A model generated the notes under the pieces. It was not told the origin of the DNA, searched no databases, and saw nothing but the letters and a program-made list of their open reading frames with translations. Positions 1-64,000 of a stretch of 64,000 nucleotides of DNA are shown here, one piece after another; the first letter of the stretch is position 1, and every line of letters begins with the position of its first letter. Location: NCBI RefSeq assembly GCF_000336755.1, contig NZ_AOLK01000023.1, positions 177,070 through 241,069 of the forward strand. The letters are read 5' to 3'. The position numbers and the translations under genes are program-made. Source of the stretch: Haloferax elongans ATCC BAA-1513 (GTDB lineage Archaea > Halobacteriota > Halobacteria > Halobacteriales > Haloferacaceae).

Positions 1-2
1 TT

Positions 3-596
3 TCGGATCTCCGAACCATGGAAGAGCGGTTCAAGAACCAGATGGAACTCTTCGGCCTCTTTATGGAAACAGGAAATCAAAAGACAGCAGAGGAGCAGCA
101 CGTACGCGAGATCGTAGACGACGTTATTGAAGCAACGGAATATATCGCAGAGTATTATAATGTTGAGATCAGTCAGGATATCTCAGACTTGTTATATACT
201 CCGCCGATGTTTAAGTCAGAACTTTATTCAATCGTTATAAACCTACTAACTAACAGTATCAAAGCTGTGGGAACATCTGGAAAAGACGGAAATAGAATTC
301 ACGTGGATGCCAAACAATCAGAGGAAGGAGTTCGCCTGCGAGTTTATGATAACGGTGTTGGACTCCCAGAGGGGGCGCGTGAAGAGGCTTTCCAACCGCT
401 TATTTCAGACCCAGTAAACAACATTTACGAGGATCTATCCACCCAAATGCCTGCAGAGTTGTCTGATCAGTTGGGCCGAGGGACTGGTCTTGGGCTCAGT
501 ATCGTTCGGAATATCGCTGAGAAGTATGATGGTCAAGCTCAGTTCATTGATACTGAAAATTGGTCGACCTGTGTTGAGGTGACGCTGAATGAGTGA
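3..596 (+). CDS. GHKL-type sensor histidine kinase, C-terminal part (5' end outside window)
   Basis: The reading frame is open to the left edge, so the ATG at 18 is probably internal. What remains is a GHKL ATPase domain: an N-box (NLLTNSIKA, about residue 76 counted from the ATG), a G1 motif (DNGVG) and a G2 motif (GRGTGLGLSIV). The phospho-acceptor His region and any sensor domain lie upstream and cannot be judged. Its last 8 bases overlap the start of the next gene (ATGAGTGA), which implies translational coupling to the receiver protein. The gene is visibly AT-richer than the housekeeping genes right of 2700, suggesting transfer. The kinase fold is secure; signal and target are unknown. 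Confidence 0.85.
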   Translation, partial: SDLRTMEERFKNQMELFGLFMETGNQKTAEEQHVREIVDDVIEATEYIAEYYNVEISQDISDLLYTPPMFKSELYSIVINLLTNSIKAVGTSGKDGNRIHVDAKQSEEGVRLRVYDNGVGLPEGAREEAFQPLISDPVNNIYEDLSTQMPAELSDQLGRGTGLGLSIVRNIAEKYDGQAQFIDTENWSTCVEVTLNE

Positions 597-1659
597 GTAC
601 ACTATCTGGTGGATCGATGACAATGAGAGTCGCATTGAGGATTCTGAACGCCTAGAAGATGAATTGAACAACGCTACAGTCCAGTTCACAGGGCCTGATA
701 AAGCCATAGAACAACTCAATCCAGAGCACGAGAATATCGAGGGTTTGGACGAGCTTGATTTGGTACTCATCGACTGGAAGTTACACGAGAAGAGCAAGTT
801 CCCTGGCAAAGGTCTCACGATGGCAGGGCGAGTTCGTGAGGTATATCCGGGAGTCCCGATCTATGGCTTTAGTTCTGAAATTTCCGCACTACGTGCAGGT
901 GCTGGAGACGATCAATTTGAAGCTATCTACGAGGACAGCGATCTAAAAGGGGGTGATAATGCGGCTCTGATTGAGTCTGATCTCGAAGACTACGCTACGA
1001 TTGAAGCAGCTCGTGGGGAGGGATTCGAGGCACTCATTGAAACACTCAATCCCCCGGAGGACGCGATAGAGGCCCTTCGAAGTGTCGTCCCGCGTGAGTA
1101 TAATAATGGACTGAGATCAGATCCCAATGTCAAAGGCGGAAGTACAATCCAATTTGGACGCTGGATCCGTAGCCGGTTCTTAGAAACGCCTGGTCCGCTC
1201 ATCGATAATGTCTGGGCTGCGACGAAAATTGGGCTCCGTCCTGACCAACTGGAAGATTATCACGATGAGTTAAACGGGACAAACCGCGGTGAAATCACCT
1301 ACGATGGAGTGTTCAGCCACCGAGTTCCAGACCGGTGGTGGTCGACATCAGTGATCGGTGCAGTTGTCGCAATTGCAAGTGATCGTGAGGCCCAGTTCGG
1401 GAAACTGAACACTTTTGGGAAAGACGTCTTCGAAGTAGATGAACTTCCGCGGTGCCAGGTTTGTGGTGAAGAACTCCCCGAAACAGTTGCAGCAGGACGA
1501 GATGGTAGAGACGCAGAGAGTCAAGTTCACCTGAGGTGTAGCCATGTACATCATACTAGAGAGGGTGAGTTCGAAGACTACCGCATTGCGGACAAACTGG
1601 AAGTTTCAGAAGAAACAGAAGAGCCCCCAATAAATCCGGAACAGGAGGGCTCTAACTAG
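589..1659 (+). CDS. Response-regulator-like receiver protein with C-terminal Cys/His cluster
   Basis: 356 aa. The N-terminus looks like a CheY-type receiver: the acidic pair in WIDDNE near residue 10, a candidate phospho-acceptor Asp in LVLIDWKL near residue 62, and a Ser-rich strand GFSSE near residue 95. There is no recognisable DNA-binding domain. The middle (about 130-280) is of unknown fold. The C-terminus holds CQVCGEE followed some 25 residues later by HLRCSHVHH, which looks like a zinc-binding site. It overlaps the upstream kinase gene by 8 bases and ends 1 base before the next gene, so kinase, receiver and the third protein form one operon. AT-rich like its neighbours. Likely the partner of the kinase; the output is unknown. 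Confidence 0.75.
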   Translation: MSEYTIWWIDDNESRIEDSERLEDELNNATVQFTGPDKAIEQLNPEHENIEGLDELDLVLIDWKLHEKSKFPGKGLTMAGRVREVYPGVPIYGFSSEISALRAGAGDDQFEAIYEDSDLKGGDNAALIESDLEDYATIEAARGEGFEALIETLNPPEDAIEALRSVVPREYNNGLRSDPNVKGGSTIQFGRWIRSRFLETPGPLIDNVWAATKIGLRPDQLEDYHDELNGTNRGEITYDGVFSHRVPDRWWSTSVIGAVVAIASDREAQFGKLNTFGKDVFEVDELPRCQVCGEELPETVAAGRDGRDAESQVHLRCSHVHHTREGEFEDYRIADKLEVSEETEEPPINPEQEGSN

Positions 1660-1660
1660 A

Positions 1661-2470
1661 ATGCCGCGGCTACCTTCTCCGGACACTTTACTCCCAAAGC
1701 CTAAAGAGCTGTATTCACGGTTAGTGGATGAGGTTAGATTTCTCAAAGATCAAGCTGGAATGAAAGAGAATAACAAAAACAGCCTCGAGCGGAGCTACCA
1801 CAGACTCTCTAACCAGGAACCAACAGATTGGACTCTCAATATTCAGCCAAATTGGATAATTAAGATTGAGGCGCCCGATGAACGAACACAGCGAGACAGG
1901 TCACGGGATTTCAGTAACGATGATGGATGGGCAGTAATCGGGGGATATATTTCAGTTAGAGACAATGAATACACTAACTATTCAATCAATCTAACTATAT
2001 TAGCAGGTCGTGACTCGGAATATCGTGGTCAAGGCATAGGGGATCCCTGTTGTTGGGATGGCGAAGGCGCAGAGGACGCCTGGAGGGTGGCAAAGCAATA
2101 CCACTTTGACATCGATGTCGGCGATAACGACGATGAGTCTAAGCCAATTACACACTTCCAATCACGGGGGAAGTTCGACCCAGACCGGTTGCCGAACGCT
2201 ATTTGGGAATCTGTTCATTACTGTTCTACTCCATTAGACAAGCCACGACTTCCGTTCCCCCCGATGGATCCTGTTCTTCTTGTACAAATTATCAAGGACC
2301 AATATGGCTGTCCGGAGCAGCTACATTCGGAATACTGGGGCTCCGAGGTTCTTGATTCTGAATCTATGCTGTGGGGGAGCTACTACTCCGGCATTGCTCA
2401 GCACATGGATGATGACAATCGGTCCGACCCGTTTGATTCTCTGCTTTCTAATGGACGGATGAACTCGTAA
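1661..2470 (+). CDS. Hypothetical protein, third gene of kinase-receiver operon
   Basis: 269 aa, not recognised. It is acidic, has no signal peptide or membrane segment, and contains several Trp residues and a CCWDGEG motif near residue 128. The start follows the stop of the receiver gene by one base, so the three genes are almost certainly co-transcribed, and this protein may be the effector controlled by the two-component pair. Base composition and codon use (many A/T third positions) differ from the GC-rich chromosome to the right, which supports joint acquisition of the operon. No function is assigned. Confidence 0.7.
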   Translation: MPRLPSPDTLLPKPKELYSRLVDEVRFLKDQAGMKENNKNSLERSYHRLSNQEPTDWTLNIQPNWIIKIEAPDERTQRDRSRDFSNDDGWAVIGGYISVRDNEYTNYSINLTILAGRDSEYRGQGIGDPCCWDGEGAEDAWRVAKQYHFDIDVGDNDDESKPITHFQSRGKFDPDRLPNAIWESVHYCSTPLDKPRLPFPPMDPVLLVQIIKDQYGCPEQLHSEYWGSEVLDSESMLWGSYYSGIAQHMDDDNRSDPFDSLLSNGRMNS

Positions 2471-2738
2471 GGGAGAACAAACGCCAAAGCGTGAGGTTCT
2501 TCACCTGCACAACCGACAATCAACCGGTGGCGATGATGAGGGTTACCCCCACCGAGCCCCTTGTGACGACCCTCACTAACACCTGAGCCACTTTCTGACG
2601 GCGCTCGACCGGTGAGTGACAACGCTCCACTGCCTGATTCCCGAGTCACACCGCGAATAGCACTGCATCCACGACACCCCGTGCGACACCCACGCACGAC
2701 CCCGTCGCTGTTTCCCTCGCTGCGGCCGCAGATGTGCT
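2471..2738. other. Intergenic boundary between AT-rich operon and GC-rich chromosome
   Basis: No convincing gene. Just after the stop of the upstream gene are two short hairpins in the segment 2480-2505 (ACGC..GCGT and GTGA..TCAC). Base composition shifts from AT-rich to GC-rich across this stretch. It may contain the terminator of the left operon and possibly the degraded end of a mobile element. Confidence 0.4.
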
Positions 2739-4479
<1,741 letters not shown>

Positions 4480-4496
4480 CGAGGCAGGCGACCGCC

Positions 4497-5114
4497 TCAG
4501 AGGAACTTAAACAGATCGTCGCGGCCCTGTTCGTGGAGGTGGGAACGGAGCGCCGATTCGAGATTCGAGATGTCGCCGCGCTTTGCGGTAATCGGGGCGA
4601 TGATGTTGCGGTACTGCTTCCACGGCGGGAACAGACCGAGTCGGTCACAGAGGTTGTCCAGCCGTTCGTCTTTGTCGTCGACTTTGTCCATCTTGTTCAC
4701 TGCGACGACCGTCGGGATGTCGAGTTCGTCGAGGAAGTAGAACATTTCAACATCGTGTGGGATAGAGTCGTCGGTCGTGTGGCGGTCGATAATATCGACG
4801 ACACTCTTTCCGTCCACGACGAGGACGGCCGCGAGGATGTCGTCGGCGTTCTCCTCGATATACTGGACGATGTCGGTCTTGATGGCCTCACGCGTGTCGG
4901 CGTCGACGCCAGACATGAACCCGAATCCAGGAAGGTCCGTGAACATGAACTTCTCGGAGGTCCAGTCGAAGTGGTTCGGTTTCCGGGTGACGCCGGGCTT
5001 CTTGCCGGTCGTGAACTTGTTGTGGCCCGTGAGTTCGCGCATCAGCGTCGACTTGCCCACGTTCGACCGCCCGACGAGGATAACCTCGTCGTAATTCGGT
5101 CGGTCTTCGAACAT
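4497..5114 (-). CDS. engB: GTP-binding protein EngB/YihA family
   Basis: 205 aa TRAFAC-class GTPase of the EngB family, associated in bacteria with large-subunit ribosome assembly. Visible GTPase motifs: G1 GRSNVGKST at about 16-24, G3 DLPG in the sixties, and G4 NKMD near residue 140. The switch I region has the family pattern KPGVTRKPN. Cytoplasmic. Convergent with the hydroxyacid dehydrogenase gene. Confidence 0.93.
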
Positions 5115-5172
5115 ACCTGCGGTTCGCCGTCACGACAGATAAGCAGGGCGGAAGTCTGTCACTGCGCGGTGC

Positions 5173-5496
5173 TCACACCCACTCGCTCGGTAGCTCGTCG
5201 GTGTGGTCGGCGAAGAGTCTGAGCACGGGTTCGACAGCGTCGAATCGCGGCCCCCGGACGACAGCGCCGGTTCGGGGGTCCCAGTCGACGAATCCGGCGT
5301 CGTCGAGTTTCGGAAGGTGGGTGTGGAATAGTTCCACCTCCAGATGCTTGCAGCCGCTGCGGCCACCATCCGCAACGACTCGCGACGCCCCTTCGAGGTG
5401 TGGGACGTGGCCGTCTCGGAGGTCCATCAAGAGACGTCTGCGGTGGACGCTCGCGAGGGCAGCGAATACCTCGTCGAGACACTGGGTGGTTGTCAT
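5173..5496 (-). CDS. Winged-helix regulator of DUF7344/ArsR-like type
   Basis: About 107 aa from the ATG at 5496 (MTTTQCLDEVF); a longer start at 5541 adds 15 low-complexity residues and is less likely. The pattern LDEVFAALASVHRRRLLMDLRDG followed by LFHTHLPKLDDAGFVDWD is the small haloarchaeal winged-helix type in which a recognition helix is followed by a wing ending in ..DW(D)P.TG.V. It is likely a DNA-binding regulator of unknown target. It reads away from the Bat-type gene at 5895. Confidence 0.8.
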   Translation of the reverse strand: MTTTQCLDEVFAALASVHRRRLLMDLRDGHVPHLEGASRVVADGGRSGCKHLEVELFHTHLPKLDDAGFVDWDPRTGAVVRGPRFDAVEPVLRLFADHTDELPSEWV

Positions 5497-5541
5497 GACC
5501 ACACCGGAACCGGCACGCTCTGAACCGGCACCACTTGACAC

Positions 5542-5894
5542 TTGGAAGACGCCGACGGTGAGCGTCGGTCGCTCGGTTCGTTTCCCTGGACTCGTTGCGA
5601 CGGAGTTGCAGCCACCACCACGTTCTGTGTCCGTCCCGAGTGAGACTGGGTCGATACACCGGACGCCGACGCGTCAGTCACCCCCCCGTAACCGGTGGTC
5701 GCGGTCGGTGAACGGTGTCGCTGTGTGTTCATAACTGTGCACCCAGTGTGTTGCTTGCAAGCAAACCGGTTTCTCGTTGTGCTTTCGTACTCAGGCCATT
5801 CAAAACAGACTGTAGGCATCGTCGCTTTCTCTCTTGATTTCTCAACGAACCCACATCGGGATTCAAGTCGTCTCCAAGAGAACGCACATCGTAT
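5542..5894. promoter_or_regulatory. Divergent intergenic region with 14-bp palindrome
   Basis: About 350 bases separate two divergent regulator genes and contain no convincing coding frame. Composition becomes more AT-rich towards the right-hand gene. A perfect 14-bp palindrome, TTGCTTGCAAGCAA, lies at 5751-5764, some 130 bases upstream of the Bat-type gene, and is a candidate operator. Confidence 0.45.
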
Positions 5895-6557
5895 ATGGCC
5901 GTACTCGTCGAATTGACGATTGACTCTCAGGATTTCGACCTTGGCCGGGTGACAGCTGTCCAAGACGGTATCCACATCAGCCTCGAACGTGTCGTCCCGA
6001 CCGGTGGGGAGGTCATGCCGTTTTTCTGGGCAGAGGGAGCAGATTTCGAGTTGTTCGAAGCGAGCGTCCGAGAGAATCGAATCGTCGACGACCTGACTGC
6101 GGTCGCACGAGTCGGGGACAGAGTTCTGTACCACGTCTTCTGGGGAGACACCGTATCGAGCCTCACAAACATCCTCACCGAGAGTCAAGCGACTATTCTG
6201 GAAGCGCACGGGAACGACCCGTGGTTCTTCCGCCTTCGCTTCAACGACCACGCTGGACTCACGGAGTTCCACAACCTCAGTCAGGCAGAAGATATCGACT
6301 TCCACGTCGAGCGCATCTACTCGCTCGCGGACGGGGAAACCGGCGTGCTGACGTTCGACATCACCCCGGAACAACAGGAAGCCCTCGTGGTCGCCGTCGA
6401 AGACGGCTACTTCGAAGTCCCTCGGCAAACAACACTCGGAGACGTTGCCGACCAACTCAGCATCAGTCCACAAGCAGCCTCAGAGCGCGTCCGACGCGGT
6501 GCCGACACCGTCCTCCGGAAGGTACTGTTGTCGCGGTCGGCTGCCGACTTCGAATGA
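5895..6557 (+). CDS. Bacterio-opsin activator (Bat)-type HTH regulator
   Basis: 220 aa. The C-terminal third has the HTH_10 signature of Bat-like haloarchaeal regulators: LTPEQQEALVVAVEDGYFEVPRQ-type start, then LGDVADQLSISPQAASERVRRG, a helix-turn-helix at about 180-205. The N-terminal region is the matching poorly characterised Bat-type sensory half; there is no PAS or GAF domain in this short version. Cytoplasmic transcription regulator, target unknown. Divergent from the winged-helix gene at 5173. Confidence 0.88.
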   Translation: MAVLVELTIDSQDFDLGRVTAVQDGIHISLERVVPTGGEVMPFFWAEGADFELFEASVRENRIVDDLTAVARVGDRVLYHVFWGDTVSSLTNILTESQATILEAHGNDPWFFRLRFNDHAGLTEFHNLSQAEDIDFHVERIYSLADGETGVLTFDITPEQQEALVVAVEDGYFEVPRQTTLGDVADQLSISPQAASERVRRGADTVLRKVLLSRSAADFE

Positions 6558-6601
6558 GTGCGGAACGTCAGATGTGCAAACGAAGACAGCATCGAACCGA
6601 C

Positions 6602-7090
6602 TCAGATTTCCCTGACGAGTTGCAGTGATTCGGTCGGGAGCGCGTCGTGTTGTGCTTGGCCAGTGACGTCGAACCCGCGCGCTCGGTAAAACGCGAGTGT
6701 CTCCTCGTCGCCGTCGAGACAGGATGCCCACTGTTCGCGAGCCCCGCCGACCACGTGTTGGGCCGTAATCGTCCGCAAGAGCGCCGTGCCAGCACCGCTG
6801 CCCCGAGCGTCCGGCCGGACGTGGAGCGCGAAGACCTCACCCGATTTCGTCCCCGTCAATCCCCCACCTCCGGCCGCGACGACTCGACCGTCTTCGACGG
6901 CGACAACCCACCCGTGCATGTCGTCCGCGCGTCGAACCTCGCGTTCCAGTCGGGACGTCTCGAACCGTGTTTCGACCGTCGCCTCGACGTTCTCGTCGGC
7001 GACGATGTCGGCGGTCGCATCACGCCACCCAGTCGCGCAGATGTGGGCGATGTCCGGTACGTCCTCGTGTCTCGCGGCGCGGACAAACAT
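6602..7090 (-). CDS. GNAT family N-acetyltransferase
   Basis: About 162 aa from the ATG at 7090 (MFVRAARHEDV); an ATG two codons upstream is also possible. The acetyl-CoA-binding motif A is clear: LHVRPDARGSGAGTALLRTI (about 95-114), followed by the C-terminal FYRARGFDVTGQ strand typical of GNATs. It transfers an acetyl group to an unidentified amine. Convergent with the Bat-type gene. Confidence 0.9.
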   Translation of the reverse strand: MFVRAARHEDVPDIAHICATGWRDATADIVADENVEATVETRFETSRLEREVRRADDMHGWVVAVEDGRVVAAGGGGLTGTKSGEVFALHVRPDARGSGAGTALLRTITAQHVVGGAREQWASCLDGDEETLAFYRARGFDVTGQAQHDALPTESLQLVREI

Positions 7091-7187
7091 ACACAAACAT
7101 TCGTGAAGGTGCTGGAAAATCGTTTCGCGTAGATGAGAGTTCGAACACGGAGCCTATTCCCCCGACTGTCGAGTACACGCGAGTACG

Positions 7188-7901
7188 ATGGACAAAGACG
7201 CGTTGCGGGAGGCGGTCTGGGACCGACTAGAGGACTCAGGCGAGGCTCGATTCCCGTTTCCACCCCACGGTCGGATTCCGAACTACGCCGGCGCGGGTGA
7301 TGCGGCGGCCCGACTCGCCGAGACACAGGAATGGGCCGAGTCGGCGGCAATAAAGGCGAACCCAGACGCGCCACAACTCCCGGTTCGGCGGCGTGCACTT
7401 CGCGAGGGGAAGACGGTCTACATGGCGGTTCCACGCCTCCGTGACGAGCAGTGTTTCTACGAACTCGACCCGGCGCGAATCGACGACGACAATCTCGACA
7501 GCGCCCCGACTGTCTCGCACGTCGAACAGTACGCAGAGAAGGTCGGCCCCGACGGCCTCCCCGACATCGACCTCGTCGTCTCAGGCTCGGTCGCCGTCAC
7601 CGAGTCCGGTGCACGAATCGGCAAAGGGGAGGGGTTCAGCGACCTCGAATTCGCGGTCCTCCGAGGCCTCGGAGCCGTCTCCGACGAGACGACTATCGCG
7701 ACGACGGTCCACGAGATGCAGGTTCGTGACGACGCTCCCGACCCCGACGCCCACGACGTTCCGATGGATATCGTCGTCACGCCGGAGCGAACGATTCGAA
7801 CCGAGACGCCGTACGCCCGGCCGACCGGAATCGACTGGAGTGCACTCTCCGACGAACAGGTCGAAGAGATGCCTGTCTTGCAGCGCCTCCGCCCCGAATA
7901 A
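7188..7901 (+). CDS. 5-formyltetrahydrofolate cyclo-ligase family protein
   Basis: 237 aa. It resembles the MTHFS/MTHFSD-like family: IPNYAGAGDAAARLAE near the N-terminus, VYMAVPRL (about 67-74), DLVVSGSVAVTESGARIGKGEGFSDLEFA (about 128-156) with the family's Gly-rich substrate and phosphate loop. The expected reaction is ATP-dependent conversion of 5-formyl-THF to methenyl-THF, consistent with the folate chemistry of haloarchaea. Cytoplasmic. The gene is followed by the DUF389 gene on the same strand. Confidence 0.88.
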   Translation: MDKDALREAVWDRLEDSGEARFPFPPHGRIPNYAGAGDAAARLAETQEWAESAAIKANPDAPQLPVRRRALREGKTVYMAVPRLRDEQCFYELDPARIDDDNLDSAPTVSHVEQYAEKVGPDGLPDIDLVVSGSVAVTESGARIGKGEGFSDLEFAVLRGLGAVSDETTIATTVHEMQVRDDAPDPDAHDVPMDIVVTPERTIRTETPYARPTGIDWSALSDEQVEEMPVLQRLRPE

Positions 7902-7973
7902 GCAGCCGTCAGATTCGGGGTCGTACAACACGAGCACCCGTGTTTATTTGCCCGCCCGGAGAGAGGTGAGAGC

Positions 7974-9278
7974 GTGCGCCTCGTCCAAGTTCTGGTTCCG
8001 ACCGGCAAGCGCAAGACGGTCCTGCGGACGCTCGACGAAGAGGGCGTAGACTACGCCGTCTCCGAGGAGACGTCCGGCCGGGACTTCGTCGCCGTCGTCA
8101 CCTTCCCGGTTCCCAAGGAAGCCGTCGAGCCGGTGTTAGAGCGACTGCGAGAGGCAGGCGTCGAACGCGACGCCTACACGGTCGTCGTGAGTGCTGAGAC
8201 AGTCGCATCGACCCGTTTCGACCAGCTACAAGAGAAGTACGAAGAAGACGAAGACAACGGCGACCGTATCTCGCGTGAGGAACTGGCGTCCAAGGCAGAG
8301 AACCTCGCGCCGTCGTTGCCGACGTTCGTCATCATGACGGTCATCTCGGCCGTCGTCGCCACCGCCGGGTTGCTCCTCGATTCGCCTGCCGTCGTCGTCG
8401 GGTCGATGGTCATCGCACCGCTCGTCGGCCCGGCAATGGCCGCCAGCGTCGGCACAGTCGTCGACGACGACGAGATGTTCATCCGCGGCGTCCGTCTGCA
8501 GGGATTGGGCGGCATATTAGCGGTCGGGTCGGCCGCGTTGTTCGCCCTCGTTCTCAAAGAGACGGGTGCCGTCCCGCTTGCGACTCCCGAGGTACTGTCG
8601 ATTCCCGAAGTCAGCGAACGGCTCTCACCTGACGTGCTCTCGTTGGCCATCGCTCTCGGTGCGGGTGCTGCCGGCGCAATCTCACTCTCATCGGGCGTTT
8701 CGACGGCGCTCGTGGGCGTCATGATTGCCGCCGCGTTGGTTCCACCAACCGCTGTTGTCGGCATCGGCATCGCGTGGGGGACGCCGGAGTCGGTGGTCGG
8801 CTCGGCCATCCTCGTCCTCGTCAACTTTCTCTCTGTCAACTTCGTCGCTATCGCCGTCCTCTGGCAGCAAGGCTACCGCCCCGAACGCTGGTTCCGCCAG
8901 AGCAAAGCCCGGCGGACCACGCTGTTTCGCATCGCAGCCCTCGGCCTCGGGTTGCTCGTCCTTTCGTCGTTCCTCGGAACGGTCACGTACACGACTTACC
9001 GAAACGCGGGCTTCCAAGCCGACGCAGAGACAGCGGTCCAAGACGTTCTCGACGACACCGACACGCGGCTGTTAGAACTCGACGTCAGATACGACGGCGG
9101 GCCACTCCAAGAGCCGTCGGCGGTCGTCGTGACTGTCGGCTACGACCCGTGGGGTGACCCACCGCAAGTCCAAGCCGAACTCACAGAGCGAATCAACGCG
9201 GTCGCGCCCGACCCACTGACGCCGTGGGCCGCAAACGAAATCGACGTTGAAGTCCGCTACGTCGCCGTCGATAGCTGA
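7974..9278 (+). CDS. DUF389 / TIGR00341 membrane protein
   Basis: 434 aa from a GTG start. The N-terminal ~115 residues are soluble (VRLVQVLVPTGKR.. with an ACT-like look), then LPTFVIMTVISAVVATAGLL begins a block of about six membrane segments with the DUF389 hallmark SPAVVVGSMVIAPLVGPAMAAS (about 135-157). A C-terminal extracytoplasmic or soluble domain follows after residue 330. Family function is unknown. Confidence 0.9.
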   Translation: MRLVQVLVPTGKRKTVLRTLDEEGVDYAVSEETSGRDFVAVVTFPVPKEAVEPVLERLREAGVERDAYTVVVSAETVASTRFDQLQEKYEEDEDNGDRISREELASKAENLAPSLPTFVIMTVISAVVATAGLLLDSPAVVVGSMVIAPLVGPAMAASVGTVVDDDEMFIRGVRLQGLGGILAVGSAALFALVLKETGAVPLATPEVLSIPEVSERLSPDVLSLAIALGAGAAGAISLSSGVSTALVGVMIAAALVPPTAVVGIGIAWGTPESVVGSAILVLVNFLSVNFVAIAVLWQQGYRPERWFRQSKARRTTLFRIAALGLGLLVLSSFLGTVTYTTYRNAGFQADAETAVQDVLDDTDTRLLELDVRYDGGPLQEPSAVVVTVGYDPWGDPPQVQAELTERINAVAPDPLTPWAANEIDVEVRYVAVDS

Positions 9279-9367
9279 GTCGCGCTCTCGTCTCCGACGT
9301 ATCGAAGAGTACAACGACTCTTTGTCTCTAGCGCGAGTTGAATATCTCACCTGACGTCAGGAGAGAT

Positions 9368-10099
9368 ATGAACCGACGCATCATTGCACCATTCCTCTTT
9401 GCGAGCCTCGTCTTGCTCGCAGGGTGTCTCTCCGCCCCGCTCCAGACGGCTGGCGGCGAAGCGGGAACCGACGCGACGACTATCTCGACCACCGGTACCG
9501 GTGAGGTCACAGCAGAAGCCGACCTCGCGGTCATCTCTGTCGGCGTGACCGCCACCGCAGATTCGGCTGACGAAGCCCGTGGCACCGTCGCCGAAGACGT
9601 CGCCGCCGTCCGCGACGCACTCACCGAAGCGGGCATCGCCGAGGATTCGATTCAGAGTTCCGGCTTCCACATCTATCCCGAGTACGACTACGGCGGCGAG
9701 AAGCGCGAACTCGTCGGCTACCGCGCCGTCCACTCGCTGACTGTCGAAGTCGCGCCCGACCGCGCCGGTGAAGTCATCGACCTCGCAGTCGGTGCCGGTG
9801 CGTCCGAGATTCGCGGCGTGCAGTTCACCCTTACCGACGAGACGCGCGACGACCTCCGCTCGGAAGCCCTGACGAAGGCCGTCGATTCAGCCAAGTCCGA
9901 CGCCGACGCAGTCGCCAGCGCCGCCGACCTGTCCATCACGGGCGTCCACACCGCGAACGTCGGCGGCAGCAGTTCACCCGGCCCGTACCCGGTTGCCTTC
10001 GCCGAAGACGCCCGCGGCAGTTCCGGCGCACCGACCGAACTCTCGCCCGGTCCCGTGACCGTCTCGGCGACGGTCGAAATGGTCTACACGGCCGAGTAG
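9368..10099 (+). CDS. SIMPL (DUF541) domain lipoprotein
   Basis: 243 aa from the ATG at 9368, chosen because it begins a clean lipoprotein signal (MNRRIIAPFLFASLVLLAGC, 20 residues) and has a purine-rich GGAGAG just upstream; a TTG 30 bases earlier gives an unlikely extension. The mature part starts with ISTTGTGEVTAEADLAVISVGV, the SIMPL/YggE pattern, and continues through QSSGFHIYPEYDY and the ALTKAVDSAKSDADAVASAA helix. Surface lipoprotein of the family linked to oxidative stress in bacteria; the role here is unknown. Confidence 0.9.
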   Translation: MNRRIIAPFLFASLVLLAGCLSAPLQTAGGEAGTDATTISTTGTGEVTAEADLAVISVGVTATADSADEARGTVAEDVAAVRDALTEAGIAEDSIQSSGFHIYPEYDYGGEKRELVGYRAVHSLTVEVAPDRAGEVIDLAVGAGASEIRGVQFTLTDETRDDLRSEALTKAVDSAKSDADAVASAADLSITGVHTANVGGSSSPGPYPVAFAEDARGSSGAPTELSPGPVTVSATVEMVYTAE

Positions 10100-10210
10100 A
10101 GGCCTCATCTACACTCTTTTTAGCACGACGTCCGTGAAAACAGCGTCCGAGTCCGAACTCGGGTCGGGTTCGACTTCGATACAAACCCGCGCTCAGTGTT
10201 CGCTACCGGA

Positions 10211-11188
10211 CTACTCGTTACGCGACGGCGGGATGTCGGGTTCGAAGCCGACCGCCTCCACGGCGGCGTCGAGGACTTCCTCGACGTTCTCGCCCGTCTC
10301 GACGCTCATGTACAGGTCCGCTTCGACGTCGGTCGAGCGGTCGCTCTTGTTGCAGACGGTGAGCACCGGAATGTCGCGCTGTTCGAAGCGCGTCTTCACG
10401 GCGTCACGGAGTTCGAGTTGCGACTCGATTGGGTAGCCACACTCCCCGCTCGCGTCCACGACGAAGAGGACGGCGTCGGCGAGGTGTTCGAGCGCGCTGA
10501 CGGCCTGTCGCTCGATGTCGTTGCGGTCTTCTTCCGGGCGGTCGAGAAGCCCCGGCGTGTCGATAATCTGGTAGCGGATGCGGTCGCGTTCGAAGTGGCC
10601 GATTTGGACACCCTTCGTCGTGAAGGGGTAGCGGGCGATTTCGTTCGACGCGCGAGTCACGTCGTTGACGAACGACGACTTTCCGACGTTGGGGTACCCG
10701 GCGACGACCAGTGCCGGTTCGTCGGGGCGGATGTCGGGGAGCGTCTTCAGCGCGTCGCGGGCTTCACCGAGGCGGAGCAGGTCGTCTTCGACTTCCTCGA
10801 CGACGCTGGCCATGCGGGCGAACGCCTGCTTTCGGTGCTTGCGCGCGGTGTCGGCGTCGGTCTTGCGGAGCTTCGACTGGTACTCGCGGGCGAGATTGTC
10901 GATTTGGCGCGAGGCCCACATCACTTCCGAGAGACTCTTTCGGAGTTCGTCGACGTCGACGATGGCGTCGGCGAGTTCGTAGTAGAACGGGTCGACCAGT
11001 TCGAAGTCCGGCCACTCGACGACGACGTTCTCCAGATTGTCCGAGAGAATATTCGAGGCGGTCTGGAGCATCGACTGCTGAGCCTCCAACTTGTTCTGCT
11101 TCGCTCGCCCCGTGCGCGCGGCCCGCGAGAAGGCCTTATCGATGAGTTCGTCCGACCGGGGCGTGGTCGGGAGAGACTCGAAAATCAT
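10211..11188 (-). CDS. NOG1/Obg-type GTPase
   Basis: 325 aa. An N-terminal helical NOG1 domain (1-155) precedes a GTPase domain with G1 GYPNVGKSS (about 163-171), switch I YPFTTKGVQIGH, G3 DTPGLLDRP and G4 NKSD (near 280). NOG1 proteins act in large-ribosomal-subunit assembly; this archaeal form lacks the eukaryotic C-terminal extension. Cytoplasmic. Divergent from the DUF5518 gene at 11333. Confidence 0.92.
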   Translation of the reverse strand: MIFESLPTTPRSDELIDKAFSRAARTGRAKQNKLEAQQSMLQTASNILSDNLENVVVEWPDFELVDPFYYELADAIVDVDELRKSLSEVMWASRQIDNLAREYQSKLRKTDADTARKHRKQAFARMASVVEEVEDDLLRLGEARDALKTLPDIRPDEPALVVAGYPNVGKSSFVNDVTRASNEIARYPFTTKGVQIGHFERDRIRYQIIDTPGLLDRPEEDRNDIERQAVSALEHLADAVLFVVDASGECGYPIESQLELRDAVKTRFEQRDIPVLTVCNKSDRSTDVEADLYMSVETGENVEEVLDAAVEAVGFEPDIPPSRNE

Positions 11189-11332
11189 TGCAACCCGCTA
11201 CACGGTCGAGGCGTAAAAGCGCGTCCGTTTGGGTTTCGACGCCTCGGACGCTGAATTTGGCGTGGCTGGGCGTCGCACGGGTGGGCGCGGTTTCGCCACG
11301 AAGCTCATGCCCGGCGATGGTCTACTGCGACT

Positions 11333-11695
11333 ATGACCAACTGGAAAGCGGTCGCCGTCGGCTTCGTCGTCATCCTCGTCGTCGGAACTGGTGGCCTCTC
11401 GATTCCGATTCTCGGCCAAATCGGGGCTGGTCTCCTCGGTGGATTCGCGGCCGGTTATCTGGCCGGTGGAACGCTTGGCAACGGCGCGTGGCACGGACTC
11501 GTCGCTGGGTCGGTGGCGGGCATCATCGTGTCTGTTCTCGCGGCGACACTCGGCGGTCTACTCGGACTGGCCGGTGGGCCGCTCGGTGGGCTCCTCGGCG
11601 GCCTCGGCGTCCTCGTTGCAGGCATCGTGCTGACGCTGCTGTTTGCTATCGACAGCGCCATCGCCGGGGCTGTCGGGGCGTGGGTCAAGAGCTGA
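11333..11695 (+). CDS. DUF5518 small membrane protein
   Basis: 120 aa, nearly all hydrophobic and glycine-rich, with about four predicted membrane segments (GFVVILVVGTGG, IGAGLLGGFAAGYLAGG, GLVAGSVAGIIVSVLAATLGGLLGL, LGVLVAGIVLTLLFAI) and a short basic N-terminus. It matches the haloarchaeal DUF5518 pattern with alternating Gly-rich helices. Function unknown; single gene. Confidence 0.8.
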   Translation: MTNWKAVAVGFVVILVVGTGGLSIPILGQIGAGLLGGFAAGYLAGGTLGNGAWHGLVAGSVAGIIVSVLAATLGGLLGLAGGPLGGLLGGLGVLVAGIVLTLLFAIDSAIAGAVGAWVKS

Positions 11696-11785
11696 TTGCA
11701 ACGGTCGGTTCTGGCGGGGCCTCAGAGGGTATCGGAGAAGTCAGCAACGGGATGCTGAAGACAGGACGGCACCCGCCCAGACAGC

Positions 11786-12316
11786 TCAGAGCGCTCGTCT
11801 CGCTTTGCCGACGACGAGTTTTGGGAGTTGACCGAGTATCTGCGGGAAGGTCAAACCGAGTTGCTCGGTCGCCTCGGTCATGTTCGTGTGGAAGCGGTGT
11901 TCGGTGATTATCCCCGCGTCGATGCGCAGTATCGAGACGCCGCGAAGTTGGACTTGTCGCCCGGTTGGAGGGAGGGCACCGAGAGGACCGTCGTGGGTCA
12001 TCGTCAGTTGGACCTCGTACATGGCGACATCCTCGCCCGTGAGCATTTCGAGGACTGTAATCTCGAAATCGGAGAACGACGTGGTTAGCAACTCCATGAA
12101 CTGTCGGAGCCCGTCTCGTCCGTGAACCTCTCCCTTCGGGCCCGGTATCTCTGCCGCTGACGCAGCAGGGTCGTACATGACGAACGACTCCGAAACCAGT
12201 CGCGGAATCGCCGCGTAGTCCCGGTCGTTCCACATCTTCACGTACGCGCTGGCAACCACTTCGAGTTCGGTCTCAGCCTGCACTCGACCCGCATTCGGGG
12301 ATTCTTGCGATGGCAT
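11786..12316 (-). CDS. SnoaL-like ester cyclase family protein
   Basis: 176 aa NTF2-fold protein: VVASAYVKMWNDRDYAAIPRLVSESFVMYDP, then VHGRDGLRQFMELLTTSFSDFEITV and a final VSILRIDAGIITEHRFHTN strand, the usual order in SnoaL-type ester cyclases and polyketide-cyclase-like enzymes. Substrate unknown. Its ATG begins 2 bases after the stop of the upstream cupin gene, so the two are one transcription unit. Confidence 0.85.
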   Translation of the reverse strand: MPSQESPNAGRVQAETELEVVASAYVKMWNDRDYAAIPRLVSESFVMYDPAASAAEIPGPKGEVHGRDGLRQFMELLTTSFSDFEITVLEMLTGEDVAMYEVQLTMTHDGPLGALPPTGRQVQLRGVSILRIDAGIITEHRFHTNMTEATEQLGLTFPQILGQLPKLVVGKARRAL

Positions 12317-12318
12317 CG

Positions 12319-12762
12319 CTACGTTTTGAGGACCGCCTCTCCGAACGGTTCGACTGGTTCCTCGAACTCCGAGATGGTCACCCGGTCCGAGAAGAAGCCG
12401 AGGAACCGAGCAGTGTGCTCACCCCTGTTGTGGAATCCGTGGGGTGCCAGTGGTGGAATCACAGCCAACTCGCCCCCCTCGATTGACCCCGTCTCGTCGC
12501 CGACCCACACGTCAACGCGCGACCCCTCGAGACAGACGATAATCTCCTCGGGGCTGTCGGTGTGTGTCCCCAGTTGCTGTCCGGGGTCAAGTTCGAAGTA
12601 GACGATGTTGTGCCCGCCTTCGAGTTCTAGCCCAGTTGACGCAGGGAACGATGGTGAGAAGGGAAAATTCACCCGCACGTCCATTCCCGAACCGGGTTGG
12701 GTCCCTCTGAGCAGTTCGAGTTCGTCGAGACCGAACGTTTTCAGTGTTGTCGTATCCGACAT
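12319..12762 (-). CDS. Cupin-domain protein
   Basis: 147 aa single cupin. Conserved motifs: motif 1 around QQLGTHTDSPEEIIVCLEG (about 80-98), giving His and Glu metal ligands, and motif 2 around GELAVIPPLAPHGFHNRG (about 111-128). Probably metal-binding; it could act as an isomerase, dioxygenase or sensor. Co-transcribed with the SnoaL-like gene immediately downstream. Confidence 0.88.
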   Translation of the reverse strand: MSDTTTLKTFGLDELELLRGTQPGSGMDVRVNFPFSPSFPASTGLELEGGHNIVYFELDPGQQLGTHTDSPEEIIVCLEGSRVDVWVGDETGSIEGGELAVIPPLAPHGFHNRGEHTARFLGFFSDRVTISEFEEPVEPFGEAVLKT

Positions 12763-12909
12763 GGTCAGTTATTCGTACGACAGATTCGAGCATGAGTGTT
12801 TGGAGAATGACATTTCTCTCAGAAAAACTAGTGAAAGGCTCTTCTCTCATTCTACTGGAACGTTGCGACAGCAACGTGGACGTGCACAGAAGTCGAGCAG
12901 TTGGTACTG

Positions 12910-13878
12910 CTACTGGGAAATTTCGACGACCGACAGGTGTTCGTCCAGCGTCAGCGTCAGGGTATCGCCCTCAGTACCGATTGTAGTGCGTACGCCACGT
13001 GGGGTTTCGGTGACAGTAGTGACTACCTGCGACTGGACGAGGTCGAAGAGGTCATCGAGCGAAGGGGCGAGCACGTTGGTTCCCTGTGCATACAAGAACC
13101 CGATAACGGGGGCGAGTCCCATCACACAGAGTTCGATTGGCAGCCGTTTGGCGAATCGACACGTCTCACACCGCAGTTCGCCCCACGCGACGAAGGGAGT
13201 CGCACAGGCCGGACAGGACCGCCCGGGAGTCGCGTCGTGTGTCTCGCACACCGAGAGAGTTCCCCGGACAGCACTCGCACACTCGGGGCAGACGCCCTGC
13301 ACCATGTGCGTTAAATCCGACATGCACCGATAGAGCTCGGTCGCAAGCAGGTCGTCGGGTGTCCGATTGGCTAATCCGGGTGTGGGAAACGGCGCGTTCA
13401 AGAGTGTCCCTTTGGGAGCCACGTCACCGAACAGTCCGGCACACTCGGTACAGGAAAATCGGAGCCACTGGTCTTCGTAGGTCGCCTCGATTGCACCGCC
13501 ACAGACGGGGCAATCGGAATTCACTGCACCGGTGATTTCAGTCCCGTGTTCCCCCGCAACCGTGACGACTGCTCGCGCGATGCGCTTGCCACCACCACTC
13601 AGCCGGTACCCATCGTCGGTCTTTCGCACGAAGTGTGGAACCAGCTTCGAGAGATGGTAGTTGAATCGGCCGTTGTCGCCGACGTTGACGCGTCGACGCA
13701 ACTCCGAGAACGACAACGCCGACGCGCTGTCGTCGATATCGTCGTATTCGTGGAGGGCACCGGCCCGCCACAGCGTTCGGACGATGTTCAGTCGCGTCTC
13801 GTCCCCAAGAATTGCGAACGCTTCTTCCGGCGACACGCCATGTAGCTCGGTTCTGGGAGCCGACTGAACGTCATCCAT
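12910..13878 (-). CDS. ArsR-type HTH regulator with zinc-ribbon-like cysteine pairs
   Basis: 322 aa from the ATG at 13878 (MDDVQSAPRTEL); the frame is open further upstream but that part is basic and low quality. N-terminal winged helix: SPEEAFAILGDETRLNIVRTLW then FSELRRRVNVGDNGRFNYHLSKLVPHFVRKTDDGYRLS. Following this are three Cys-pair modules (CPVCGG..CTEC, CPECASA..C, CPACATP..CETC), probably zinc ribbons. The C-terminal ~70 residues may form a small sensor domain. This architecture is common among haloarchaeal regulators; the target is unknown. Confidence 0.85.
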   Translation of the reverse strand: MDDVQSAPRTELHGVSPEEAFAILGDETRLNIVRTLWRAGALHEYDDIDDSASALSFSELRRRVNVGDNGRFNYHLSKLVPHFVRKTDDGYRLSGGGKRIARAVVTVAGEHGTEITGAVNSDCPVCGGAIEATYEDQWLRFSCTECAGLFGDVAPKGTLLNAPFPTPGLANRTPDDLLATELYRCMSDLTHMVQGVCPECASAVRGTLSVCETHDATPGRSCPACATPFVAWGELRCETCRFAKRLPIELCVMGLAPVIGFLYAQGTNVLAPSLDDLFDLVQSQVVTTVTETPRGVRTTIGTEGDTLTLTLDEHLSVVEISQ

Positions 13879-14011
13879 GCGTCTAGGTACCGCGTGACAG
13901 AGAATAAAGCTGTCAGCGCACGATGCTGGGAACGACGTGACACAAGGCGTCACCGCGAGACTGAACGTCGTCCGCTTTTTCGGCGGGGTGTCCCCGAGAG
14001 AGGCCGCAGAT

Positions 14012-14509
14012 TCACTCCGCGCGGTCCAGGTACTCCTGCTGAATCTCGACGACTTCGGTCGAATCCTCACACTCCGAATACCGGCGCAGGGGTTCTTCGT
14101 TGAGTTCGAGGAAGGTGTGTCCCCAGTTGAACTTCGAGAGAATCTCCTCGGCCTGCGGCTTCTCGCCGAAGATGACGAGTGCGGCGGCGAGGGCTTCGAC
14201 CGTCGTGAGTTGCATCGGTCGCCCGAAGTTCACTGGGTTGGCGGCGACGAGATACGGCAGTGCGCGGTGCTCACCGGGAAGCGAGAACATCGCCTCTCCG
14301 GCCGACTCCCACGAGCAGTCGAGCGCGACGAGCGCGCCCGTGTCTCTGTCGGCGGGAGACAGCGCTTTCTCCGCATGAGGGTTGAGGACGACGCCGTAGG
14401 GCGTCGCGCGGTCCGAGCCGTGGAGGGCGGCCATGTCGAACCGTTCGAGCTTCTTCGCCGTGCACTTCTTCGGGTCGTCGTCGCCCTCGTATCGAACGTG
14501 CAGGTCCAC
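14012..14509 (-). CDS. tsr3: Tsr3 (DUF367) rRNA aminocarboxypropyltransferase
   Basis: 165 aa from a GTG at 14509, chosen because the family begins right at [19 protein letters not shown]; a longer open frame upstream overlaps the divergent gene. Conserved DUF367 features: [12 protein letters not shown], a P..LSPAD segment, LDCSWESAG (about 68-76) and [28 protein letters not shown]. Tsr3 transfers the 3-amino-3-carboxypropyl group of SAM to a hypermodified small-subunit rRNA uridine. Cytoplasmic. Confidence 0.93.
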
Positions 14510-14623
14510 ACCGGCCGTAAGCGGGTGTGAGAGAAAAGCGTCCCGAACGTGACGAACGCGTGTGCAACCCGAAACCGCGGTCGCAGGCGGCGGATTCTTC
14601 CCATCCGAACCCGAACACCCGCC

Positions 14624-14971
14624 GTGCATCCCGACGCCACGTATCTCGCGCGACTGTACTACACGGCGCTCGACGACCACGGGTACGACACGCTTCAGGA
14701 GCTTCTGTGCCCGACGTTCGTCCACGACCGGGAAGATATGACCCTCGACGGCCGCGACGAGTTCGTCTCGTTCATGCGCGATGGGCGACCGCAGACGGAG
14801 ACGACCCACGTTATCGACCAGTACATCCAGTCGAAACACGGCGACGAAATCGTCGTCCGCGGCCACCTCGAAGATAGCACCGGCGACGAACTATTCGTCT
14901 TTCTTGACCGGTTTCGGGCGCGAGAGGGGAAGTTAGTCGAGTTGAAGACGTTCACACGCACGCCGAACTAA
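14624..14971 (+). CDS. NTF2-like / SnoaL-like protein
   Basis: 115 aa from the GTG at 14624 ([17 protein letters not shown]); the ATG at 14549 adds an Arg-rich stretch unlike a protein N-terminus. An NTF2-like fold is suggested by [32 protein letters not shown], a conserved [12 protein letters not shown] helix and the terminal [12 protein letters not shown] strand. The enzymatic or binding role is unknown. Divergent from tsr3. Confidence 0.8.
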
Positions 14972-15056
14972 GAGAGAACGAGGCCGTCGAAACAGAAGTG
15001 ATGTCGGATAAGAGACCGCGGAGACTGCAGAAACCGCAGAAATCGCAAAGACTGCG

Positions 15057-16442
15057 TTAGTCTTTCTTGCCAGCGCCGACGGCCGCCTCACCGACCGGCT
15101 CGTGGCCCTCGATGACCTCGCGGCCGCCCATGTAGGGCTGGAGGACTTCGGGCACGTCCACGGTTCCGTCCTCGTTTTGGTAGTATTCGAGCAGCGCGAC
15201 CATGATGCGGCCGACGGCCGTGCCCGACGCGTTGAGCGTGTGGAGGTACTCGGCCGACTCGTGGCGCTCGGGGCGGTAGCGAAGGCCGGCGCGACGCGCC
15301 TGGAAGTCCTCGAAGTTCGAGGCCGACGAGACTTCGAGCCAGCGACCGCCGTAGCCGTCGGGGCTGTCGTCCGACTCGGTGCCGGGTGCCCAGACTTCGA
15401 GGTCGTAGGTCTTCGCCGACGCGAAGGTCAGGTCGCCGGTACAAAGCGAGAGCACGCGGTACGGGAGGCCGAGTTGTTCGAGGACTTCGGCCGCTTCGTC
15501 GAGGAGGGCTTCGAGTCGGTCGTACGACTCCTCGGGTTCGACGAAGTTGACGAGTTCGACCTTGTTGAACTGGTGGACGCGAACGATACCGCGCGTCTCG
15601 GTCCCGTGTTCACCGGCCTCGCGGCGGAAGTTCGGCGTGTAGGCCTGGTGCTTCAGCGGCAGGTCGTCCTTCAGCAGAATCTCGTCGCGGTACATGTTCG
15701 TGACCGGGACTTCAGCGGTCGGACAGAGCCAGAGGTCGTCGTCCTCGTAGTCTTCGGTCTCCGACCCGCCGATGCGGTAGGCGTCGTCGGCGAACTTCGG
15801 AAGTTGACCGGTGCCGACCATCGAGGTGGTCTTGACCGGGACCGGCGGGAAGAGGTCCACGTAGTCCTGCTCGCGGTGGACGTCCAGCATGAACTGGATG
15901 AGCGCGTGTTCGAGCATCGCGCCCTCGCCCTTGAGGAAGTAAAAGCCCGAGCCGGTCGTCTTCGCGGCGCGCGCCTCGTCGATGATGTCGAGTTCTTCGC
16001 CGAGGTCGTAGTGGGGTGTCACCTCGTCCGGGAGGTCACGCAGGTCGTCGAACCCCTCGCGTCGAACTTCGACGTTCTCCGATTCGTCGGTGCCGACCGG
16101 GACCGATTCGTGCGGGAGGTTCGGGATTTCGAGGAGTGCCTCGTCGAGTTCCGCTTCGAGTTCGTCGGCGCGGGCTTCGAGTTCCTGCAGTTCCTCTTTG
16201 AGTTCGCTCGACCGCTCGATGGCTTCCTGTGCTTCCTCGTCTTTGCCCTCCTGCTTGAGCGTGCCAATCTTCTGGCTGACCTCGTTTCGCTCGTGTCGCA
16301 GGTCGTCACCGTCTGCTTTCAGCGAGCGCCACTCGTCGTACACGTCGAGGACGTGGTCGACGTCGACCCCGTCGTTGCCGCGAGCGTCGAGTGCGTCTCG
16401 GACACGCTCCGGGTCGTCACGGAGCAGTTTCCTGTCTATCAT
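15057..16442 (-). CDS. serS: Serine--tRNA ligase
   Basis: 461 aa bacterial-type class II SerRS. The N-terminal arm is a long coiled coil (about 28-110) that grips the tRNA-Ser variable arm. Class II motif 2 appears as FRREAGEHGTETRGIVRVHQF (about 270-290) and motif 3 as GTAVGRIMVALLEYYQNEDG near 410-430. Length and architecture are normal. It forms Ser-tRNA(Ser) in the cytoplasm. Confidence 0.97.
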   Translation of the reverse strand: MIDRKLLRDDPERVRDALDARGNDGVDVDHVLDVYDEWRSLKADGDDLRHERNEVSQKIGTLKQEGKDEEAQEAIERSSELKEELQELEARADELEAELDEALLEIPNLPHESVPVGTDESENVEVRREGFDDLRDLPDEVTPHYDLGEELDIIDEARAAKTTGSGFYFLKGEGAMLEHALIQFMLDVHREQDYVDLFPPVPVKTTSMVGTGQLPKFADDAYRIGGSETEDYEDDDLWLCPTAEVPVTNMYRDEILLKDDLPLKHQAYTPNFRREAGEHGTETRGIVRVHQFNKVELVNFVEPEESYDRLEALLDEAAEVLEQLGLPYRVLSLCTGDLTFASAKTYDLEVWAPGTESDDSPDGYGGRWLEVSSASNFEDFQARRAGLRYRPERHESAEYLHTLNASGTAVGRIMVALLEYYQNEDGTVDVPEVLQPYMGGREVIEGHEPVGEAAVGAGKKD

Positions 16443-16539
16443 TGGTTCGTGGTTCTCGTGTATGCGGGAAAATCGTATCGCATCGCGCGGTTCGATTCGG
16501 GACGGGGCCGCCGACCAAAAGGCGGCTCAGTTCACCGAC

Positions 16540-16839
16540 TTACTCTCCGGAGCCTGCGTCACCGCTCGCCGACATCCGTTCTTGATACTTGTCGAGACTC
16601 GCAGCGAGTGCCGCCTCGGCGTCGATGTCGAGTTCGGCCGCCAGCGACAGAAGCGAGTAGTACACGTCGCCGAACTCGTCGACGAGGTCATCAGTTCGCT
16701 CGAACTCGGTTTGGCCGTAATCCTGCGCATCGACGACCTCTTTCGAGAGTTCACCGACTTCCGAGGAGAGGTCGAGCATCCGAAGTTCGGGCGAGAGTTC
16801 CAGTCCGTGTTCGGCGTTGAATTCGGAAACGTCGCGCAT
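16540..16839 (-). CDS. MazG-like nucleotide pyrophosphohydrolase
   Basis: 99 aa, all-alpha NTP pyrophosphatase fold. The metal-binding pattern is visible: EVGELSKEVVDAQ (about 27-39) and later LVDEFGDVYYSLLSLAAELDID (E..D, about 52-73). It probably hydrolyses non-canonical or excess NTPs to NMP and PPi. It lies downstream of the small gene at 16907 on the other strand and upstream of serS on the same strand. Confidence 0.88.
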   Translation of the reverse strand: MRDVSEFNAEHGLELSPELRMLDLSSEVGELSKEVVDAQDYGQTEFERTDDLVDEFGDVYYSLLSLAAELDIDAEAALAASLDKYQERMSASGDAGSGE

Positions 16840-16906
16840 CAGAACCTTCTTGTCAGAACACCGTTGTCAAATTTACTATATGAACTTGACGGGGGACTCT
16901 CGTGTT

Positions 16907-17074
16907 ATGCTCATCGGTGGGGTGGTCGCCGACCAGACCAGCGCCACCGTCGCAGTCGCGGCTATCGGCGGCGTGTACCTGTTTTCGAGTCTCTGTTCTG
17001 TGGTGTGGGAATCGCCAGTTGTCGGTGCCACCGAGCAAAGCGAGTCAGATGTCGCGTCTGTGGCGACCGATTGA
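16907..17074 (+). CDS. Possible small membrane protein
   Basis: 55 aa frame with one hydrophobic segment (VAVAAIGGVYLFSSLCSVVW) and mostly G/C third positions. The AT-rich stretch AAATTTACTATATGA at 16868-16882 sits about 27-38 bases before the ATG, which would fit a TATA box for a leaderless transcript. No family recognised. Confidence 0.4.
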   Translation: MLIGGVVADQTSATVAVAAIGGVYLFSSLCSVVWESPVVGATEQSESDVASVATD

Positions 17075-17108
17075 TAGGAAGACGAGCGTAGCCAACCAAA
17101 TCGGGTGA

Positions 17109-18677
17109 CTACCAGAGGAACATCGGCCAGACGTACTGGAACATCATCCAGATGAGCACGGTCAAAACGCCAGTCATCACGATGTTGAGTACCGTCCCGG
17201 CGCGCATCATGTGCGACTGTTTGAGGTGACCACTCCCGAAGACGATAGCGTTCGGTGGCGTCGCGACGGGGAGCGCGAACGCGAAGGAGGCAGCGATTGC
17301 GCCACTGACCGACAAGAAGACGGCGGCACTGACTTCTGAGAGGCCGAGCGTCGCCGCGAAGATACTCCCGATACCGATGAGAACCGGGACGATAATCGTC
17401 GCCGTCGCGGTGTTCGAAGTCATCTCCGTGAGGAAGATAACGAGCAGGACGATGGCACCGACGACGAGAACGATAGGTGCGCCGGTAAGTGAGCCGAAGA
17501 CGGCCTCCGCGAGCCACTTCGTCGCCCCAGTCGTTGCGAACGCGTCGGCGAGCGAGATACCGCCACCGAACAGGAGAATCGTCCCCCAGTCAATCTCGAC
17601 GAGTTCGTCCCACTCCATCGTGTCTGCAAGCACGAGCGATGGAATCGCGAACATGCCGACCATCACGTAGTAGAGGAGACCCTGATGGCCGACAACGCCG
17701 AGGAGTGTCATCCCCTTGTCTGTCCCGAAGAGCGTGTTGAACACGGGGTCCGAAAGGATGCCCTTGAACATGATGTCGAGACCACCGACGACCCACAACC
17801 CCGCCGTGACGGCGAAGATGTATGCGACACGTCGCCCACGGGTCGAGAGCGCGCCTTCTTCGGCGAGATACTCGCGCGCCTGCTCGCGAGCACCATCGAC
17901 GTTGTCGATTTCTGGCGGGTAAAAGCGGAAGGTGAGGAGGTACCAAACCAACGGAAGCGTGATGACAACGATTGGGAGGCCGACCAACAGCCACTCGGCG
18001 AAACCGATATCGTAGCCGAGGAGCGCGTTGAGTTGCGTGGCGACGACTGCGTTCGGAGGAGTGCCGATGAGTGTCCCGACGCCACCGACGGACGCGGCGT
18101 ATGCAGTCCCGAGTAACGTCGCAATCTGCATGTTGGAGAACTCGTCCCCGCTGGCGTCTGTGTCGTACACCTCGTCACGGCCGAGGACCTGCGCGAGGAC
18201 ACCCAGTGCGATTGGTGTCATCATCGCCGTCGTCGCAGTGTTCGACACCCACATCGACAGGAACGCCGTCGCGACCATGATAGCGAGGATGAGTCGCCGT
18301 GGCGACGACCCCATCACCGCCATGAGCCACAGTGCGATACGGCGGTCGATGTTGTACTTCTGGAGCGCGTTTGCGAGCATGAACCCAGCGATGAACAGGA
18401 AGATGAGGTGGTCAGCAAATCCTGCGAGTGCCGGGTCGATGTCGTCGTAGACACCGTACGCCGTCAGTAGGACTGGAATAGACAGCGCCGTCACAGCAAG
18501 TGGGAGTGCACCAGTAACCCAGAGCACCCCGGCGAAGACCATCGTCGCGAGTGCGTACTGACCTCTGGTCGAGAGCCCCTCGAACGATGGGCCGAAAGCC
18601 AGCGTCAGGGACGCAACGAATGCGATCAGGAAAATGACTATTTTGCCGCGAGAGGACGTTGTGAGGCTACGTATCAT
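17109..18677 (-). CDS. SLC13/DASS-family anion permease
   Basis: 522 aa polytopic membrane protein of the divalent anion:sodium symporter family, expected to import dicarboxylates, sulfate or similar anions with sodium. Typical marks are MWVSNTATTAMMTPIALG in the first half (about 141-158, SNT motif), the matching TEMTSNTATATIIVPVL in the second half (SNT again, about 410-426) and ATPPNAIVFGSGH near the C-terminus. Around 11-12 hydrophobic segments. Substrate not predictable. Confidence 0.92.
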   Translation of the reverse strand: MIRSLTTSSRGKIVIFLIAFVASLTLAFGPSFEGLSTRGQYALATMVFAGVLWVTGALPLAVTALSIPVLLTAYGVYDDIDPALAGFADHLIFLFIAGFMLANALQKYNIDRRIALWLMAVMGSSPRRLILAIMVATAFLSMWVSNTATTAMMTPIALGVLAQVLGRDEVYDTDASGDEFSNMQIATLLGTAYAASVGGVGTLIGTPPNAVVATQLNALLGYDIGFAEWLLVGLPIVVITLPLVWYLLTFRFYPPEIDNVDGAREQAREYLAEEGALSTRGRRVAYIFAVTAGLWVVGGLDIMFKGILSDPVFNTLFGTDKGMTLLGVVGHQGLLYYVMVGMFAIPSLVLADTMEWDELVEIDWGTILLFGGGISLADAFATTGATKWLAEAVFGSLTGAPIVLVVGAIVLLVIFLTEMTSNTATATIIVPVLIGIGSIFAATLGLSEVSAAVFLSVSGAIAASFAFALPVATPPNAIVFGSGHLKQSHMMRAGTVLNIVMTGVLTVLIWMMFQYVWPMFLW

Positions 18678-18866
18678 TGATACACTCTGTTGCTAACGAT
18701 ACGCATACTTAATTATTTTCAATACGGTACAACTGGCCATTCTTTGTCGCCACGGCTCACGGACGTAGCAGTACGGCACCAGAATCGCAAGGAGAAACCA
18801 GAACCGCGAGGAGAAGAGAAAACGTGTGAGAGCGACGTGACTGCAGCGGCGTCGGAAGCGGTCGAC
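18678..18866. promoter_or_regulatory. Upstream region of the SLC13 gene
   Basis: The AT-rich stretch around 18698-18723 (AATAATTAAG on the minus strand) lies about 30-40 bases upstream of the SLC13 ATG and is a likely TATA region. The remainder shows no gene. Confidence 0.45.
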
Positions 18867-19127
18867 TCAGAAGTGTTCTAACAGGGCGTCGACCTGCTCG
18901 TCGTCGAGTTCAGCAGTGTAGAGAACGAACAACGCACGGCGGCGAGACTGAGAGAGTCCGCGACTACCGGATTCCAGCATCGAGATGTGCGCCTGCATCA
19001 GATTGTCGACTTCGCGTTCGACCGCACGCTGGTTGTAGCCCGCCGCAACCCGCAGCAGTCGCCACGCCTTCGGCGAAATGTCGGCAATGTCGACGTCTTC
19101 GAGCGATTCGCCGTGGCGCTCAGACAT
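18867..19127 (-). CDS. Small XRE-like helix-turn-helix protein
   Basis: 86 aa from the ATG at 19127 (MSERHGESLED); an ATG at 19160 is possible. The core ISPKAWRLLRVAAGYNQRAVEREVDNLMQAHISMLESGSRGLSQSRRRALFVLY has the length and pattern of an XRE/Cro-type HTH (scaffold helix, then Q-A-H-I-S-M-L-E recognition helix). The acidic C-terminus ends in DDEQVDALLEHF. Probably a DNA-binding regulator; divergent from the MBL-fold gene at 19213. Confidence 0.75.
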   Translation of the reverse strand: MSERHGESLEDVDIADISPKAWRLLRVAAGYNQRAVEREVDNLMQAHISMLESGSRGLSQSRRRALFVLYTAELDDEQVDALLEHF

Positions 19128-19212
19128 AAACCGGCCTTGACCGTCAGGGGTAATCAACATATTGGGTGTCTGGTGGCCGAACGCTTTTCCGCTCCCGTGA
19201 CGCCCGTCAACT

Positions 19213-20118
19213 ATGGCGATTGGCGACATCGAACAGGTGCCGAACAGCACTGATATCTACTACGTCGATACGGGCATGTACGAGGTCGAACAGTACGGTT
19301 CGGTCTATCTCATCGATGCCGAGCGACCGGCGCTCATCGACACGGGCATCGCCGCCGACCGCGAGCACATCTTCGCCATGCTCGACGAAGTCGGCGTCGA
19401 CGACCTCGCGTACATCCTGCCGACACACGTGCACCTCGACCACGCGGGCGGCGCGGGATACCTCGCAGAGCGCTACCCCGACGCGACAGTGATGACCCAC
19501 GAAATCGGTGCGCCGCACCTCGTGGACCCGACGCGCCTCGTCGAGGGGACGAAAGCCGCCGTCGAAGACCAGTGGCGCTTCTACGACGAACCACTCCCAA
19601 TCGACGACGACCGCGTCGAGGGACTCACCGACGGCGACGAAATCGACCTCGGCGACCGCACACTTACGGTTCACCACGCCCCCGGTCACGCCCCGCATCA
19701 GGTCATGTACCACGACAGCGGCGACGACGCGCTGTTTGTCGGCGACGCGATGGGTATCTGGGAACCGAACACGAAAACGGCTCGGCAGACGACGCCGCCC
19801 TCGCAGTTCCACCTTCAGAAGGCTCTCGACGACGTGCGAACCATCGAAGACATCGCTCCCGAGACCATCTGCTTCGGCCACTTCGGGTCGGAAGAATACT
19901 CCGAGGAGTTGGCCGAATCGTACAAACGAACCCTCGTCGAGTGGGTCGAAGCGATTCGACAGAAGCGCGAGGAACTCGACGACGACGAGGCGGTCATCGA
20001 GCACTTCGTCGAACACACTCAGATGGACGAGGTCTGGGGCGTCCGCAAAGCACAGGACGAAGAGCGACTGAACGCTCGCGGCGTCCTCGGCTACCTCGAC
20101 TACATCGATTCCCAGTAG
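19213..20118 (+). CDS. MBL-fold metallo-hydrolase
   Basis: 301 aa metallo-beta-lactamase fold. Metal site: THVHLDHAGG (about 74-83), then HHAPGHAPHQVMYH (about 155-168), LFVGDAMG (Asp bridging residue, about 176-183) and FGHFG near 219. Substrate is not evident; relatives include glyoxalase II-like thioesterases and lactonases. Starts 86 bases from the divergent HTH gene. Confidence 0.9.
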   Translation: MAIGDIEQVPNSTDIYYVDTGMYEVEQYGSVYLIDAERPALIDTGIAADREHIFAMLDEVGVDDLAYILPTHVHLDHAGGAGYLAERYPDATVMTHEIGAPHLVDPTRLVEGTKAAVEDQWRFYDEPLPIDDDRVEGLTDGDEIDLGDRTLTVHHAPGHAPHQVMYHDSGDDALFVGDAMGIWEPNTKTARQTTPPSQFHLQKALDDVRTIEDIAPETICFGHFGSEEYSEELAESYKRTLVEWVEAIRQKREELDDDEAVIEHFVEHTQMDEVWGVRKAQDEERLNARGVLGYLDYIDSQ

Positions 20119-20159
20119 TCCGGGACCGTACCCCGTTTCTCCGGCAAGTAAACCGACCG

Positions 20160-20200
20160 AACGTACATAGTTTTAAATGTTGATTCATTATTAATAGGAT
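20160..20200 (+). promoter_or_regulatory. TATA-like promoter of acyl-CoA synthetase gene
   Basis: The AT-rich run GTTTTAAATGTTGATTCATT begins about 32 bases before the ATG at 20201, a spacing consistent with an archaeal TATA box and a short or absent leader. Confidence 0.5.
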
Positions 20201-22204
20201 ATGGATTGGCGTGACGCGGAGGCAGCGTTCGATGACCCCGTCATCGGTCGAACGACCCTCCCCCGAATGTTCGAGGAGAGTGTGGCGCGAAACGCCGCGC
20301 GCCCCGCACAGCGGTACAAAGGTGGTGTCTACGAGCGGTCGCTGGTGAGCGAAGGCGTCGTCCCGAAAGCACCCCGCAACGACTTCGCCGAGCTAACCTA
20401 CGAGTCCATGCAGGACATCGTCAGGAAGCTCGCCGCCGGGTTCCGTGACCTCGGCCTCGACGCCGAAGACCGCGTGGGACTCTTCGCGCACACACGCATG
20501 GAGTGGGCACAGACCGACTTCGCCGTCCTCGCCGCTGGCGGCGCCGTCACCACGGTCTACACCTCGTCGTCGGAACGGCAGGTTCGGTATCTTCTCTCCG
20601 ACCCCGGCGCGAACGCCGCCGTCGTCGAAAACGAGGAGCTACTGGAGCGAGTCCTCGCCGTCGAAGACGACCTAGACCTCAAATTCATCGTCGTCATGGA
20701 CGAGTTCGACGGCCACGACGACCGCGACGACATTCTGACGCTCGGCGAACTGTATCGCCGCGGTGAAGACGTGTTCGACGAGGAAACGTACGAATCGTGG
20801 CTCGACGCCCGCGACCCGGACGACCTCGCGAGCCTCATCTACACCTCGGGGACGACCGGCCAGCCGAAGGGCGTCAAGCTCACCCACTGGAACTTCCGGT
20901 CGAACGTCAACGAGAGCTACCGCCGCTTCGGACCTCACCCCGGTAGAGACGACGCCCCGTTCATCGGTCCGGACGCAGTCGCACTATCGTTCCTCCCGCT
21001 CGCGCACGTCTTCGAGCGAATGGCTGGCCACTTCATGATGTTCGCGGCCGGTGCCACAGTCGCATACGCCGAGAGCCCGGACACGCTCCGCGACGACTTC
21101 CAACTCGTCCAGCCGACGACGGGAACCAGCGTCCCGCGCGTCTACGAGAAGCTCTACGACGCGATTCGGACGCAAGCAAGCGAGTCGCCGCTTAAGAAGC
21201 GCATCTTCGAGTGGGCAGTCGGCGTCGGCAAAGAGTACCACACGTCCGAAGCACCCGGCTACCTGCTCGAGCTTAAACACCAACTCGCGGACCGACTCGT
21301 CTTCGAACAGGTCCGAGACGCACTCGGTGGCAACATGGAGTTCTTCATCAGCGGGGGCGGCAGCCTCTCGGCCGAACTCTGTGCGCTGTACCACGGCATG
21401 GGACTCCCAATCTTCGAGGGGTACGGCCTCACCGAAACCTCGCCGGTCATCTCGGTCAACCCCCCCGAAGAGCCGAAGATTGGAACTATCGGCTATCCGC
21501 TTCGCAACGTCGAGGTAAAACTCGACAAGACCGTCGTCGGCGACACACTCGGTGACGCGGGCGGCGACATCGGGGAGCTTCTCGTCCGAGGACCAAGCGT
21601 CACGGAGGGGTACTGGAACCGCCCAGAAGAGACCGAAGCGGCGTTCGAGGAAGACGACGATGGAAACCGCTGGTTCCGCACCGGCGACATCGTCGAACTC
21701 CGACCCGACGGCTATCTCGCCTTCCGCGAGCGCGCCAAGCAGATTCTCGTTCTCTCGACTGGCAAGAACGTGGCTCCCGGCCCAATCGAGGACGCGTTCG
21801 CCTCTTCGGACGTCGTCGAGCAGTGCATGGTCCTCGGCGACGGTCGGAAGTTCGTCTCTGCACTCATCGTCCCGAGTTTCGACGGCCTACGGTCGTGGGC
21901 CGACAAGGAGGGTATCGACCTGCCGGACGACCCGAAGGCCATCTGTCGGCACGACAAAGTCAAAGAGCGCATCGACGCCGAAGTCGAACGCGCCAACCAG
22001 CAGTTCGAGTCCTACGAGAAAATCAAGCAGTTCCGCGTCGTCCCCGAGGAGTTCTCCGAGGACAACGACCTGATGACGCCGACGATGAAAAAGAAGCGCC
22101 GGAACATCCTCGACCGGTACGCCGACCAAGTGAATCTTATCTACGAGGAGTCGAACCACCGGACTGAAGAGCGACACCGGAGCGAACAGGCGACGAGCGA
22201 GTAG
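20201..22204 (+). CDS. AMP-dependent long-chain acyl-CoA synthetase
   Basis: 667 aa adenylate-forming enzyme of the FadD / long-chain type. Motifs: P-loop-like LIYTSGTTGQPKGVKLTHWN (about 214-233), A5 GYGLTETSPVIS (about 407-418), A7/A8 WFRTGDIVELRPDGYLAFRERAKQILVLSTGKNVAPGPIE (about 490-530). It activates a fatty or other carboxylic acid to acyl-AMP and then acyl-CoA. Together with the thiolase at 26655 it fits fatty-acid turnover. Cytoplasmic or membrane-associated. Confidence 0.93.
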   Translation: MDWRDAEAAFDDPVIGRTTLPRMFEESVARNAARPAQRYKGGVYERSLVSEGVVPKAPRNDFAELTYESMQDIVRKLAAGFRDLGLDAEDRVGLFAHTRMEWAQTDFAVLAAGGAVTTVYTSSSERQVRYLLSDPGANAAVVENEELLERVLAVEDDLDLKFIVVMDEFDGHDDRDDILTLGELYRRGEDVFDEETYESWLDARDPDDLASLIYTSGTTGQPKGVKLTHWNFRSNVNESYRRFGPHPGRDDAPFIGPDAVALSFLPLAHVFERMAGHFMMFAAGATVAYAESPDTLRDDFQLVQPTTGTSVPRVYEKLYDAIRTQASESPLKKRIFEWAVGVGKEYHTSEAPGYLLELKHQLADRLVFEQVRDALGGNMEFFISGGGSLSAELCALYHGMGLPIFEGYGLTETSPVISVNPPEEPKIGTIGYPLRNVEVKLDKTVVGDTLGDAGGDIGELLVRGPSVTEGYWNRPEETEAAFEEDDDGNRWFRTGDIVELRPDGYLAFRERAKQILVLSTGKNVAPGPIEDAFASSDVVEQCMVLGDGRKFVSALIVPSFDGLRSWADKEGIDLPDDPKAICRHDKVKERIDAEVERANQQFESYEKIKQFRVVPEEFSEDNDLMTPTMKKKRRNILDRYADQVNLIYEESNHRTEERHRSEQATSE

Positions 22205-22333
22205 AATTTTAAATAACAATATTATATCCTCATTTTCTACACAATCAATTACCCCTGGCGGGGAGAATGCCGTCCGGGATGTATGCTTTTATCTTCCGTC
22301 GCCACAACAACCGAATCAATGGAGGCGATATAA

Positions 22334-24199
22334 GTGGCCGCCGGAGGTGGAGCGCATCTCATACCGCTCGTCGCCGCAATCATCGGCGTCGGCGTTGTCT
22401 CGCAGGTGCTTTCGGACCGATTTCAGGTCCCCAGCGTCGTGTTCCTCATCGCGTCGGGCATTTTGCTCGGCCCAGAGGGGCTTGCGGTCATTACTTCCGA
22501 CTCGTTCGGGAACGCACTGCAGGCAATCGTCGGTCTCTCGGTCGCTATCATCGTTTTCGAAGGTGCCTTCCACCTTCGAATCGACAAGCTCCGAGAGGCA
22601 CCGGCAGCGACGCTCAAACTCGTCACCGTCGGCGCGGTAATCTCGTTTATCGGGACCGGACTCGCCGTCCACTACGCGCTCGGCGCACCGTGGATGGTGT
22701 CGTTCCTCGTCGGCGCACTGCTCGTTGCGACGGGACCGACGGTCATCGCGCCGATTCTCGAAGTCGTTCCGGTTCGTGACCGAGTCGGCGCGGCACTCGA
22801 CACCGAGGGTATCGTCAACGACGTGACGGCGGCTATCGTCGCCGTCGTCATCTTCGAGGCCATCCTCGCAGGCGTCACTAACCCGAACGCCCTCGTGGCG
22901 CTGTTCGCAGAGCGATTAGGAATCGGTGTCGTCGTCGGTGCAATCGTTGCAGGGACGCTGTACTACGTGCTCCGGTACGTTGACTTGTCTCCCGGAAACG
23001 CACCGCAGAACGCTCGACTCCTCACGCTCGCGGGCGCACTCGTCGCCTACGGCGCGGCCGACTTAATCGCCACCGAAGCGGGCATCGCCGCGGTGGCGAC
23101 CGCCGGTATCCTCCTTGGAAACGTAGAGATACCGTACGAAGAGGAGATTTCCGCGTTCAAGGGTGACATCACCCTGCTCGTGCTCTCGTTCGTCTTTATC
23201 GCCCTCGCAGCGCTTCTGGACTTCGGGACTCTCCTCGACCTCGGTGTCGGCGGCATCATCGTCGTCGCCGTCGTCGCCCTCGTTCTCCGGCCAGCGCTCG
23301 TGTTCCTCTCAGCCCGCGGCGACCGCTTCACGACGGGCGAGAAGTGGTTCATGAGCCTCGTCGGTCCGCGCGGTATCATCCCCGCGTCCGTGGCGACGCT
23401 GTTCGCCATCCAACTGCGGGCGGCGGGCCTGACGGAGGCCGCCGACACCCTCGTCGGCACCGTCTTTCTCGTCATCCTCGTGACCGTCGTGTTCGAGGCT
23501 GGACTCGCCCGTCAGATTGCAGAATACCTCGACGTCATTCCAATGCGTGTACTTGTCATCGGAGGCGGTAAGGTGGGCCGTGCGCTCGCCGAACGCCTCG
23601 CAGACCGTGGAGAGAACGTGGTCCTCATCGAAGAGGACCAAGAAGTAGTACAGACCGCCCGCAATCAGGGCTTTACCGTCCATCACGGTGATGGAGCCGA
23701 CACGGACGTACTCAGGTCGGCCGGCGCTGGGAACGCCAAGGTCGTCGTCGCCGCCACCGGTGACGACGACGTGAACCTGCTGGTGTCGCAACTCGCTAGC
23801 TCGAAGTTCGAACCCGAGAGCGTTCTCGCGCGGGCCAACAACCCCGATAACGTCGAAGCGTTCGAAGAACTCGGTGTACGGACCATCTCGTCGACCATCG
23901 CCACGGCGCAGGCGATGGACAACTACATCGAACGGCCATCGATGTCCAACTGGATGGGCGAAATCGGTCGCTCCGGCGACGTACAGGAGGTCGAGATGAC
24001 TGCCGAAACCCTCGTCGGCCGGACCATCAAAGAAGTCGGACCGGAACTTCCCGACGGGTGTCTCATCGCGCTCGTCTCTCGAAACGGCGATACGAACGTT
24101 CCCGCAGCGGACTTCACACTCCAGCAGGGTGACCGCATTACTATCATCGGCGAGCGCGACGCTGTTCGTGAAGCCGAGTCGCTCGTCCACCCCGAATAA
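22334..24199 (+). CDS. Cation:proton antiporter (CPA family) with C-terminal TrkA-N and TrkA-C domains
   Basis: 621 aa from a GTG preceded by GGAGGCG at 22321, a strong ribosome-binding site. Residues 1-400 hold about 12 membrane segments with antiporter features (LLVATGPTVIAPILE near 130-145; NDVTAAIVAVVIFE). Residues from about 405 form an RCK_N Rossmann domain (VLVIGGGKVGRALAERLADRG), followed by an RCK_C domain (about 540-621). Na+/H+ or K+/H+ exchange gated by a nucleotide or ion ligand fits a halophile. Upstream AT-rich run at 22206-22232 is a likely promoter. Confidence 0.92.
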   Translation: MAAGGGAHLIPLVAAIIGVGVVSQVLSDRFQVPSVVFLIASGILLGPEGLAVITSDSFGNALQAIVGLSVAIIVFEGAFHLRIDKLREAPAATLKLVTVGAVISFIGTGLAVHYALGAPWMVSFLVGALLVATGPTVIAPILEVVPVRDRVGAALDTEGIVNDVTAAIVAVVIFEAILAGVTNPNALVALFAERLGIGVVVGAIVAGTLYYVLRYVDLSPGNAPQNARLLTLAGALVAYGAADLIATEAGIAAVATAGILLGNVEIPYEEEISAFKGDITLLVLSFVFIALAALLDFGTLLDLGVGGIIVVAVVALVLRPALVFLSARGDRFTTGEKWFMSLVGPRGIIPASVATLFAIQLRAAGLTEAADTLVGTVFLVILVTVVFEAGLARQIAEYLDVIPMRVLVIGGGKVGRALAERLADRGENVVLIEEDQEVVQTARNQGFTVHHGDGADTDVLRSAGAGNAKVVVAATGDDDVNLLVSQLASSKFEPESVLARANNPDNVEAFEELGVRTISSTIATAQAMDNYIERPSMSNWMGEIGRSGDVQEVEMTAETLVGRTIKEVGPELPDGCLIALVSRNGDTNVPAADFTLQQGDRITIIGERDAVREAESLVHPE

Positions 24200-24247
24200 C
24201 TCGGTCGGGGACGGCTTTTTCTCAGTGTCGTTCGACGAGCGTCCGGG

Positions 24248-24418
24248 TTAGGTTCGGGCCCACCGAAGGAAGACGGCCCAGTACCCGACGGTCAACGCGA
24301 CCAGTACGTACCAGACCACGGCCCCGAGTTCAGGCCTCGGAACGACCCCCATCGACGCAACGCCCGCGGCAGCGAGCGCCGCCACCACCCCAGAGACGAC
24401 GGCCGTCGAGAGATTCAT
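24248..24418 (-). CDS. Small two-segment membrane protein
   Basis: 56 aa (ATG at 24418, TAA at 24248-24250), a frame too short for routine gene lists. It has two hydrophobic stretches (TAVVSGVVAALAAAGVASMGVV and LGAVVWYVLVALTVGYWAVFL) joined by a PRPE turn, and ends in RWART. Third positions are almost all G or C. No family recognised. Convergent with the antiporter gene; function unknown. Confidence 0.6.
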   Translation of the reverse strand: MNLSTAVVSGVVAALAAAGVASMGVVPRPELGAVVWYVLVALTVGYWAVFLRWART

Positions 24419-24603
24419 CGTCACCTGTTGCTCACGACGAGGGTAAGAACGTGACGAATTTCAAAAGAACATTCATTATGAATAACCAAACAATGACGGG
24501 GTAGCGACCGTCTCAAGCAAGGTTTGGGTCGCAACTCGCAGACAGAGTTGTTGATTCTCGGACATACACGAACGATTATTCACATCCCTGTCGAAGCACG
24601 GGC

Positions 24604-26298
24604 ATGCGACACTTGGAGGGGCCACTGTGTTCGGTCGACTTGACCGACCGCCTAGCCGAGACATCGTCCATCGACGGGATTCTCGAATCGTATCTCGGCG
24701 GGCGCGGCGTCGGGACGAAACTCGCCCACGACCAGATTCCGTTTGACGCTGACCCGCTTGGGGCCGAGAACCGACTTGTTCTCGCCGCCGGGCCGATGCA
24801 ACAGTCTCGAATGAGCTTCACCGGGCGGGTGAGCATGACCGGTCTGTCACCACTGACGAATGGGCTCGTCTCCTCGAACGCCGGTGGGTTTCTCTCACGA
24901 AACCTCGTCGGAACCGGCTACAGCGCCATCGAATTCACCGGCGAGGCAGACGAGTTGCTCGCGGTTCACGTCCGCCCCGACGGCGTCGAATTCGAGTCCG
25001 TGCCGGAACTCGAAGGCGCGGAGGTTCCCGACGTCACCGAGTACGCTGCGTCGGAGTGGGACCTCGACGCCGAACAGACCATCTGTATCGGTCCGGCGGG
25101 AGAAAACGAGGTCCGATTCGCGTCGGTGATGACGACCGAGACGCGGGCGTTCGGTCGCGGCGGTCTCGGCGCAGTCATGGGGTCGAAGAACCTGAAAGTC
25201 GTCACCTTCGCCGGTGACGACGCGCCCGACGTCGAAATCGAGTTCCCGGACGTCGCGATGGACGTGCATCGAGACGCAGCCACCTCCGACCACTCGATGA
25301 AGCGACAGGGAACGACCGCCGGGACCGACTACGCGAACGCAGTCGAGGCGTTCCCGACGCGCTACTTCTCCGAGCGCGAGTTCGAGGGCGTCGAGGGCAT
25401 CAACGGCGACGCCGTGGAGTCGAAGAAGTACAAGAAAGGGACCTGCTCGCAGTGCGCCTTCGCCTGTAAACTTCCGACGAAAGACGAGGAACGCGGCGTC
25501 GAAACCGAAGGCCCAGAATTCGAGACGGTGATGGCCTTCGGGTCGAACTGCGCCGTCGACGACATCGTGGACGTGATGAAGTCCAACGACCTGTGTGACC
25601 GCCTCGGTCTCGACACCATCTCCTGTGGCGACACCATCGCGGCGTACCTGATGGCCGAAGACGAGTTCGGCAACGTTGACCTGATTCACGAACTCGTCGA
25701 ACAAATCGGCCACCGCGAGGGCGTCGGCGACCTGCTCGCGGAGGGCACCCACCGCGTCGCGGACGAACTCGGCGTCCACGACTGGACGGTCAAGGGCATG
25801 GAGTTCCCGGCCCACGACGGCCGCCACCTCCACGGACAGGGCCTCTCCTTCGCCACCTCGAACCGCGGTGCCGACCACATGTACGCCTCGTTCTACGCGC
25901 TTGAGTACCCCTACGTCGAGAAGTCGAAGGCCGTCGAACCCCACGGTCTCGGCGGCAAGCCCGAACGCCTCGTGGAGAAGGAAAACCACAACGCCGTCCT
26001 CGACAGCGGCGTCGTCTGCAAGTTCTCGCGGGACTTCATCGACGAGGAGACGCTGGCGACGCTGTTCGATACGACCTACGACCATCTCCAGGAAGTCGGC
26101 GAGCGCATCGTCACGCTCGAACGCCACTTCAACAACCAGCGCGGTTTCGACCGCGACGACGACCGTCTCCCCTACGATATTCCCGGCTTCCCACACGCGC
26201 TCTCGGAGTACTACGAGCTTCGCGGGTGGGACGAAGATGGTGTCGTGCCGGAGTCGGCAGTCGGTGGAGAAAGCGGAGCAGCACCGGCGGACGATTGA
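24604..26298 (+). CDS. aor: Aldehyde:ferredoxin oxidoreductase family protein (tungsten enzyme)
   Basis: 564 aa. AOR fold with the N-terminal domain (1-205) containing the pterin-binding region GRVSMTGLSPLTN..NAGGFLSRNLVGTGYSAIEFTGEA, the segment TRAFGRGGLGAVMGSKNLK, and the [4Fe-4S] Cys cluster CSQCAFACK (about 281-289), with the fourth-ligand region DTISCGDTI (about 339-347). The enzyme oxidises aldehydes to acids with ferredoxin using a tungsto-bispterin. Slightly shorter than the Pyrococcus enzymes. The window also carries a Tup-type tungstate importer at 41765. Confidence 0.92.
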   Translation: MRHLEGPLCSVDLTDRLAETSSIDGILESYLGGRGVGTKLAHDQIPFDADPLGAENRLVLAAGPMQQSRMSFTGRVSMTGLSPLTNGLVSSNAGGFLSRNLVGTGYSAIEFTGEADELLAVHVRPDGVEFESVPELEGAEVPDVTEYAASEWDLDAEQTICIGPAGENEVRFASVMTTETRAFGRGGLGAVMGSKNLKVVTFAGDDAPDVEIEFPDVAMDVHRDAATSDHSMKRQGTTAGTDYANAVEAFPTRYFSEREFEGVEGINGDAVESKKYKKGTCSQCAFACKLPTKDEERGVETEGPEFETVMAFGSNCAVDDIVDVMKSNDLCDRLGLDTISCGDTIAAYLMAEDEFGNVDLIHELVEQIGHREGVGDLLAEGTHRVADELGVHDWTVKGMEFPAHDGRHLHGQGLSFATSNRGADHMYASFYALEYPYVEKSKAVEPHGLGGKPERLVEKENHNAVLDSGVVCKFSRDFIDEETLATLFDTTYDHLQEVGERIVTLERHFNNQRGFDRDDDRLPYDIPGFPHALSEYYELRGWDEDGVVPESAVGGESGAAPADD

Positions 26299-26341
26299 AC
26301 GTACAGCCATTTACGGCTGCCCCGAAAATGTTGACTCGTCT

Positions 26342-26536
26342 ATGAGACGAAACGCAAAGCTCGCGTTCGTCACGAGCACCCACCTCGTGTTGCTGTCGCT
26401 GTTCTTCAAACTCGAACCGGCCAACGTCGATGCAGCGGGCTTTCTCGCCACGACCGGGGCGGTCGTATTCCTCGCGGGACTGGGACTCGAAACGTCGGTT
26501 CTCTCGTTCGGGGCGTCCGAAAGCGAGTCGTCCTAA
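26342..26536 (+). CDS. Small membrane protein
   Basis: 64 aa, starting at the ATG at 26342. Basic N-terminus (MRRNAKLAF) followed by hydrophobic segments VTSTHLVLLSLFF and GFLATTGAVVFLAGLGLETSVL, ending in a Ser/Glu tail. It starts 43 bases after the AOR stop and may be co-transcribed. No family recognised. Confidence 0.6.
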   Translation: MRRNAKLAFVTSTHLVLLSLFFKLEPANVDAAGFLATTGAVVFLAGLGLETSVLSFGASESESS

Positions 26537-26654
26537 AAGCAGTTTTTCGAAGCCTTATCGACTGAATTCGATTGTCGCGCCGCTGCCACCTTTTTCCGGG
26601 ATTCGCTCACGCTCATCCCGCAAAAATCTGGACCAAAAACCGCTTAGAGAGGAG

Positions 26655-27788
26655 TTACCGGCTGAATTCGATTGCCGCGCCTTGACCGAACCCGACACAA
26701 AGCGAGGCGAGGCCGCGGTCCACGTCGCGCTTTATCATCTCGTGGATGAGCGTCACGGGGAGGCGCGCGCCGGAGGCACCGAGCGGGTGGCCGAGGGCGA
26801 TTGCGCCGCCGTTGACGTTGAGTTTGTCCTCGTCGATGCCGAGTTCGCGGCGGGAGTACTCACACTGGCTGGCGAACGCTTCGTTGATTTCGACGAGTCC
26901 GTAGTCGCCGATGTCGCGTCCGGCGCGTTCGAGGAGGCCGCGGGTGGCCGGAACTGGACCGATGCCCATGACCGTCGGGTCGACGCCAGCGACGTTGTTC
27001 GTACCCACGGAGGCGAGCACGTCGAGACCGTGTTCCTCGGCGAACTCGCGGGAGGTCACGAGGACGGCTGCTGCGCCGTCGGTAATCTGCGAGGAGTTGC
27101 CAGCCGTGACCGAACCGTCGCCCGAGAACGCCGGTGGGAGACCACCGAGCGCGTCCAGCGAAGTGTCGTGGCGGATGCCTTCGTCTTCGGTGACGACGCC
27201 GTCTTCGGTCTCGATGGGAACGATTTCGTCGTCGAAACGTCCGGTCTCGGTCGCGTCGGCGGCGCGCTCGTGGCTGCGGAGCGCGAACTTGTCTTGGTCT
27301 TCGCGAGAAACTTCGTGCTCGTTTGCAACCTTCTCGGCGGTCATCCCCATCTGGAGTTGGAAGACGTTGTACGCCTCACTCAGTTCGGGGTGGAGGTGCT
27401 GGTAGGAGTCGCCGTCCATCGGGACGCGGGACATGCTCTCGACGCCGCCCGCGATGATACACTCGCGGTTGCCCGCGGCGATGGCGTCCGACGCGGAAAT
27501 AATCGACTGCATCGACGACGCACACCAGCGGTTGATGGTTGTCGCGGGCGTCCCTTCGCCGAGTTCCGAGAGGAGCGCGATGACGCGTGCGACGTTGTTG
27601 TCCTGCTCGGTGCGCTGCTGGGCGACGCCCCACATCAGGTCCTCGACGTCGTCTGCATCAACGTCGTGTTCGTCGAGGATGTGGTCGATGAGGGCAATCG
27701 AGAGGTCTTCGCTTCGAACGTCTTCGAACACACCGCCGGACTTGCCGAACGGCGTTCGGTATGCGGCCGCGATGACTGGTTCTGGCAT
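26655..27788 (-). CDS. Acetyl-CoA C-acyltransferase (thiolase)
   Basis: 377 aa from the ATG at 27788 (MPEPVIAAAYRTPFGK), which matches the family N-terminus; the ATG at 27833 adds 15 residues. Catalytic features: nucleophilic Cys in NRWCASSMQ (about 87), GGVESMSRVPM, HPLGASGAR (His near 333), and CVGFGQGAA near the C-terminus, with the second Cys. The enzyme condenses or cleaves acyl-CoA (beta-oxidation, or acetoacetyl-CoA formation). Pairs functionally with the acyl-CoA synthetase at 20201. Confidence 0.94.
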   Translation of the reverse strand: MPEPVIAAAYRTPFGKSGGVFEDVRSEDLSIALIDHILDEHDVDADDVEDLMWGVAQQRTEQDNNVARVIALLSELGEGTPATTINRWCASSMQSIISASDAIAAGNRECIIAGGVESMSRVPMDGDSYQHLHPELSEAYNVFQLQMGMTAEKVANEHEVSREDQDKFALRSHERAADATETGRFDDEIVPIETEDGVVTEDEGIRHDTSLDALGGLPPAFSGDGSVTAGNSSQITDGAAAVLVTSREFAEEHGLDVLASVGTNNVAGVDPTVMGIGPVPATRGLLERAGRDIGDYGLVEINEAFASQCEYSRRELGIDEDKLNVNGGAIALGHPLGASGARLPVTLIHEMIKRDVDRGLASLCVGFGQGAAIEFSR

Positions 27789-28059
27789 GCCACACAATGC
27801 GTGTTCGAACACCATAAATAGTTTAGAACTCATAAATGATTGTCAAAAGTTTACTCGTCAGCAGCGACAGCGCCGATATCGGCGTCGTCATCCATCGATT
27901 TTTACCCGACGAGGGACGCGTGGGCGGAGACAAGGGGTGCGTGGGCGGAGACAAAGGGCACGTGGAGGGAGACAACAGACACGTTCGGGGTGGCAGAGAC
28001 AGTTCGCTGCGAACGCTACTCCGACGCTCTTATGCGTCTGCCCCGGCAACTTTGTGCGG
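27789..28059. repeat. Intergenic region with degenerate 21-bp tandem repeat
   Basis: Between the divergent thiolase and AAA genes. Units of 21 bases occur at 27918-27938, 27939-27959 and 27960-27980, with a weaker fourth at 27981-28000; the core is GCGTGGGCGGAGACAAGGG in the first two units and decays after that. AT-rich sequence at 27820-27845 next to the thiolase start is a likely promoter region. No convincing gene. Confidence 0.55.
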
Positions 28060-29463
28060 ATGAGTGAACGGGCGCTCGAGGTTGTCGAGTTTCTGCTGAC
28101 TGCACACCTCTACACCGACGACCGAACGCTTGATGAGAACGACCTCCCTCCGCGGTACCGCCGCGTCTTCTGGGCCGAAACCGGCGAGGAAGACGAAGGC
28201 GCAACGGGGGGTATCGAGCGACCACTCGTGGTGACAGACTCCATCGCGCGCAAGGCGACGGGAGTCGAACATCCGTGGGATGCGATTTCGGACCTCATGT
28301 TCACCCAACGTGAGGATTTCTCCGGGCGACTCTCGCTGACGCAACCCGAGATGGCGCTGGAGTGGTTCGTCAAACGAGCCGACCACGACCGGTTGGTGAC
28401 GAACCCGACTATCGCAAAATCGGTCGAAGAACGCGACGACGTGGACGTGACCCACGAAGAGGCGCGCGACCAGACGCGACCCATCCACGCGGACCGGGTC
28501 TGGATAGACAGCCTCCTCGACGAGTACTTCGACGACGAAGACGACGCCGAGATGCTGGACCTCGTACAGGTCCGCGCACCCGAGGAAATCGAGATGACGC
28601 TCGACGACCTCGTGCTCACCTCGGACCAGGAGGGCGAGATTCACAAGCTCATGAAGGCCATCGAGCACCGCGAGTACCTCGCGCAAATCGGCCTCCGTGA
28701 GATTGGGAAGATTCTGTTCGTCGGGCCGCCGGGCACCGGGAAGACGACCGTCTCCCGTGCCCTCGCACACGAACTCGGACTCCCCTTCGTCGAGGTCAAA
28801 CTCTCGATGATTACGAGTCAGTATCTCGGTGAGACGGCCAAGAACGTCGAGAAGACCTTCGAGGTCGCAAAGCGACTCTCGCCGTGTATCCTCTTTATCG
28901 ACGAGTTCGACTCGGTCGCCAAGACGCGCCGGTCGGACGAACACGCCGCGCTCAAGCGCGCCGTCAACACGCTGCTGAAGAGCATCGACGACATCTCGCT
29001 GATTCGCGACGAGGTCATCCTCATCGGAGCGACGAACCACCCCGACCAACTCGACTCGGCGGCGTGGCGGCGCTTCGACGAAATCGTCAACTTCCCCAAA
29101 CCGGACTACGGGATGCGCGCGGACATCCTCCGCGTCATCACGAACCGGATGGACATCGACGAGTTCGACCCCGAAGCAATCGCCGACGTGACCGAGGGAC
29201 TCACCGGCTCGGACCTCCGACTCGTCCTCCGCGAGGCCGTCCTCGAAGCGCTCACCGAAGAGCGCATGGAACTCACGCAGGACGACCTGCTCGAAGCGGT
29301 CGCCGACTTCGAAGAGCGTGACAACCTGAAGAACCTCGATATGATGTCCGACTCGTCGGAACTCGTCGCCGGGTCTGACGATGGTCATGACCACGACCAC
29401 GACCACGACCATTCGCACGAACACGAAGGCGAGACGCAGAAAGACGCCGGCGCGGCGCAGTAA
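28060..29463 (+). CDS. AAA ATPase with His/Asp-rich C-terminal tail
   Basis: 467 aa from the ATG at 28060. Single AAA domain: Walker A GPPGTGKTT (about 224-232), Walker B CILFIDEFDS (about 276-285), sensor 1 region ILIGATNHPDQLD, and Arg-finger region AAWRRFDE (about 335). The N-terminal ~190 residues are unlike the p97 or PAN N-domains. The last 30 residues hold a HDHDHDHDHSHEHE run, a plausible metal-binding tail. Cytoplasmic remodelling ATPase of unknown target. Confidence 0.88.
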   Translation: MSERALEVVEFLLTAHLYTDDRTLDENDLPPRYRRVFWAETGEEDEGATGGIERPLVVTDSIARKATGVEHPWDAISDLMFTQREDFSGRLSLTQPEMALEWFVKRADHDRLVTNPTIAKSVEERDDVDVTHEEARDQTRPIHADRVWIDSLLDEYFDDEDDAEMLDLVQVRAPEEIEMTLDDLVLTSDQEGEIHKLMKAIEHREYLAQIGLREIGKILFVGPPGTGKTTVSRALAHELGLPFVEVKLSMITSQYLGETAKNVEKTFEVAKRLSPCILFIDEFDSVAKTRRSDEHAALKRAVNTLLKSIDDISLIRDEVILIGATNHPDQLDSAAWRRFDEIVNFPKPDYGMRADILRVITNRMDIDEFDPEAIADVTEGLTGSDLRLVLREAVLEALTEERMELTQDDLLEAVADFEERDNLKNLDMMSDSSELVAGSDDGHDHDHDHDHSHEHEGETQKDAGAAQ

Positions 29464-29518
29464 CTGCACCGCGCAGTTCTGACAAAGTATTTACTTGTTG
29501 TCGGAGCACGTCGAGTCG

Positions 29519-30130
29519 ATGCCCTCCAGCAGAAGACGCTTCGTTAGAGCGATTGCGGCGGGCGGGTCGATTTCGGTGCTCGCCGGCTGTACGTCGGAAT
29601 CCGAGGAATCGACCGCGACGCCGCTTCCCGAACCCGAATCGAACCCCGCACCCGCATCCGGGGACCCGATTACGGTCTCGCGCGACTACCGAGACTCGTC
29701 GAAGTACGACTACTACCCGGATACTGAGGAGATTCGCCAACGCACCGGCTACCGCAAGCACATCAACGAGTCGGGGACGACGAAAGAGCCGATATACAAG
29801 CGCGAACCGGCATCGTCGTGGATGACTCGGGTCGGAGGGACTGTCGCAGGGAAAGCGGCGATGAAGGCGGTGCGGGTGCGACTCGGTGTTGACTCCCTAG
29901 ATGACATTAGCCCGGGTATTGGATACGACGACGACGGAGTGCAACGAGTGATGATTGGCTACGTGGTGTGGCCCAATCGGAGCGGTGAGACGCGAACACC
30001 GCCCGTCGAGTTCGAGACGCTCGTCGCAGAAGTTCCGCGGACGGTTACTGCGAATCTCCAGTTCGAAGAGAAGACGTTCTCGGAGACGTTTCACCCTCTG
30101 GTCGAATTCCGGCAGGTGTATCGTTCCTGA
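29519..30130 (+). CDS. Haloarchaeal lipoprotein of unknown function
   Basis: 203 aa from the ATG at 29519. SSRRRFVRAIAAGGSISVLAGC gives a twin-arginine motif plus lipobox with Cys at about 23, followed by the Ser/Thr/Pro/Glu linker usual in haloarchaeal surface lipoproteins. The mature domain has conserved-looking DYRDSSKYDYYP and KYDYYPDTEEIRQ segments. No family assigned. It lies 56 bases after the AAA gene in the same direction. Confidence 0.75.
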   Translation: MPSSRRRFVRAIAAGGSISVLAGCTSESEESTATPLPEPESNPAPASGDPITVSRDYRDSSKYDYYPDTEEIRQRTGYRKHINESGTTKEPIYKREPASSWMTRVGGTVAGKAAMKAVRVRLGVDSLDDISPGIGYDDDGVQRVMIGYVVWPNRSGETRTPPVEFETLVAEVPRTVTANLQFEEKTFSETFHPLVEFRQVYRS

Positions 30131-30181
30131 CTCGCCGCCGTCGGCCACGTTTAAGCCCCGCCATCTCCCTTCTCTGAATCG

Positions 30182-31006
30182 ATGCGCGTGACCCTCCTCG
30201 GTACCGGTGACACGACCGGGACGCCGACCGTCGGCTGCGACTGCGACACCTGCCGCGAGGCCCGCGAGCGGGGCATCGAGCGGACGCGCTTTTCGGTCCA
30301 CGTCGAAAACGAGCGCACCGGCGAGTCGCTGCTGGTGGACTTCAGCCCCGACTTCCGCCACCAGTTTCTCACACAGGAGACGCCACTTCCCGACGAGGCA
30401 CTCGTCACCCACATCCACTTCGACCACCTCGACGGCCTCGGGAACGTCTACCGCTTGCTCGATGAACTCGACGTCCACGCCGCGGACGAAATCGACCCGA
30501 TGACCGACGAGAGCGTTGCCGACACGATTCGCTCGAAGTTCGACTACCTCGACCGAATCGACGTGTACGACCAGACACCCCTCGAACCGTTCCGAGCCTG
30601 CGGGTTCGACGTGACATTCGTTCCGGTCGTCCACCCGCCGCTTCTCTGCTACGGCGTCGCCATCGAGGACCCCGAAACGGGCGCGAAGCTCTCGATTTCC
30701 GGCGACTCGACGTACGCCATTCCCGAGGAGTCGCGGGCAATCCTCGACAATCCCGACTTGCTCCTCGCGGAGGCCATCGTCCCAGCGTCGCTCTGTGAGT
30801 ACCACCCCGCCGGAGGTGACGACTTCGACGAGGACGGCGTCCCGCGAACCTTCGGCACGAAGCACATGACCCGCGAGGGAGCCATCGCGCTCGGCGAGGA
30901 CCTCGACGCCGACGTGACTCGACTGGTCCACGTCGCGCACTACTACCCGCCCGAGGAGGCGTTCGAAGAGCCGCTGGCGGTCGATGGCGAAGTGTACGAA
31001 TTGTAA
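30182..31006 (+). CDS. PhnP-like MBL-fold phosphodiesterase family protein
   Basis: 274 aa. The start MRVTLLGTGDTTGTPTVGCDCDTCREAR has the PhnP/RNase Z-like N-terminus with a CDCDTC zinc knuckle. Metal motif THIHFDHLDGLGN (about 80-92), later VVHPP, SGDSTY (about 180-185) and HVAHYY near the C-terminus. PhnP relatives are cyclic phosphodiesterases; the exact substrate is unknown. Cytoplasmic. Confidence 0.88.
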   Translation: MRVTLLGTGDTTGTPTVGCDCDTCREARERGIERTRFSVHVENERTGESLLVDFSPDFRHQFLTQETPLPDEALVTHIHFDHLDGLGNVYRLLDELDVHAADEIDPMTDESVADTIRSKFDYLDRIDVYDQTPLEPFRACGFDVTFVPVVHPPLLCYGVAIEDPETGAKLSISGDSTYAIPEESRAILDNPDLLLAEAIVPASLCEYHPAGGDDFDEDGVPRTFGTKHMTREGAIALGEDLDADVTRLVHVAHYYPPEEAFEEPLAVDGEVYEL

Positions 31007-31040
31007 CCAGATTTTTACACGCGGGGCGGAAGCGTCGGGT

Positions 31041-31241
31041 ATGGTCCCTGCTCTCCGAACGCCGCTGGGCATCGTGTCTGGGCTCTCCCTCGGGATGGTG
31101 ATTGCGACTGGGTACGCGCTCTTTTCGCCGCGACCGCCCACGCAGACGTATCTCACGGGCGTGTTCGTCCTCTCGGTTTGTCTCAGTGCGGCGGGATTAT
31201 GGTTGCATTCGGCATCCGGGAACGCGGAGGGGAGCGCGTGA
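31041..31241 (+). CDS. Small membrane protein
   Basis: 66 aa with two hydrophobic segments (GIVSGLSLGMVIATGYALF and TYLTGVFVLSVCLSAAGLWL). The ATG at 31041 lies 34 bases after the upstream stop; TTTTTA at about 31012 could be part of the promoter. No family recognised. Confidence 0.55.
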   Translation: MVPALRTPLGIVSGLSLGMVIATGYALFSPRPPTQTYLTGVFVLSVCLSAAGLWLHSASGNAEGSA

Positions 31242-31264
31242 GCTTTCGGCCCCTCAGAGAAGAC

Positions 31265-31450
31265 ATGACGTTCACCCACTTTCTCACCGCGGGCGTCGTC
31301 ACGGCGGCGATGAACGCGGGAGTAAACTACGTTAAAACCGGAGAGGTAGCACTCGTCGAGGCCGGTATCCAAATACTGCTGCTCGTCGTCTTCGGCGCAC
31401 TCCTCGTCACCTATTGGGACTACATGGAGCGCCGCGCCGAGTCGGAGTAA
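31265..31450 (+). CDS. Small membrane protein
   Basis: 61 aa from the ATG at 31265. Two hydrophobic segments (FLTAGVVTAAMNAGV and AGIQILLLVVFGALLVTYW) and a charged C-terminus (MERRAESE). It starts 23 bases after the previous small gene and is probably in the same unit. No family recognised. Confidence 0.55.
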   Translation: MTFTHFLTAGVVTAAMNAGVNYVKTGEVALVEAGIQILLLVVFGALLVTYWDYMERRAESE

Positions 31451-31460
31451 TCCGAGGGAA

Positions 31461-32432
31461 CTACCGAAATCGGTCGAGACCGGCCTGCCTGCGCGCGACA
31501 CCGGAAGGGTCCGAAACCCAGCCAGTCCGACGCTCACGAAGTTCCGCGCGGTCGAATTCCGGTGGGTCGGCTGTTTCGAATGCCCGACAGTCGCCGCCGC
31601 ACTCTGAGCCGGGGTCGACCACGCGGCCGAAGTGCTCGCAAACCGGGCGACCGTCCTCGTCGACCGCGGCGTGGGCACATCCCGGCAGGTTGTACGCGCG
31701 CCAGCCCTTGCCGTAGGCTCGCTCCGCGAGTCGAAGCCGGGCAGTTCGCTTGTCAGCGGGCGAGACGAGCGCAACGTTGGTGTGGAGTGAGTGGTACTCG
31801 ACGGGCTCGACGCCGAGGTCATCGGGGGTGAGTGTCTCGGCCTCGCGGACGACCTCACGCTCGCCGGTGTCGGGGTCGAATCGCCAGACGCCAACTTCCT
31901 CCGGGATACGATTCAGGTGCGCACCGGTGACGTAACTCTCGGTGGCGAGGACGACTTCGTCGAAGAGGCCGAGACTCACGTCGAGACGGAGTTGCCGGAG
32001 CAGGTCACCGGGTTCACCGAGGTCCGGCTTGTTCTCGATGCCGACGAGACGGGAAAACCAGTCGTCGGGGTAGCGCGCCGCGCGGCGGACGTACTCCCGG
32101 CCGCGTCGGACCTCAGACTCGAAAAAGCCGACATCGACGGCGGCGTCGGTCGCTCGGCGGGCGCGTGCGGGGTGACAGTCGAAGCCGTCGCGCCAGAAGA
32201 CGGCGCGGCCAGTGCCAACGTCACTCTCAATAGCCGTCGCCGGAATCGCCCGGTTCGTGATTCGCGTGCGGTCGTTGAATGCTGGTCCGGGCACCACGGC
32301 GCAGACGTCGATGATTCTGCTCCCTGGCGACGCGACTGACGCGCCGAGTTGGCGGGCCGGAAGCCAGTCTGTCGTCGTTTCGAGGGCGGCACACAGCGCG
32401 ACCTCGAAGGCGAACTCGGACGGCGACGACAC
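31461..32432 (-). CDS. DUF5787 family protein, possible PD-(D/E)XK fold
   Basis: 323 aa from a GTG at 32432, chosen because SEFAFEVALCAALE is the typical start of this haloarchaeal family; an ATG at 32555 is also in frame. The segment GIENKPDLGEPGDLLRQLRLDVSLGLFDEVVLAT contains E-x-K after a hydrophobic strand and a following Q-containing helix, as in PD-(D/E)XK nucleases. Four Cys near the C-terminus (CAHAA..CEHF..CGGDC) may bind a metal cluster. Function inferred only from pattern. Confidence 0.75.
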   Translation of the reverse strand: MSSPSEFAFEVALCAALETTTDWLPARQLGASVASPGSRIIDVCAVVPGPAFNDRTRITNRAIPATAIESDVGTGRAVFWRDGFDCHPARARRATDAAVDVGFFESEVRRGREYVRRAARYPDDWFSRLVGIENKPDLGEPGDLLRQLRLDVSLGLFDEVVLATESYVTGAHLNRIPEEVGVWRFDPDTGEREVVREAETLTPDDLGVEPVEYHSLHTNVALVSPADKRTARLRLAERAYGKGWRAYNLPGCAHAAVDEDGRPVCEHFGRVVDPGSECGGDCRAFETADPPEFDRAELRERRTGWVSDPSGVARRQAGLDRFR

Positions 32433-32597
32433 CGGCGGAGACACGCGTGATACTGCGATGTCGAAGGCAAAAAGTCTCGCTCTCACCGAGTCGGGGTCGT
32501 CACTCAGCGGGAAGGCCTGAGTCTCGACAGACCAGTCACGATTGATGAGTGTCACGTTGGCGAAAGTATTTGACTAAAGACGGGGCAACACCGACCA

Positions 32598-33407
32598 ATG
32601 TCCGGGCAGGACGACGCAACCCAACGAATCAAGCGACGAACGTACCTCGGTGCAGCGGCCAGCGCAGGGCTGGTCGGCCTCGCGGGATGTAGTTCGAGCG
32701 GGACTGCCTCCGCCGCACGAGGGCCGCCGAAAGTGCCGGAGTCGAAGTTAGCGGACGGTGGCTGGAAGAAGATAGACGAACAGACGCAGGACCCCGCGTT
32801 CGAGAAGAGTTTCGGGCCGGTGACTGTCTCTGCCGCGTTCCACACGCTCGTCTACGAGGACGCCGCGCTCGCCGCCGAGTTGAAAGAAAAGACGCTGGGA
32901 CAGGCCGAAGGGCAGTTCTCGATGTTCTTCGCGTCCCGCGTGACGCTCGACCCCAGTTTGGCTAACATCCCCGACGCGGCGATGGGGCCTGTGGTCGAAC
33001 AGGTCGAAAAGCAAGCGCGAGCACAGTTCGAATCGCAACTCGAATCGGCCGGACTGGTGGACATCGAGCAGGCATCGGATGCAGAGCTGACAGTCGACAC
33101 GGGCGAGACGGCGAACGTGACGAACTACACGGCAGCGTTCCCGTTCGAGGGAATCAATTTCCCACTGACCGAGGAGAAATCCGTCGAAATCGAGGGTCGG
33201 AAGCTCGGCGTCACCGGGCTACTGGCGGTCTGGGAACACGACGGCTCCCTGCTCATCGCGGGCGGAGCACATCCCGGAGAGAATCTCGCACTCGACGTGA
33301 CGAAATCACCGACGGACGCCATCGAAGTCTCGGTCAATCTGGACCTCGGTCTCACGCCAGCGGACTACAGCGCGGAACTCGAAGCGTTGGTCAAAGCGAC
33401 CGAGTGA
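32598..33407 (+). CDS. DUF6517-type lipoprotein
   Basis: 269 aa. QRIKRRTYLGAAASAGLVGLAGC gives a Tat motif (KRRTYLG) and lipobox, Cys at about 31. The body resembles the haloarchaeal DUF6517 family: FGPVTVSAAFHTLVYED, then a long acidic helix region, then GLLAVWEHDGSLLIAGGAHP. Surface-exposed lipoprotein of unknown function; divergent from the DUF5787 gene. Confidence 0.8.
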   Translation: MSGQDDATQRIKRRTYLGAAASAGLVGLAGCSSSGTASAARGPPKVPESKLADGGWKKIDEQTQDPAFEKSFGPVTVSAAFHTLVYEDAALAAELKEKTLGQAEGQFSMFFASRVTLDPSLANIPDAAMGPVVEQVEKQARAQFESQLESAGLVDIEQASDAELTVDTGETANVTNYTAAFPFEGINFPLTEEKSVEIEGRKLGVTGLLAVWEHDGSLLIAGGAHPGENLALDVTKSPTDAIEVSVNLDLGLTPADYSAELEALVKATE

Positions 33408-33578
33408 GCTTTCGACTCCGCCGCTGTCGAAGGTGCTCTGCCTCCATTCCGACGCCGTCTCCGAACCACCCACGTCGCGTGTGACCGCCCGACGTGGACC
33501 CAGAGCGACCGCTTCGAGAACAGCACCTTTATCAGGCGCTCGGGGCGAAGTTCACGCAAGATTACTCTCAGGAGGTCA

Positions 33579-34811
33579 ATGGTGACGCAAAACCCACAAC
33601 AACCGGAGGTGAACATCGGACTCGTCGGTCACGTCGACCACGGCAAGACGACGCTCGTTCAAGCGTTGTCCGGCTCGTGGACTGACCAGCACTCCGAGGA
33701 GATGAAACGCGGTATCTCCATCCGCCTCGGATACGCTGACGCAACGTTCCGCAAGACACCCGGCGAAGAGCCGCCGGAATGCTACACGGTCGAAGAGACG
33801 ACCGAAGACGGTGAGGACACAGAGGTTCTCCGTACCGTCTCGTTCGTGGACGCACCCGGTCACGAAACGCTCATGGCGACGATGCTCTCTGGTGCCGCCA
33901 TCATGGACGGCGCCATTCTGCTCGTGAGCGCGACCGAAGACGTCCCGCAAGCGCAGACTGCAGAGCACCTGATGGCGCTCGACATCATCGGCATCGAGAA
34001 CATCGTCATCGCGCAGAACAAGGTCGACCTCGTCGACCGCGAGCGCGCGCTCGACAACTACGAACAAATCAAGGAGTTCGTGAAGGGCACGGTCGCAGAA
34101 GACGCACCAATCGTTCCCGTCAGCGCCCAGCAGGAGGTCAACCTCGACCTCCTCATCGAGGCAATCGAAGAAGAGATTCCGACGCCCGAGCGCGACGAGA
34201 CCGAAGACAGCCAGATGTACGTCGCACGGAGCTTCGACATCAACCGTCCGGGAACGACGTGGGAAGACCTCTCGGGCGGCGTCATCGGCGGCAGCGTCGT
34301 CGCCGGAAAGCTCGAAGCAGACGACGAAATTGAACTCCGACCCGGCCGCGAGGTCGAAGAGGAAGGCCAGACCGAGTGGCGACCCATCACGACCGAGATT
34401 CGCTCGCTGCAGGCGGGCGGCAACATGGTCGACGAGGTTCGCCCCGGTGGGCTGTGTGGTGTCGGGACCGGTCTCGACCCCAGTCTGACCAAGGGTGACG
34501 CCCTCGCGGGACAACTCGCAGGCGAGCCCGGAACGCTCCCGCCGACGCGCGAGCAGTTCACGATGGACGTCGAACTGCTCGACCGCGTCGTCGGCGGCGA
34601 CCAAGACGACGTCGAAGAAATTTCGACCGGTGAACCCCTGATGCTCACCGTCGGCACCGCAACCACCGTGGGTGCCGTGACGAGTGCACGAACCGGCGAG
34701 GCAGAAGTCTCGCTCAAGCGGCCAGTCTGTGCCGCCGAGGGTGCGAAGATAGCCATCAACCGCCGTGTCGGCGCGCGCTGGCGTCTCATCGGTATCGGGA
34801 CCCTCAAGTGA
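33579..34811 (+). CDS. eif2g: Translation initiation factor 2 subunit gamma
   Basis: 410 aa GTPase carrying initiator Met-tRNA to the small subunit. G1 GHVDHGKTT (about 15-23), G3 DAPGHE (about 91-96), G4 AQNKVDL (about 145-151) and G5 SAQ (about 183). Domains II and III follow, with [29 protein letters not shown] at the end. First gene of an information-processing cluster; the PIN gene starts 1 base after its stop. Confidence 0.97.
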
Positions 34812-34812
34812 C

Positions 34813-35202
34813 GTGAGCGCCACCGTAGTCGTCATGGACACGAACGCACTCATGATGCCGGTCGAACTCGACGTTCGCGTGTTCGACGAACTCGACCGGT
34901 TACTCTCGGCCGACGTGGACCTCGTGGTCCCCACGGCCGTCCTCGACGAGCTGGACAAGCTCTCGACGGGCGGGGGGACCGAGGCCATCGCCGCGAGCGT
35001 GGGTGCGGACCTAGCGACTCGGTGCCGAGCGGTCGAAACCGAGGAATCGTACGCCGACGACGCGGTCGTCGAACTCGCCGAATCGGGCGACATCGACTAC
35101 GTCGTCACGAACGACAAGCCCCTCCGTGACCGGATACTCGACTGCGGGATTCCCGTCGTCGGTATCCGCGGGCACGCCACACTGGCAATCACGGAACCTT
35201 AA
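34813..35202 (+). CDS. PIN-domain protein, Fcf1/Utp24-like
   Basis: 129 aa from a GTG at 34813, one base after the eIF2-gamma stop; the frame's earlier ATG overlaps that gene. PIN acidic residues are visible: VVVMDTNALMMP (Asp), AVLDELDKL (Glu/Asp) and DYVVTNDKPLRDRI (Asp pair). Relatives next to eIF2-gamma in archaea are linked to rRNA processing. Likely a Mg-dependent ribonuclease; the target is inferred from family and context. Confidence 0.9.
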   Translation: MSATVVVMDTNALMMPVELDVRVFDELDRLLSADVDLVVPTAVLDELDKLSTGGGTEAIAASVGADLATRCRAVETEESYADDAVVELAESGDIDYVVTNDKPLRDRILDCGIPVVGIRGHATLAITEP

Positions 35203-35209
35203 CGAAACT

Positions 35210-35782
35210 ATGTACAAACGGGTACGACTCAAAGACACAGTCGAAGTCCCGCCACGCCACCTGGGCGACGTCACGCCCGAGCGGGTCAAGCGACTGTTGC
35301 AGGACAAACTGGAAGGACGAATGGACGAAGACGTCGGGAGCGTCGTGAGTGTCGTGAACGTCCACGACATCGGCGAGGGGACCGTACTCCCCAGCCGGCC
35401 GGGCGTCTACTACGAGGCCGAATTCGACGCCATCACCTACGACCCCGACATGCAGGAAGTCGTCGACGGCATCGTCGTCGAAGTGGTCGAATTCGGTGCG
35501 TTCATCGGTATCGGTCCGGTGGACGGCCTGCTCCACGTCTCGCAGATTTCCGACGAATACCTCGCCTACGACGGCGAGAACCAACAGCTCGCCTCCACCG
35601 AGTCCAACCAGACGCTCGCCGTGGACGACGAGGTGCGCGCCCGTATCGTCACAAAGAGCATCGACGAGCGCAACCCGCGGGACTCCAAGATTGGACTCAC
35701 CGCGAAACAGCCGGGGCTCGGCAAGCACGGCTGGCTCGAAGCGAAGCGCCAGCAGAGCGAGGCGTCGGCGGAGGGTAACTGA
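35210..35782 (+). CDS. rpo7: DNA-directed RNA polymerase subunit E' (Rpo7)
   Basis: 190 aa. N-terminal RNP-like tip domain (MYKRVRLKDTVEVPPRHLG) and C-terminal S1 domain (about 82-165, VVDGIVVEVVEFGAFIGIGPVDGLLHVSQI). It forms the stalk of archaeal RNA polymerase with Rpo4. The stop overlaps the next start by one base (TGATG). Operon position beside Spt4 and eIF2-gamma is the standard archaeal arrangement. Confidence 0.97.
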   Translation: MYKRVRLKDTVEVPPRHLGDVTPERVKRLLQDKLEGRMDEDVGSVVSVVNVHDIGEGTVLPSRPGVYYEAEFDAITYDPDMQEVVDGIVVEVVEFGAFIGIGPVDGLLHVSQISDEYLAYDGENQQLASTESNQTLAVDDEVRARIVTKSIDERNPRDSKIGLTAKQPGLGKHGWLEAKRQQSEASAEGN

Positions 35783-35979
35783 TGGCGCGAAAGCGTCTCG
35801 CCTGCCGTGAGTGCCACTACGTCAACGACCCCGACTCGCAGACCTGCGACAACTGCGGGTCGACGAGCCTCACCGAAGACTGGGCGGGCTACGTCGTCAT
35901 CACCCACCCCGAAGAGAGCGAAATCGCCGACGAGATGAACGTCAGCGAACCCGGCGGCTACGCGCTCAAGGTCCGCTAA
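35782..35979 (+). CDS. spt4: Transcription elongation factor Spt4 (RpoE'')
   Basis: 65 aa zinc-ribbon protein: CRECHYV and CDNCGS are the two metal-binding Cys pairs (about 8-11 and 23-26). It binds Spt5 and promotes processive transcription elongation. Its start overlaps the Rpo7 stop and the dephospho-CoA kinase gene starts 1 base after its own stop. Confidence 0.96.
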   Translation: MARKRLACRECHYVNDPDSQTCDNCGSTSLTEDWAGYVVITHPEESEIADEMNVSEPGGYALKVR

Positions 35980-35980
35980 G

Positions 35981-36520
35981 ATGCTCACCCTGCCGACGGA
36001 ACTTCGCGCGGCGTTCAAAGAGCCGTTCGGCCCCGTCTACACCGAGGCCGAGGAGTTGCTCGCGGACGCCGCCAGCGAGGAACGAGACACCCCACTCGTC
36101 GCCGTCGGCGACGTCGTCACCTACCACCTCCGACGCGCGGGGAGAGCCCCGGACGTCGCTGTCATCGACGGAAAGACGAAACGCGAGGCAGTCGGCGAAG
36201 AGATTCGCCGCGCCGTCGAGACGGGGCGGCTCGTCGAAGTCGCGAACGAACCGGGCACGGTTTCGCGCGCACTCGTCGACGCGCTCGTCGACGCGCTCGC
36301 CGCAGACGAACCGACGACACTCTTAGTCGAGGGTGAAGAAGACCTCGCGACCCTCCCCGCGGTGCTCGCCGCGCCGCTCGATTCGACCGTCGTCTACGGC
36401 CAGCCCGACGAAGGAATGGTCAGAATCCGGGTCACAGACGCAGCGAAGACCGAGATGCGGGACCTTCTCACCCAGTTCGAGGGTGATATCGACGCCGTCC
36501 TCGTGCCACTCGACGCCTGA
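35981..36520 (+). CDS. GTP-dependent dephospho-CoA kinase (DUF359)
   Basis: 179 aa, the archaeal DUF359 family shown elsewhere to perform the last CoA-synthesis step with GTP. Family signatures: TPLVAVGDVVTYHLRRAG (about 39-56), VAVIDGKTKR (about 61-70), VANEPGTVS (about 87-95), LLVEGEEDLATLPAVLAAP (about 114-132) and VVYGQPDEGMV. Part of the tightly packed cluster starting with eIF2-gamma. Confidence 0.93.
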   Translation: MLTLPTELRAAFKEPFGPVYTEAEELLADAASEERDTPLVAVGDVVTYHLRRAGRAPDVAVIDGKTKREAVGEEIRRAVETGRLVEVANEPGTVSRALVDALVDALAADEPTTLLVEGEEDLATLPAVLAAPLDSTVVYGQPDEGMVRIRVTDAAKTEMRDLLTQFEGDIDAVLVPLDA

Positions 36521-36589
36521 GGACCGGTCTCTCCCTCTCCCTTCGAAATCCTTTTACTTGCTTCGGGGGGATGTACTGGTAACTGAACC

Positions 36590-36895
36590 ATGGATATCGA
36601 AATCATCTCCGAGGAGGAGAACCCCATGTTGCATCGGACGGACGTCCGATTCGAGATTGTCCACGAGGAAGCGACGCCGTCGCGGCTGTCGGTTCGTGAC
36701 TCCCTCGCGGCCAAACTGAACAAGGACTCCGACGAAGTCGTCGTCCACGAACTCGACACGAAGTTCGGCATGCGCAAGACCGCTGGCTACGCCAAGGTCT
36801 ACGCGAGCCCCGAGTTCGCGCGCGACGTCGAGCAGGAGCACATGCTCGAGCGGAACAAGATCACCGACGCCGAAGCCGAGGCCGAAGAGGCCTAA
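36590..36895 (+). CDS. rps24e: 30S ribosomal protein S24e
   Basis: 101 aa. MDIEIISEEENPMLHRTDVRFEI and the KFGMRKTAGYAKVYAS segment are characteristic of S24e. The acidic tail (AEAEAEEA) is typical of halophile ribosomal proteins. Many archaea place S27ae next; here only 36 bases separate it from the Kae1-Bud32 gene, so S27ae must lie elsewhere. Confidence 0.97.
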   Translation: MDIEIISEEENPMLHRTDVRFEIVHEEATPSRLSVRDSLAAKLNKDSDEVVVHELDTKFGMRKTAGYAKVYASPEFARDVEQEHMLERNKITDAEAEAEEA

Positions 36896-36931
36896 TCTCG
36901 GTTTCGAATCGCCGTTTTCGACCAACTCTCG

Positions 36932-38590
36932 ATGCGTATTCTCGGAATCGAAGGAACAGCGTGGGCCGCGAGCGCAGCGGTTTTCGAAACCGACGACCCC
37001 GCCGCACTCGGTCACGAAACCGACCGCACACCGGACCCCGCCTCCGACCACGTCTTTATCGAATCTGACCCCTACCAGCCCGACAGCGGCGGTATTCACC
37101 CGCGCGAGTCGGCCGAACACATGGCGAACGCCATCCCCAGCGTCGTCGACACTGCGCTCGCACACGCCGCCGAGCGCCACGACGGCGACGGCCCCATCGT
37201 CGATGGTGTCGCGTTCTCTCGCGGCCCCGGCTTGGGACCGTGTCTCCGTATCGTCGGGACTGCCGCCCGCTCGGTTGCCCAGACACTCGACGTGCCACTC
37301 GTCGGCGTCAACCACATGGTCGCCCACCTCGAAATCGGACGCTACCAGTCCGGCTTCGAATCGCCCGTCTGTCTGAACGCCTCGGGCGCGAACGCCCACC
37401 TGCTCGGCTATCACAACGGGCGGTACCGCGTCCTCGGCGAGACGATGGACACCGGCGTCGGCAACGCCATCGACAAATTCACCCGCCACGTCGGCTGGAC
37501 CCACCCCGGCGGGCCGAAGGTCGAGAAGGCGGCGAAAGACGGCGAGTACGTCGACCTGCCGTACGTCGTCAAGGGGATGGACTTCTCCTTTTCGGGAATC
37601 ATGAGCGCCGCGAAGGACGAGGCAGACGCCGGCACACCCGTCTCTGACATCTGCGTCGGACTGCAAGAGACCATCTTCGCGATGCTGACCGAAGTCTCGG
37701 AGCGCGCGCTCTCGCTCACGGGGACAGACGAACTCGTCCTCGGTGGCGGGGTCGGCCACAACGCCCGCCTGCGCGAAATGCTCGCCGAGATGTGCGAACA
37801 GCGCGGCGCGAAGTTCCACGCCCCCGACCCGCAGTTCCTCGGCGACAATGCCGGGATGATTGCCGTCCTCGGCGCGCGGATGCTCGACGCGGGCGATACG
37901 CTCCCAATCAGCGAGTCCGCTGTCGACCCGAACTTCCGGCCTGACCAAGTCGACGTGACGTGGCGCGGCGACGACGAATCGGTCGCGCGCGCCTACACCG
38001 ACGACGGTGCGATTCGCGGGGCCGAAGCGACGGTCGATATCAGCGCCGACGACGTGGTGAAACGCCGCGTCCCGAAGACCTACCGCCACGCAAAACTCGA
38101 CGACCGACTGCGCGGCGAGCGCACCAAGGCTGAGGCACGACTGACGAGTGATGCCCGCCGCGCCGGGGTTCGAACACCTGTCGTCCGCGATATCGACCCC
38201 GTCGAGGGTGTCATCACCTTCCAGAAAGTCGGCGACGCGGACCTCGCAGAACAGCTCGACCCCGATGCAGTTCGAACGGTCGGCGAGTATCTCGCTCGAC
38301 TGCACCAGGGGGGAATCGTCCACGGCGACCCCACGACGCGGAACGTTCGCGTCGGAACCGACGCCGACGGGAACACGCGCGTGTACCTCATCGACTTCGG
38401 CCTCGGGTTCCACTCGGGTCACGTCGAAGACCACGCGATGGACCTCCACGTCTTCGCCCAGAGCGTCGAGGGGACGGCCGACGACGCCGCACCACTCCTC
38501 GACGCACTCGAAGCGGGCTACGAGGAAGTCGGCTCCGCGGACGTGCTTTCCCGACTCCGACAGGTGGAGTCGCGCGGGCGGTATCGGTAA
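36932..38590 (+). CDS. Fused Kae1-Bud32: tRNA t6A synthesis protein plus serine/threonine kinase
   Basis: 552 aa. Kae1/TsaD domain (about 1-340) has the iron-binding HMVAHLE motif (about 130-136) and GGGVGHNARLRE. The Bud32 kinase domain (about 350-552) has a Lys-containing VKRRVPKTYRH start, catalytic HGDPTTRNVRV (about 466-476) and YLIDFGLG. It catalyses threonylcarbamoyl transfer to tRNA A37 as the core of KEOPS. The fusion is known in several archaea. Confidence 0.97.
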   Translation: MRILGIEGTAWAASAAVFETDDPAALGHETDRTPDPASDHVFIESDPYQPDSGGIHPRESAEHMANAIPSVVDTALAHAAERHDGDGPIVDGVAFSRGPGLGPCLRIVGTAARSVAQTLDVPLVGVNHMVAHLEIGRYQSGFESPVCLNASGANAHLLGYHNGRYRVLGETMDTGVGNAIDKFTRHVGWTHPGGPKVEKAAKDGEYVDLPYVVKGMDFSFSGIMSAAKDEADAGTPVSDICVGLQETIFAMLTEVSERALSLTGTDELVLGGGVGHNARLREMLAEMCEQRGAKFHAPDPQFLGDNAGMIAVLGARMLDAGDTLPISESAVDPNFRPDQVDVTWRGDDESVARAYTDDGAIRGAEATVDISADDVVKRRVPKTYRHAKLDDRLRGERTKAEARLTSDARRAGVRTPVVRDIDPVEGVITFQKVGDADLAEQLDPDAVRTVGEYLARLHQGGIVHGDPTTRNVRVGTDADGNTRVYLIDFGLGFHSGHVEDHAMDLHVFAQSVEGTADDAAPLLDALEAGYEEVGSADVLSRLRQVESRGRYR

Positions 38591-38722
38591 CGAGTCGCTG
38601 GTACCGCGCCGCCGTCTCGTAGAATCGTGCTATCGACCCGCATTCGTTGGGGTCGAAATCGCCTCACCAAAACACGTCGGAAGGCCAAAACGATTTATCC
38701 GGCGCGAGCGTATTCGTCTCGT

Positions 38723-38998
38723 ATGGCAGACAAACCGCAACGAGGAACTCTCTTTGGTATCCCGTACAACTTCGAGCGCCCGAGCGTCGGCCGCCTGCTC
38801 TCGTCGTACTGGCAGCCCGGCGAGGGCATGCTCGTCGAGAAACCGTTCGGTATCGGCTACACGCTGAATCTCGCGAGCTGGCGCTCGTGGGTCGTCCTCC
38901 TCGTCGCCGGTGGTCTGTTCTGGAACGAGCGCCAGAAGCGCGACGGGGCCGAGGAAGCCGAAGCCGACGAAGGCCCAGTCGAAGTCATCGTCGACTAA
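38723..38998 (+). CDS. DUF5808 small membrane protein
   Basis: 91 aa from the ATG at 38723. The first ~50 residues (FGIPYNFERPSVGRLLSSYWQPGEGMLVEKPFGIGYTLN) have a conserved haloarchaeal look, followed by one membrane segment (WVVLLVAGGLFW) and an acidic C-terminus. Function unknown. It lies between Kae1-Bud32 and the NTP pyrophosphatase, all on the plus strand. Confidence 0.75.
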   Translation: MADKPQRGTLFGIPYNFERPSVGRLLSSYWQPGEGMLVEKPFGIGYTLNLASWRSWVVLLVAGGLFWNERQKRDGAEEAEADEGPVEVIVD

Positions 38999-39050
38999 CC
39001 GCGCGCGCAACACCGACGACTTTTCCCACCCCGCCCGCAGATGAGCGGGT

Positions 39051-39689
39051 ATGCTCAGGTACGTCACTACGAACGAGGGCAAGGTACGCGAAGCCCTCGA
39101 CTACCTCGACGACGACGTGACCCAACTGGACTTCGACTACACCGAGGTTCAGGCAGCCGAACTCGGTCCTATCGCAGCCCACGGTGCCCGTGAAGCGTAC
39201 CGCTACGCCGGCGAACCCGTCCTCGTGGACGACGCCGGACTCTTTATCGGCGGTTTCGACGGCTTCCCCGGCCCGTACTCCTCGTACGCCGAGGACACGC
39301 TGGGCGTCGAAGCAGTGTACCGACTGGCCGCCGCGGAACTCGACGAACCGCGTCGGGCGTCCTTCCGCTGTGTGCTCGCGTACTGTGACGGCGAGGAGTT
39401 CGAAGCAAGCCCCGACCCAATCGACCGCGACGACCGAACTGTCGCGGCCGCCCACGGTGCCGAACAGGACGCACAGGAGACCGAAGCCCTACCGGTGAAG
39501 CTCTTTACCGGTGTCGTGAACGGGCGAATCGTCGCTCCACGCGGTGATGGTGGCTTCGGCTACGACCCAATCTTCGAACACGACGGAACGACGTTCGCGG
39601 AGATGTCCGCGACGGAGAAAAACGGCATCTCGCACCGCGGCCGGGCGTTGGCGAAGTTTGCGACGTGGTATCCTGAGCGAACGGAGTAA
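39051..39689 (+). CDS. Non-canonical purine NTP pyrophosphatase (RdgB/HAM1 family)
   Basis: 212 aa. Starts with YVTTNEGKVREA (the family T.N..K motif), then VLVDDAGLFIGGFDGFPGPYSS (catalytic Asp, about 60-80) and GDGGFGYDPIFEHDG with a late ISHRGRALAKF. It hydrolyses ITP, dITP and XTP to monophosphates. Slightly longer than bacterial RdgB because of an acidic insertion near 130-145. Confidence 0.94.
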   Translation: MLRYVTTNEGKVREALDYLDDDVTQLDFDYTEVQAAELGPIAAHGAREAYRYAGEPVLVDDAGLFIGGFDGFPGPYSSYAEDTLGVEAVYRLAAAELDEPRRASFRCVLAYCDGEEFEASPDPIDRDDRTVAAAHGAEQDAQETEALPVKLFTGVVNGRIVAPRGDGGFGYDPIFEHDGTTFAEMSATEKNGISHRGRALAKFATWYPERTE

Positions 39690-39783
39690 GCGAAGGATAT
39701 CTCGTCGGGCGCAGCGCGTCCGACGGTGGTACGCCGAGCGATAGCGAGACAAACCTTACACACGCGAACGCCGAGTGTCGGGT

Positions 39784-40167
39784 ATGAATCCCGCAGACTA
39801 CTTCGAAGGCGGTACGGTCACCGTCTCGGACGAGACGTACACCGTCTACAAGACGACGCGGCCCGACCCCGAGGCGTTCGCAACGATTCAGGACGAGACA
39901 GAGACGACAGTAATAGCCGAGACAGGAGCCATCGACGAACCGACCGTCGTTGAGGCCGAACACGGGTGGAAACGCCTCACCTTCGAGATGGTTCTCCCGT
40001 TCGAACTCGTCGGGTTTCTAGCGGCGGTCGCAACCGCCCTCGCTGAGGAGGATGTCTCGATATTCGCGCTGTCGTCGTACTCGACCGACCACGTGCTCGT
40101 GAAAGAAGCCGACCTCGCGACGGCGACGCAAAAACTGGAAACACTGGGGTGTGTGGTCGAGCAGTAG
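39784..40167 (+). CDS. ACT-domain protein
   Basis: 127 aa from the ATG at 39784. The second half reads as a CASTOR/LysC-like ACT domain: WKRLTFEMVLPFELVGFLAAVATALAEEDVSIFALSSYSTDHVLVKEADLATATQKLETLG. Such proteins bind an amino acid or related ligand. Role unknown. Single gene upstream of the SDR gene. Confidence 0.85.
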   Translation: MNPADYFEGGTVTVSDETYTVYKTTRPDPEAFATIQDETETTVIAETGAIDEPTVVEAEHGWKRLTFEMVLPFELVGFLAAVATALAEEDVSIFALSSYSTDHVLVKEADLATATQKLETLGCVVEQ

Positions 40168-40209
40168 CTCACCCGAGCAATTGTTACCATTGGGCGCGTC
40201 AGGAGCGAC

Positions 40210-41004
40210 ATGACGTTCCCCGACCGCGACGCCCCCGTCGCACTCGTCACCGGTGCATCCGGCGGCATCGGACGCGAACTCGCTGACCTCCTCGCTGCAG
40301 ACGGACACGACCTCGTCATCGTCGCCAGAAGCGAAGCCGACCTCCGCGAACTCGCCGACGAGGTAAACGACGCCTACGGAACTGCAGTCGTCGTCCTCGT
40401 GAAAGACCTCGCCGAGCGAGCCGCGCCGCGGGAGATTTTCGAGACCCTGCGTGACCGCGACATCGAGGTGGACGTGCTGGTCAACAACGCCGGGTTCGCG
40501 ACGTTCGGCCCCTTCGTTGACCTCGACCTCGACCGCGAGGTCGACGAAATCGAGGTGAACGTCACGGCCCTGACGCAACTCACGAAGCTGTTTCTGCCGG
40601 GGATGCTCGACCGCGAATCGGGGAAGGTACTCAACCTCGGGTCGACGGCGAGCTTCCAACCCGGCCCCCTGATGGCCGTCTATTATGCGACGAAGGCGTA
40701 CGTCCTCTCGTTCTCCGAGGCGCTGGCGGAGGAGTGTCGCGGAACCGGCGTGACCGTCACGGCGCTGTGTCCCGGGCCGACAGAGACTGGGTTCCAGTCG
40801 CGCGCCGACATGGAAGACTCTCGACTCCTCGAAGGCGGTGTGATGGACGCCCGGAAGGTTGCGAAGGCGGGAATTCGCGGTATGAACGCCGGGAAGGCTG
40901 TCGTCGTCCCCGGCACGCAAAACTGGCTCGGGTCGGTCCTCGTTCGGTTCCTCCCTCGGTGGTTGGTCCGGCGCATCGTGAAGGTCGCACAGCGCCCCAC
41001 GTAG
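40210..41004 (+). CDS. Short-chain dehydrogenase/reductase
   Basis: 264 aa classical SDR. NAD(P) motif TGASGGIGRELA (about 15-26), VNNAGFATFG (about 93-102), catalytic Ser in GSTASFQPG (about 141) and YYATK (Tyr/Lys, about 157-161). Substrate unknown. It ends 52 bases before the convergent PIN-like gene. Confidence 0.92.
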   Translation: MTFPDRDAPVALVTGASGGIGRELADLLAADGHDLVIVARSEADLRELADEVNDAYGTAVVVLVKDLAERAAPREIFETLRDRDIEVDVLVNNAGFATFGPFVDLDLDREVDEIEVNVTALTQLTKLFLPGMLDRESGKVLNLGSTASFQPGPLMAVYYATKAYVLSFSEALAEECRGTGVTVTALCPGPTETGFQSRADMEDSRLLEGGVMDARKVAKAGIRGMNAGKAVVVPGTQNWLGSVLVRFLPRWLVRRIVKVAQRPT

Positions 41005-41056
41005 AGATACCTTCGCCGCTGGCGACTGACGCGACTCTCCACCGGTTCGAAGCTCC

Positions 41057-41533
41057 TCAGCCCCGAGGGTCGCGGTCGGGACCGGGATACTCGCCGGATT
41101 CGACTTCTGCGTACAGGCTTTCGGGAGCAAAGAGCGTCGCAAACGCCCGTGGCTCGCGGATGCTCACCGGGAATCGGCCACTCAAAGCCGCGCCAGCAGA
41201 AGCAGACTGAAGGTTCTCGTCGAAAGTGAGAAGATGCATCGCACCACCTCGATAGGCGGCGGCGAGCGCGGGTTGGTCACCCTCGGGGTGGTCGACGAGT
41301 TCGGCCCACTCTCCCACTCTGGCACGCCAGTCTGCAGCCAGTTCCTCGTCGGCGAGGCTGGCGATGACCGCCTCGGCATCGTCGAGGAGTGCTGGGCTGG
41401 CGACGAGGGTCATCCACGAGTGCGACCGGAGGTGGTCGAGCGCGTCGCGGGCGGCACCGCCAACGAGGAGGTCAGAGGCGAGCACGTCGGCGTCCGCGAC
41501 GACGCGAGTCGGAGACGGGTCGGCCTCACCCAT
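41057..41533 (-). CDS. PIN-like domain protein
   Basis: 158 aa. PIN pattern: RVVADADVLASDLL (Asp, about 10-23), a central helical region with ALLDDAEAVIASL, and MHLLTFDENLQSA (Asp/Glu). Probably a Mg-dependent nuclease or nuclease-like protein. Its ATG lies inside the end of a 32-residue upstream frame (8-base overlap), which resembles an antitoxin-toxin arrangement. Confidence 0.75.
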   Translation of the reverse strand: MGEADPSPTRVVADADVLASDLLVGGAARDALDHLRSHSWMTLVASPALLDDAEAVIASLADEELAADWRARVGEWAELVDHPEGDQPALAAAYRGGAMHLLTFDENLQSASAGAALSGRFPVSIREPRAFATLFAPESLYAEVESGEYPGPDRDPRG

Positions 41534-41624
41534 CGTCCTCTCGGCGGGCGCGAAGCGCCTCGGCGATATCGGTCTCTGTCGTCTCGTAGTCGGCGGCGCG
41601 GTCGAAAAGCGACTCCCACGTCAT
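41526..41624 (-). CDS. Tiny ORF upstream of and overlapping the PIN-like gene
   Basis: 32 aa, ATG at 41624 and TGA at 41526-41528. The protein MTWESLFDRAADYETTETDIAEALRARREDDG looks like one or two amphipathic helices. Its last bases (ATGGGTGA) contain the start of the PIN-like gene, implying translational coupling. Almost all third positions are G or C. It could be a small antitoxin or partner subunit; no family assigned. Confidence 0.55.
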   Translation of the reverse strand: MTWESLFDRAADYETTETDIAEALRARREDDG

Positions 41625-41764
41625 AGTCGAGTCCAAGACGGCGACCGAGAAGAAACCGACGCAACCGATAATTCACACAATCAGTCACAATAGGTAGAAA
41701 ATGAAATGTTTCGTGGTTTCGTCGGCTAGGAAACAGTTAATTTCCGTTCAGCACACGACACTGC
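41625..41764. promoter_or_regulatory. Promoter region of the tungstate transporter operon
   Basis: An AT-rich patch at 41686-41745 (TAGGTAGAAAATGAAATG.., then AAACAGTTAATTTCC) lies immediately upstream of the substrate-binding protein gene and is the likely TATA region. The first 60 bases face the small divergent ORF. Confidence 0.4.
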
Positions 41765-42793
41765 ATGGCAATTCAGCGACGGCGCTTCTTACAGGCGGCC
41801 GGTGTCGGTGCGATACTCGGACTCAGTGGGTGTACCGGAGACGCGGAGCCTCCGCAAGCGGCAGACGGAGAGAGTGGCTCCCAGTCCGGGTCCAGCGATG
41901 GGTCGAGTAGCTCGGACCAAGAGCTGACGCTCGCGACCACGACGAGTACGTACGACACAGGACTGTTGGACGAACTCAACCCGGTGTTCGAAGAGAAGTT
42001 CGATGCGACAGTCAAGACCATCCCGCAGGGGACGGGCGCTGCAATCGAGACGGCCCGAAACGGCGACGCCGACGTGATTCTCGTCCACGCTCGCGGTGCA
42101 GAAGACGAGTTCCTGAAAGAGGGCTACGGCGTCAACCGACGCGACGTCATGTTCAACGACTTCGTCGTGGTCGGGCCAGCCGACGACCCAGCGGGAATCG
42201 AGGGGATGGAGAGCGCCGCTGACGCCTTCGCCACCATCGCGGAGTCGGAAGCGACGTTCGTCTCTCGCGGCGACGACTCGGGGACGAACAAGAAGGAACT
42301 GCTCATCTGGGACGCCTCGGGCGTCGACCCGGCGGGGAAGTGGTATCGCGAAATCGGGAAGGGAATGGGCGACACGCTCGTCCAGGCCGACCAGTCCGGC
42401 GCGTACACGCTCTCTGACCGCGGGACGTTCCTCGCGACGAAGAGCAAGATAGACCTCGAAATCCTCGTTCAAGGGCCACTCAAGGGCGGGCCGACGATTC
42501 TGAAGAACCCCTACGGCGTCATCCCGGTCAACCCCGCGAAGTACCCCGACGTGAACTACTCGCTGGCGATGGCGTACGCCGGGTTCCTGACGAGTCCCGA
42601 AGGACAGGACATCATCGACTCGTACACTGTCGATGGCTCGCAGTTGTTCTTCCCGAACGCGCTGTCCGAGTCACCGCAGTTCGGGCAGTACGTGCCTGAG
42701 GACTACGACGACGACGGTGGCAACGCCTCGGCGTCCGTCTCGGATGCCCAGTTCGAGCAGTGGGTCGCTGAGAACGTCCCCGAGGACTTTTAG
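41765..42793 (+). CDS. tupA: Tungstate ABC transporter substrate-binding protein (TupA family)
   Basis: 342 aa. [20 protein letters not shown] is a Tat signal with lipobox (Cys at about 22), then an acidic Ser/Gly linker. The TupA signature follows: [22 protein letters not shown] (about 57-78), [29 protein letters not shown] and [12 protein letters not shown]. It should capture tungstate at the cell surface. First gene of a three-gene ABC operon; the window also holds a tungsten-dependent AOR homologue at 24604. Confidence 0.93.
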
Positions 42794-42817
42794 TCCGGTC
42801 CGACCCCACCGTATCCC

Positions 42818-43510
42818 GTGTTCGGCCTCGGCGACCTGAACCTCACGTATCTGGTGAGCATCACACTCGTCTCACTGTACGTGAGCACCGCAGCAGTGCT
42901 CGTCAGCGCTACGCTCGGTCTCCCGATGGCGTTGGCCGTGAGCTTCCGCGACTTCCGCGGGAAAGCGGTCGTCACCTCCATCATCTCGACCGGGATGGGC
43001 TTTCCGAGCGTCGTCGTCGGGCTACTCGTGCTCTTGGCACTCTCGCGGTCCGGACCGCTCGGGGAGTTCGAACTGCTGTTTACGCCCGAGGCCATGATTC
43101 TCTCGCAGACAGTGCTCGCGCTTCCGGTTCTCGTGAGCGTCGCGCTCTCGGCGATTCAGTCGGTCCCACAGGACCTCAGAGACGCCGCGTTCGCCTCCGG
43201 CGGGACATCGACCGACGTAGCCCTGCTCGTCGTCAGAGAGGCGCGGTATGGCATCGTGACGGCACTTCTCGCCGCGTACGGTCGCGCCATCAGCGAGGTC
43301 GGGTCGGTTCTCATCGTCGGCGGCAACATCGTCTTCTCGGACGGCACCTCGTTCACGCGGACGCTCACGACCGCAATCACCGTCGAAGCGCGAAAAGGAA
43401 ACATCGAGACGGGTATCGCTCTCGGCGGGATTCTGCTTGCGCTCGTGCTCGCGGTCAACGCACTCGGAGCGCGCTTCCGCGACCGAACGCCGAGTGGGGG
43501 GCGTCGATGA
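42818..43510 (+). CDS. tupB: Tungstate ABC transporter permease (TupB family)
   Basis: 230 aa from a GTG 24 bases after the tupA stop. Five or six membrane segments; the ABC-coupling loop is visible as DLRDAAFASGGTSTDVALLVVREARYG (EAA-like, about 125-150). STGMGFPSVVVGLLVLLALSRSGPLG is typical of TupB. Its end overlaps tupC by 4 bases (ATGA). Confidence 0.92.
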   Translation: MFGLGDLNLTYLVSITLVSLYVSTAAVLVSATLGLPMALAVSFRDFRGKAVVTSIISTGMGFPSVVVGLLVLLALSRSGPLGEFELLFTPEAMILSQTVLALPVLVSVALSAIQSVPQDLRDAAFASGGTSTDVALLVVREARYGIVTALLAAYGRAISEVGSVLIVGGNIVFSDGTSFTRTLTTAITVEARKGNIETGIALGGILLALVLAVNALGARFRDRTPSGGRR

Positions 43511-44280
43511 CAGACAGCATCGTCGCGACCGACATCACCCACGGGTTCGAAAACGGGGCGATTCTGGAAGACGTCTCTCTGGGCGTCGAACCCGGTGAAA
43601 TACTCGCTGTCGTCGGTCCCTCGGGGACAGGAAAGACCACGCTCTTTCGTCTCCTCGCGATGTTCGACCGTCCCGACAGCGGCGTCATCGAGTTCGACGG
43701 CGACGACGTGTGGTCGATGTCGGATGCGCGCCGACTCGAAGTGCGGCGTCGAATTGGGATGGGTTTTCAAAACCGGAGTCTGTTCTCGGCGAGCGTCGCC
43801 GACAACGTGGCCTACGGACTGCGAGTCCGGCGGTCGTGGAAGACGAGAGTGGCCAGCGCCGTCTCGGGGCTGCTTGGACCTGCCGACTACGACGAGGCAG
43901 TGACCGCGGCGCTGGAGACGGTCGGGATGGCAGACAAAGCGTCTCGGGACGCCGGGTCGCTGTCGGCGGGCGAAGCACAGCGTGTCGCCATCGCCCGTGC
44001 CCTCGCCCCCGACCCGGACGTGTTGCTCCTCGACGAACCGACGTCGAACCTCGACCCGCGAAACACCGCCGTCATCGAGGCTGCGATGCGGGCCGCCCGC
44101 GACCGCGGTATCGCCGTCGCGTTGGCGACACACGACATGCAACAGGCACGACGCGTTTCGGACCGGACAGCGGTTCTCCTCGACGGAACCTGTATCGAGT
44201 CGGGCGCGACAGACCGTGTGTTCGAATCGCCGACCGACGACCGAGTTCGGCAGTTCGTCGAGGGGAAACTCGTCTACTGA
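43507..44280 (+). CDS. tupC: Tungstate ABC transporter ATP-binding protein (TupC family)
   Basis: 257 aa. Walker A GPSGTGKTT (about 37-45), Q-loop MGFQNRSLF, ABC signature LSAGEAQRVAIARAL (about 156-170), Walker B LLLDEPTSNLD (about 176-186) and H-loop ATHDM. ATGA overlap with tupB couples translation. Completes the tupABC operon. Confidence 0.93.
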   Translation: MTDSIVATDITHGFENGAILEDVSLGVEPGEILAVVGPSGTGKTTLFRLLAMFDRPDSGVIEFDGDDVWSMSDARRLEVRRRIGMGFQNRSLFSASVADNVAYGLRVRRSWKTRVASAVSGLLGPADYDEAVTAALETVGMADKASRDAGSLSAGEAQRVAIARALAPDPDVLLLDEPTSNLDPRNTAVIEAAMRAARDRGIAVALATHDMQQARRVSDRTAVLLDGTCIESGATDRVFESPTDDRVRQFVEGKLVY

Positions 44281-44564
44281 CCCGTTATTTTCAGGGGCAG
44301 TTTCACACAACGGGACGACGAGTTGCCATCGTACGAACAGACAGGATAGGGAGCCAGAACGTCCGTCTGACGTAAGTTTATGGTCGGCGATACACATCCG
44401 TCAGATGGGCGCGCACATTCGGCCTCAGTTCCCATCCTCCCACCCGCGCGCCCGGCACACCAAACCGTTCTGGCACCCCCCGGCACGGCGCGCGGCGTCG
44501 CCACCACGACGCCGTTTCTCGAAAGAAAGAAGGAATCGACCGAGACGGAGAGCGGTCGGCTCGT

Positions 44565-45218
44565 TCAGCCGAGGAGTCGCGTCCGAACGCTTTCGAGTTC
44601 GTCGCGCTCGGTGAGCAGTGCCAGATGGTCGCCGGGCTCGACGACAGTACCGGGCAGTGGAATGGTCATCGGTTCGCGCTTTCTGCCGTGGGCGTAGATT
44701 CGACCGTCGGCTCCGAGGTCGATACTCGCGACGTGCTCGCCGACGATTGGGGCGTTCTCCGGGACCGTAATCGTCGCGAGTCGCAACTTGTCCGTCAGGT
44801 CGCCGAGCGCGTTGAAATCGCCGCCGAGGAGTGCGGTTTTCGCACCCGCGGCACCGAGGCGTTCGGGATAGATAATCTCGTCTACGTCGTCGGCGTAACG
44901 CTCGTATATCTCTTGTCTGTAGTCCTCGCTGATTCGCATGACCGTCCGGCAGCCGAACTCCTTGCCGAGCATACACGCGGCGAAGTTGATGTTCGGGTCG
45001 CCGGTGAGTCCCCCCACTGCATCGGCCTCTTCGATTCCGGCCTGCTTCAGAACACTCTCCGTACCGCCGTCACCAAGGATGGTGTCGAATCCCTCGTCGA
45101 GGGCGCGGTCGACCTTCATCTCGTCGTTATCGACGACTGTGACGGCGTGTCCTTCCTCCCGAAGGATACGGGCAGTTCGTGTTCCGACGCGACCATACCC
45201 CACGATAACGAACTTCAT
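44565..45218 (-). CDS. TrkA-type RCK protein
   Basis: 217 aa from the ATG at 45218 (MKFVIVGYGRVGTRTARIL); an ATG 15 bases upstream exists. RCK_N Rossmann domain with GYGRVG (about 7-12), VVDND and a ligand pocket, then RCK_C domain (about 135-217, IVGEHVASIDLGADGRIYAHGRKREPMTIPLPGTVVEPGDHLALL). Soluble regulatory subunit of a K+ uptake or channel system encoded elsewhere. Confidence 0.92.
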   Translation of the reverse strand: MKFVIVGYGRVGTRTARILREEGHAVTVVDNDEMKVDRALDEGFDTILGDGGTESVLKQAGIEEADAVGGLTGDPNINFAACMLGKEFGCRTVMRISEDYRQEIYERYADDVDEIIYPERLGAAGAKTALLGGDFNALGDLTDKLRLATITVPENAPIVGEHVASIDLGADGRIYAHGRKREPMTIPLPGTVVEPGDHLALLTERDELESVRTRLLG

Positions 45219-45239
45219 GATAATACGATACACACCAGA

Positions 45240-45345
45240 CGGCTAAAAGGTGGCCCCTCGTTCGACTGGTGTCGGTCGGATTCGAACCGACTGCGAAGGC
45301 TCGAGTTCTGTCGCCACCATTGGTTGGGCATATGACAATTTAGAG
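45240..45345 (-). other. tRNA-like T-arm fragment (possible remnant)
   Basis: On the minus strand, a T arm is recognisable: stem GTCGG, loop TTCGAAT, stem CCGAC, followed by CGACACC and A (roughly 45267-45297). A sequence GGTGGCG about 20 bases upstream could pair with the acceptor 3' strand with one mismatch, but no D arm or anticodon arm is visible. This looks like the 3' part of a tRNA or a tRNA-like scar, not a complete tRNA gene. Confidence 0.35.
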
Positions 45346-45378
45346 GGTTGCTGACGAGTGGGGGGTTGCTGACAAGTG
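45345..45378. repeat. Direct repeat pair of 16 bp
   Basis: GGGTTGCTGACGAGTG at 45345-45360 recurs as GGGTTGCTGACAAGTG at 45363-45378 with one mismatch. It lies just left of the AT-rich gap and beside the tRNA-like fragment. Confidence 0.7.
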
Positions 45379-45946
45379 ATGAGGCGCTGGCGTTTGATGT
45401 GCACAAATACGCGTTCGCAGTGTCGAGGGGCGCTCGTGGTAACAGTCGGAGGCGACAAGTGCCGAATCTCCTCTTCCTTCCCTAGCTAAAAGAAACTCAA
45501 GTGCCGTTTCAAAATATCGTGCAGAATAGAATACCAAAGTATCAGTTTACACTATGTAGTCAAATATTATAATTATAACCAGCGTCCGATACCGGTCGTG
45601 GAAGTTTAAACTTCCCCAAACCACGGATTAGCGGCGTTTAAGGCGTTTTGGGTGCTGTTATCGATTCGCTCCAAAATTGTGCATCTACAGACGCCCCATA
45701 ATTAACAGAAGCGGCTATATCGACACATATACAGTGATTTCGAGGGTTGAGGACTCAGAGAAATTAGTACCTTCCACCATCATCAAATTTCTGTCTATCT
45801 TGTGTTCTAATAATTATTCTGACTATTCCCAATACACAACTTAGAAACGACAAATGAGTTGTCACACTCATCGCTCCGTGTTGGAGTCTGTCGACTCAGC
45901 GAGACACACCGGTGCTCGTCGCACGGGCCGTCGTGTGCAACTGGGT
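45379..45946. other. Gene-less AT-rich stretch with 16-bp palindrome
   Basis: More than 500 bases without a convincing gene, with many A/T runs unlike its surroundings. It contains the perfect palindrome GGAAGTTTAAACTTCC at 45600-45615. The right part (about 45850-45946) is GC-rich again and is the downstream flank of the MalK-type gene. Its position between the tup/TrkA region and the chitin island suggests a junction or a regulatory spacer. Confidence 0.5.
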
Positions 45947-47077
45947 TCAGGCGTGGATTGCGAGTTCGTCGTCGGTCGACTGCGAACTGTTCTTGAGCGC
46001 TTGGCCGGAGTCCGCATCGAACAGGTGGAGGTCATCCTCGGGGAATTGGAGCGTGACGTGTTCGCCCCGCTCGAACGCTTGCCCACCCGGGACGACGGCG
46101 GTGAACTGCTGCTCGCCGACGTTCAACGTGACGTGCGAGATGTCCCCCAGCGGCTCGACGAGGTGGACATCGGCAGCGACCGGGTTGTCCACGTCCGCCT
46201 CGTCGACGACGCGAATGTCCTCCGGTCGAATGCCCATCGTCACTCGGTCGTGGCCATCGACCACGTCGGCAGTCGTACTCGAGAGTTCGTAGTCGAAAAG
46301 CGAGTGTCTGAGCCGATTCCCTTCGACCGATGCGTCGAGGAAGTTCATCGAGGGCGCACCGATGAATCCGGCGACGAACTTGTTTGCTGGCTGGTGATAA
46401 CACTCCAGCGGCGTGCCGACCTGCTGTAACTCGCCGTGGTTGAGGATGGCGATTCGGTCACCCATCGTCATCGCTTCCGTCTGGTCGTGGGTGACGTAGA
46501 CGGTCGTGACACCGAGGTCGTCTTGGAGCGCTTTGAGTTCGGTTCGCATCTGCGTCCGAAGTTTCGCGTCGAGGTTCGAAAGCGGCTCGTCCATCAGGAA
46601 CACTTCGGGGTCGCGGATGATTGCCCGACCGAGCGCGACGCGCTGTTGTTGCCCGCCGGAGAGTTCCTTCGGATAGTCGTCGAGCAGTTCTTCGATACCT
46701 AGCGATTCGGCGACGTCTTCGACCTGCCGGTTCCGTTCGGCCGAGTCGAGGTCGCTCGTCATCTTCAGGCCGAACCCGATGTTCTCTCGGGTCGTCATGT
46801 GCGGATACAACGCGTAATTTTGGAACACCATGGCGATGTCGCGCTCGCGGGGTTCTAACTCCCGCACCGACTCCCCGTCGATGACGACGTCCCCCGCGGT
46901 GACCGACTCTAACCCGGCTATCATTCGGAGGGTCGTCGACTTGCCGCACCCGGACGGACCGACAAGCACCAGAAACTCGCCATCGTCGAGTGTTAAATCG
47001 ACATCGTCTACCGCGACGATATCCTCTCCACCTCCGGTGAACTCCTTCCGGAGGTTACGCAGCTCTAACTGTGACAT
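45947..47077 (-). CDS. MalK/UgpC-type ABC transporter ATP-binding protein
   Basis: 376 aa. Walker A GPSGCGKST (about 38-46), signature LSGGQQQRVALGRAI (about 139-153), Walker B FLMDEPLSNLD (about 160-170), H-loop VTHDQTEAM, and a C-terminal TOBE region (from about 240) as in CUT1 sugar transporters. It is most likely the ATPase for the binding protein and two permeases at 51496-54896, since those lack their own. Divergent from the SelA-like gene. Confidence 0.93.
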   Translation of the reverse strand: MSQLELRNLRKEFTGGGEDIVAVDDVDLTLDDGEFLVLVGPSGCGKSTTLRMIAGLESVTAGDVVIDGESVRELEPRERDIAMVFQNYALYPHMTTRENIGFGLKMTSDLDSAERNRQVEDVAESLGIEELLDDYPKELSGGQQQRVALGRAIIRDPEVFLMDEPLSNLDAKLRTQMRTELKALQDDLGVTTVYVTHDQTEAMTMGDRIAILNHGELQQVGTPLECYHQPANKFVAGFIGAPSMNFLDASVEGNRLRHSLFDYELSSTTADVVDGHDRVTMGIRPEDIRVVDEADVDNPVAADVHLVEPLGDISHVTLNVGEQQFTAVVPGGQAFERGEHVTLQFPEDDLHLFDADSGQALKNSSQSTDDELAIHA

Positions 47078-47245
47078 GCTTTCTCCCCAACCTTTAGATT
47101 CAAACTATATAATGCTTTGTCATCACTACCCACAGTCGTCGAAATGTCGCCGTCGTTGAGGCGAAGCGAATGTTTATGTGCCGAGAAAATGACACAGCAG
47201 AGTATCTGGAGTCACTAACGACTCGTTCGTTTCCAGTGAGCCACA
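47078..47245. promoter_or_regulatory. Divergent promoter region, malK-type gene versus SelA-like operon
   Basis: AT-rich ACTATATAATG at 47104-47114 is a likely TATA element for the leftward MalK-type gene, about 27-37 bases from its start. GTTTATGTG near 47171-47180 may serve the rightward operon. A shared regulator for both directions is plausible. Confidence 0.5.
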
Positions 47246-48472
47246 ATGACAGAGCAACGTTACCGGAGTCACACCGACTCCATCTACGGAGAGTTGGACG
47301 TCCCGACAGTGGTCAACGCAGCCGGGACGAAGACACGAATCGGCGGGAGCCTCATCAGAGACGAAGCCCTCGAAGCCATGCACAGTGCAGCATCGGCCTT
47401 CGTCGAGTTAGGAGACTTGCAGGCTGCGGCGTCGGACCGAATCTCGGAGGTGACTGGTGCGGAAGCCGGGTACGTCACCAGCGGGGCTGCGGCCGGGCTG
47501 TGTCTCTGCGCCGCTGCGGCCATCGCCGGGCACGACGTCGCGGCGATGGACCAACTCCCCGACACCGAGGGACTTCCGGGCGAGATTCTCATGCCCCGAA
47601 CGCACAGAACCGGCTACGACCACGCGCTTCGGACCGCAGGTGCGACCATCGTCGACGTAGGGACCAACGACCTGCATCTCGGAACCGGGTCGACGAGCGT
47701 CGAACCGTGGGAACTCGAATCGAACATCACCGACGAGACGGCGGCTATCGCCTACATCGAGAAATCGTACACTGAGCCACCACTCGACGTCGTCGCCGAC
47801 ATCGCCCACGACCACGACATCCCGGTCATCGTCGATGCCGCGGCCGAACTTCCGCCGCGGTCGAACTTCTCTCGCTTCATCGACCAGGGTGCCGACATGG
47901 TCGTCTTCAGCGGTGGGAAGGGAATCCGCGGCCCGCAGACGACGGGAATCGTCGCCGGCAAACAGGAGTACATCGAGTCGATTGCCATGCAGCATCTCGA
48001 CATGCACGTCGCCGAAGCGGCGTGGTCGCCGCCGAAGCGACTCGTCGACCTCGACAACTTCGCTGGTGTCCCCCGGCAGGGAATCGGCCGCCCGATGAAG
48101 GTCGGAAAGGAGGAACTTGCTGGCCTCATATCCGCACTCGACGCCTTCTTGGCCGAGGAACAATCCGAAACACAGCGCGAGTGGCAGCGTCGCGCCGACG
48201 ACATCGCACACGGTCTCGAAGACGCTGGCTTTGAGACACACGTCACGGGCGGCAGCGACGTCAGCGTCGCCCCCGAAGTCGTCGTCGACGTCGACAGCTC
48301 TTCGGAGACGACCGCACTCGAACTCGTTCGACGCCTTCGTGCAGAGAACCCCCGCGTCTACCTCGGTGGTGACAAACTCGACGAAGGCATCGTCGTCGCG
48401 AACCCCATGTGTCTGACCGACGAAGAGGCCGACTACGTCGTCGACAGAATCGTCGCCAACGTCGAGAACTGA
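47246..48472 (+). CDS. SelA-like PLP-dependent enzyme, predicted D-glucosaminate ammonia-lyase
   Basis: 408 aa, fold type I PLP enzyme of the SelA-related group that includes D-glucosaminate-6-phosphate ammonia-lyase (DgaE). PLP Asp in VIVDAAAE (Asp197); Schiff-base Lys in FSGGKGIRGPQ (Lys225), a motif typical of this group. N-terminal VVNAAGTKTRIGGSLI matches the family. Operon with the PIG-L deacetylase (48 bases downstream) and RidA. By context the substrate is likely D-glucosaminate, giving 2-keto-3-deoxygluconate and ammonia; other amino acids or amino-sugar acids are possible. It is too short for and out of context as a selenocysteine synthase. Confidence 0.85.
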   Translation: MTEQRYRSHTDSIYGELDVPTVVNAAGTKTRIGGSLIRDEALEAMHSAASAFVELGDLQAAASDRISEVTGAEAGYVTSGAAAGLCLCAAAAIAGHDVAAMDQLPDTEGLPGEILMPRTHRTGYDHALRTAGATIVDVGTNDLHLGTGSTSVEPWELESNITDETAAIAYIEKSYTEPPLDVVADIAHDHDIPVIVDAAAELPPRSNFSRFIDQGADMVVFSGGKGIRGPQTTGIVAGKQEYIESIAMQHLDMHVAEAAWSPPKRLVDLDNFAGVPRQGIGRPMKVGKEELAGLISALDAFLAEEQSETQREWQRRADDIAHGLEDAGFETHVTGGSDVSVAPEVVVDVDSSSETTALELVRRLRAENPRVYLGGDKLDEGIVVANPMCLTDEEADYVVDRIVANVEN

Positions 48473-48520
48473 CGGCGGAGAGTAACTTATTTTAGTCAGT
48501 TCGACGCACTGACAATCGCG

Positions 48521-49225
48521 ATGAACGTGTTAGCAATAGTCGCACATCCAGACGACGCTGCAATTTTCTGTGGCGGAACGCTCGCAAAGCACGCCGACCG
48601 CGGCGACCACGTCGCGGTCGCCCACATGACCCGTGGCGAGTACGGCGGGCTCGGAAGCGACACCGAAGAAGACGTTGCGGCGGTCAGAACCGAGGAGTCG
48701 CGTGCTGCCGGTGAGGTTCTCGGCGTCGACGAAGTCGAGTTCCTCGGGTTCAAAGACGGTCGTATCGAGTACTCGCTCGAAGACCGCTTCGTCCTCGTCG
48801 ACGCGCTCCGGAAGCACGACCCCGATATCGTCCTCACGCACTTCCAAGACGACTTTCATCCGGACCATCAGGCGACTGCCCGCCTCGTGACCGACGCGTA
48901 CTACATGGCGTCGCTCCCGCTCGCCGAGACCGACTACGAGCCGTGTGACCCCGACAACATCTACTACTTCGGAAAGCCGACCTCGTCGTTTGAGCCCGAG
49001 ACGTTCGTCGACATCTCCGGGTATCTCGATACGAAAATCGAGGCGCTCGAACAACACGAGTCACAGGTCGACTTCCTCGTCGAACACGGCGGTATCGACG
49101 CCGAATTCGACAACCTCGTCGATAGCCTCCGCGCCGAAGGAATGACGCTCGGCAAGCGAGTCGGCTGCAAGGCGGCCGAAGGATTTGCCCCGCTTCACGA
49201 ACAGGCGCAGGGCTACCTGCACTGA
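48521..49225 (+). CDS. PIG-L family deacetylase, probable GlcNAc or diacetylchitobiose deacetylase
   Basis: 234 aa zinc-dependent LmbE/PIG-L fold. The AHPDDAAIFCGGT motif (His9, Asp11, Asp12) and the second metal motif FHPDHQATAR (His113, His116) are intact. Archaeal diacetylchitobiose deacetylases (Dac) belong to this family. No signal peptide, so it acts in the cytoplasm after uptake. Co-transcribed with the SelA-like gene. Expected product: glucosamine (or GlcN-GlcNAc) plus acetate. Confidence 0.9.
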   Translation: MNVLAIVAHPDDAAIFCGGTLAKHADRGDHVAVAHMTRGEYGGLGSDTEEDVAAVRTEESRAAGEVLGVDEVEFLGFKDGRIEYSLEDRFVLVDALRKHDPDIVLTHFQDDFHPDHQATARLVTDAYYMASLPLAETDYEPCDPDNIYYFGKPTSSFEPETFVDISGYLDTKIEALEQHESQVDFLVEHGGIDAEFDNLVDSLRAEGMTLGKRVGCKAAEGFAPLHEQAQGYLH

Positions 49226-49343
49226 GTTTTGAGTACCCACTCACCTCTCACCACGCAGCACACACGACACAAGCCACACGACCCACAGACGACCCATACC
49301 GCACACCTCAACCCCAACACCACCTCAACACCTCACATCACCA
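49226..49343 (+). other. C/A-rich, G-poor leader upstream of the RidA gene
   Basis: From about 49232 to 49343 the plus strand consists almost entirely of A and C with very few G or T (for example CACCTCAACCCCAACACC). There is no reading frame or hairpin. It could be an unstructured RNA leader or spacer. Confidence 0.6.
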
Positions 49344-49718
49344 ATGCGCGAACTCACCACTGACGACGCCCCCGCAAGTATCGGCCCGTTCTCCCAAGGC
49401 ATCGAAACTGACGGCACCATCCACGTCTCCGGGCAGGGACCGATTGACCCCGAAACAGGCGACGTAGTCAGCCAAGACGTCCGTGAACAGACGAGACAGA
49501 CACTCGAAAACGTCGAAGCCGTCCTCCGTGCGGGCGGTGCGACCCTCGACGACGTGGTGAAAGCAACTGTCTTCGTCAACGACATGCGCTACTACGACCG
49601 CGTCAACGAAGTCTACGGCGAACTGCTCTCGTCTCCGTACCCTGCCCGCAGCGCGGTCGAAGTCGTGAAACTCCCCGTCGACATCAAAGTCGAAATCGAA
49701 GTCGTCGCCGAAGCGTAG
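49344..49718 (+). CDS. RidA family enamine/imine deaminase
   Basis: 124 aa. Rid signature: ASIGPFSQGIETDG (about 11-24), VKATVFVNDM (about 72-81) and the active-site Arg102 in PYPARSAVEV. RidA hydrolyses reactive enamine/imine intermediates released by PLP dehydratases, which fits exactly with the SelA-like ammonia-lyase two genes upstream. Cytoplasmic trimer expected. Convergent with the GH3 gene. Confidence 0.93.
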   Translation: MRELTTDDAPASIGPFSQGIETDGTIHVSGQGPIDPETGDVVSQDVREQTRQTLENVEAVLRAGGATLDDVVKATVFVNDMRYYDRVNEVYGELLSSPYPARSAVEVVKLPVDIKVEIEVVAEA

Positions 49719-49740
49719 CAGACTCGCGTTCGTCCGTCCG

Positions 49741-49832
49741 GCTTCTCGTTTGTCTTCTCGCCTATTTTCTCATCCGCTTTCTCGCTTATTTTCCCGTCCG
49801 TGTTCTCGCCCGACTCGTCGCCTACGTTTCGC
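49741..49832. terminator. Convergent terminator region with 24-bp repeats and T runs
   Basis: Repeats of 24 bases at 49753-49776 and 49777-49800 (CTTCTCGCCTATTTTCTC type), with partial copies on both sides (49741-49752 and 49801-49812). Each full copy holds a TATTTTC T-run, which in archaea often marks transcription termination. Sits between the convergent RidA and GH3 genes. Confidence 0.55.
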
Positions 49833-51425
49833 TCATTCGACGCCGGGAATCGTCACGGGTAACGTCCCGCTACCCTCTGTTCTCCCGAGGAGCACGTCCG
49901 CAAGAGCATCCAGCATCGCGGGCGAGTACCCGTAGCTCGTGAGATACGTCGAAACGTCGGGGAATGCGGCGAGGTCGTACGGGTCACGAACTGAGACGAC
50001 AGCCAGCTCGGTTCCTGCGTCGGCTATCTCGCTGACGACTCGCTCCTGTTCGGGATTCGACCGCGCGTGATACGTCGCGACGGCGACTTGCTCGCCACCG
50101 TCGAACGGGTGGTCGTACCCCGCAGGGTCCACAATCTGATGGAAATGGACTTCCACGTCGTGCTGCGCGAGTGACGCGAGGAGGTCGGCTGGGTCGTATC
50201 GGTCATCTTCGGCGTCAGACTGGGCGGACCCCGCGAAGCCGACGAAGTGAATCGGCTCGGACGTGTCGAATGGGACCGTCTCGGTACGGTCGCGGACGAC
50301 GGTCACGGACTCTCGTGCGAGTTCTCGCGCGACTGTTCGGGACTGCTCGACCGCTGCTTGCCAGTCACCCGAACCTGTGCGCCCATCCCCGAACTGCTGG
50401 CGCTTGTATCGCTGTACTCGCTCGAACGCGCTGTCGATTCGGGACTCGGGTATCTCACCGGACTCGACAGCCGCGACGACGCGCTCGATGGCGTCGCGTT
50501 GACGCTCCGGTGAGTGCGACACGAGCACGATGTCGCATCCCGCGTTAAGTGCCTGTACCGCGCCCTCGGCCGTGCCGACCGTCTCAGAGATGGCGTTCAT
50601 CTCCAGACAGTCGGAGACGAGCAGGCCGTCGAATCCAAACTCCTCGCGGAGGATACCCGTGAGAACGTCTTCTGAGAGCGTCGCCGGAAGCGTCTCGTCG
50701 CCCGTAATCGCCGGGAACGCGATATGCGTCGTCATGAGCGCGTCGATGCCGGCGTCGATAGCGCGGCGGAACGGGACGAACTCGACGGCTTCCAAGCGGT
50801 CTCTGTCGTGTGGGACGACCGGAAGCGACCGATGTGAATCGGTTTCGGTGTCTCCGTGGCCGGGGAAGTGCTTTCCGCAGGCGGCGACGCCAGCAGACTG
50901 GAAGCCCGACGCGAGCGCCGCGCCCAGTTCGCCGACGAGGTCGGGGTCGTCACCGAACGACCGGACGCCGATGACTGGGTTTTCGGGGTTGTTGTTCACG
51001 TCGAGAACCGGCGCGAAGTTCATCGAAATGCCGAGAGACGCGAGTTCTTCGCCGACCGTCTCGCCCGCCGTGCGAAGCGTGTCCGGGTCTCGTGTCGCAC
51101 CGAGTGCCATCTGGCTGGGTAACTGCGCTCCCCAGTCGAATCGAGAGACGACGCCTCCTTCCTGGTCGGTCGCAATGAGGAGTGGTGGCTGACCGGCATC
51201 GTGTGCGATGGTCTGGAGGTGGTCCGAGAGCGACGCGACCTGTCCGGGTGAGTCGATGTTCCGGCTGAAGTAGATGACGCCACCGAGATGGTGTGACGAG
51301 ACGAGCTGTTCGATGTCGTCGGTCGGCTCGGTGCCGTCGAATCCGGCGACGAACAACTGGCCGACCTTCTCTTCGAGCGGCACCGCCTGCACGCGGCGCT
51401 CTGTTATCGAGGCGTTGTCTGTCAT
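49833..51425 (-). CDS. GH3 beta-N-acetylglucosaminidase (NagZ-like)
   Basis: 530 aa. GH3 NagZ signature KHFPGHGDTETDSHRSLP (185-202), with the acid/base His198 in the D-S-H triad region typical of beta-N-acetylglucosaminidases, and the nucleophile Asp272 in VSDCLEMNAI. IATDQEGGVVSR (about 84-95) is also conserved. The C-terminal ~170 residues form an extra alpha/beta domain. There is no signal peptide, so chito-oligosaccharides should be imported before hydrolysis to GlcNAc. It lies downstream of the permease genes on the same strand. Confidence 0.93.
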   Translation of the reverse strand: MTDNASITERRVQAVPLEEKVGQLFVAGFDGTEPTDDIEQLVSSHHLGGVIYFSRNIDSPGQVASLSDHLQTIAHDAGQPPLLIATDQEGGVVSRFDWGAQLPSQMALGATRDPDTLRTAGETVGEELASLGISMNFAPVLDVNNNPENPVIGVRSFGDDPDLVGELGAALASGFQSAGVAACGKHFPGHGDTETDSHRSLPVVPHDRDRLEAVEFVPFRRAIDAGIDALMTTHIAFPAITGDETLPATLSEDVLTGILREEFGFDGLLVSDCLEMNAISETVGTAEGAVQALNAGCDIVLVSHSPERQRDAIERVVAAVESGEIPESRIDSAFERVQRYKRQQFGDGRTGSGDWQAAVEQSRTVARELARESVTVVRDRTETVPFDTSEPIHFVGFAGSAQSDAEDDRYDPADLLASLAQHDVEVHFHQIVDPAGYDHPFDGGEQVAVATYHARSNPEQERVVSEIADAGTELAVVSVRDPYDLAAFPDVSTYLTSYGYSPAMLDALADVLLGRTEGSGTLPVTIPGVE

Positions 51426-51495
51426 TCGGCCGGACAGTCGCAGGGGATGGTCTTAGTGCTACTGTCTCACGCAGTCGAAAAAGTCGGAGGGAGAG

Positions 51496-52419
51496 TCAGT
51501 GCTTCACGCTGCCGGAGGTCAGTCCAGAGACGATGGGCTTCTGGAACAGGACGAACAGGAACAACAGCGGAATCGTCGCCACCGTCGAGGCCGCCATCAT
51601 CTGCCCCCAGTAGGTCTGGGTCTGCGTCTGGAACTCCTGAATACCGATTGCGAACGGCGTGACAGTGTCAGAGCCGAGGACGGACGCGAACAACACCTCG
51701 TTGAACGCGAGGAGGAACACGAACATCGAGGTGGCGGCGATACCGGGGGCAGCCAAGGGCATCACGACGCGGAAGAGCGCGCCGAGTCGGGTACAGCCGT
51801 CGATTCGGGCCGCTTCACCCAGCGCCTTCGGGATGGTGTCGAAGTAGCCGCGAAGCATCCAGATTGCGAACGGGATGGTGAACGTCGAGTAGAGGAAGAT
51901 GAGCCCGTGATACGTGTCTTTCATCGGGATGCCGATCTGCATCTGGATGTTGATGAAAAGCAGGTACATCGGCAGGAGGATGAGCACGCCGGGAATCATC
52001 TGCGTCCCCAGAATCGACAGTTCGAGCTTTCCCTTCCCCGGGAAGTCGTACCGCGAGAACGCGTAGGCGGCGAGACTGGCGATGAGGATGGTGACGACCG
52101 TCGTCACGCTGGCGATGATGAGACTGTTCAGGAAGTAATCGAGCAGCGGGAAGCGCTGCCACATCTCGAAGTAGTTCGAGACGTGGAACTCAGTGGGAAT
52201 CAGCGTCGGATTCTCGGTCATCACCTGACTTCGGGATTTGAAGCTGTTCATCACCATCATCCAGATGGGGAACAGCGCGAACAGGAGCACCAATCCCAGG
52301 GCGAACCGGGCGAAGGCGTCGAAGAGGAGTTCGCGGCCGTCGGTCGACAACCGCCACGTCTCCGGGATGCGACCGCCTTCGTCTTCGCGTCGAAGTGCGC
52401 TCAACATCTCAGATTGCAC
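51496..52419 (-). CDS. Sugar ABC transporter permease, MalG type
   Basis: 307 aa with six membrane segments. The EAA loop reads GEAARIDGCTRLGALFRVVMPLAAPGI (about 206-232), which contacts the ATPase. The N-terminal ~30 residues are charged. Its start overlaps the end of the upstream permease gene by 11 bases, so translation is coupled. Partner of the MalF-type permease and the binding protein. Confidence 0.93.
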   Translation of the reverse strand: MQSEMLSALRREDEGGRIPETWRLSTDGRELLFDAFARFALGLVLLFALFPIWMMVMNSFKSRSQVMTENPTLIPTEFHVSNYFEMWQRFPLLDYFLNSLIIASVTTVVTILIASLAAYAFSRYDFPGKGKLELSILGTQMIPGVLILLPMYLLFINIQMQIGIPMKDTYHGLIFLYSTFTIPFAIWMLRGYFDTIPKALGEAARIDGCTRLGALFRVVMPLAAPGIAATSMFVFLLAFNEVLFASVLGSDTVTPFAIGIQEFQTQTQTYWGQMMAASTVATIPLLFLFVLFQKPIVSGLTSGSVKH

Positions 52420-53386
52420 CTCCCTCGAACTCGCCGCCGATGACGCGGGTGTAGTAGATGTACGCGAGAATCATGGCGACGATGAAGAGGACCGTACTCA
52501 TCGCCGCGCCGAGACCGAACGACCAGTTGGAGAAGGCGTAGTTGTAGATGAACAACATCAGCACCTTCCCGGAGTCGCTCGGACTCGCGCCGAGAAGCAC
52601 GTACGGGACGGTGAAGTTGATGAGCGTCCAGACGACCATCAACAGGACGATGACGACCGAGACGGGCTTGAGTTGCGGCATCGTGATGTACCGGAACTTA
52701 CCCCACCGACCCGCACCGTCGGTTTCGGCGGCCTCATAGAGGTGCTCTGGAATCGACTGAAGGCCCGCATAGAGCATAATCGCCGCCCACGGGAAGTTCT
52801 GCCACGTCCATACGGCGGTGATGGCGAATATCGACCGCGGGCCGATGAGCCAGAAGAACGACCCGTCGATGAGGCCGACCGACCGCAGGATGTGGTTTAT
52901 CATCCCGGTGTCGGTGCGGAACATCATCTGCCAGGTCAGGACGGTCACGACGGCGGGCGCAATCCACGGAACCAACACGAGCGTCCGCGCAGCGAGTTTC
53001 CCGCGAAAGTCCCGATTCAAAAGCAGTGCCGTCCCCAACCCGAGCGTGTAGATGCCGATGACAGACCCTACGGTGAAGATGAGTGTCTGGCGGAGCGAGG
53101 TCCAGAACTCGGCACCGACGATGGTGTTCGGGTTGAATATCTTGGCGTAGTTTTCGAACCCGACTATCGGCGCGTTCCACCAGTTCGACACGTACGACGC
53201 GTCGAGTTGGACGAAGCTGATGTAGAATCCCCAGATGATGGGGAGGAAGTGGATAATCCCCATCATCAGGAACGCCGGCAGCAGGAGTTTGTAGGCGAAT
53301 CGCGTGTCGTCGCCGAGTCTGGGTATCCGTACCTGTACCCAGTTCGGGATGGCTCTCGTGAAACCGCTTTTCGCACGTTCTAACAT
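52409..53386 (-). CDS. Sugar ABC transporter permease, MalF type
   Basis: 325 aa, six membrane segments, EAA loop at YEAAETDGAGRWGKFRYITMPQLKPV (about 217-242). IPRLGDDTRFAYKLLLPAFLMMGIIHFLPIIWGFYISF marks the first segment. It overlaps the MalG-type gene. Together they form the channel of a CUT1 importer. Confidence 0.93.
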   Translation of the reverse strand: MLERAKSGFTRAIPNWVQVRIPRLGDDTRFAYKLLLPAFLMMGIIHFLPIIWGFYISFVQLDASYVSNWWNAPIVGFENYAKIFNPNTIVGAEFWTSLRQTLIFTVGSVIGIYTLGLGTALLLNRDFRGKLAARTLVLVPWIAPAVVTVLTWQMMFRTDTGMINHILRSVGLIDGSFFWLIGPRSIFAITAVWTWQNFPWAAIMLYAGLQSIPEHLYEAAETDGAGRWGKFRYITMPQLKPVSVVIVLLMVVWTLINFTVPYVLLGASPSDSGKVLMLFIYNYAFSNWSFGLGAAMSTVLFIVAMILAYIYYTRVIGGEFEGGAI

Positions 53387-53579
53387 GTGTTATCACTTCT
53401 CAATTGGTTCATATATATGTTCTCAAATTTAGGAGGGTTCATGGTGGCTGATACTGGCTGTGGGGGACCAACGCGTTGGAGTGTGGTGTGATATCGGCTT
53501 GGTTCTGTGTGTCGTGTGGCGGTTCGCTATGGTGTTGGCACGTCAGTGCGTGGTTCGTGGTGTCCTCGCTGTGTCGTGG
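53387..53579 (-). promoter_or_regulatory. C/A-rich intergenic leader upstream of the permeases, with 12-bp palindrome
   Basis: Read on the minus strand (the sense strand), the stretch 53450-53579 is rich in C and A and poor in G and T, like the leader before RidA. It holds the perfect palindrome CCAACGCGTTGG at 53468-53479. Next to the permease start, ATATATATG at about 53410-53418 may be a TATA element, implying an internal promoter between binding protein and permeases. Confidence 0.5.
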
Positions 53580-54896
53580 TCAGTTTTCGCTCAGGACGTT
53601 GTTCGCCTGCTGGACCGCTTTGTCGAGGGCGGCTTGCGTGTCGCCTTCGCTCCAGTCGCCACTGACGCCCTTCGTGAGCACGTCGGTGACGGCGTTCTTG
53701 ATGGTGCCTTCGACTTCGCCCCAGCCGATGACCTGTGGGAAGGTCTTCGCGCCCGGCAGGACCTCGTCGGCGAACGTCTGGTACAGCGGTCCAGAGAACT
53801 GCTCTTGGTCGAAGCCGCTTTTTATCGTCGGCAGGAAGCCGGTCATCGAGGCGATGTCGGCGTTGACGGACGGCTTCATCAGGTATTTCAGCCACTTTGC
53901 GGCCTCGTCCGGGTAGTCGGTCCACGGGTGGATACCGACGAGGTTGACCCCGTAGAACGTCGCAGACTGGCCGTTCGGGCCTGCCGGAGGTTTGTACACT
54001 GCCATGGAGTCGCGGGTCGCGTCGCCCTCGGAGACGACCTTATCGACCGTGTTGAGCGAACTCCATGTCCCCGCGATACGCTTGTTGATGAAGGCGCTGT
54101 CGCGAGCGGGGCCGTCCCACTCGGCGGATGCCTTCGGCGCGACCTTGTGCTTCGTCGCGAGGTCCTTGTAGAAGTTGAGCGCCTCGACCGCCTCGTCGCT
54201 GTTGAACACCGCCTCCGACTTATCGCCGGAGAGTAGCTTGCCACCCGCCTGCCAGACGAACATGGCGTAATACTGGGTCACCGCCCAGTTGTTCGCGCCG
54301 GGGAGTCCGAACAGGTGTTTGTCGGGGAACGACTCTTTGAACTGCTTGCTCTGCTCGACGAGTTGGTCCCACGAGGACGGCTGTTCACTGATTCCGGCCT
54401 CGTCGAGCAGTCCTTGATGGACGAGGTGGCCGCGCGGCCCCCAGAACCACGGGAAACCGGCGGTGATTCCGTCGTGTTGGGCGACGTTCGTCGGTTGGTC
54501 GTAGACGCCGTCGAGACTGGCACCGAGTTCGTTGAGGTCCATCCACGCGTCGGATTGGACCTGCTGAGGCATCCACGTCGAAGCGATTTCCTCGACGTCG
54601 GGGCCGTCGCGACTGGTGATGCTGTTGAGCTGTTTTTGCTTCGCGTTGCCCCAGCCCATCGTCTCGATTTCGACGGAGATGCCCGTCTCTTCTTCGAACT
54701 TTGCGGCGTGTTTCTCGTAGAATTTCTCGACGCCGCTGGTCGCAAAGTGGCGAGCCTTGAGCGTGACATCTCCGCTGGTCTGGCTGGTCGTGCCGGTGAA
54801 CTGCCCGAGACAGCCCGTCAGGCCCGTCGCCGTCGCGGCGCCGGCACCTGCGAGGAGTTGCCTCCGAGACAGGATACGCTTGCTAGTGTCTTCCAT
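53580..54896 (-). CDS. CUT1-type sugar ABC transporter substrate-binding lipoprotein
   Basis: 438 aa. SRRQLLAGAGAATATGLTGC is a Tat signal with lipobox (Cys at about 29). The mature part is a class D binding protein similar to maltose/trehalose- and chitobiose-binding proteins (FEEETGISVEIETMGWGNAKQKQLNSI, later GLPGANNWAVTQYYAMFVWQAGG). Context with GH3 and chitinases suggests binding of chito-oligosaccharides; ligand not proven. First gene of the leftward transporter operon. Confidence 0.93.
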   Translation of the reverse strand: MEDTSKRILSRRQLLAGAGAATATGLTGCLGQFTGTTSQTSGDVTLKARHFATSGVEKFYEKHAAKFEEETGISVEIETMGWGNAKQKQLNSITSRDGPDVEEIASTWMPQQVQSDAWMDLNELGASLDGVYDQPTNVAQHDGITAGFPWFWGPRGHLVHQGLLDEAGISEQPSSWDQLVEQSKQFKESFPDKHLFGLPGANNWAVTQYYAMFVWQAGGKLLSGDKSEAVFNSDEAVEALNFYKDLATKHKVAPKASAEWDGPARDSAFINKRIAGTWSSLNTVDKVVSEGDATRDSMAVYKPPAGPNGQSATFYGVNLVGIHPWTDYPDEAAKWLKYLMKPSVNADIASMTGFLPTIKSGFDQEQFSGPLYQTFADEVLPGAKTFPQVIGWGEVEGTIKNAVTDVLTKGVSGDWSEGDTQAALDKAVQQANNVLSEN

Positions 54897-55042
54897 GAGA
54901 CAGTACCACTATAGAAATCACACTATTTATAATTCATTGTTATGTTTGTCGCGTTTGACGAAGAATTGATACACCCGACGACGTTGGGCGTTCCGAGGCG
55001 GTACCACGAGGAGTTATTACACCATGGTCGCAATACCGGGGC
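54897..55042. promoter_or_regulatory. Divergent promoter, binding-protein gene versus enolase-superfamily gene
   Basis: On the minus strand, TTATAAATAG at 54925-54934 lies about 30-38 bases before the binding-protein ATG, a good TATA box. For the rightward gene the element is weaker (GAGTTATTACACC at 55012-55024, then the ATG at 55043). One control region probably serves both directions. Confidence 0.6.
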
Positions 55043-56194
55043 ATGGAAATCACCGGGTACGACCTCTACGAACTCCCTCCGCGCTGGTTGTTCCTCAAGA
55101 TAGAGACTGACGAGGGGCTCGTCGGTTGGGGAGAACCCATCGTCGAGGGGCGGGCGAAGACGGTGAAGACAGCCGTCTCGGAGATGCTCGATGGATACCT
55201 GGTCGGCGAAGACCCGCTCCGAATCGAAGACCACTGGCAGGCGTTGTATCGAAGCGGGTTCTACCGCGGTGGCCCGATTCTCATGAGCGCAATCGCAGGC
55301 ATCGACCAAGCACTGTGGGACATCAAGGGCAAGTACTACGACGCGCCCGTCTACGAACTCCTCGGCGGCAAGAGCCGGGACAAGATTCGGGTGTACCAGT
55401 GGGTCGGCGGCGACCGCCCTGCCGACGTCGTCGAAGAGGCCAACCGCCTCGTCGAGACGGGTTACACAGCGCTGAAGATGGACGCGACGAACCAGACGCG
55501 ACACATCGAGACGGCGGCATCGATAGAGCGCGTCGTCGACCGGATTCGGAAGGTCCGCGAGGCTGTCGACGACACGGTCGATATCGGCGTCGACTTCCGC
55601 GGCCGCGTCTCGAAGTCGATGGCGAAGACCCTCACCAACCGCCTTGCGGACCTCGACCTCATGTTCGTCGAGGAACCGGTGCTCCCGGAGAACGTCGAAC
55701 ACCTCCCGGCAATCGCCGACCAGTCGCCGGTGCCGATTGCGACGGGTGAACGGCTCTACTCGCGGTGGGATTTCAAAGAGCTCTTTCGGGGCGGTGCGGT
55801 CGACCTGATTCAGCCGGTAGTCTCCCACGCCGGTGGTATCTCTGAGATGGCCAAACTCGCAACCATGGCCGAGGCGTTCGACGTGGGTGTTGCCCCGAAC
55901 TGCCCGCTGGGTCCGATTGCGCTCGCGGCCTCCTTACAGGTCGATACGTACATCCCGAATCTCGTCGTCCAAGACCACGGCTTCGACATTCACTCACCCG
56001 ACCTCGGGCCCGCGTACGACTACCTCGAAGACCCGAACGTCTTCAACTTCGACGACGGCTACCTCGACACGCTCGACGACCCCGGACTCGGCATCACCAT
56101 CGACGAGGAGACCATCGAATCACGCTCGCAAGCCCACGTCGAGTGGCAGAACCCAACGTGGCGAAACGAAGATGGCAGTATCACCGACTGGTAG
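55043..56194 (+). CDS. Enolase-superfamily sugar-acid dehydratase (galactonate/gluconate dehydratase-like)
   Basis: 383 aa, almost the same length and layout as E. coli D-galactonate dehydratase. N-terminal LPPRWLFLKIETDEGLVGWGEP and HWQALYRSGFYRGGPILMSAIAGIDQALWDIKGK are conserved. Metal ligands: Asp184, Glu210, Glu236; His262 in SHAGGI is retained. The position of the second catalytic His in DgoD (DFHGRVS) is Arg186 here (DFRGRVS), and PHCP is PNCP (Asn286). This implies a different substrate or stereochemistry. In the chitin locus a gluconate- or glucosaminate-type acid is plausible. Upstream of the IclR gene. Confidence 0.9.
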   Translation: MEITGYDLYELPPRWLFLKIETDEGLVGWGEPIVEGRAKTVKTAVSEMLDGYLVGEDPLRIEDHWQALYRSGFYRGGPILMSAIAGIDQALWDIKGKYYDAPVYELLGGKSRDKIRVYQWVGGDRPADVVEEANRLVETGYTALKMDATNQTRHIETAASIERVVDRIRKVREAVDDTVDIGVDFRGRVSKSMAKTLTNRLADLDLMFVEEPVLPENVEHLPAIADQSPVPIATGERLYSRWDFKELFRGGAVDLIQPVVSHAGGISEMAKLATMAEAFDVGVAPNCPLGPIALAASLQVDTYIPNLVVQDHGFDIHSPDLGPAYDYLEDPNVFNFDDGYLDTLDDPGLGITIDEETIESRSQAHVEWQNPTWRNEDGSITDW

Positions 56195-56264
56195 CGTCCC
56201 CGACCAGAGGCAGCGTTTCGCCCCGCCACGAAACCGTTAAACCGCTCTTGTTCGACTTCGGGAT

Positions 56265-57008
56265 ATGACCGACCGGAGCCAGGTGCCGACGCTCTCCGCG
56301 CCGAAAAAGACGTTCGCCCTCGTCGAAGAGATGGCGAACCACGACGGACCGGTCCGCGTCTCAGACCTCGCCGAGACGCTCGGATTCACGCGGAGTACGA
56401 CCTACAAGCACCTTGCGACGCTGCGGGAACTCGGGTACGTGCGAAAGGTCGGCGTCGAATACACGCTGTCGTATCGGTTCGTCCTGTTTGGAAGCCGTAT
56501 CCGCGGGCGCTCGCCACTCTACCGCGCCGCCAACGAACTCATCGACCAACTCGCCGAGACGACAAACGAGACGGCCGGACTGTTCGTGAAACAGGGACCG
56601 TACGGCGTGGACCTCTACCAATCGACCAGCAACCGTTCGGACGCAGTCGAGATGGACGACCACCTCCACTGCACCGCGCCGGGGAAGGCGATTCTCGCAC
56701 ACCTCTCCGACGAGCAGAGCACAGCAGTCGTCGAGGCTGCCGGGCTTCCCGCGCGCACGGATAACACAACAATTGACCCAGACGTACTCGCCGAAGAACT
56801 CGCGAATATCCGCGAACGCGGCATCGCCATCGAGCGCGGTGAGCAGCGCCCGAATCAAAACGGAGTGGCAGTCGCCTTCGAACACCAAGACGAGGTTGCC
56901 GCCGTGTACGTCGTCGGCCACGCGGACCGACTGAGCAGCAAACGGCTCGAAGAAAACATCCCCGGCATGCTCTTGGGAACGGTTCGACAGACCAAAGAGT
57001 CGCTCTGA
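56265..57008 (+). CDS. IclR family transcription regulator
   Basis: 247 aa. N-terminal winged helix: KKTFALVEEMANHDGPVRVSDLAETLGFTRSTTYKHLATLRELGYVRKVG (about 14-63). C-terminal effector domain: ETTNETAGLFVKQGPYGVDLYQS.., HCTAPGKAILAHLSDEQ (about 130-146), and IRERGIAIERGEQRPNQNGVAVAF. IclR proteins in haloarchaea control sugar catabolism. It follows the dehydratase gene by 70 bases and is the best candidate regulator for the whole locus; ligand unknown. Confidence 0.94.
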   Translation: MTDRSQVPTLSAPKKTFALVEEMANHDGPVRVSDLAETLGFTRSTTYKHLATLRELGYVRKVGVEYTLSYRFVLFGSRIRGRSPLYRAANELIDQLAETTNETAGLFVKQGPYGVDLYQSTSNRSDAVEMDDHLHCTAPGKAILAHLSDEQSTAVVEAAGLPARTDNTTIDPDVLAEELANIRERGIAIERGEQRPNQNGVAVAFEHQDEVAAVYVVGHADRLSSKRLEENIPGMLLGTVRQTKESL

Positions 57009-57025
57009 GGTCGCGGCCGCGACGA

Positions 57026-58096
57026 TTAGCGTTCCGACGGCGAGACGAACTCGACGGCGGTCTTGATTTGGTCGGTGTTTCGCTCGAAGGCTGCACTCGG
57101 GTCTTCCGCGGGAACGACTTCCGTGACGATGTCGTCAACGAACCAGTCGGGAAGCGACGAGACCGTCTCGATGGCGTCCTCGAAGTGCGGGATGTGAGAG
57201 TTGACGCTCCCGACGAGTGCCTTGTTCTGTAGCACCATCTCGCGGTGGAGCCGACCGCCTTCGATTTCGAACGACCAGTCACCGGGGACGCCGAGCAGCG
57301 CGCCCACGCCGTTCGGCGCGAGCGCATCGAGCACTTCGAAGGCGTGTTTCGCGTATCCGGTTGCCTCGACGGCGATATCGACGTGCCCGTGTTCGGCTGG
57401 AATCTCGGGGACCGGCGTCTCCCGCGAATCGACGTAGGTCGCGCCGAGTTTCTCGATGATGTCGATGCTCGGGTCCGGACGGTCCCGACGACCCAGACAG
57501 TAGAGGTCGTCCACGTCGCGGGCGAGCCGCGCCAGCGTCAACAGTCCGAGCGGGCCGTTTCCGAGGACGAGCGCCGACTCCGGTTCCCACGTGAACGCCG
57601 ACCGGGTCGCATAGGCGTGTTCGAGTGCTTTCTCCGCGTTACTCATCGGCTCGACGAGGAAGCCGTGTGGGGCGAGCGACTCCGGAATCTCCACGAGGAA
57701 CTCCGCCGGACTCGTGAAGTACTCGGACATGTAGCCGTGGGCGTCCACGATACCGCGTTCGACGTACTGCCCGTCGGGGGCCATGTCCGGTTCCCCGCGC
57801 TCGAAGTATTCGTTCGTCCCGTTCGGCGGGCGGCGCACGGTCGGCATGACGAGGTCGCCGACATCGAAGCCCGTCGTGGTCGGGTCGACGACGACGCCGA
57901 TAGCCTCGTGGCCGAGGATTTGGTAGTCGTCGCCCGGCGGGAACCCGCCGTGTGTTCCCTTGATGACCTCGTGGTCAGTGCCATCGACGCCGACTCTGAG
58001 TGTCTCGACGAGCACTTCGCCGGGTTCGGGCTCTGGTGTCGGAACGTCGATGACACGAGGTAATTCTTCGCCGCGATGGACAGCGATGGCGCGCAT
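57026..58096 (-). CDS. Glucose 1-dehydrogenase-like medium-chain dehydrogenase
   Basis: 356 aa from the ATG at 58096 (MRAIAVHRGEELPRV), matching the haloarchaeal GDH N-terminus; an ATG 18 bases upstream exists. Hallmarks of the Haloferax GDH family: RVGVDGTDHEVIKGTHGGFPPGDDYQILGHEAIGVV, the PTVRRPPNGTNEYFERGEPDMAPDGQYVERGI segment, ALVLGNGPLGLLTLARL Rossmann motif (about 175-191) and CLGRRDRPDP. It oxidises an aldose at C1 with NAD(P). In this locus the substrate may be glucosamine, giving glucosaminate. Convergent with IclR (17 bases). Confidence 0.92.
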   Translation of the reverse strand: MRAIAVHRGEELPRVIDVPTPEPEPGEVLVETLRVGVDGTDHEVIKGTHGGFPPGDDYQILGHEAIGVVVDPTTTGFDVGDLVMPTVRRPPNGTNEYFERGEPDMAPDGQYVERGIVDAHGYMSEYFTSPAEFLVEIPESLAPHGFLVEPMSNAEKALEHAYATRSAFTWEPESALVLGNGPLGLLTLARLARDVDDLYCLGRRDRPDPSIDIIEKLGATYVDSRETPVPEIPAEHGHVDIAVEATGYAKHAFEVLDALAPNGVGALLGVPGDWSFEIEGGRLHREMVLQNKALVGSVNSHIPHFEDAIETVSSLPDWFVDDIVTEVVPAEDPSAAFERNTDQIKTAVEFVSPSER

Positions 58097-58297
58097 TACT
58101 GCGTCACTCCCCAATTTCGGCGACCTGCGGCGGGGTGTTTCGTCTCGTTCGTCGTGCCACTCAAATTGTGACGTGTCCGGTGTCGTGACGCGGCGTCAGC
58201 GACACAGGGCCGACTCGGTGTGTCGTTCATCACCGGACACATCATTGGGTTGCAAGAAATAGCTTCGGGTGAACCGTACGTTGGCTGTCCGAGCCTC
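58097..58297. promoter_or_regulatory. Intergenic region with nested inverted repeats upstream of the dehydrogenase gene
   Basis: The 10-bp arms GTGTCCGGTG (58173-58182) and CACCGGACAC (58231-58240) are perfectly inverted. Between them lie two further inverted repeats: TGACG CGG CGTCA near 58185-58197, and CGACACA (58200-58206) with TGTGTCG (58219-58225). This could be the terminator of the chitinase run, an operator for the dehydrogenase gene, or both. Confidence 0.55.
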
Positions 58298-59725
58298 TCA
58301 CTCGCTCGTGAACGGGGCGAAGAGCGACGAGAACTCGTACGGTTCTTGGTCGATGCCGCTTTTGACGGGTGAGACCTCGCCCGAGCCGGTGCCGTTGTCC
58401 CGGTCGATAGACCAAAACGAGAGCATGCCGACATCGTTGTTCTGTGCGAAGTCAAGGACCTGCTCCGCGTCGGACTGGGTGAACTTCCCGCCGACGTTGT
58501 TCACACCAATCATTGGCGTGATTCCGACCATGCTCCAGCGTTCGGCGGCCGATTTGTCGGGGAAGAGGTCGCCGAGGTCGTCGTGAAGGTTACTGGCCGA
58601 CTGGGTGACGATGTCGCCGCTCGGCTCGACCCACCCGTAGTTCATCGTCATGATGTTCACCGTGTCGATGGTGACACCCTTGTCGATGGCGTCCTGCAAC
58701 ACGTCTTTGCCCTGTGCGGTCAGTCCCTTCGTCGAGGTTGGGAGCGTAAAGGAGACGCTGACCTCGGGGCGACGTTCCTGAAGCGTCGCGAGCGCCTTGT
58801 TCCGGCGCTTGACCGTCGCCATGGCGAACGCCTCTTCGTCGATGTCCAGATGGGTCGCACCGTACGCATCGACGACCGCCTCGAAGCGGTCGGCGAGAAC
58901 CGCCGGGTCGTTGGTCCCGTCGGCGAGATATGGCCCTGCCGCCCCACCGAAGGCGATGATGGCCTCACCACCAGCGTTGTGGATGTCGTCGATGTAGCCG
59001 CCGACGGACGACTCTCCGACGAGTTTGTTCGCGTCGCCGTCCCACGCTGGCTGTCCGTCCGGCCCGGCAAGGACGAACGCGAGATGGAAGTAGTTCGTTC
59101 CGGCCTGCTGTGCGTGGTCTATCGGGGCGGTTTCGGGCTTCGTAGAGACGTGGTCGTACGGCGCGAACACGCTCGACGGGAGACCGTCAGCCGGTGTTCC
59201 ACCGCCACCATCGGATGATTCGACGGTGACGGTCTTGCTCGTCGCGTCGGTCGCGCTGTCTGCACCGGTGACGGTGAGTTCGACCGTGTACGACCCCGTG
59301 GAGGCGAAGGAGTGCGAGACGGTCTTCCCCGTCGCGCTCTCGCCGTCGCCGAAGTCCCAGTCGTAGCTGTCGATGCTTCCGGTGGAGTCGCTCGCGTCGA
59401 AGGAGACCGACGTGTCGGGCGTGACCGTCGCGTCGTCGATAGTGAACGCCGCGGAGAGGGTCTCGCCGCCGCCACCGCCACCGTCTGCGGGACCGACTTT
59501 GGTCCAGTAGGCCGAGTCCTCGGCGGGTTCGGCGTTTCGAGAGGAGAGGTCGGCTTCCCAGATGTACCCGTCGTGGGTGACGCGGTCGCCTTCCTCGTAG
59601 AGCGTGGAGTCGTCCCACTTCGGCGGCGACTCGGCCGCGACTGCTGTCGATGCTGCGCCGACGCCAGCGACTGACGTGACGAGTGCCGAGACGTTTCTGA
59701 GGTAGGTTCGACGGTGCTGTGTCAT
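58298..59725 (-). CDS. GH18 chitinase with chitin-binding and PKD domains
   Basis: 475 aa. Signal peptide 1-30 with RRTYLRN (Tat-like). Chitin-binding domain of the CBM5/12 type at about 34-78 (PKWDDSTLYEEGDRVTHDGYIWEA). Gly-rich linker (81-87). PKD domain at about 88-170 (YDWDFGDGES). Catalytic GH18-like domain from about 182, with the D-x-D-x-E motif DIDEE (294-298, catalytic Glu298); the first Asp of the classical DGxDxDxE is replaced (THLDIDEE). Secreted chitinase. Last of four tandem chitinase genes. Confidence 0.93.
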   Translation of the reverse strand: MTQHRRTYLRNVSALVTSVAGVGAASTAVAAESPPKWDDSTLYEEGDRVTHDGYIWEADLSSRNAEPAEDSAYWTKVGPADGGGGGGETLSAAFTIDDATVTPDTSVSFDASDSTGSIDSYDWDFGDGESATGKTVSHSFASTGSYTVELTVTGADSATDATSKTVTVESSDGGGGTPADGLPSSVFAPYDHVSTKPETAPIDHAQQAGTNYFHLAFVLAGPDGQPAWDGDANKLVGESSVGGYIDDIHNAGGEAIIAFGGAAGPYLADGTNDPAVLADRFEAVVDAYGATHLDIDEEAFAMATVKRRNKALATLQERRPEVSVSFTLPTSTKGLTAQGKDVLQDAIDKGVTIDTVNIMTMNYGWVEPSGDIVTQSASNLHDDLGDLFPDKSAAERWSMVGITPMIGVNNVGGKFTQSDAEQVLDFAQNNDVGMLSFWSIDRDNGTGSGEVSPVKSGIDQEPYEFSSLFAPFTSE

Positions 59726-59776
59726 GGGTAGATCGTGAGTGGTTGGTATGTCATGGGTGAGTCGTGTGGTTCTGCG

Positions 59777-61267
59777 TCATTGGTCGGCCGTGAACGGATT
59801 GAGGATGGACGAGAACTCGAACGGTTCCTGCTCGATGAGCGTGCTCTCGTAGAGTTTGTCGCCCTCGCCGTTGTCGCGGACGAGTTCCCAAAACGAGAGC
59901 CACCTGAGGTCGTTGTTCTGTGCGAACTCGAGGACCTGCTGCGCGTCTTCCTGATAGAACGTCCCACCGATGTCGTTGACGCCGATCATCGGCGTGAGTC
60001 CGAGCATGCTCCAGCGCTCGGCAGCGGACTTGTCCGGGTAGAGGTCGCCGAGTTGCGCGTGGACGTTCTCGGCCGCGCTGATGGCGTTTTCGGCGTTCGG
60101 CTCGATGTCCGCGCCGTAGTCCATCACCATCAGATTGACCGCTTCGAGTTCGACGCCCTTCGAGACGGCATCTTCGAGGACGAACAGTACGTCGTTCGAG
60201 GAGTGGTCCGGGAAGCCCGAAGGCATCACCGGGAGCGTGTAGGAGACGCGCAGGTCTGGGTACTCCTCTTGGAGCATGACGAGCGCCTCGTTTCGGCGGC
60301 GAATCGCCTCTTCATCGCGGCTGATAAGCGACTCCTCGTCGAAGTCGATGAACGTGAGATCGTACGTATCGACGACGGTCGCGTAGGCGTCTTTCAACTC
60401 GCTCGCGCTCGAAATCGCCTCGGCGAGATACGTCCCGTTGAGACCGCCGAAGGAGACGATGACCTCGCCGCCGTGTTGGTCTCGGAGTTCGGTGAGTTGC
60501 GTGCCGACATCGAGCCAGTTGCTGGGTTCGCCGACTTTCTGGCTTCCGGCCCACGCCGGGTCGCCGTTTCCATCGGCGAGGACGAACGCGAGCGTGAAGT
60601 ACTCGGTTCCGGCGGCCTCGACGTTTTCGGCCAGCGAAAGCTGGTCTTCCAGCATCATATCGACGAACGGGGCGAAGATGCGGTCCGGAATCGGGTTCGC
60701 CGAGGGGACGCCGTCGGCGTCGACCGTGAGTTGTTTCGTCGCGTCGGCCGTGTCGCCATCGGCGTCTGTCACGGTCAGCGAAATCGTGTACTCGCCGGTG
60801 TCGTCGTAGGCGTGAGACGCGGTGACCCCGGTTTTCGTCGTTCCGTCGTCGAAGTCCCACTCGTAGCTTTGCAGGTCGCCGGTCGAGGCGCTGGCGTCGC
60901 AACTGACCTCGGTGCCGGGCTGGACGAACGTGGAACTCACGTCGAAGGCGGCAGTCGGGGGGTCGCCCGCGTTGTCGGCGGCTTCGATTCCCTTCCACAT
61001 GTTCGCGTCGTCGCTCGGTTCGTCGCCTTTCGTCCACCACTTCGCCTCCCAGATGTAGGCGTCGTGAGTGACACGGTCGCCGTCGGTGTAGACCGTATCT
61101 GGGTCCCACTGCGGCGGGTCGCTTGCCGCTGCGACTGAACGGATTCCCGCGGACGAGAGCCCGGCGACACCAGTCAGTCCCGCGAGCGACCGGAGGACCG
61201 ACCGCCGGTTCTGTTTGCGTGGGCTGTTGGAGTCTCGGTCTTTCGAGTTGTCAGAGTTCCGCATCAT
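59777..61267 (-). CDS. GH18 chitinase with chitin-binding and PKD domains
   Basis: 496 aa. Start ATG at 61267 overlaps the stop of the upstream chitinase gene (ATGA); the next codon is also ATG. Tat-like RRSVLRSLAGLTG signal (about 21-47), CBM5/12 domain (about 52-93, with WEAKWWTKGDEPSDDANMW), PKD domain (about 105-182), and a catalytic domain (about 192-496) of the same subfamily as the neighbour at 58298, with DFDEE (308-312, catalytic Glu312). Secreted. Ends 51 bases before the next chitinase gene. Confidence 0.93.
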   Translation of the reverse strand: MMRNSDNSKDRDSNSPRKQNRRSVLRSLAGLTGVAGLSSAGIRSVAAASDPPQWDPDTVYTDGDRVTHDAYIWEAKWWTKGDEPSDDANMWKGIEAADNAGDPPTAAFDVSSTFVQPGTEVSCDASASTGDLQSYEWDFDDGTTKTGVTASHAYDDTGEYTISLTVTDADGDTADATKQLTVDADGVPSANPIPDRIFAPFVDMMLEDQLSLAENVEAAGTEYFTLAFVLADGNGDPAWAGSQKVGEPSNWLDVGTQLTELRDQHGGEVIVSFGGLNGTYLAEAISSASELKDAYATVVDTYDLTFIDFDEESLISRDEEAIRRRNEALVMLQEEYPDLRVSYTLPVMPSGFPDHSSNDVLFVLEDAVSKGVELEAVNLMVMDYGADIEPNAENAISAAENVHAQLGDLYPDKSAAERWSMLGLTPMIGVNDIGGTFYQEDAQQVLEFAQNNDLRWLSFWELVRDNGEGDKLYESTLIEQEPFEFSSILNPFTADQ

Positions 61268-62976
61268 TGGTTTAGCTGCCCGTGAATGGCGTCGAGGAGC
61301 GTTCCGTTGTAGTCCTGCGACAGTTCCCAGAACATCACGCCGCCGAGCCCTCTGGACTTCGCGAGTTTGACCTTCTCTTCGATAGAGGCGGGGTCGTCGT
61401 AGCTGATGAAAATCCCCTGTTCTTCGTTCCAGAGCCACGGCACCTGTCCCTGCTCGTTGACGTTCTTCTCCCAGCCGTTGGCACCTTCGTAGTTCTCTTC
61501 GAGATCGCCGTAATCGAACGCGCCGGTGTTGGCCTGGTCGGGACCGAGGAGGTCGTTCCACGTTCCCGGCGGGATAACCTCGTTTTGGTGCTCCGGGTCG
61601 CCCTGTTGCCAGTCGGAAAGCGAGAACGTGTCCCAGATACCGTTTTCGACCTTGCAGCCGCGGCCGTAGAACGGCATGCCGAGCACGAGGCTTGCGGGGT
61701 CCTCGACAGGCTCACCGTAGTCTTCCCACTCCATCCAGTCGACCCAGTAGCCTTTGTTTTTCCAGATTTCGAGTGTCGTCTCGATGGTGTACTGCTGGGC
61801 GTCCCCAGAGGGTGGGTAGTCGTCGGGCGTGCCGTAAATCGGCGCGTTCAGCCCCGCAGTCTCGTGCCAGACGCCGGTGAAGTCGTACGCCATCATATGA
61901 ATTTCGTCGACGACGCGCTCGACCTCGCGGTGCTTGATGAGCGAGGCGTTCCAGTCGGACCCGCCGTTTGCGACAGACAGGTAGTACGTCCGGTCGTCTT
62001 CTTCTTCGACTGCGTCGAGTTTGTCTCGGACTGCCTGAAGCAGTTTGACGTGGTTCGCTGGTCCTTCGGCGCTCCCGCACTCACAGACGCCGCGGTTCGG
62101 ACCGGGGTGTTCCCAGTCGATGTCGATGCCGTCGAAGTCGTACTGCCGCATGAGCGAAACCGCGGTGTTTGCGAATCGCGTCCGGTTCTCTTCGGTTGCG
62201 GCGGCGTCTTCGAATCCGGGTGAGAGTGCCCACCCGCCGATAGAGAGTTTGAGGTCCGTATCCGACGCCGGACCTTGCTTGAGGTCGGCAAAGGACTGAA
62301 GCAGGCTTTCGTGGTTGACTTCGCTGTCCGGGATAACGACGCTTCCGTCCGGTTTCACGTCGAGGAAGGCGTACAGGACATCCGTGACCTTGTCGAACGG
62401 GATGTCTTCGGGATAGTACTGGTAGTCCTCGTTGCCCTTCCAACTCGGGTAGTAGCCGACGATGCTGAATTCCTCGGACGGTGCGTTCTCCGAGACCGTG
62501 ATTTGTTTCGAGGTGGAGTCGCTCGCGTCGCCGTCGCTCACGGTGAGTGTGACCGTGAACTCCTGTTCGGCGTCGTACGTGTGTGATGCGGTTTGTCCAG
62601 AGGCGGTCGTCCCGTCGCCGAAGTCCCAGTCGTAGCTGGATGGACTCCCGTCGGACCCGCTTGCGTCGACCGAGACCTCGACACCCGGCTCGACGTAGGT
62701 ATCGCTGACGGTGAACGAGGCTTTCAGCCCGTTTCCGCCACCTGCCTCCTCGATTTGTTTCCAGACGTTCGAGTCGGTGGATGGCTCGTCACCTTTCGTC
62801 CACCACTTGGCTTCCCAAATGTATCCGTCGTGAGTGACGCGGTCGCCACCCGTGTACGCGACGTCGGATTCCCAAGCCGGTGGTGTGTCTGCTGCCGATG
62901 CGGTTACGCTCGCACCCGAGAGGAGCGCGAGCAAGGCTGACGTGTTCCGAAGGTAGTCTCGTCTGTTTTGTCTCAT
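61264..62976 (-). CDS. GH18 chitinase, canonical catalytic motif, with chitin-binding and PKD domains
   Basis: 570 aa from the ATG at 62976 (MRQNRRDYLRN, Tat-like); a longer frame upstream lacks a signal and is unlikely. CBM5/12 domain at about 32-76 (TPPAWESDVAYTGGDRVTHDGYIWEAKWWTKGDEP), PKD at about 84-162, catalytic GH18 from about 170 with canonical FDGIDIDWEHPG (281-292, catalytic Glu289) and MAYDFTGVW. A CECG insertion follows the active site. The stop overlaps the next chitinase start. A different catalytic subfamily from the two genes downstream of it. Confidence 0.95.
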   Translation of the reverse strand: MRQNRRDYLRNTSALLALLSGASVTASAADTPPAWESDVAYTGGDRVTHDGYIWEAKWWTKGDEPSTDSNVWKQIEEAGGGNGLKASFTVSDTYVEPGVEVSVDASGSDGSPSSYDWDFGDGTTASGQTASHTYDAEQEFTVTLTVSDGDASDSTSKQITVSENAPSEEFSIVGYYPSWKGNEDYQYYPEDIPFDKVTDVLYAFLDVKPDGSVVIPDSEVNHESLLQSFADLKQGPASDTDLKLSIGGWALSPGFEDAAATEENRTRFANTAVSLMRQYDFDGIDIDWEHPGPNRGVCECGSAEGPANHVKLLQAVRDKLDAVEEEDDRTYYLSVANGGSDWNASLIKHREVERVVDEIHMMAYDFTGVWHETAGLNAPIYGTPDDYPPSGDAQQYTIETTLEIWKNKGYWVDWMEWEDYGEPVEDPASLVLGMPFYGRGCKVENGIWDTFSLSDWQQGDPEHQNEVIPPGTWNDLLGPDQANTGAFDYGDLEENYEGANGWEKNVNEQGQVPWLWNEEQGIFISYDDPASIEEKVKLAKSRGLGGVMFWELSQDYNGTLLDAIHGQLNQ

Positions 62977-63154
62977 AGTGGTGTTCCCTTCGCCAACGTG
63001 CTGGCGACAGACACTGTACAGGGCAGAGATTGTTAAACTTTGATGAAAAATAAATTTTAGTCTAACTTCAGAGGATTTTGCAGCCGCTACGGGACGCACC
63101 TCGGGAGGAGGTGCAGGAGACTGGTACGTGTACAGGCGACGCTATCGTGGAGCC
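62977..63154 (-). promoter_or_regulatory. Terminator-like hairpin and promoter between chitinase genes
   Basis: A perfect 7-bp inverted repeat GCACCTC (63096-63102) and GAGGTGC (63108-63114) lies about 40 bases after the upstream chitinase stop, followed on the minus strand by A/T-rich sequence, consistent with termination. AATAAATTTTA at 63047-63060 (about 70-80 bases from the next ATG) is a candidate TATA element, so the three downstream chitinase genes may have their own promoter. Confidence 0.55.
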
Positions 63155-64000
63155 TCAGAGGTGGTCGAGGAGCGTGTCGAGGAGCACCTCGTTTTTGTCA
63201 CCCGAGAACGCCCAGAACATCAGCCCGCCGAGGTTGTTTTCGAGGGCGTAGTCCGTCTTGATGCCGACGGATTTCGGGTTGTCGTAGCTGACGAGTACGT
63301 CCGAGCTACTGGAGTAAATCCACGGGACCTTGGCGGTGTCGTCCCAGTGGTACTCGTACTCGGAACTCGGTTCGAGATTCTGGTTGATGTCCCAGAATTC
63401 CATGATACCGTTGTCCTGGCCCCACGTTCCGTCTGGAGAGCCGTCGAAGGACTGGTAGAGCCCGCCGTTGTCGCTGCTCGCGACGTTGCCGAAACTCCGG
63501 CCGTAGAACGGAAGCCCCATCGAGAGCTGCGAGCTATCGAAGGCAGTGTTCGCCCAGTAGGTCATCGCAGCGTCAACGTTGAAATCCTGTGCACGCGGCG
63601 AGGGGTCGTTGTCCTTGTAGTACAGCGGACTCTGGTGGTTCGTGTACTCGTCGAAGGCTCCGTGGAAGTCGTAGGTCATGACGTTCAGGAAGTCCAGGAG
63701 CTCCGAGTTCTGCTGGTGGTCGAGTCCCTCGTTTTTCTGCGGGTCGGCCGACAGCGCGGAGGTCAAGAGGTACTCTTGGCCGTCTTCCTTTTCGGCTGCG
63801 TCAAGTTCACTCCGAACCGCAGCGAGGAGGTCGGTGTAGCGCTTCTTGTCGCCGTCGCGGACGATGTTCCCCGACTTGCCGCCACCGCCGGGGTACTCCC
63901 AGTCGATGTCGAGCCCGTCGAAGTTGTGCGCACGCATGATTTCGACGGCGGTCTTCGCGAAGCGCTGGCGACTCGCCTCGGTCTCGGCCGCGTTCGAGAA
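63155..64000 (-). CDS. GH18 chitinase, C-terminal part (5' end outside window)
   Basis: The frame is open to the right edge, so the ATG at 63937 is internal. The visible ~281 residues start with FSNAAETEASRQRFAKTAVEI and contain canonical FDGLDIDWEYPGG (catalytic Glu in IDWE), MTYDFHGAFDEYT and GLMFWAFSGD. Closest in the window to the canonical chitinase at 61264. N-terminal domains and signal are unseen. First of four tandem chitinases in transcription order. Confidence 0.93.
   Translation of the reverse strand, partial: FSNAAETEASRQRFAKTAVEIMRAHNFDGLDIDWEYPGGGGKSGNIVRDGDKKRYTDLLAAVRSELDAAEKEDGQEYLLTSALSADPQKNEGLDHQQNSELLDFLNVMTYDFHGAFDEYTNHQSPLYYKDNDPSPRAQDFNVDAAMTYWANTAFDSSQLSMGLPFYGRSFGNVASSDNGGLYQSFDGSPDGTWGQDNGIMEFWDINQNLEPSSEYEYHWDDTAKVPWIYSSSSDVLVSYDNPKSVGIKTDYALENNLGGLMFWAFSGDKNEVLLDTLLDHL

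What the first reader, a model, noticed from the sequence alone, without database searches (positions are those of the whole stretch)
45947..64000. Chitin island that appears to encode a non-phosphorylative amino-sugar pathway
The sequence shows, in one locus, chitinases, a CUT1 importer, a GH3 beta-N-acetylglucosaminidase without signal peptide, a PIG-L deacetylase, a glucose-dehydrogenase paralogue, a SelA-like ammonia-lyase, RidA, an enolase-superfamily dehydratase and an IclR regulator. Families known: PIG-L enzymes deacetylate diacetylchitobiose in other archaea, and PLP enzymes convert D-glucosaminate to 2-keto-3-deoxygluconate (KDG). Inference: chitin to GlcNAc to glucosamine to glucosaminate to KDG, feeding the semi-phosphorylative Entner-Doudoroff route. 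No amino-sugar kinase or NagB/GlmD-type isomerase is visible in the window. Haloarchaeal chitinase clusters have been reported (Haloferax mediterranei, from memory), but I do not know of this downstream route being described.
Basis: partly seen in the sequence, partly recalled or inferred. Interest (0 to 1): 0.85.

Follow-up and report, generated by a model that had tools for sequence, protein, structure and literature searches.

The report
Haloferax chitin-to-KDG amino-sugar gene cluster
A salt-loving archaeon carries a chitin gene island that probably oxidises the amino sugar and strips off its nitrogen before any phosphate is added; a similar route was predicted in 2025 for a relative, but with an early phosphate step that these sequences argue against.

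Summary
Window 45947-64000, from a Haloferax genome (PLP gene 97% identical to H. larsenii), encodes chitinases, a CUT1 importer, a GH3 N-acetylglucosaminidase, a PIG-L deacetylase, a SelA-like PLP enzyme, RidA, a second glucose-dehydrogenase paralogue, an enolase-superfamily protein and IclR. The set is not chance: the PLP gene is in 89 of 391 Halobacteria genomes, and all 56 of the 391 with a close PIG-L relative also have it.

The route is not new in outline: PMC12343721 (2025) predicts GlcNAc to GlcN to glucosaminate for Natrarchaeobius, with an unknown kinase before the lyase. New invariant basic residues mean that a relocated phosphate site is not excluded.

Unexpected: the cluster's 'galactonate dehydratase' has both catalytic His replaced in every lyase-linked copy read (38 distinct sequences) and in none of 25 unlinked copies. 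Its published label is doubtful and its role open. No activity is shown for any protein here.

The parts
45947..47077 (-). CUT1-type ABC transporter ATPase (UgpC/MalK-like)
   Evidence: Pfam ABC_tran + TOBE_2 + OB_MalK; NF008653 453 bits, cut-off 432
47246..48472 (+). SelA-like fold-type I PLP enzyme, proposed D-glucosaminate ammonia-lyase making KDG
   Evidence: Below NCBIfam cut-offs for DgaE (TIGR01437 206 of 385 bits; NF047797 188 of 600); PDB 7LC0 E 1.8e-40; model pLDDT 81.1, VIA Z 37.9 to 7LC0 and 39.6 to Cap15 8T7J; phosphate Arg lost
48521..49225 (+). PIG-L/CE14 deacetylase, proposed GlcNAc or chitobiose deacetylase
   Evidence: PIG-L 122 bits; best PDB relative archaeal diacetylchitobiose deacetylase 8BGN E 1.2e-24, HPDD and HPDH motifs aligned
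49344..49718 (+). RidA-family enamine/imine deaminase
   Evidence: PF01042; TIGR00004 148.5 bits over cut-off 106
49833..51425 (-). Intracellular GH3 beta-N-acetylglucosaminidase
   Evidence: PF00933 329 bits; NF003740 229.5 over 207; 6K5J E 7.3e-130; no signal peptide by eye
51496..52419 (-). CUT1 permease (MalG/GlcU-like)
   Evidence: BPD_transp_1
52409..53386 (-). CUT1 permease (MalF/UgpA-like)
   Evidence: BPD_transp_1
53580..54896 (-). Sugar-binding lipoprotein of the importer
   Evidence: SBP_bac_8; sugar-binding PDB relatives, best 7X0I E 3e-27
55043..56194 (+). Enolase-superfamily protein like galactonate dehydratase with rewired active site (R186, N286, D311, D147; window numbering), reaction unknown
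   Evidence: NF010624 593.9 over 311 bits; 3RR1 E 9e-130; residues
56265..57008 (+). IclR-family regulator
   Evidence: HTH_IclR + IclR_C
57026..58096 (-). Second glucose-dehydrogenase paralogue with Asn154, proposed glucosamine or GlcNAc 1-dehydrogenase
   Evidence: Glu_dehyd_C 299.6 bits; 2B5V E 4e-154; N154 vs I154 split
58298..59725 (-). Chitinase, CBM5/12-PKD-catalytic domain, Tat-like signal
   Evidence: 2DSK E 6.8e-60; PKD and CBM_5_12
59777..61267 (-). Chitinase-like, CBM5/12-PKD-catalytic domain (start corrected from 61561)
   Evidence: PKD, CBM_5_12; start; catalytic part by resemblance to 58298-59725, by eye
61264..62976 (-). GH18 chitinase, CBM5/12-PKD-GH18 (start corrected from 63099)
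   Evidence: Glyco_hydro_18 234.8 bits; start
63155..64000 (-). GH18 chitinase, runs out of the window (539 aa in all)
   Evidence: Glyco_hydro_18 229.3 bits; whole gene L148:225-1844

Best explanation
A chitin utilisation island with an oxidative, late-phosphorylating amino-sugar route. Secreted chitinases cut chitin; a CUT1 importer takes up chitobiose or GlcNAc; the intracellular GH3 enzyme frees GlcNAc; PIG-L removes the acetyl group; the cluster glucose-dehydrogenase paralogue oxidises C1 (the order of these two steps is open); the SelA-like PLP enzyme eliminates the 3-OH of unphosphorylated D-glucosaminate and gives 2-keto-3-deoxygluconate (KDG) plus ammonia through an enamine/imine that RidA helps to clear; KDG kinase and KDPG aldolase encoded elsewhere finish as in the semi-phosphorylative Entner-Doudoroff route. 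Shown here: the genes, their linkage, the residue patterns, the downstream genes. Inferred: every reaction. The enolase-superfamily member has no assigned step.
For: Co-occurrence: PLP gene in 89 of 391 genomes; 56 of 391 have window-type PIG-L at E<=1e-60 and all 56 are among the 89, 36 of the 59 PIG-L genes within 3 kb and 46 within 10 kb of a PLP gene. In 79 PLP loci, 53 carry at least one and 43 at least two of close PIG-L, GDH, DgoD, RidA relatives. Second strong GDH copy in 7 of 8 PLP-positive and 0 of 4 PLP-negative genomes; cluster GDHs have Asn154 in 28 of 28, housekeeping GDHs Ile154 in 12 of 12, one change on the tree. Phosphate Arg cluster 301/332/346 named for DGL in PMC9529869: R332 is Gly in 77 of 77, R346 Met in 68, R301 Glu in 50 of 77. 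The loop with the proton donor His163 has no His in 75 of 78; in DGL, H163A is reported to release the enamine, and RidA to break down such enamines, which fits the neighbouring ridA (40 of 79 loci). NagB 0 of 12 genomes; no stand-alone SIS deaminase in this genome. Two haloarchaeal KDG kinases over cut-off, NF041332 531 and 514 vs 440 bits, one divergent to a KDPG aldolase gene 222 bases away. No LPMO in this genome, so C1 oxidation would have to be enzymatic inside the cell.
Against: No biochemistry. The haloarchaeal PLP enzymes have gained invariant basic residues that DGL lacks (K29, R31, R38, R121, K173, R228, R370), so a relocated phosphate site is possible; R301 stays Arg in 5 and R346 in 5-6 relatives. 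The position of His163 in the alignment is not stable (differ). 26 of 79 PLP loci have none of the four partners within about 9 kb, others lie with sulfatases, MocA-type oxidoreductases or DPP-type transporters, and 18 relatives from bacteria and other archaea lack PIG-L/GDH neighbours, so the PLP family may serve other amino acids or amino-sugar acids. One ROK kinase is present, but in all 12 genomes. Five Haloarcula-type loci carry a two-SIS protein beside the cluster, which would fit a phosphorylated route. The fold match to Cap15, an O2-dependent PLP enzyme, is as good as to DGL. The second KDG kinase/aldolase pair also occurs in PLP-negative G040.
Confidence: 0.6

Rival explanations
1. 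[quoted passage not shown]
For: Closest solved, assayed relative acts on the 6-phosphate (7LC0); PfkB kinases are present, one of them untyped (L145), and one ROK; new invariant Arg/Lys could hold a phosphate.
Confidence: 0.22
2. Classical hydrolytic route: GlcNAc or GlcN kinase, then NagA and NagB/GlmD to fructose-6-phosphate; the island only supplies GlcN.
For: One ROK kinase in the genome; SIS protein in Haloarcula-type clusters.
Against: NagB 0 of 12 genomes; no stand-alone SIS deaminase in this genome; does not explain lyase, RidA and second GDH. NagA was not searched.
Confidence: 0.06
3. The PLP enzyme acts on another amino acid or does O2-dependent Cap15-like chemistry, and the cluster is a generic amino-sugar-acid module.
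For: Cap15 match Z 39.6 vs DGL 37.9; diverse other neighbourhoods.
Against: 56 of 56 association with the PIG-L gene; RidA and GDH neighbours.
Confidence: 0.12

Closest known systems
Predicted GlcNAc pathway of Natrarchaeobius (PMC12343721, 2025)
   Same: Same gene set: chitinases, ABC importer, CE14, GH3, GDH, DGA, GAD, IclR, RidA-type gene ('RutC').
   Different: They place an unknown kinase before the lyase and call the enolase protein galactonate dehydratase and the RidA-type protein a transcription repressor; the residues argue against the first two, and RidA is better read as an enamine/imine deaminase. Their strains AArcht4T and AArcht7 have an LPMO (AArcht4T = G312); this genome does not.
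Ong pathway of Pseudoalteromonas (PMC9537276, 2022)
   Same: Deacetylation and deamination before phosphorylation, KDG then KDPG, essential RidA-family protein OngD.
   Different: There the oxidised sugar comes from an LPMO, the deacetylase OngB is D-aminoacylase-like and OngC is fold-type III; here PIG-L, fold-type I PLP enzyme, GDH oxidation, KDG kinase outside the cluster.
[quoted passage not shown]
   Same: Fold, PLP Lys, Arg242/Lys245/Lys248 equivalents.
   Different: No Arg332, mostly no Arg346/Arg301, no His pair in the loop, below family cut-offs.
Archaeal diacetylchitobiose deacetylase (8BGN)
   Same: PIG-L fold family and metal motifs.
   Different: Remote in sequence (E 1e-24); here joined to an oxidative route.
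D-galactonate dehydratase (3RR1)
   Same: Over NCBIfam cut-off; metal ligands kept.
   Different: Both catalytic His replaced, plus E to D and N to D.

Membership tests
[quoted passage not shown]
   Lys225 aligned in 77 of 77; VIA Z 37.9, 355 aligned, rmsd 2.7
[quoted passage not shown]
   Window has Glu/Gly/Met; Arg332 in 0 of 77
[quoted passage not shown]
   Window loop has no His; His in the loop in 3 of 78; alignment there unstable
[quoted passage not shown]
   NF047797 187.9 of 600 bits; TIGR01437 206.3 of 385.3
[quoted passage not shown]
   needs assay
Ong pathway | RidA-family gene in the cluster | tested here: met
   49344-49718
Ong pathway | Fold-type III deaminase OngC | tested here: not met
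   the lyase here is fold-type I
Ong pathway | LPMO source of oxidised sugar | tested here: not met
   PF03067 absent in G000, present in 1 of 12 genomes
Ong pathway | KDG kinase in the cluster | tested here: not met
   two KDG kinases, both on other contigs
Natrarchaeobius predicted GlcNAc cluster | CE14, GDH, DGA, GAD, IclR, RidA-type gene, GH18, ABC importer together | tested here: met
   the same genes in L033 (G312), in other order
D-galactonate dehydratase | Family HMM cut-off | tested here: met
   NF010624 593.9 vs 311 bits
D-galactonate dehydratase | Mg ligands D/E/E | tested here: met
   58 of 58 linked rows
D-galactonate dehydratase | Catalytic His pair (roles recalled) | tested here: not met
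   Arg and Asn in 58 of 58 linked rows, His/His in 25 of 25 unlinked
Classical NagB route | NagB-family deaminase in the genome | tested here: not met
   PF01182 0 of 12

The most novel reading that the evidence does not exclude
The island runs an archaeal chitin route in which the amino sugar is oxidised and deaminated wholly without phosphate by a new fold-type I lyase, and the lyase-linked enolase-superfamily protein is a new activity, born from galactonate dehydratase by swapping both catalytic His, that works on the amino-sugar acid, its N-acetyl form or its lactone.
Probability: 0.35. Interest if true: 0.75.

Novelty: new variant of a known kind. Interest (0 to 1): 0.58.

Why it matters
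Chitin and GlcNAc breakdown in haloarchaea has no proven route after GlcNAc. The residue evidence turns a published sketch with a missing kinase into a sharper, cheap-to-test claim (lyase before kinase), ties the lyase's missing proton donor to the neighbouring RidA, and flags a conserved enolase-superfamily protein in print as 'galactonate dehydratase' whose active site has been rebuilt, i.e. a candidate new enzyme found in at least five haloarchaeal families.

Tried and rejected
Tried: GH18 tblastn counts over the 79 loci - uninformative, because the loci reach only about 9 kb and the chitinases diverge; dropped. Identity alone to separate cluster from housekeeping GDH - fails (61-68% either way), so I used a tree and position 154. 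A second KDG kinase/aldolase pair as a cluster marker - rejected, since PLP-negative G040 has one. f15 as a missing kinase - no Pfam, NCBIfam or useful PDB match, left open. Searching literature for the catalytic His of galactonate dehydratase and for residue 154 of HmGDH: nothing on the His roles, only Glu64/Glu150 as coordinating residues for HmGDH. A claim that the route is unpublished - rejected.

Dropped rows: 2 of 79 loci (L063, L101) gave no called PLP gene and are not in the 77-sequence alignment, though tblastn finds the gene in all 79. Of 10 GDH stretches fetched, 3 did not yield a usable ORF and were left out. About 19 of the 98 listed PLP hits longer than 300 residues were not fetched as 20-kb loci. 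One 'linked' enolase copy (L244, G073) lies at a contig edge on another contig than the PLP gene. The 25 unlinked copies were picked by me: 5 from the 12-genome panel, 20 from the class list; 21 come from PLP-negative genomes and 4 from positive ones but far away or on another contig. Phylogenetic relatedness is not controlled in the co-occurrence figure.
Full report
What is there. The genome is a Haloferax: named relatives of the PLP enzyme are H. larsenii (97%) and H. mucosum (89%). In the sample, 3 of 15 genomes of this genus have the PLP gene.

Is it more than chance. The PLP gene is found in 89 of 391 Halobacteria genomes, 32 of 86 genera. A close PIG-L relative (E<=1e-60) is found in 56 of 391 genomes, and all 56 have the PLP gene; 36 of 59 PIG-L genes lie within 3 kb, 46 within 10 kb, 57 within 45 kb of one, 2 on other contigs (hypergeometric 8e-45, relatedness not controlled). 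Of 79 PLP loci of about 20 kb, 40 have a close RidA, 37 a close PIG-L, 31 the enolase-superfamily protein, 28 the GDH; 43 have at least two of the four, 26 have none. The order of genes differs between families, which makes the linkage more telling.

The PLP enzyme. Its fold is that of DGL and Cap15 (model pLDDT 81.1 from 14 sequences; VIA Z 37.9 and 39.6, next row 25.9). DGL's phosphate was docked by its authors at Arg301/332/346, with His163 as proton donor (PMC9529869, parts 1 and 2 of 3 read). In 77 haloarchaeal relatives Arg332 is always Gly; Arg346 is Met in 68 and Arg in 6; Arg301 is Glu in 50 and Arg in 5. Arg332 is also missing in 17 of 18 remoter relatives, mostly bacterial. Checks by motif agree: P-x-[VI]-[YF]-x-G-x-D in 77 of 78, Met in the N-P-x-C site in 69 of 78. 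The loop has no His in 75 of 78. In DGL the H163A change was reported to release a free enamine, and the authors name RidA as the kind of enzyme that removes such enamines. A ridA gene next to a lyase that lacks this His is what one would then expect; this link is my inference. Against: new invariant basic residues K29, R31, R38, R121, K173, R228 and R370 might hold a phosphate elsewhere.

GDH. All 8 PLP-positive genomes in a panel of 12 have a housekeeping GDH at >=300 bits; 7 of 8 have a second at >=240 bits, 0 of 4 PLP-negative Haloferax do. Cluster GDHs have Asn at HmGDH position 154, 28 of 28; housekeeping ones Ile, 12 of 12, and form one clade (support 0.976; one change by parsimony). 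Glu150, four residues before, is described as a coordinating residue of HmGDH (PMC11194214, passages). That Asn154 tunes C2 specificity is inference.

The enolase-superfamily protein. It passes the galactonate dehydratase model (593.9 vs 311 bits), but compared with 3RR1 it has Arg for His at 186 and Asn for His at 286 (window numbering), Asp for Glu at 311 and Asp for Asn at 147; metal ligands stay. In 58 rows of lyase-linked copies (38 distinct sequences with the window's) all four changes are fixed; in 25 unlinked copies none occurs. Only five positions separate the two sets at my thresholds, and four of them are these. The genome's other, 36% identical dehydratase keeps both His. That the two His are general acid and base in galactonate dehydratase is recalled (Gerlt-group work), not from a call. 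In the window copy the Asp partner of the second His is Val; 26 of 31 linked copies keep Asp. I therefore do not give it a dehydratase step.

Downstream. Two KDG kinases over the haloarchaeal cut-off, two bacterial-type KDPG aldolases, one pair divergent on contig C1; one ROK kinase shared by all 12 genomes; no NagB; SIS proteins only of GlmS size in this genome. Haloarcula-type clusters (5 of 79 loci) add a two-SIS protein that scores 165 bits to GlmS and 105 to GlmD, both below cut-off; those organisms may differ. No LPMO here; one in G312, which is Natrarchaeobius chitinivorans AArcht4T by its contig length.

What is in print. PMC12343721 (passages) describes this cluster in Natrarchaeobius and predicts CE14, then GDH, then an unknown kinase, then DGA to KDPG; it names GAD without giving it a step in the passages that I saw. 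PMC9537276 (abstract, passages) proves the non-phosphorylated order in a marine bacterium with unrelated enzymes. PMC3102087 (passages) found no complete GlcNAc route in ten early haloarchaeal genomes. PMC13260240 (passages) had no mention of glucosamine, ammonia lyase or KDPG by those terms. I found no paper with the lyase-before-kinase order in haloarchaea or with the enolase residue change, in searches of the open-licence PMC library; subscription papers (for example the Haloferax mediterranei chitin work, recalled) were not available. D-glucosaminate ammonia-lyase as an activity (EC 4.3.1.9) is old knowledge, recalled.

Verdict. Real, coherent, and mostly a new variant of a known kind. The boldest part that survives is the rewired enolase-superfamily protein.

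Noticed in passing
L056:7959-8963 (-), also in 10 other PLP loci: A 334-aa protein family beside the PLP gene in 11 of 79 loci with no Pfam or NCBIfam match and no meaningful PDB match; may be a hydrolase that replaces GH3.
   Followed up: partly
L053:16729-17760 (+) and four other Haloarcula-type loci: A 343-aa two-SIS protein beside the cluster, GlmS/GlmD-like but below both cut-offs.
   Followed up: partly
L094, L091, L097, L066, L095 and similar: PLP-gene relatives near sulfatase, MocA-type oxidoreductase, xylose-isomerase-like, FAA-hydrolase or amidohydrolase genes, hinting at use on other amino-sugar acids.
   Followed up: no
L148:7168-8325 (-), about 5 kb beyond the last chitinase: Protein with an eCIS_core domain.
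   Followed up: no
L148:13782-17358: GH68 levansucrase-like and GH32 genes about 12 kb beyond the last chitinase.
   Followed up: no
G000:C1:11735-13404: Divergent KDG kinase / KDPG aldolase pair on another contig; the same pairing in G113, G076, G312 and G040 by coordinates.
   Followed up: partly
G000 contigs C15, C19, C2, C23: Four ORFs of 624-706 aa with two SIS domains each, i.e. four GlmS-like proteins in one genome.
   Followed up: no
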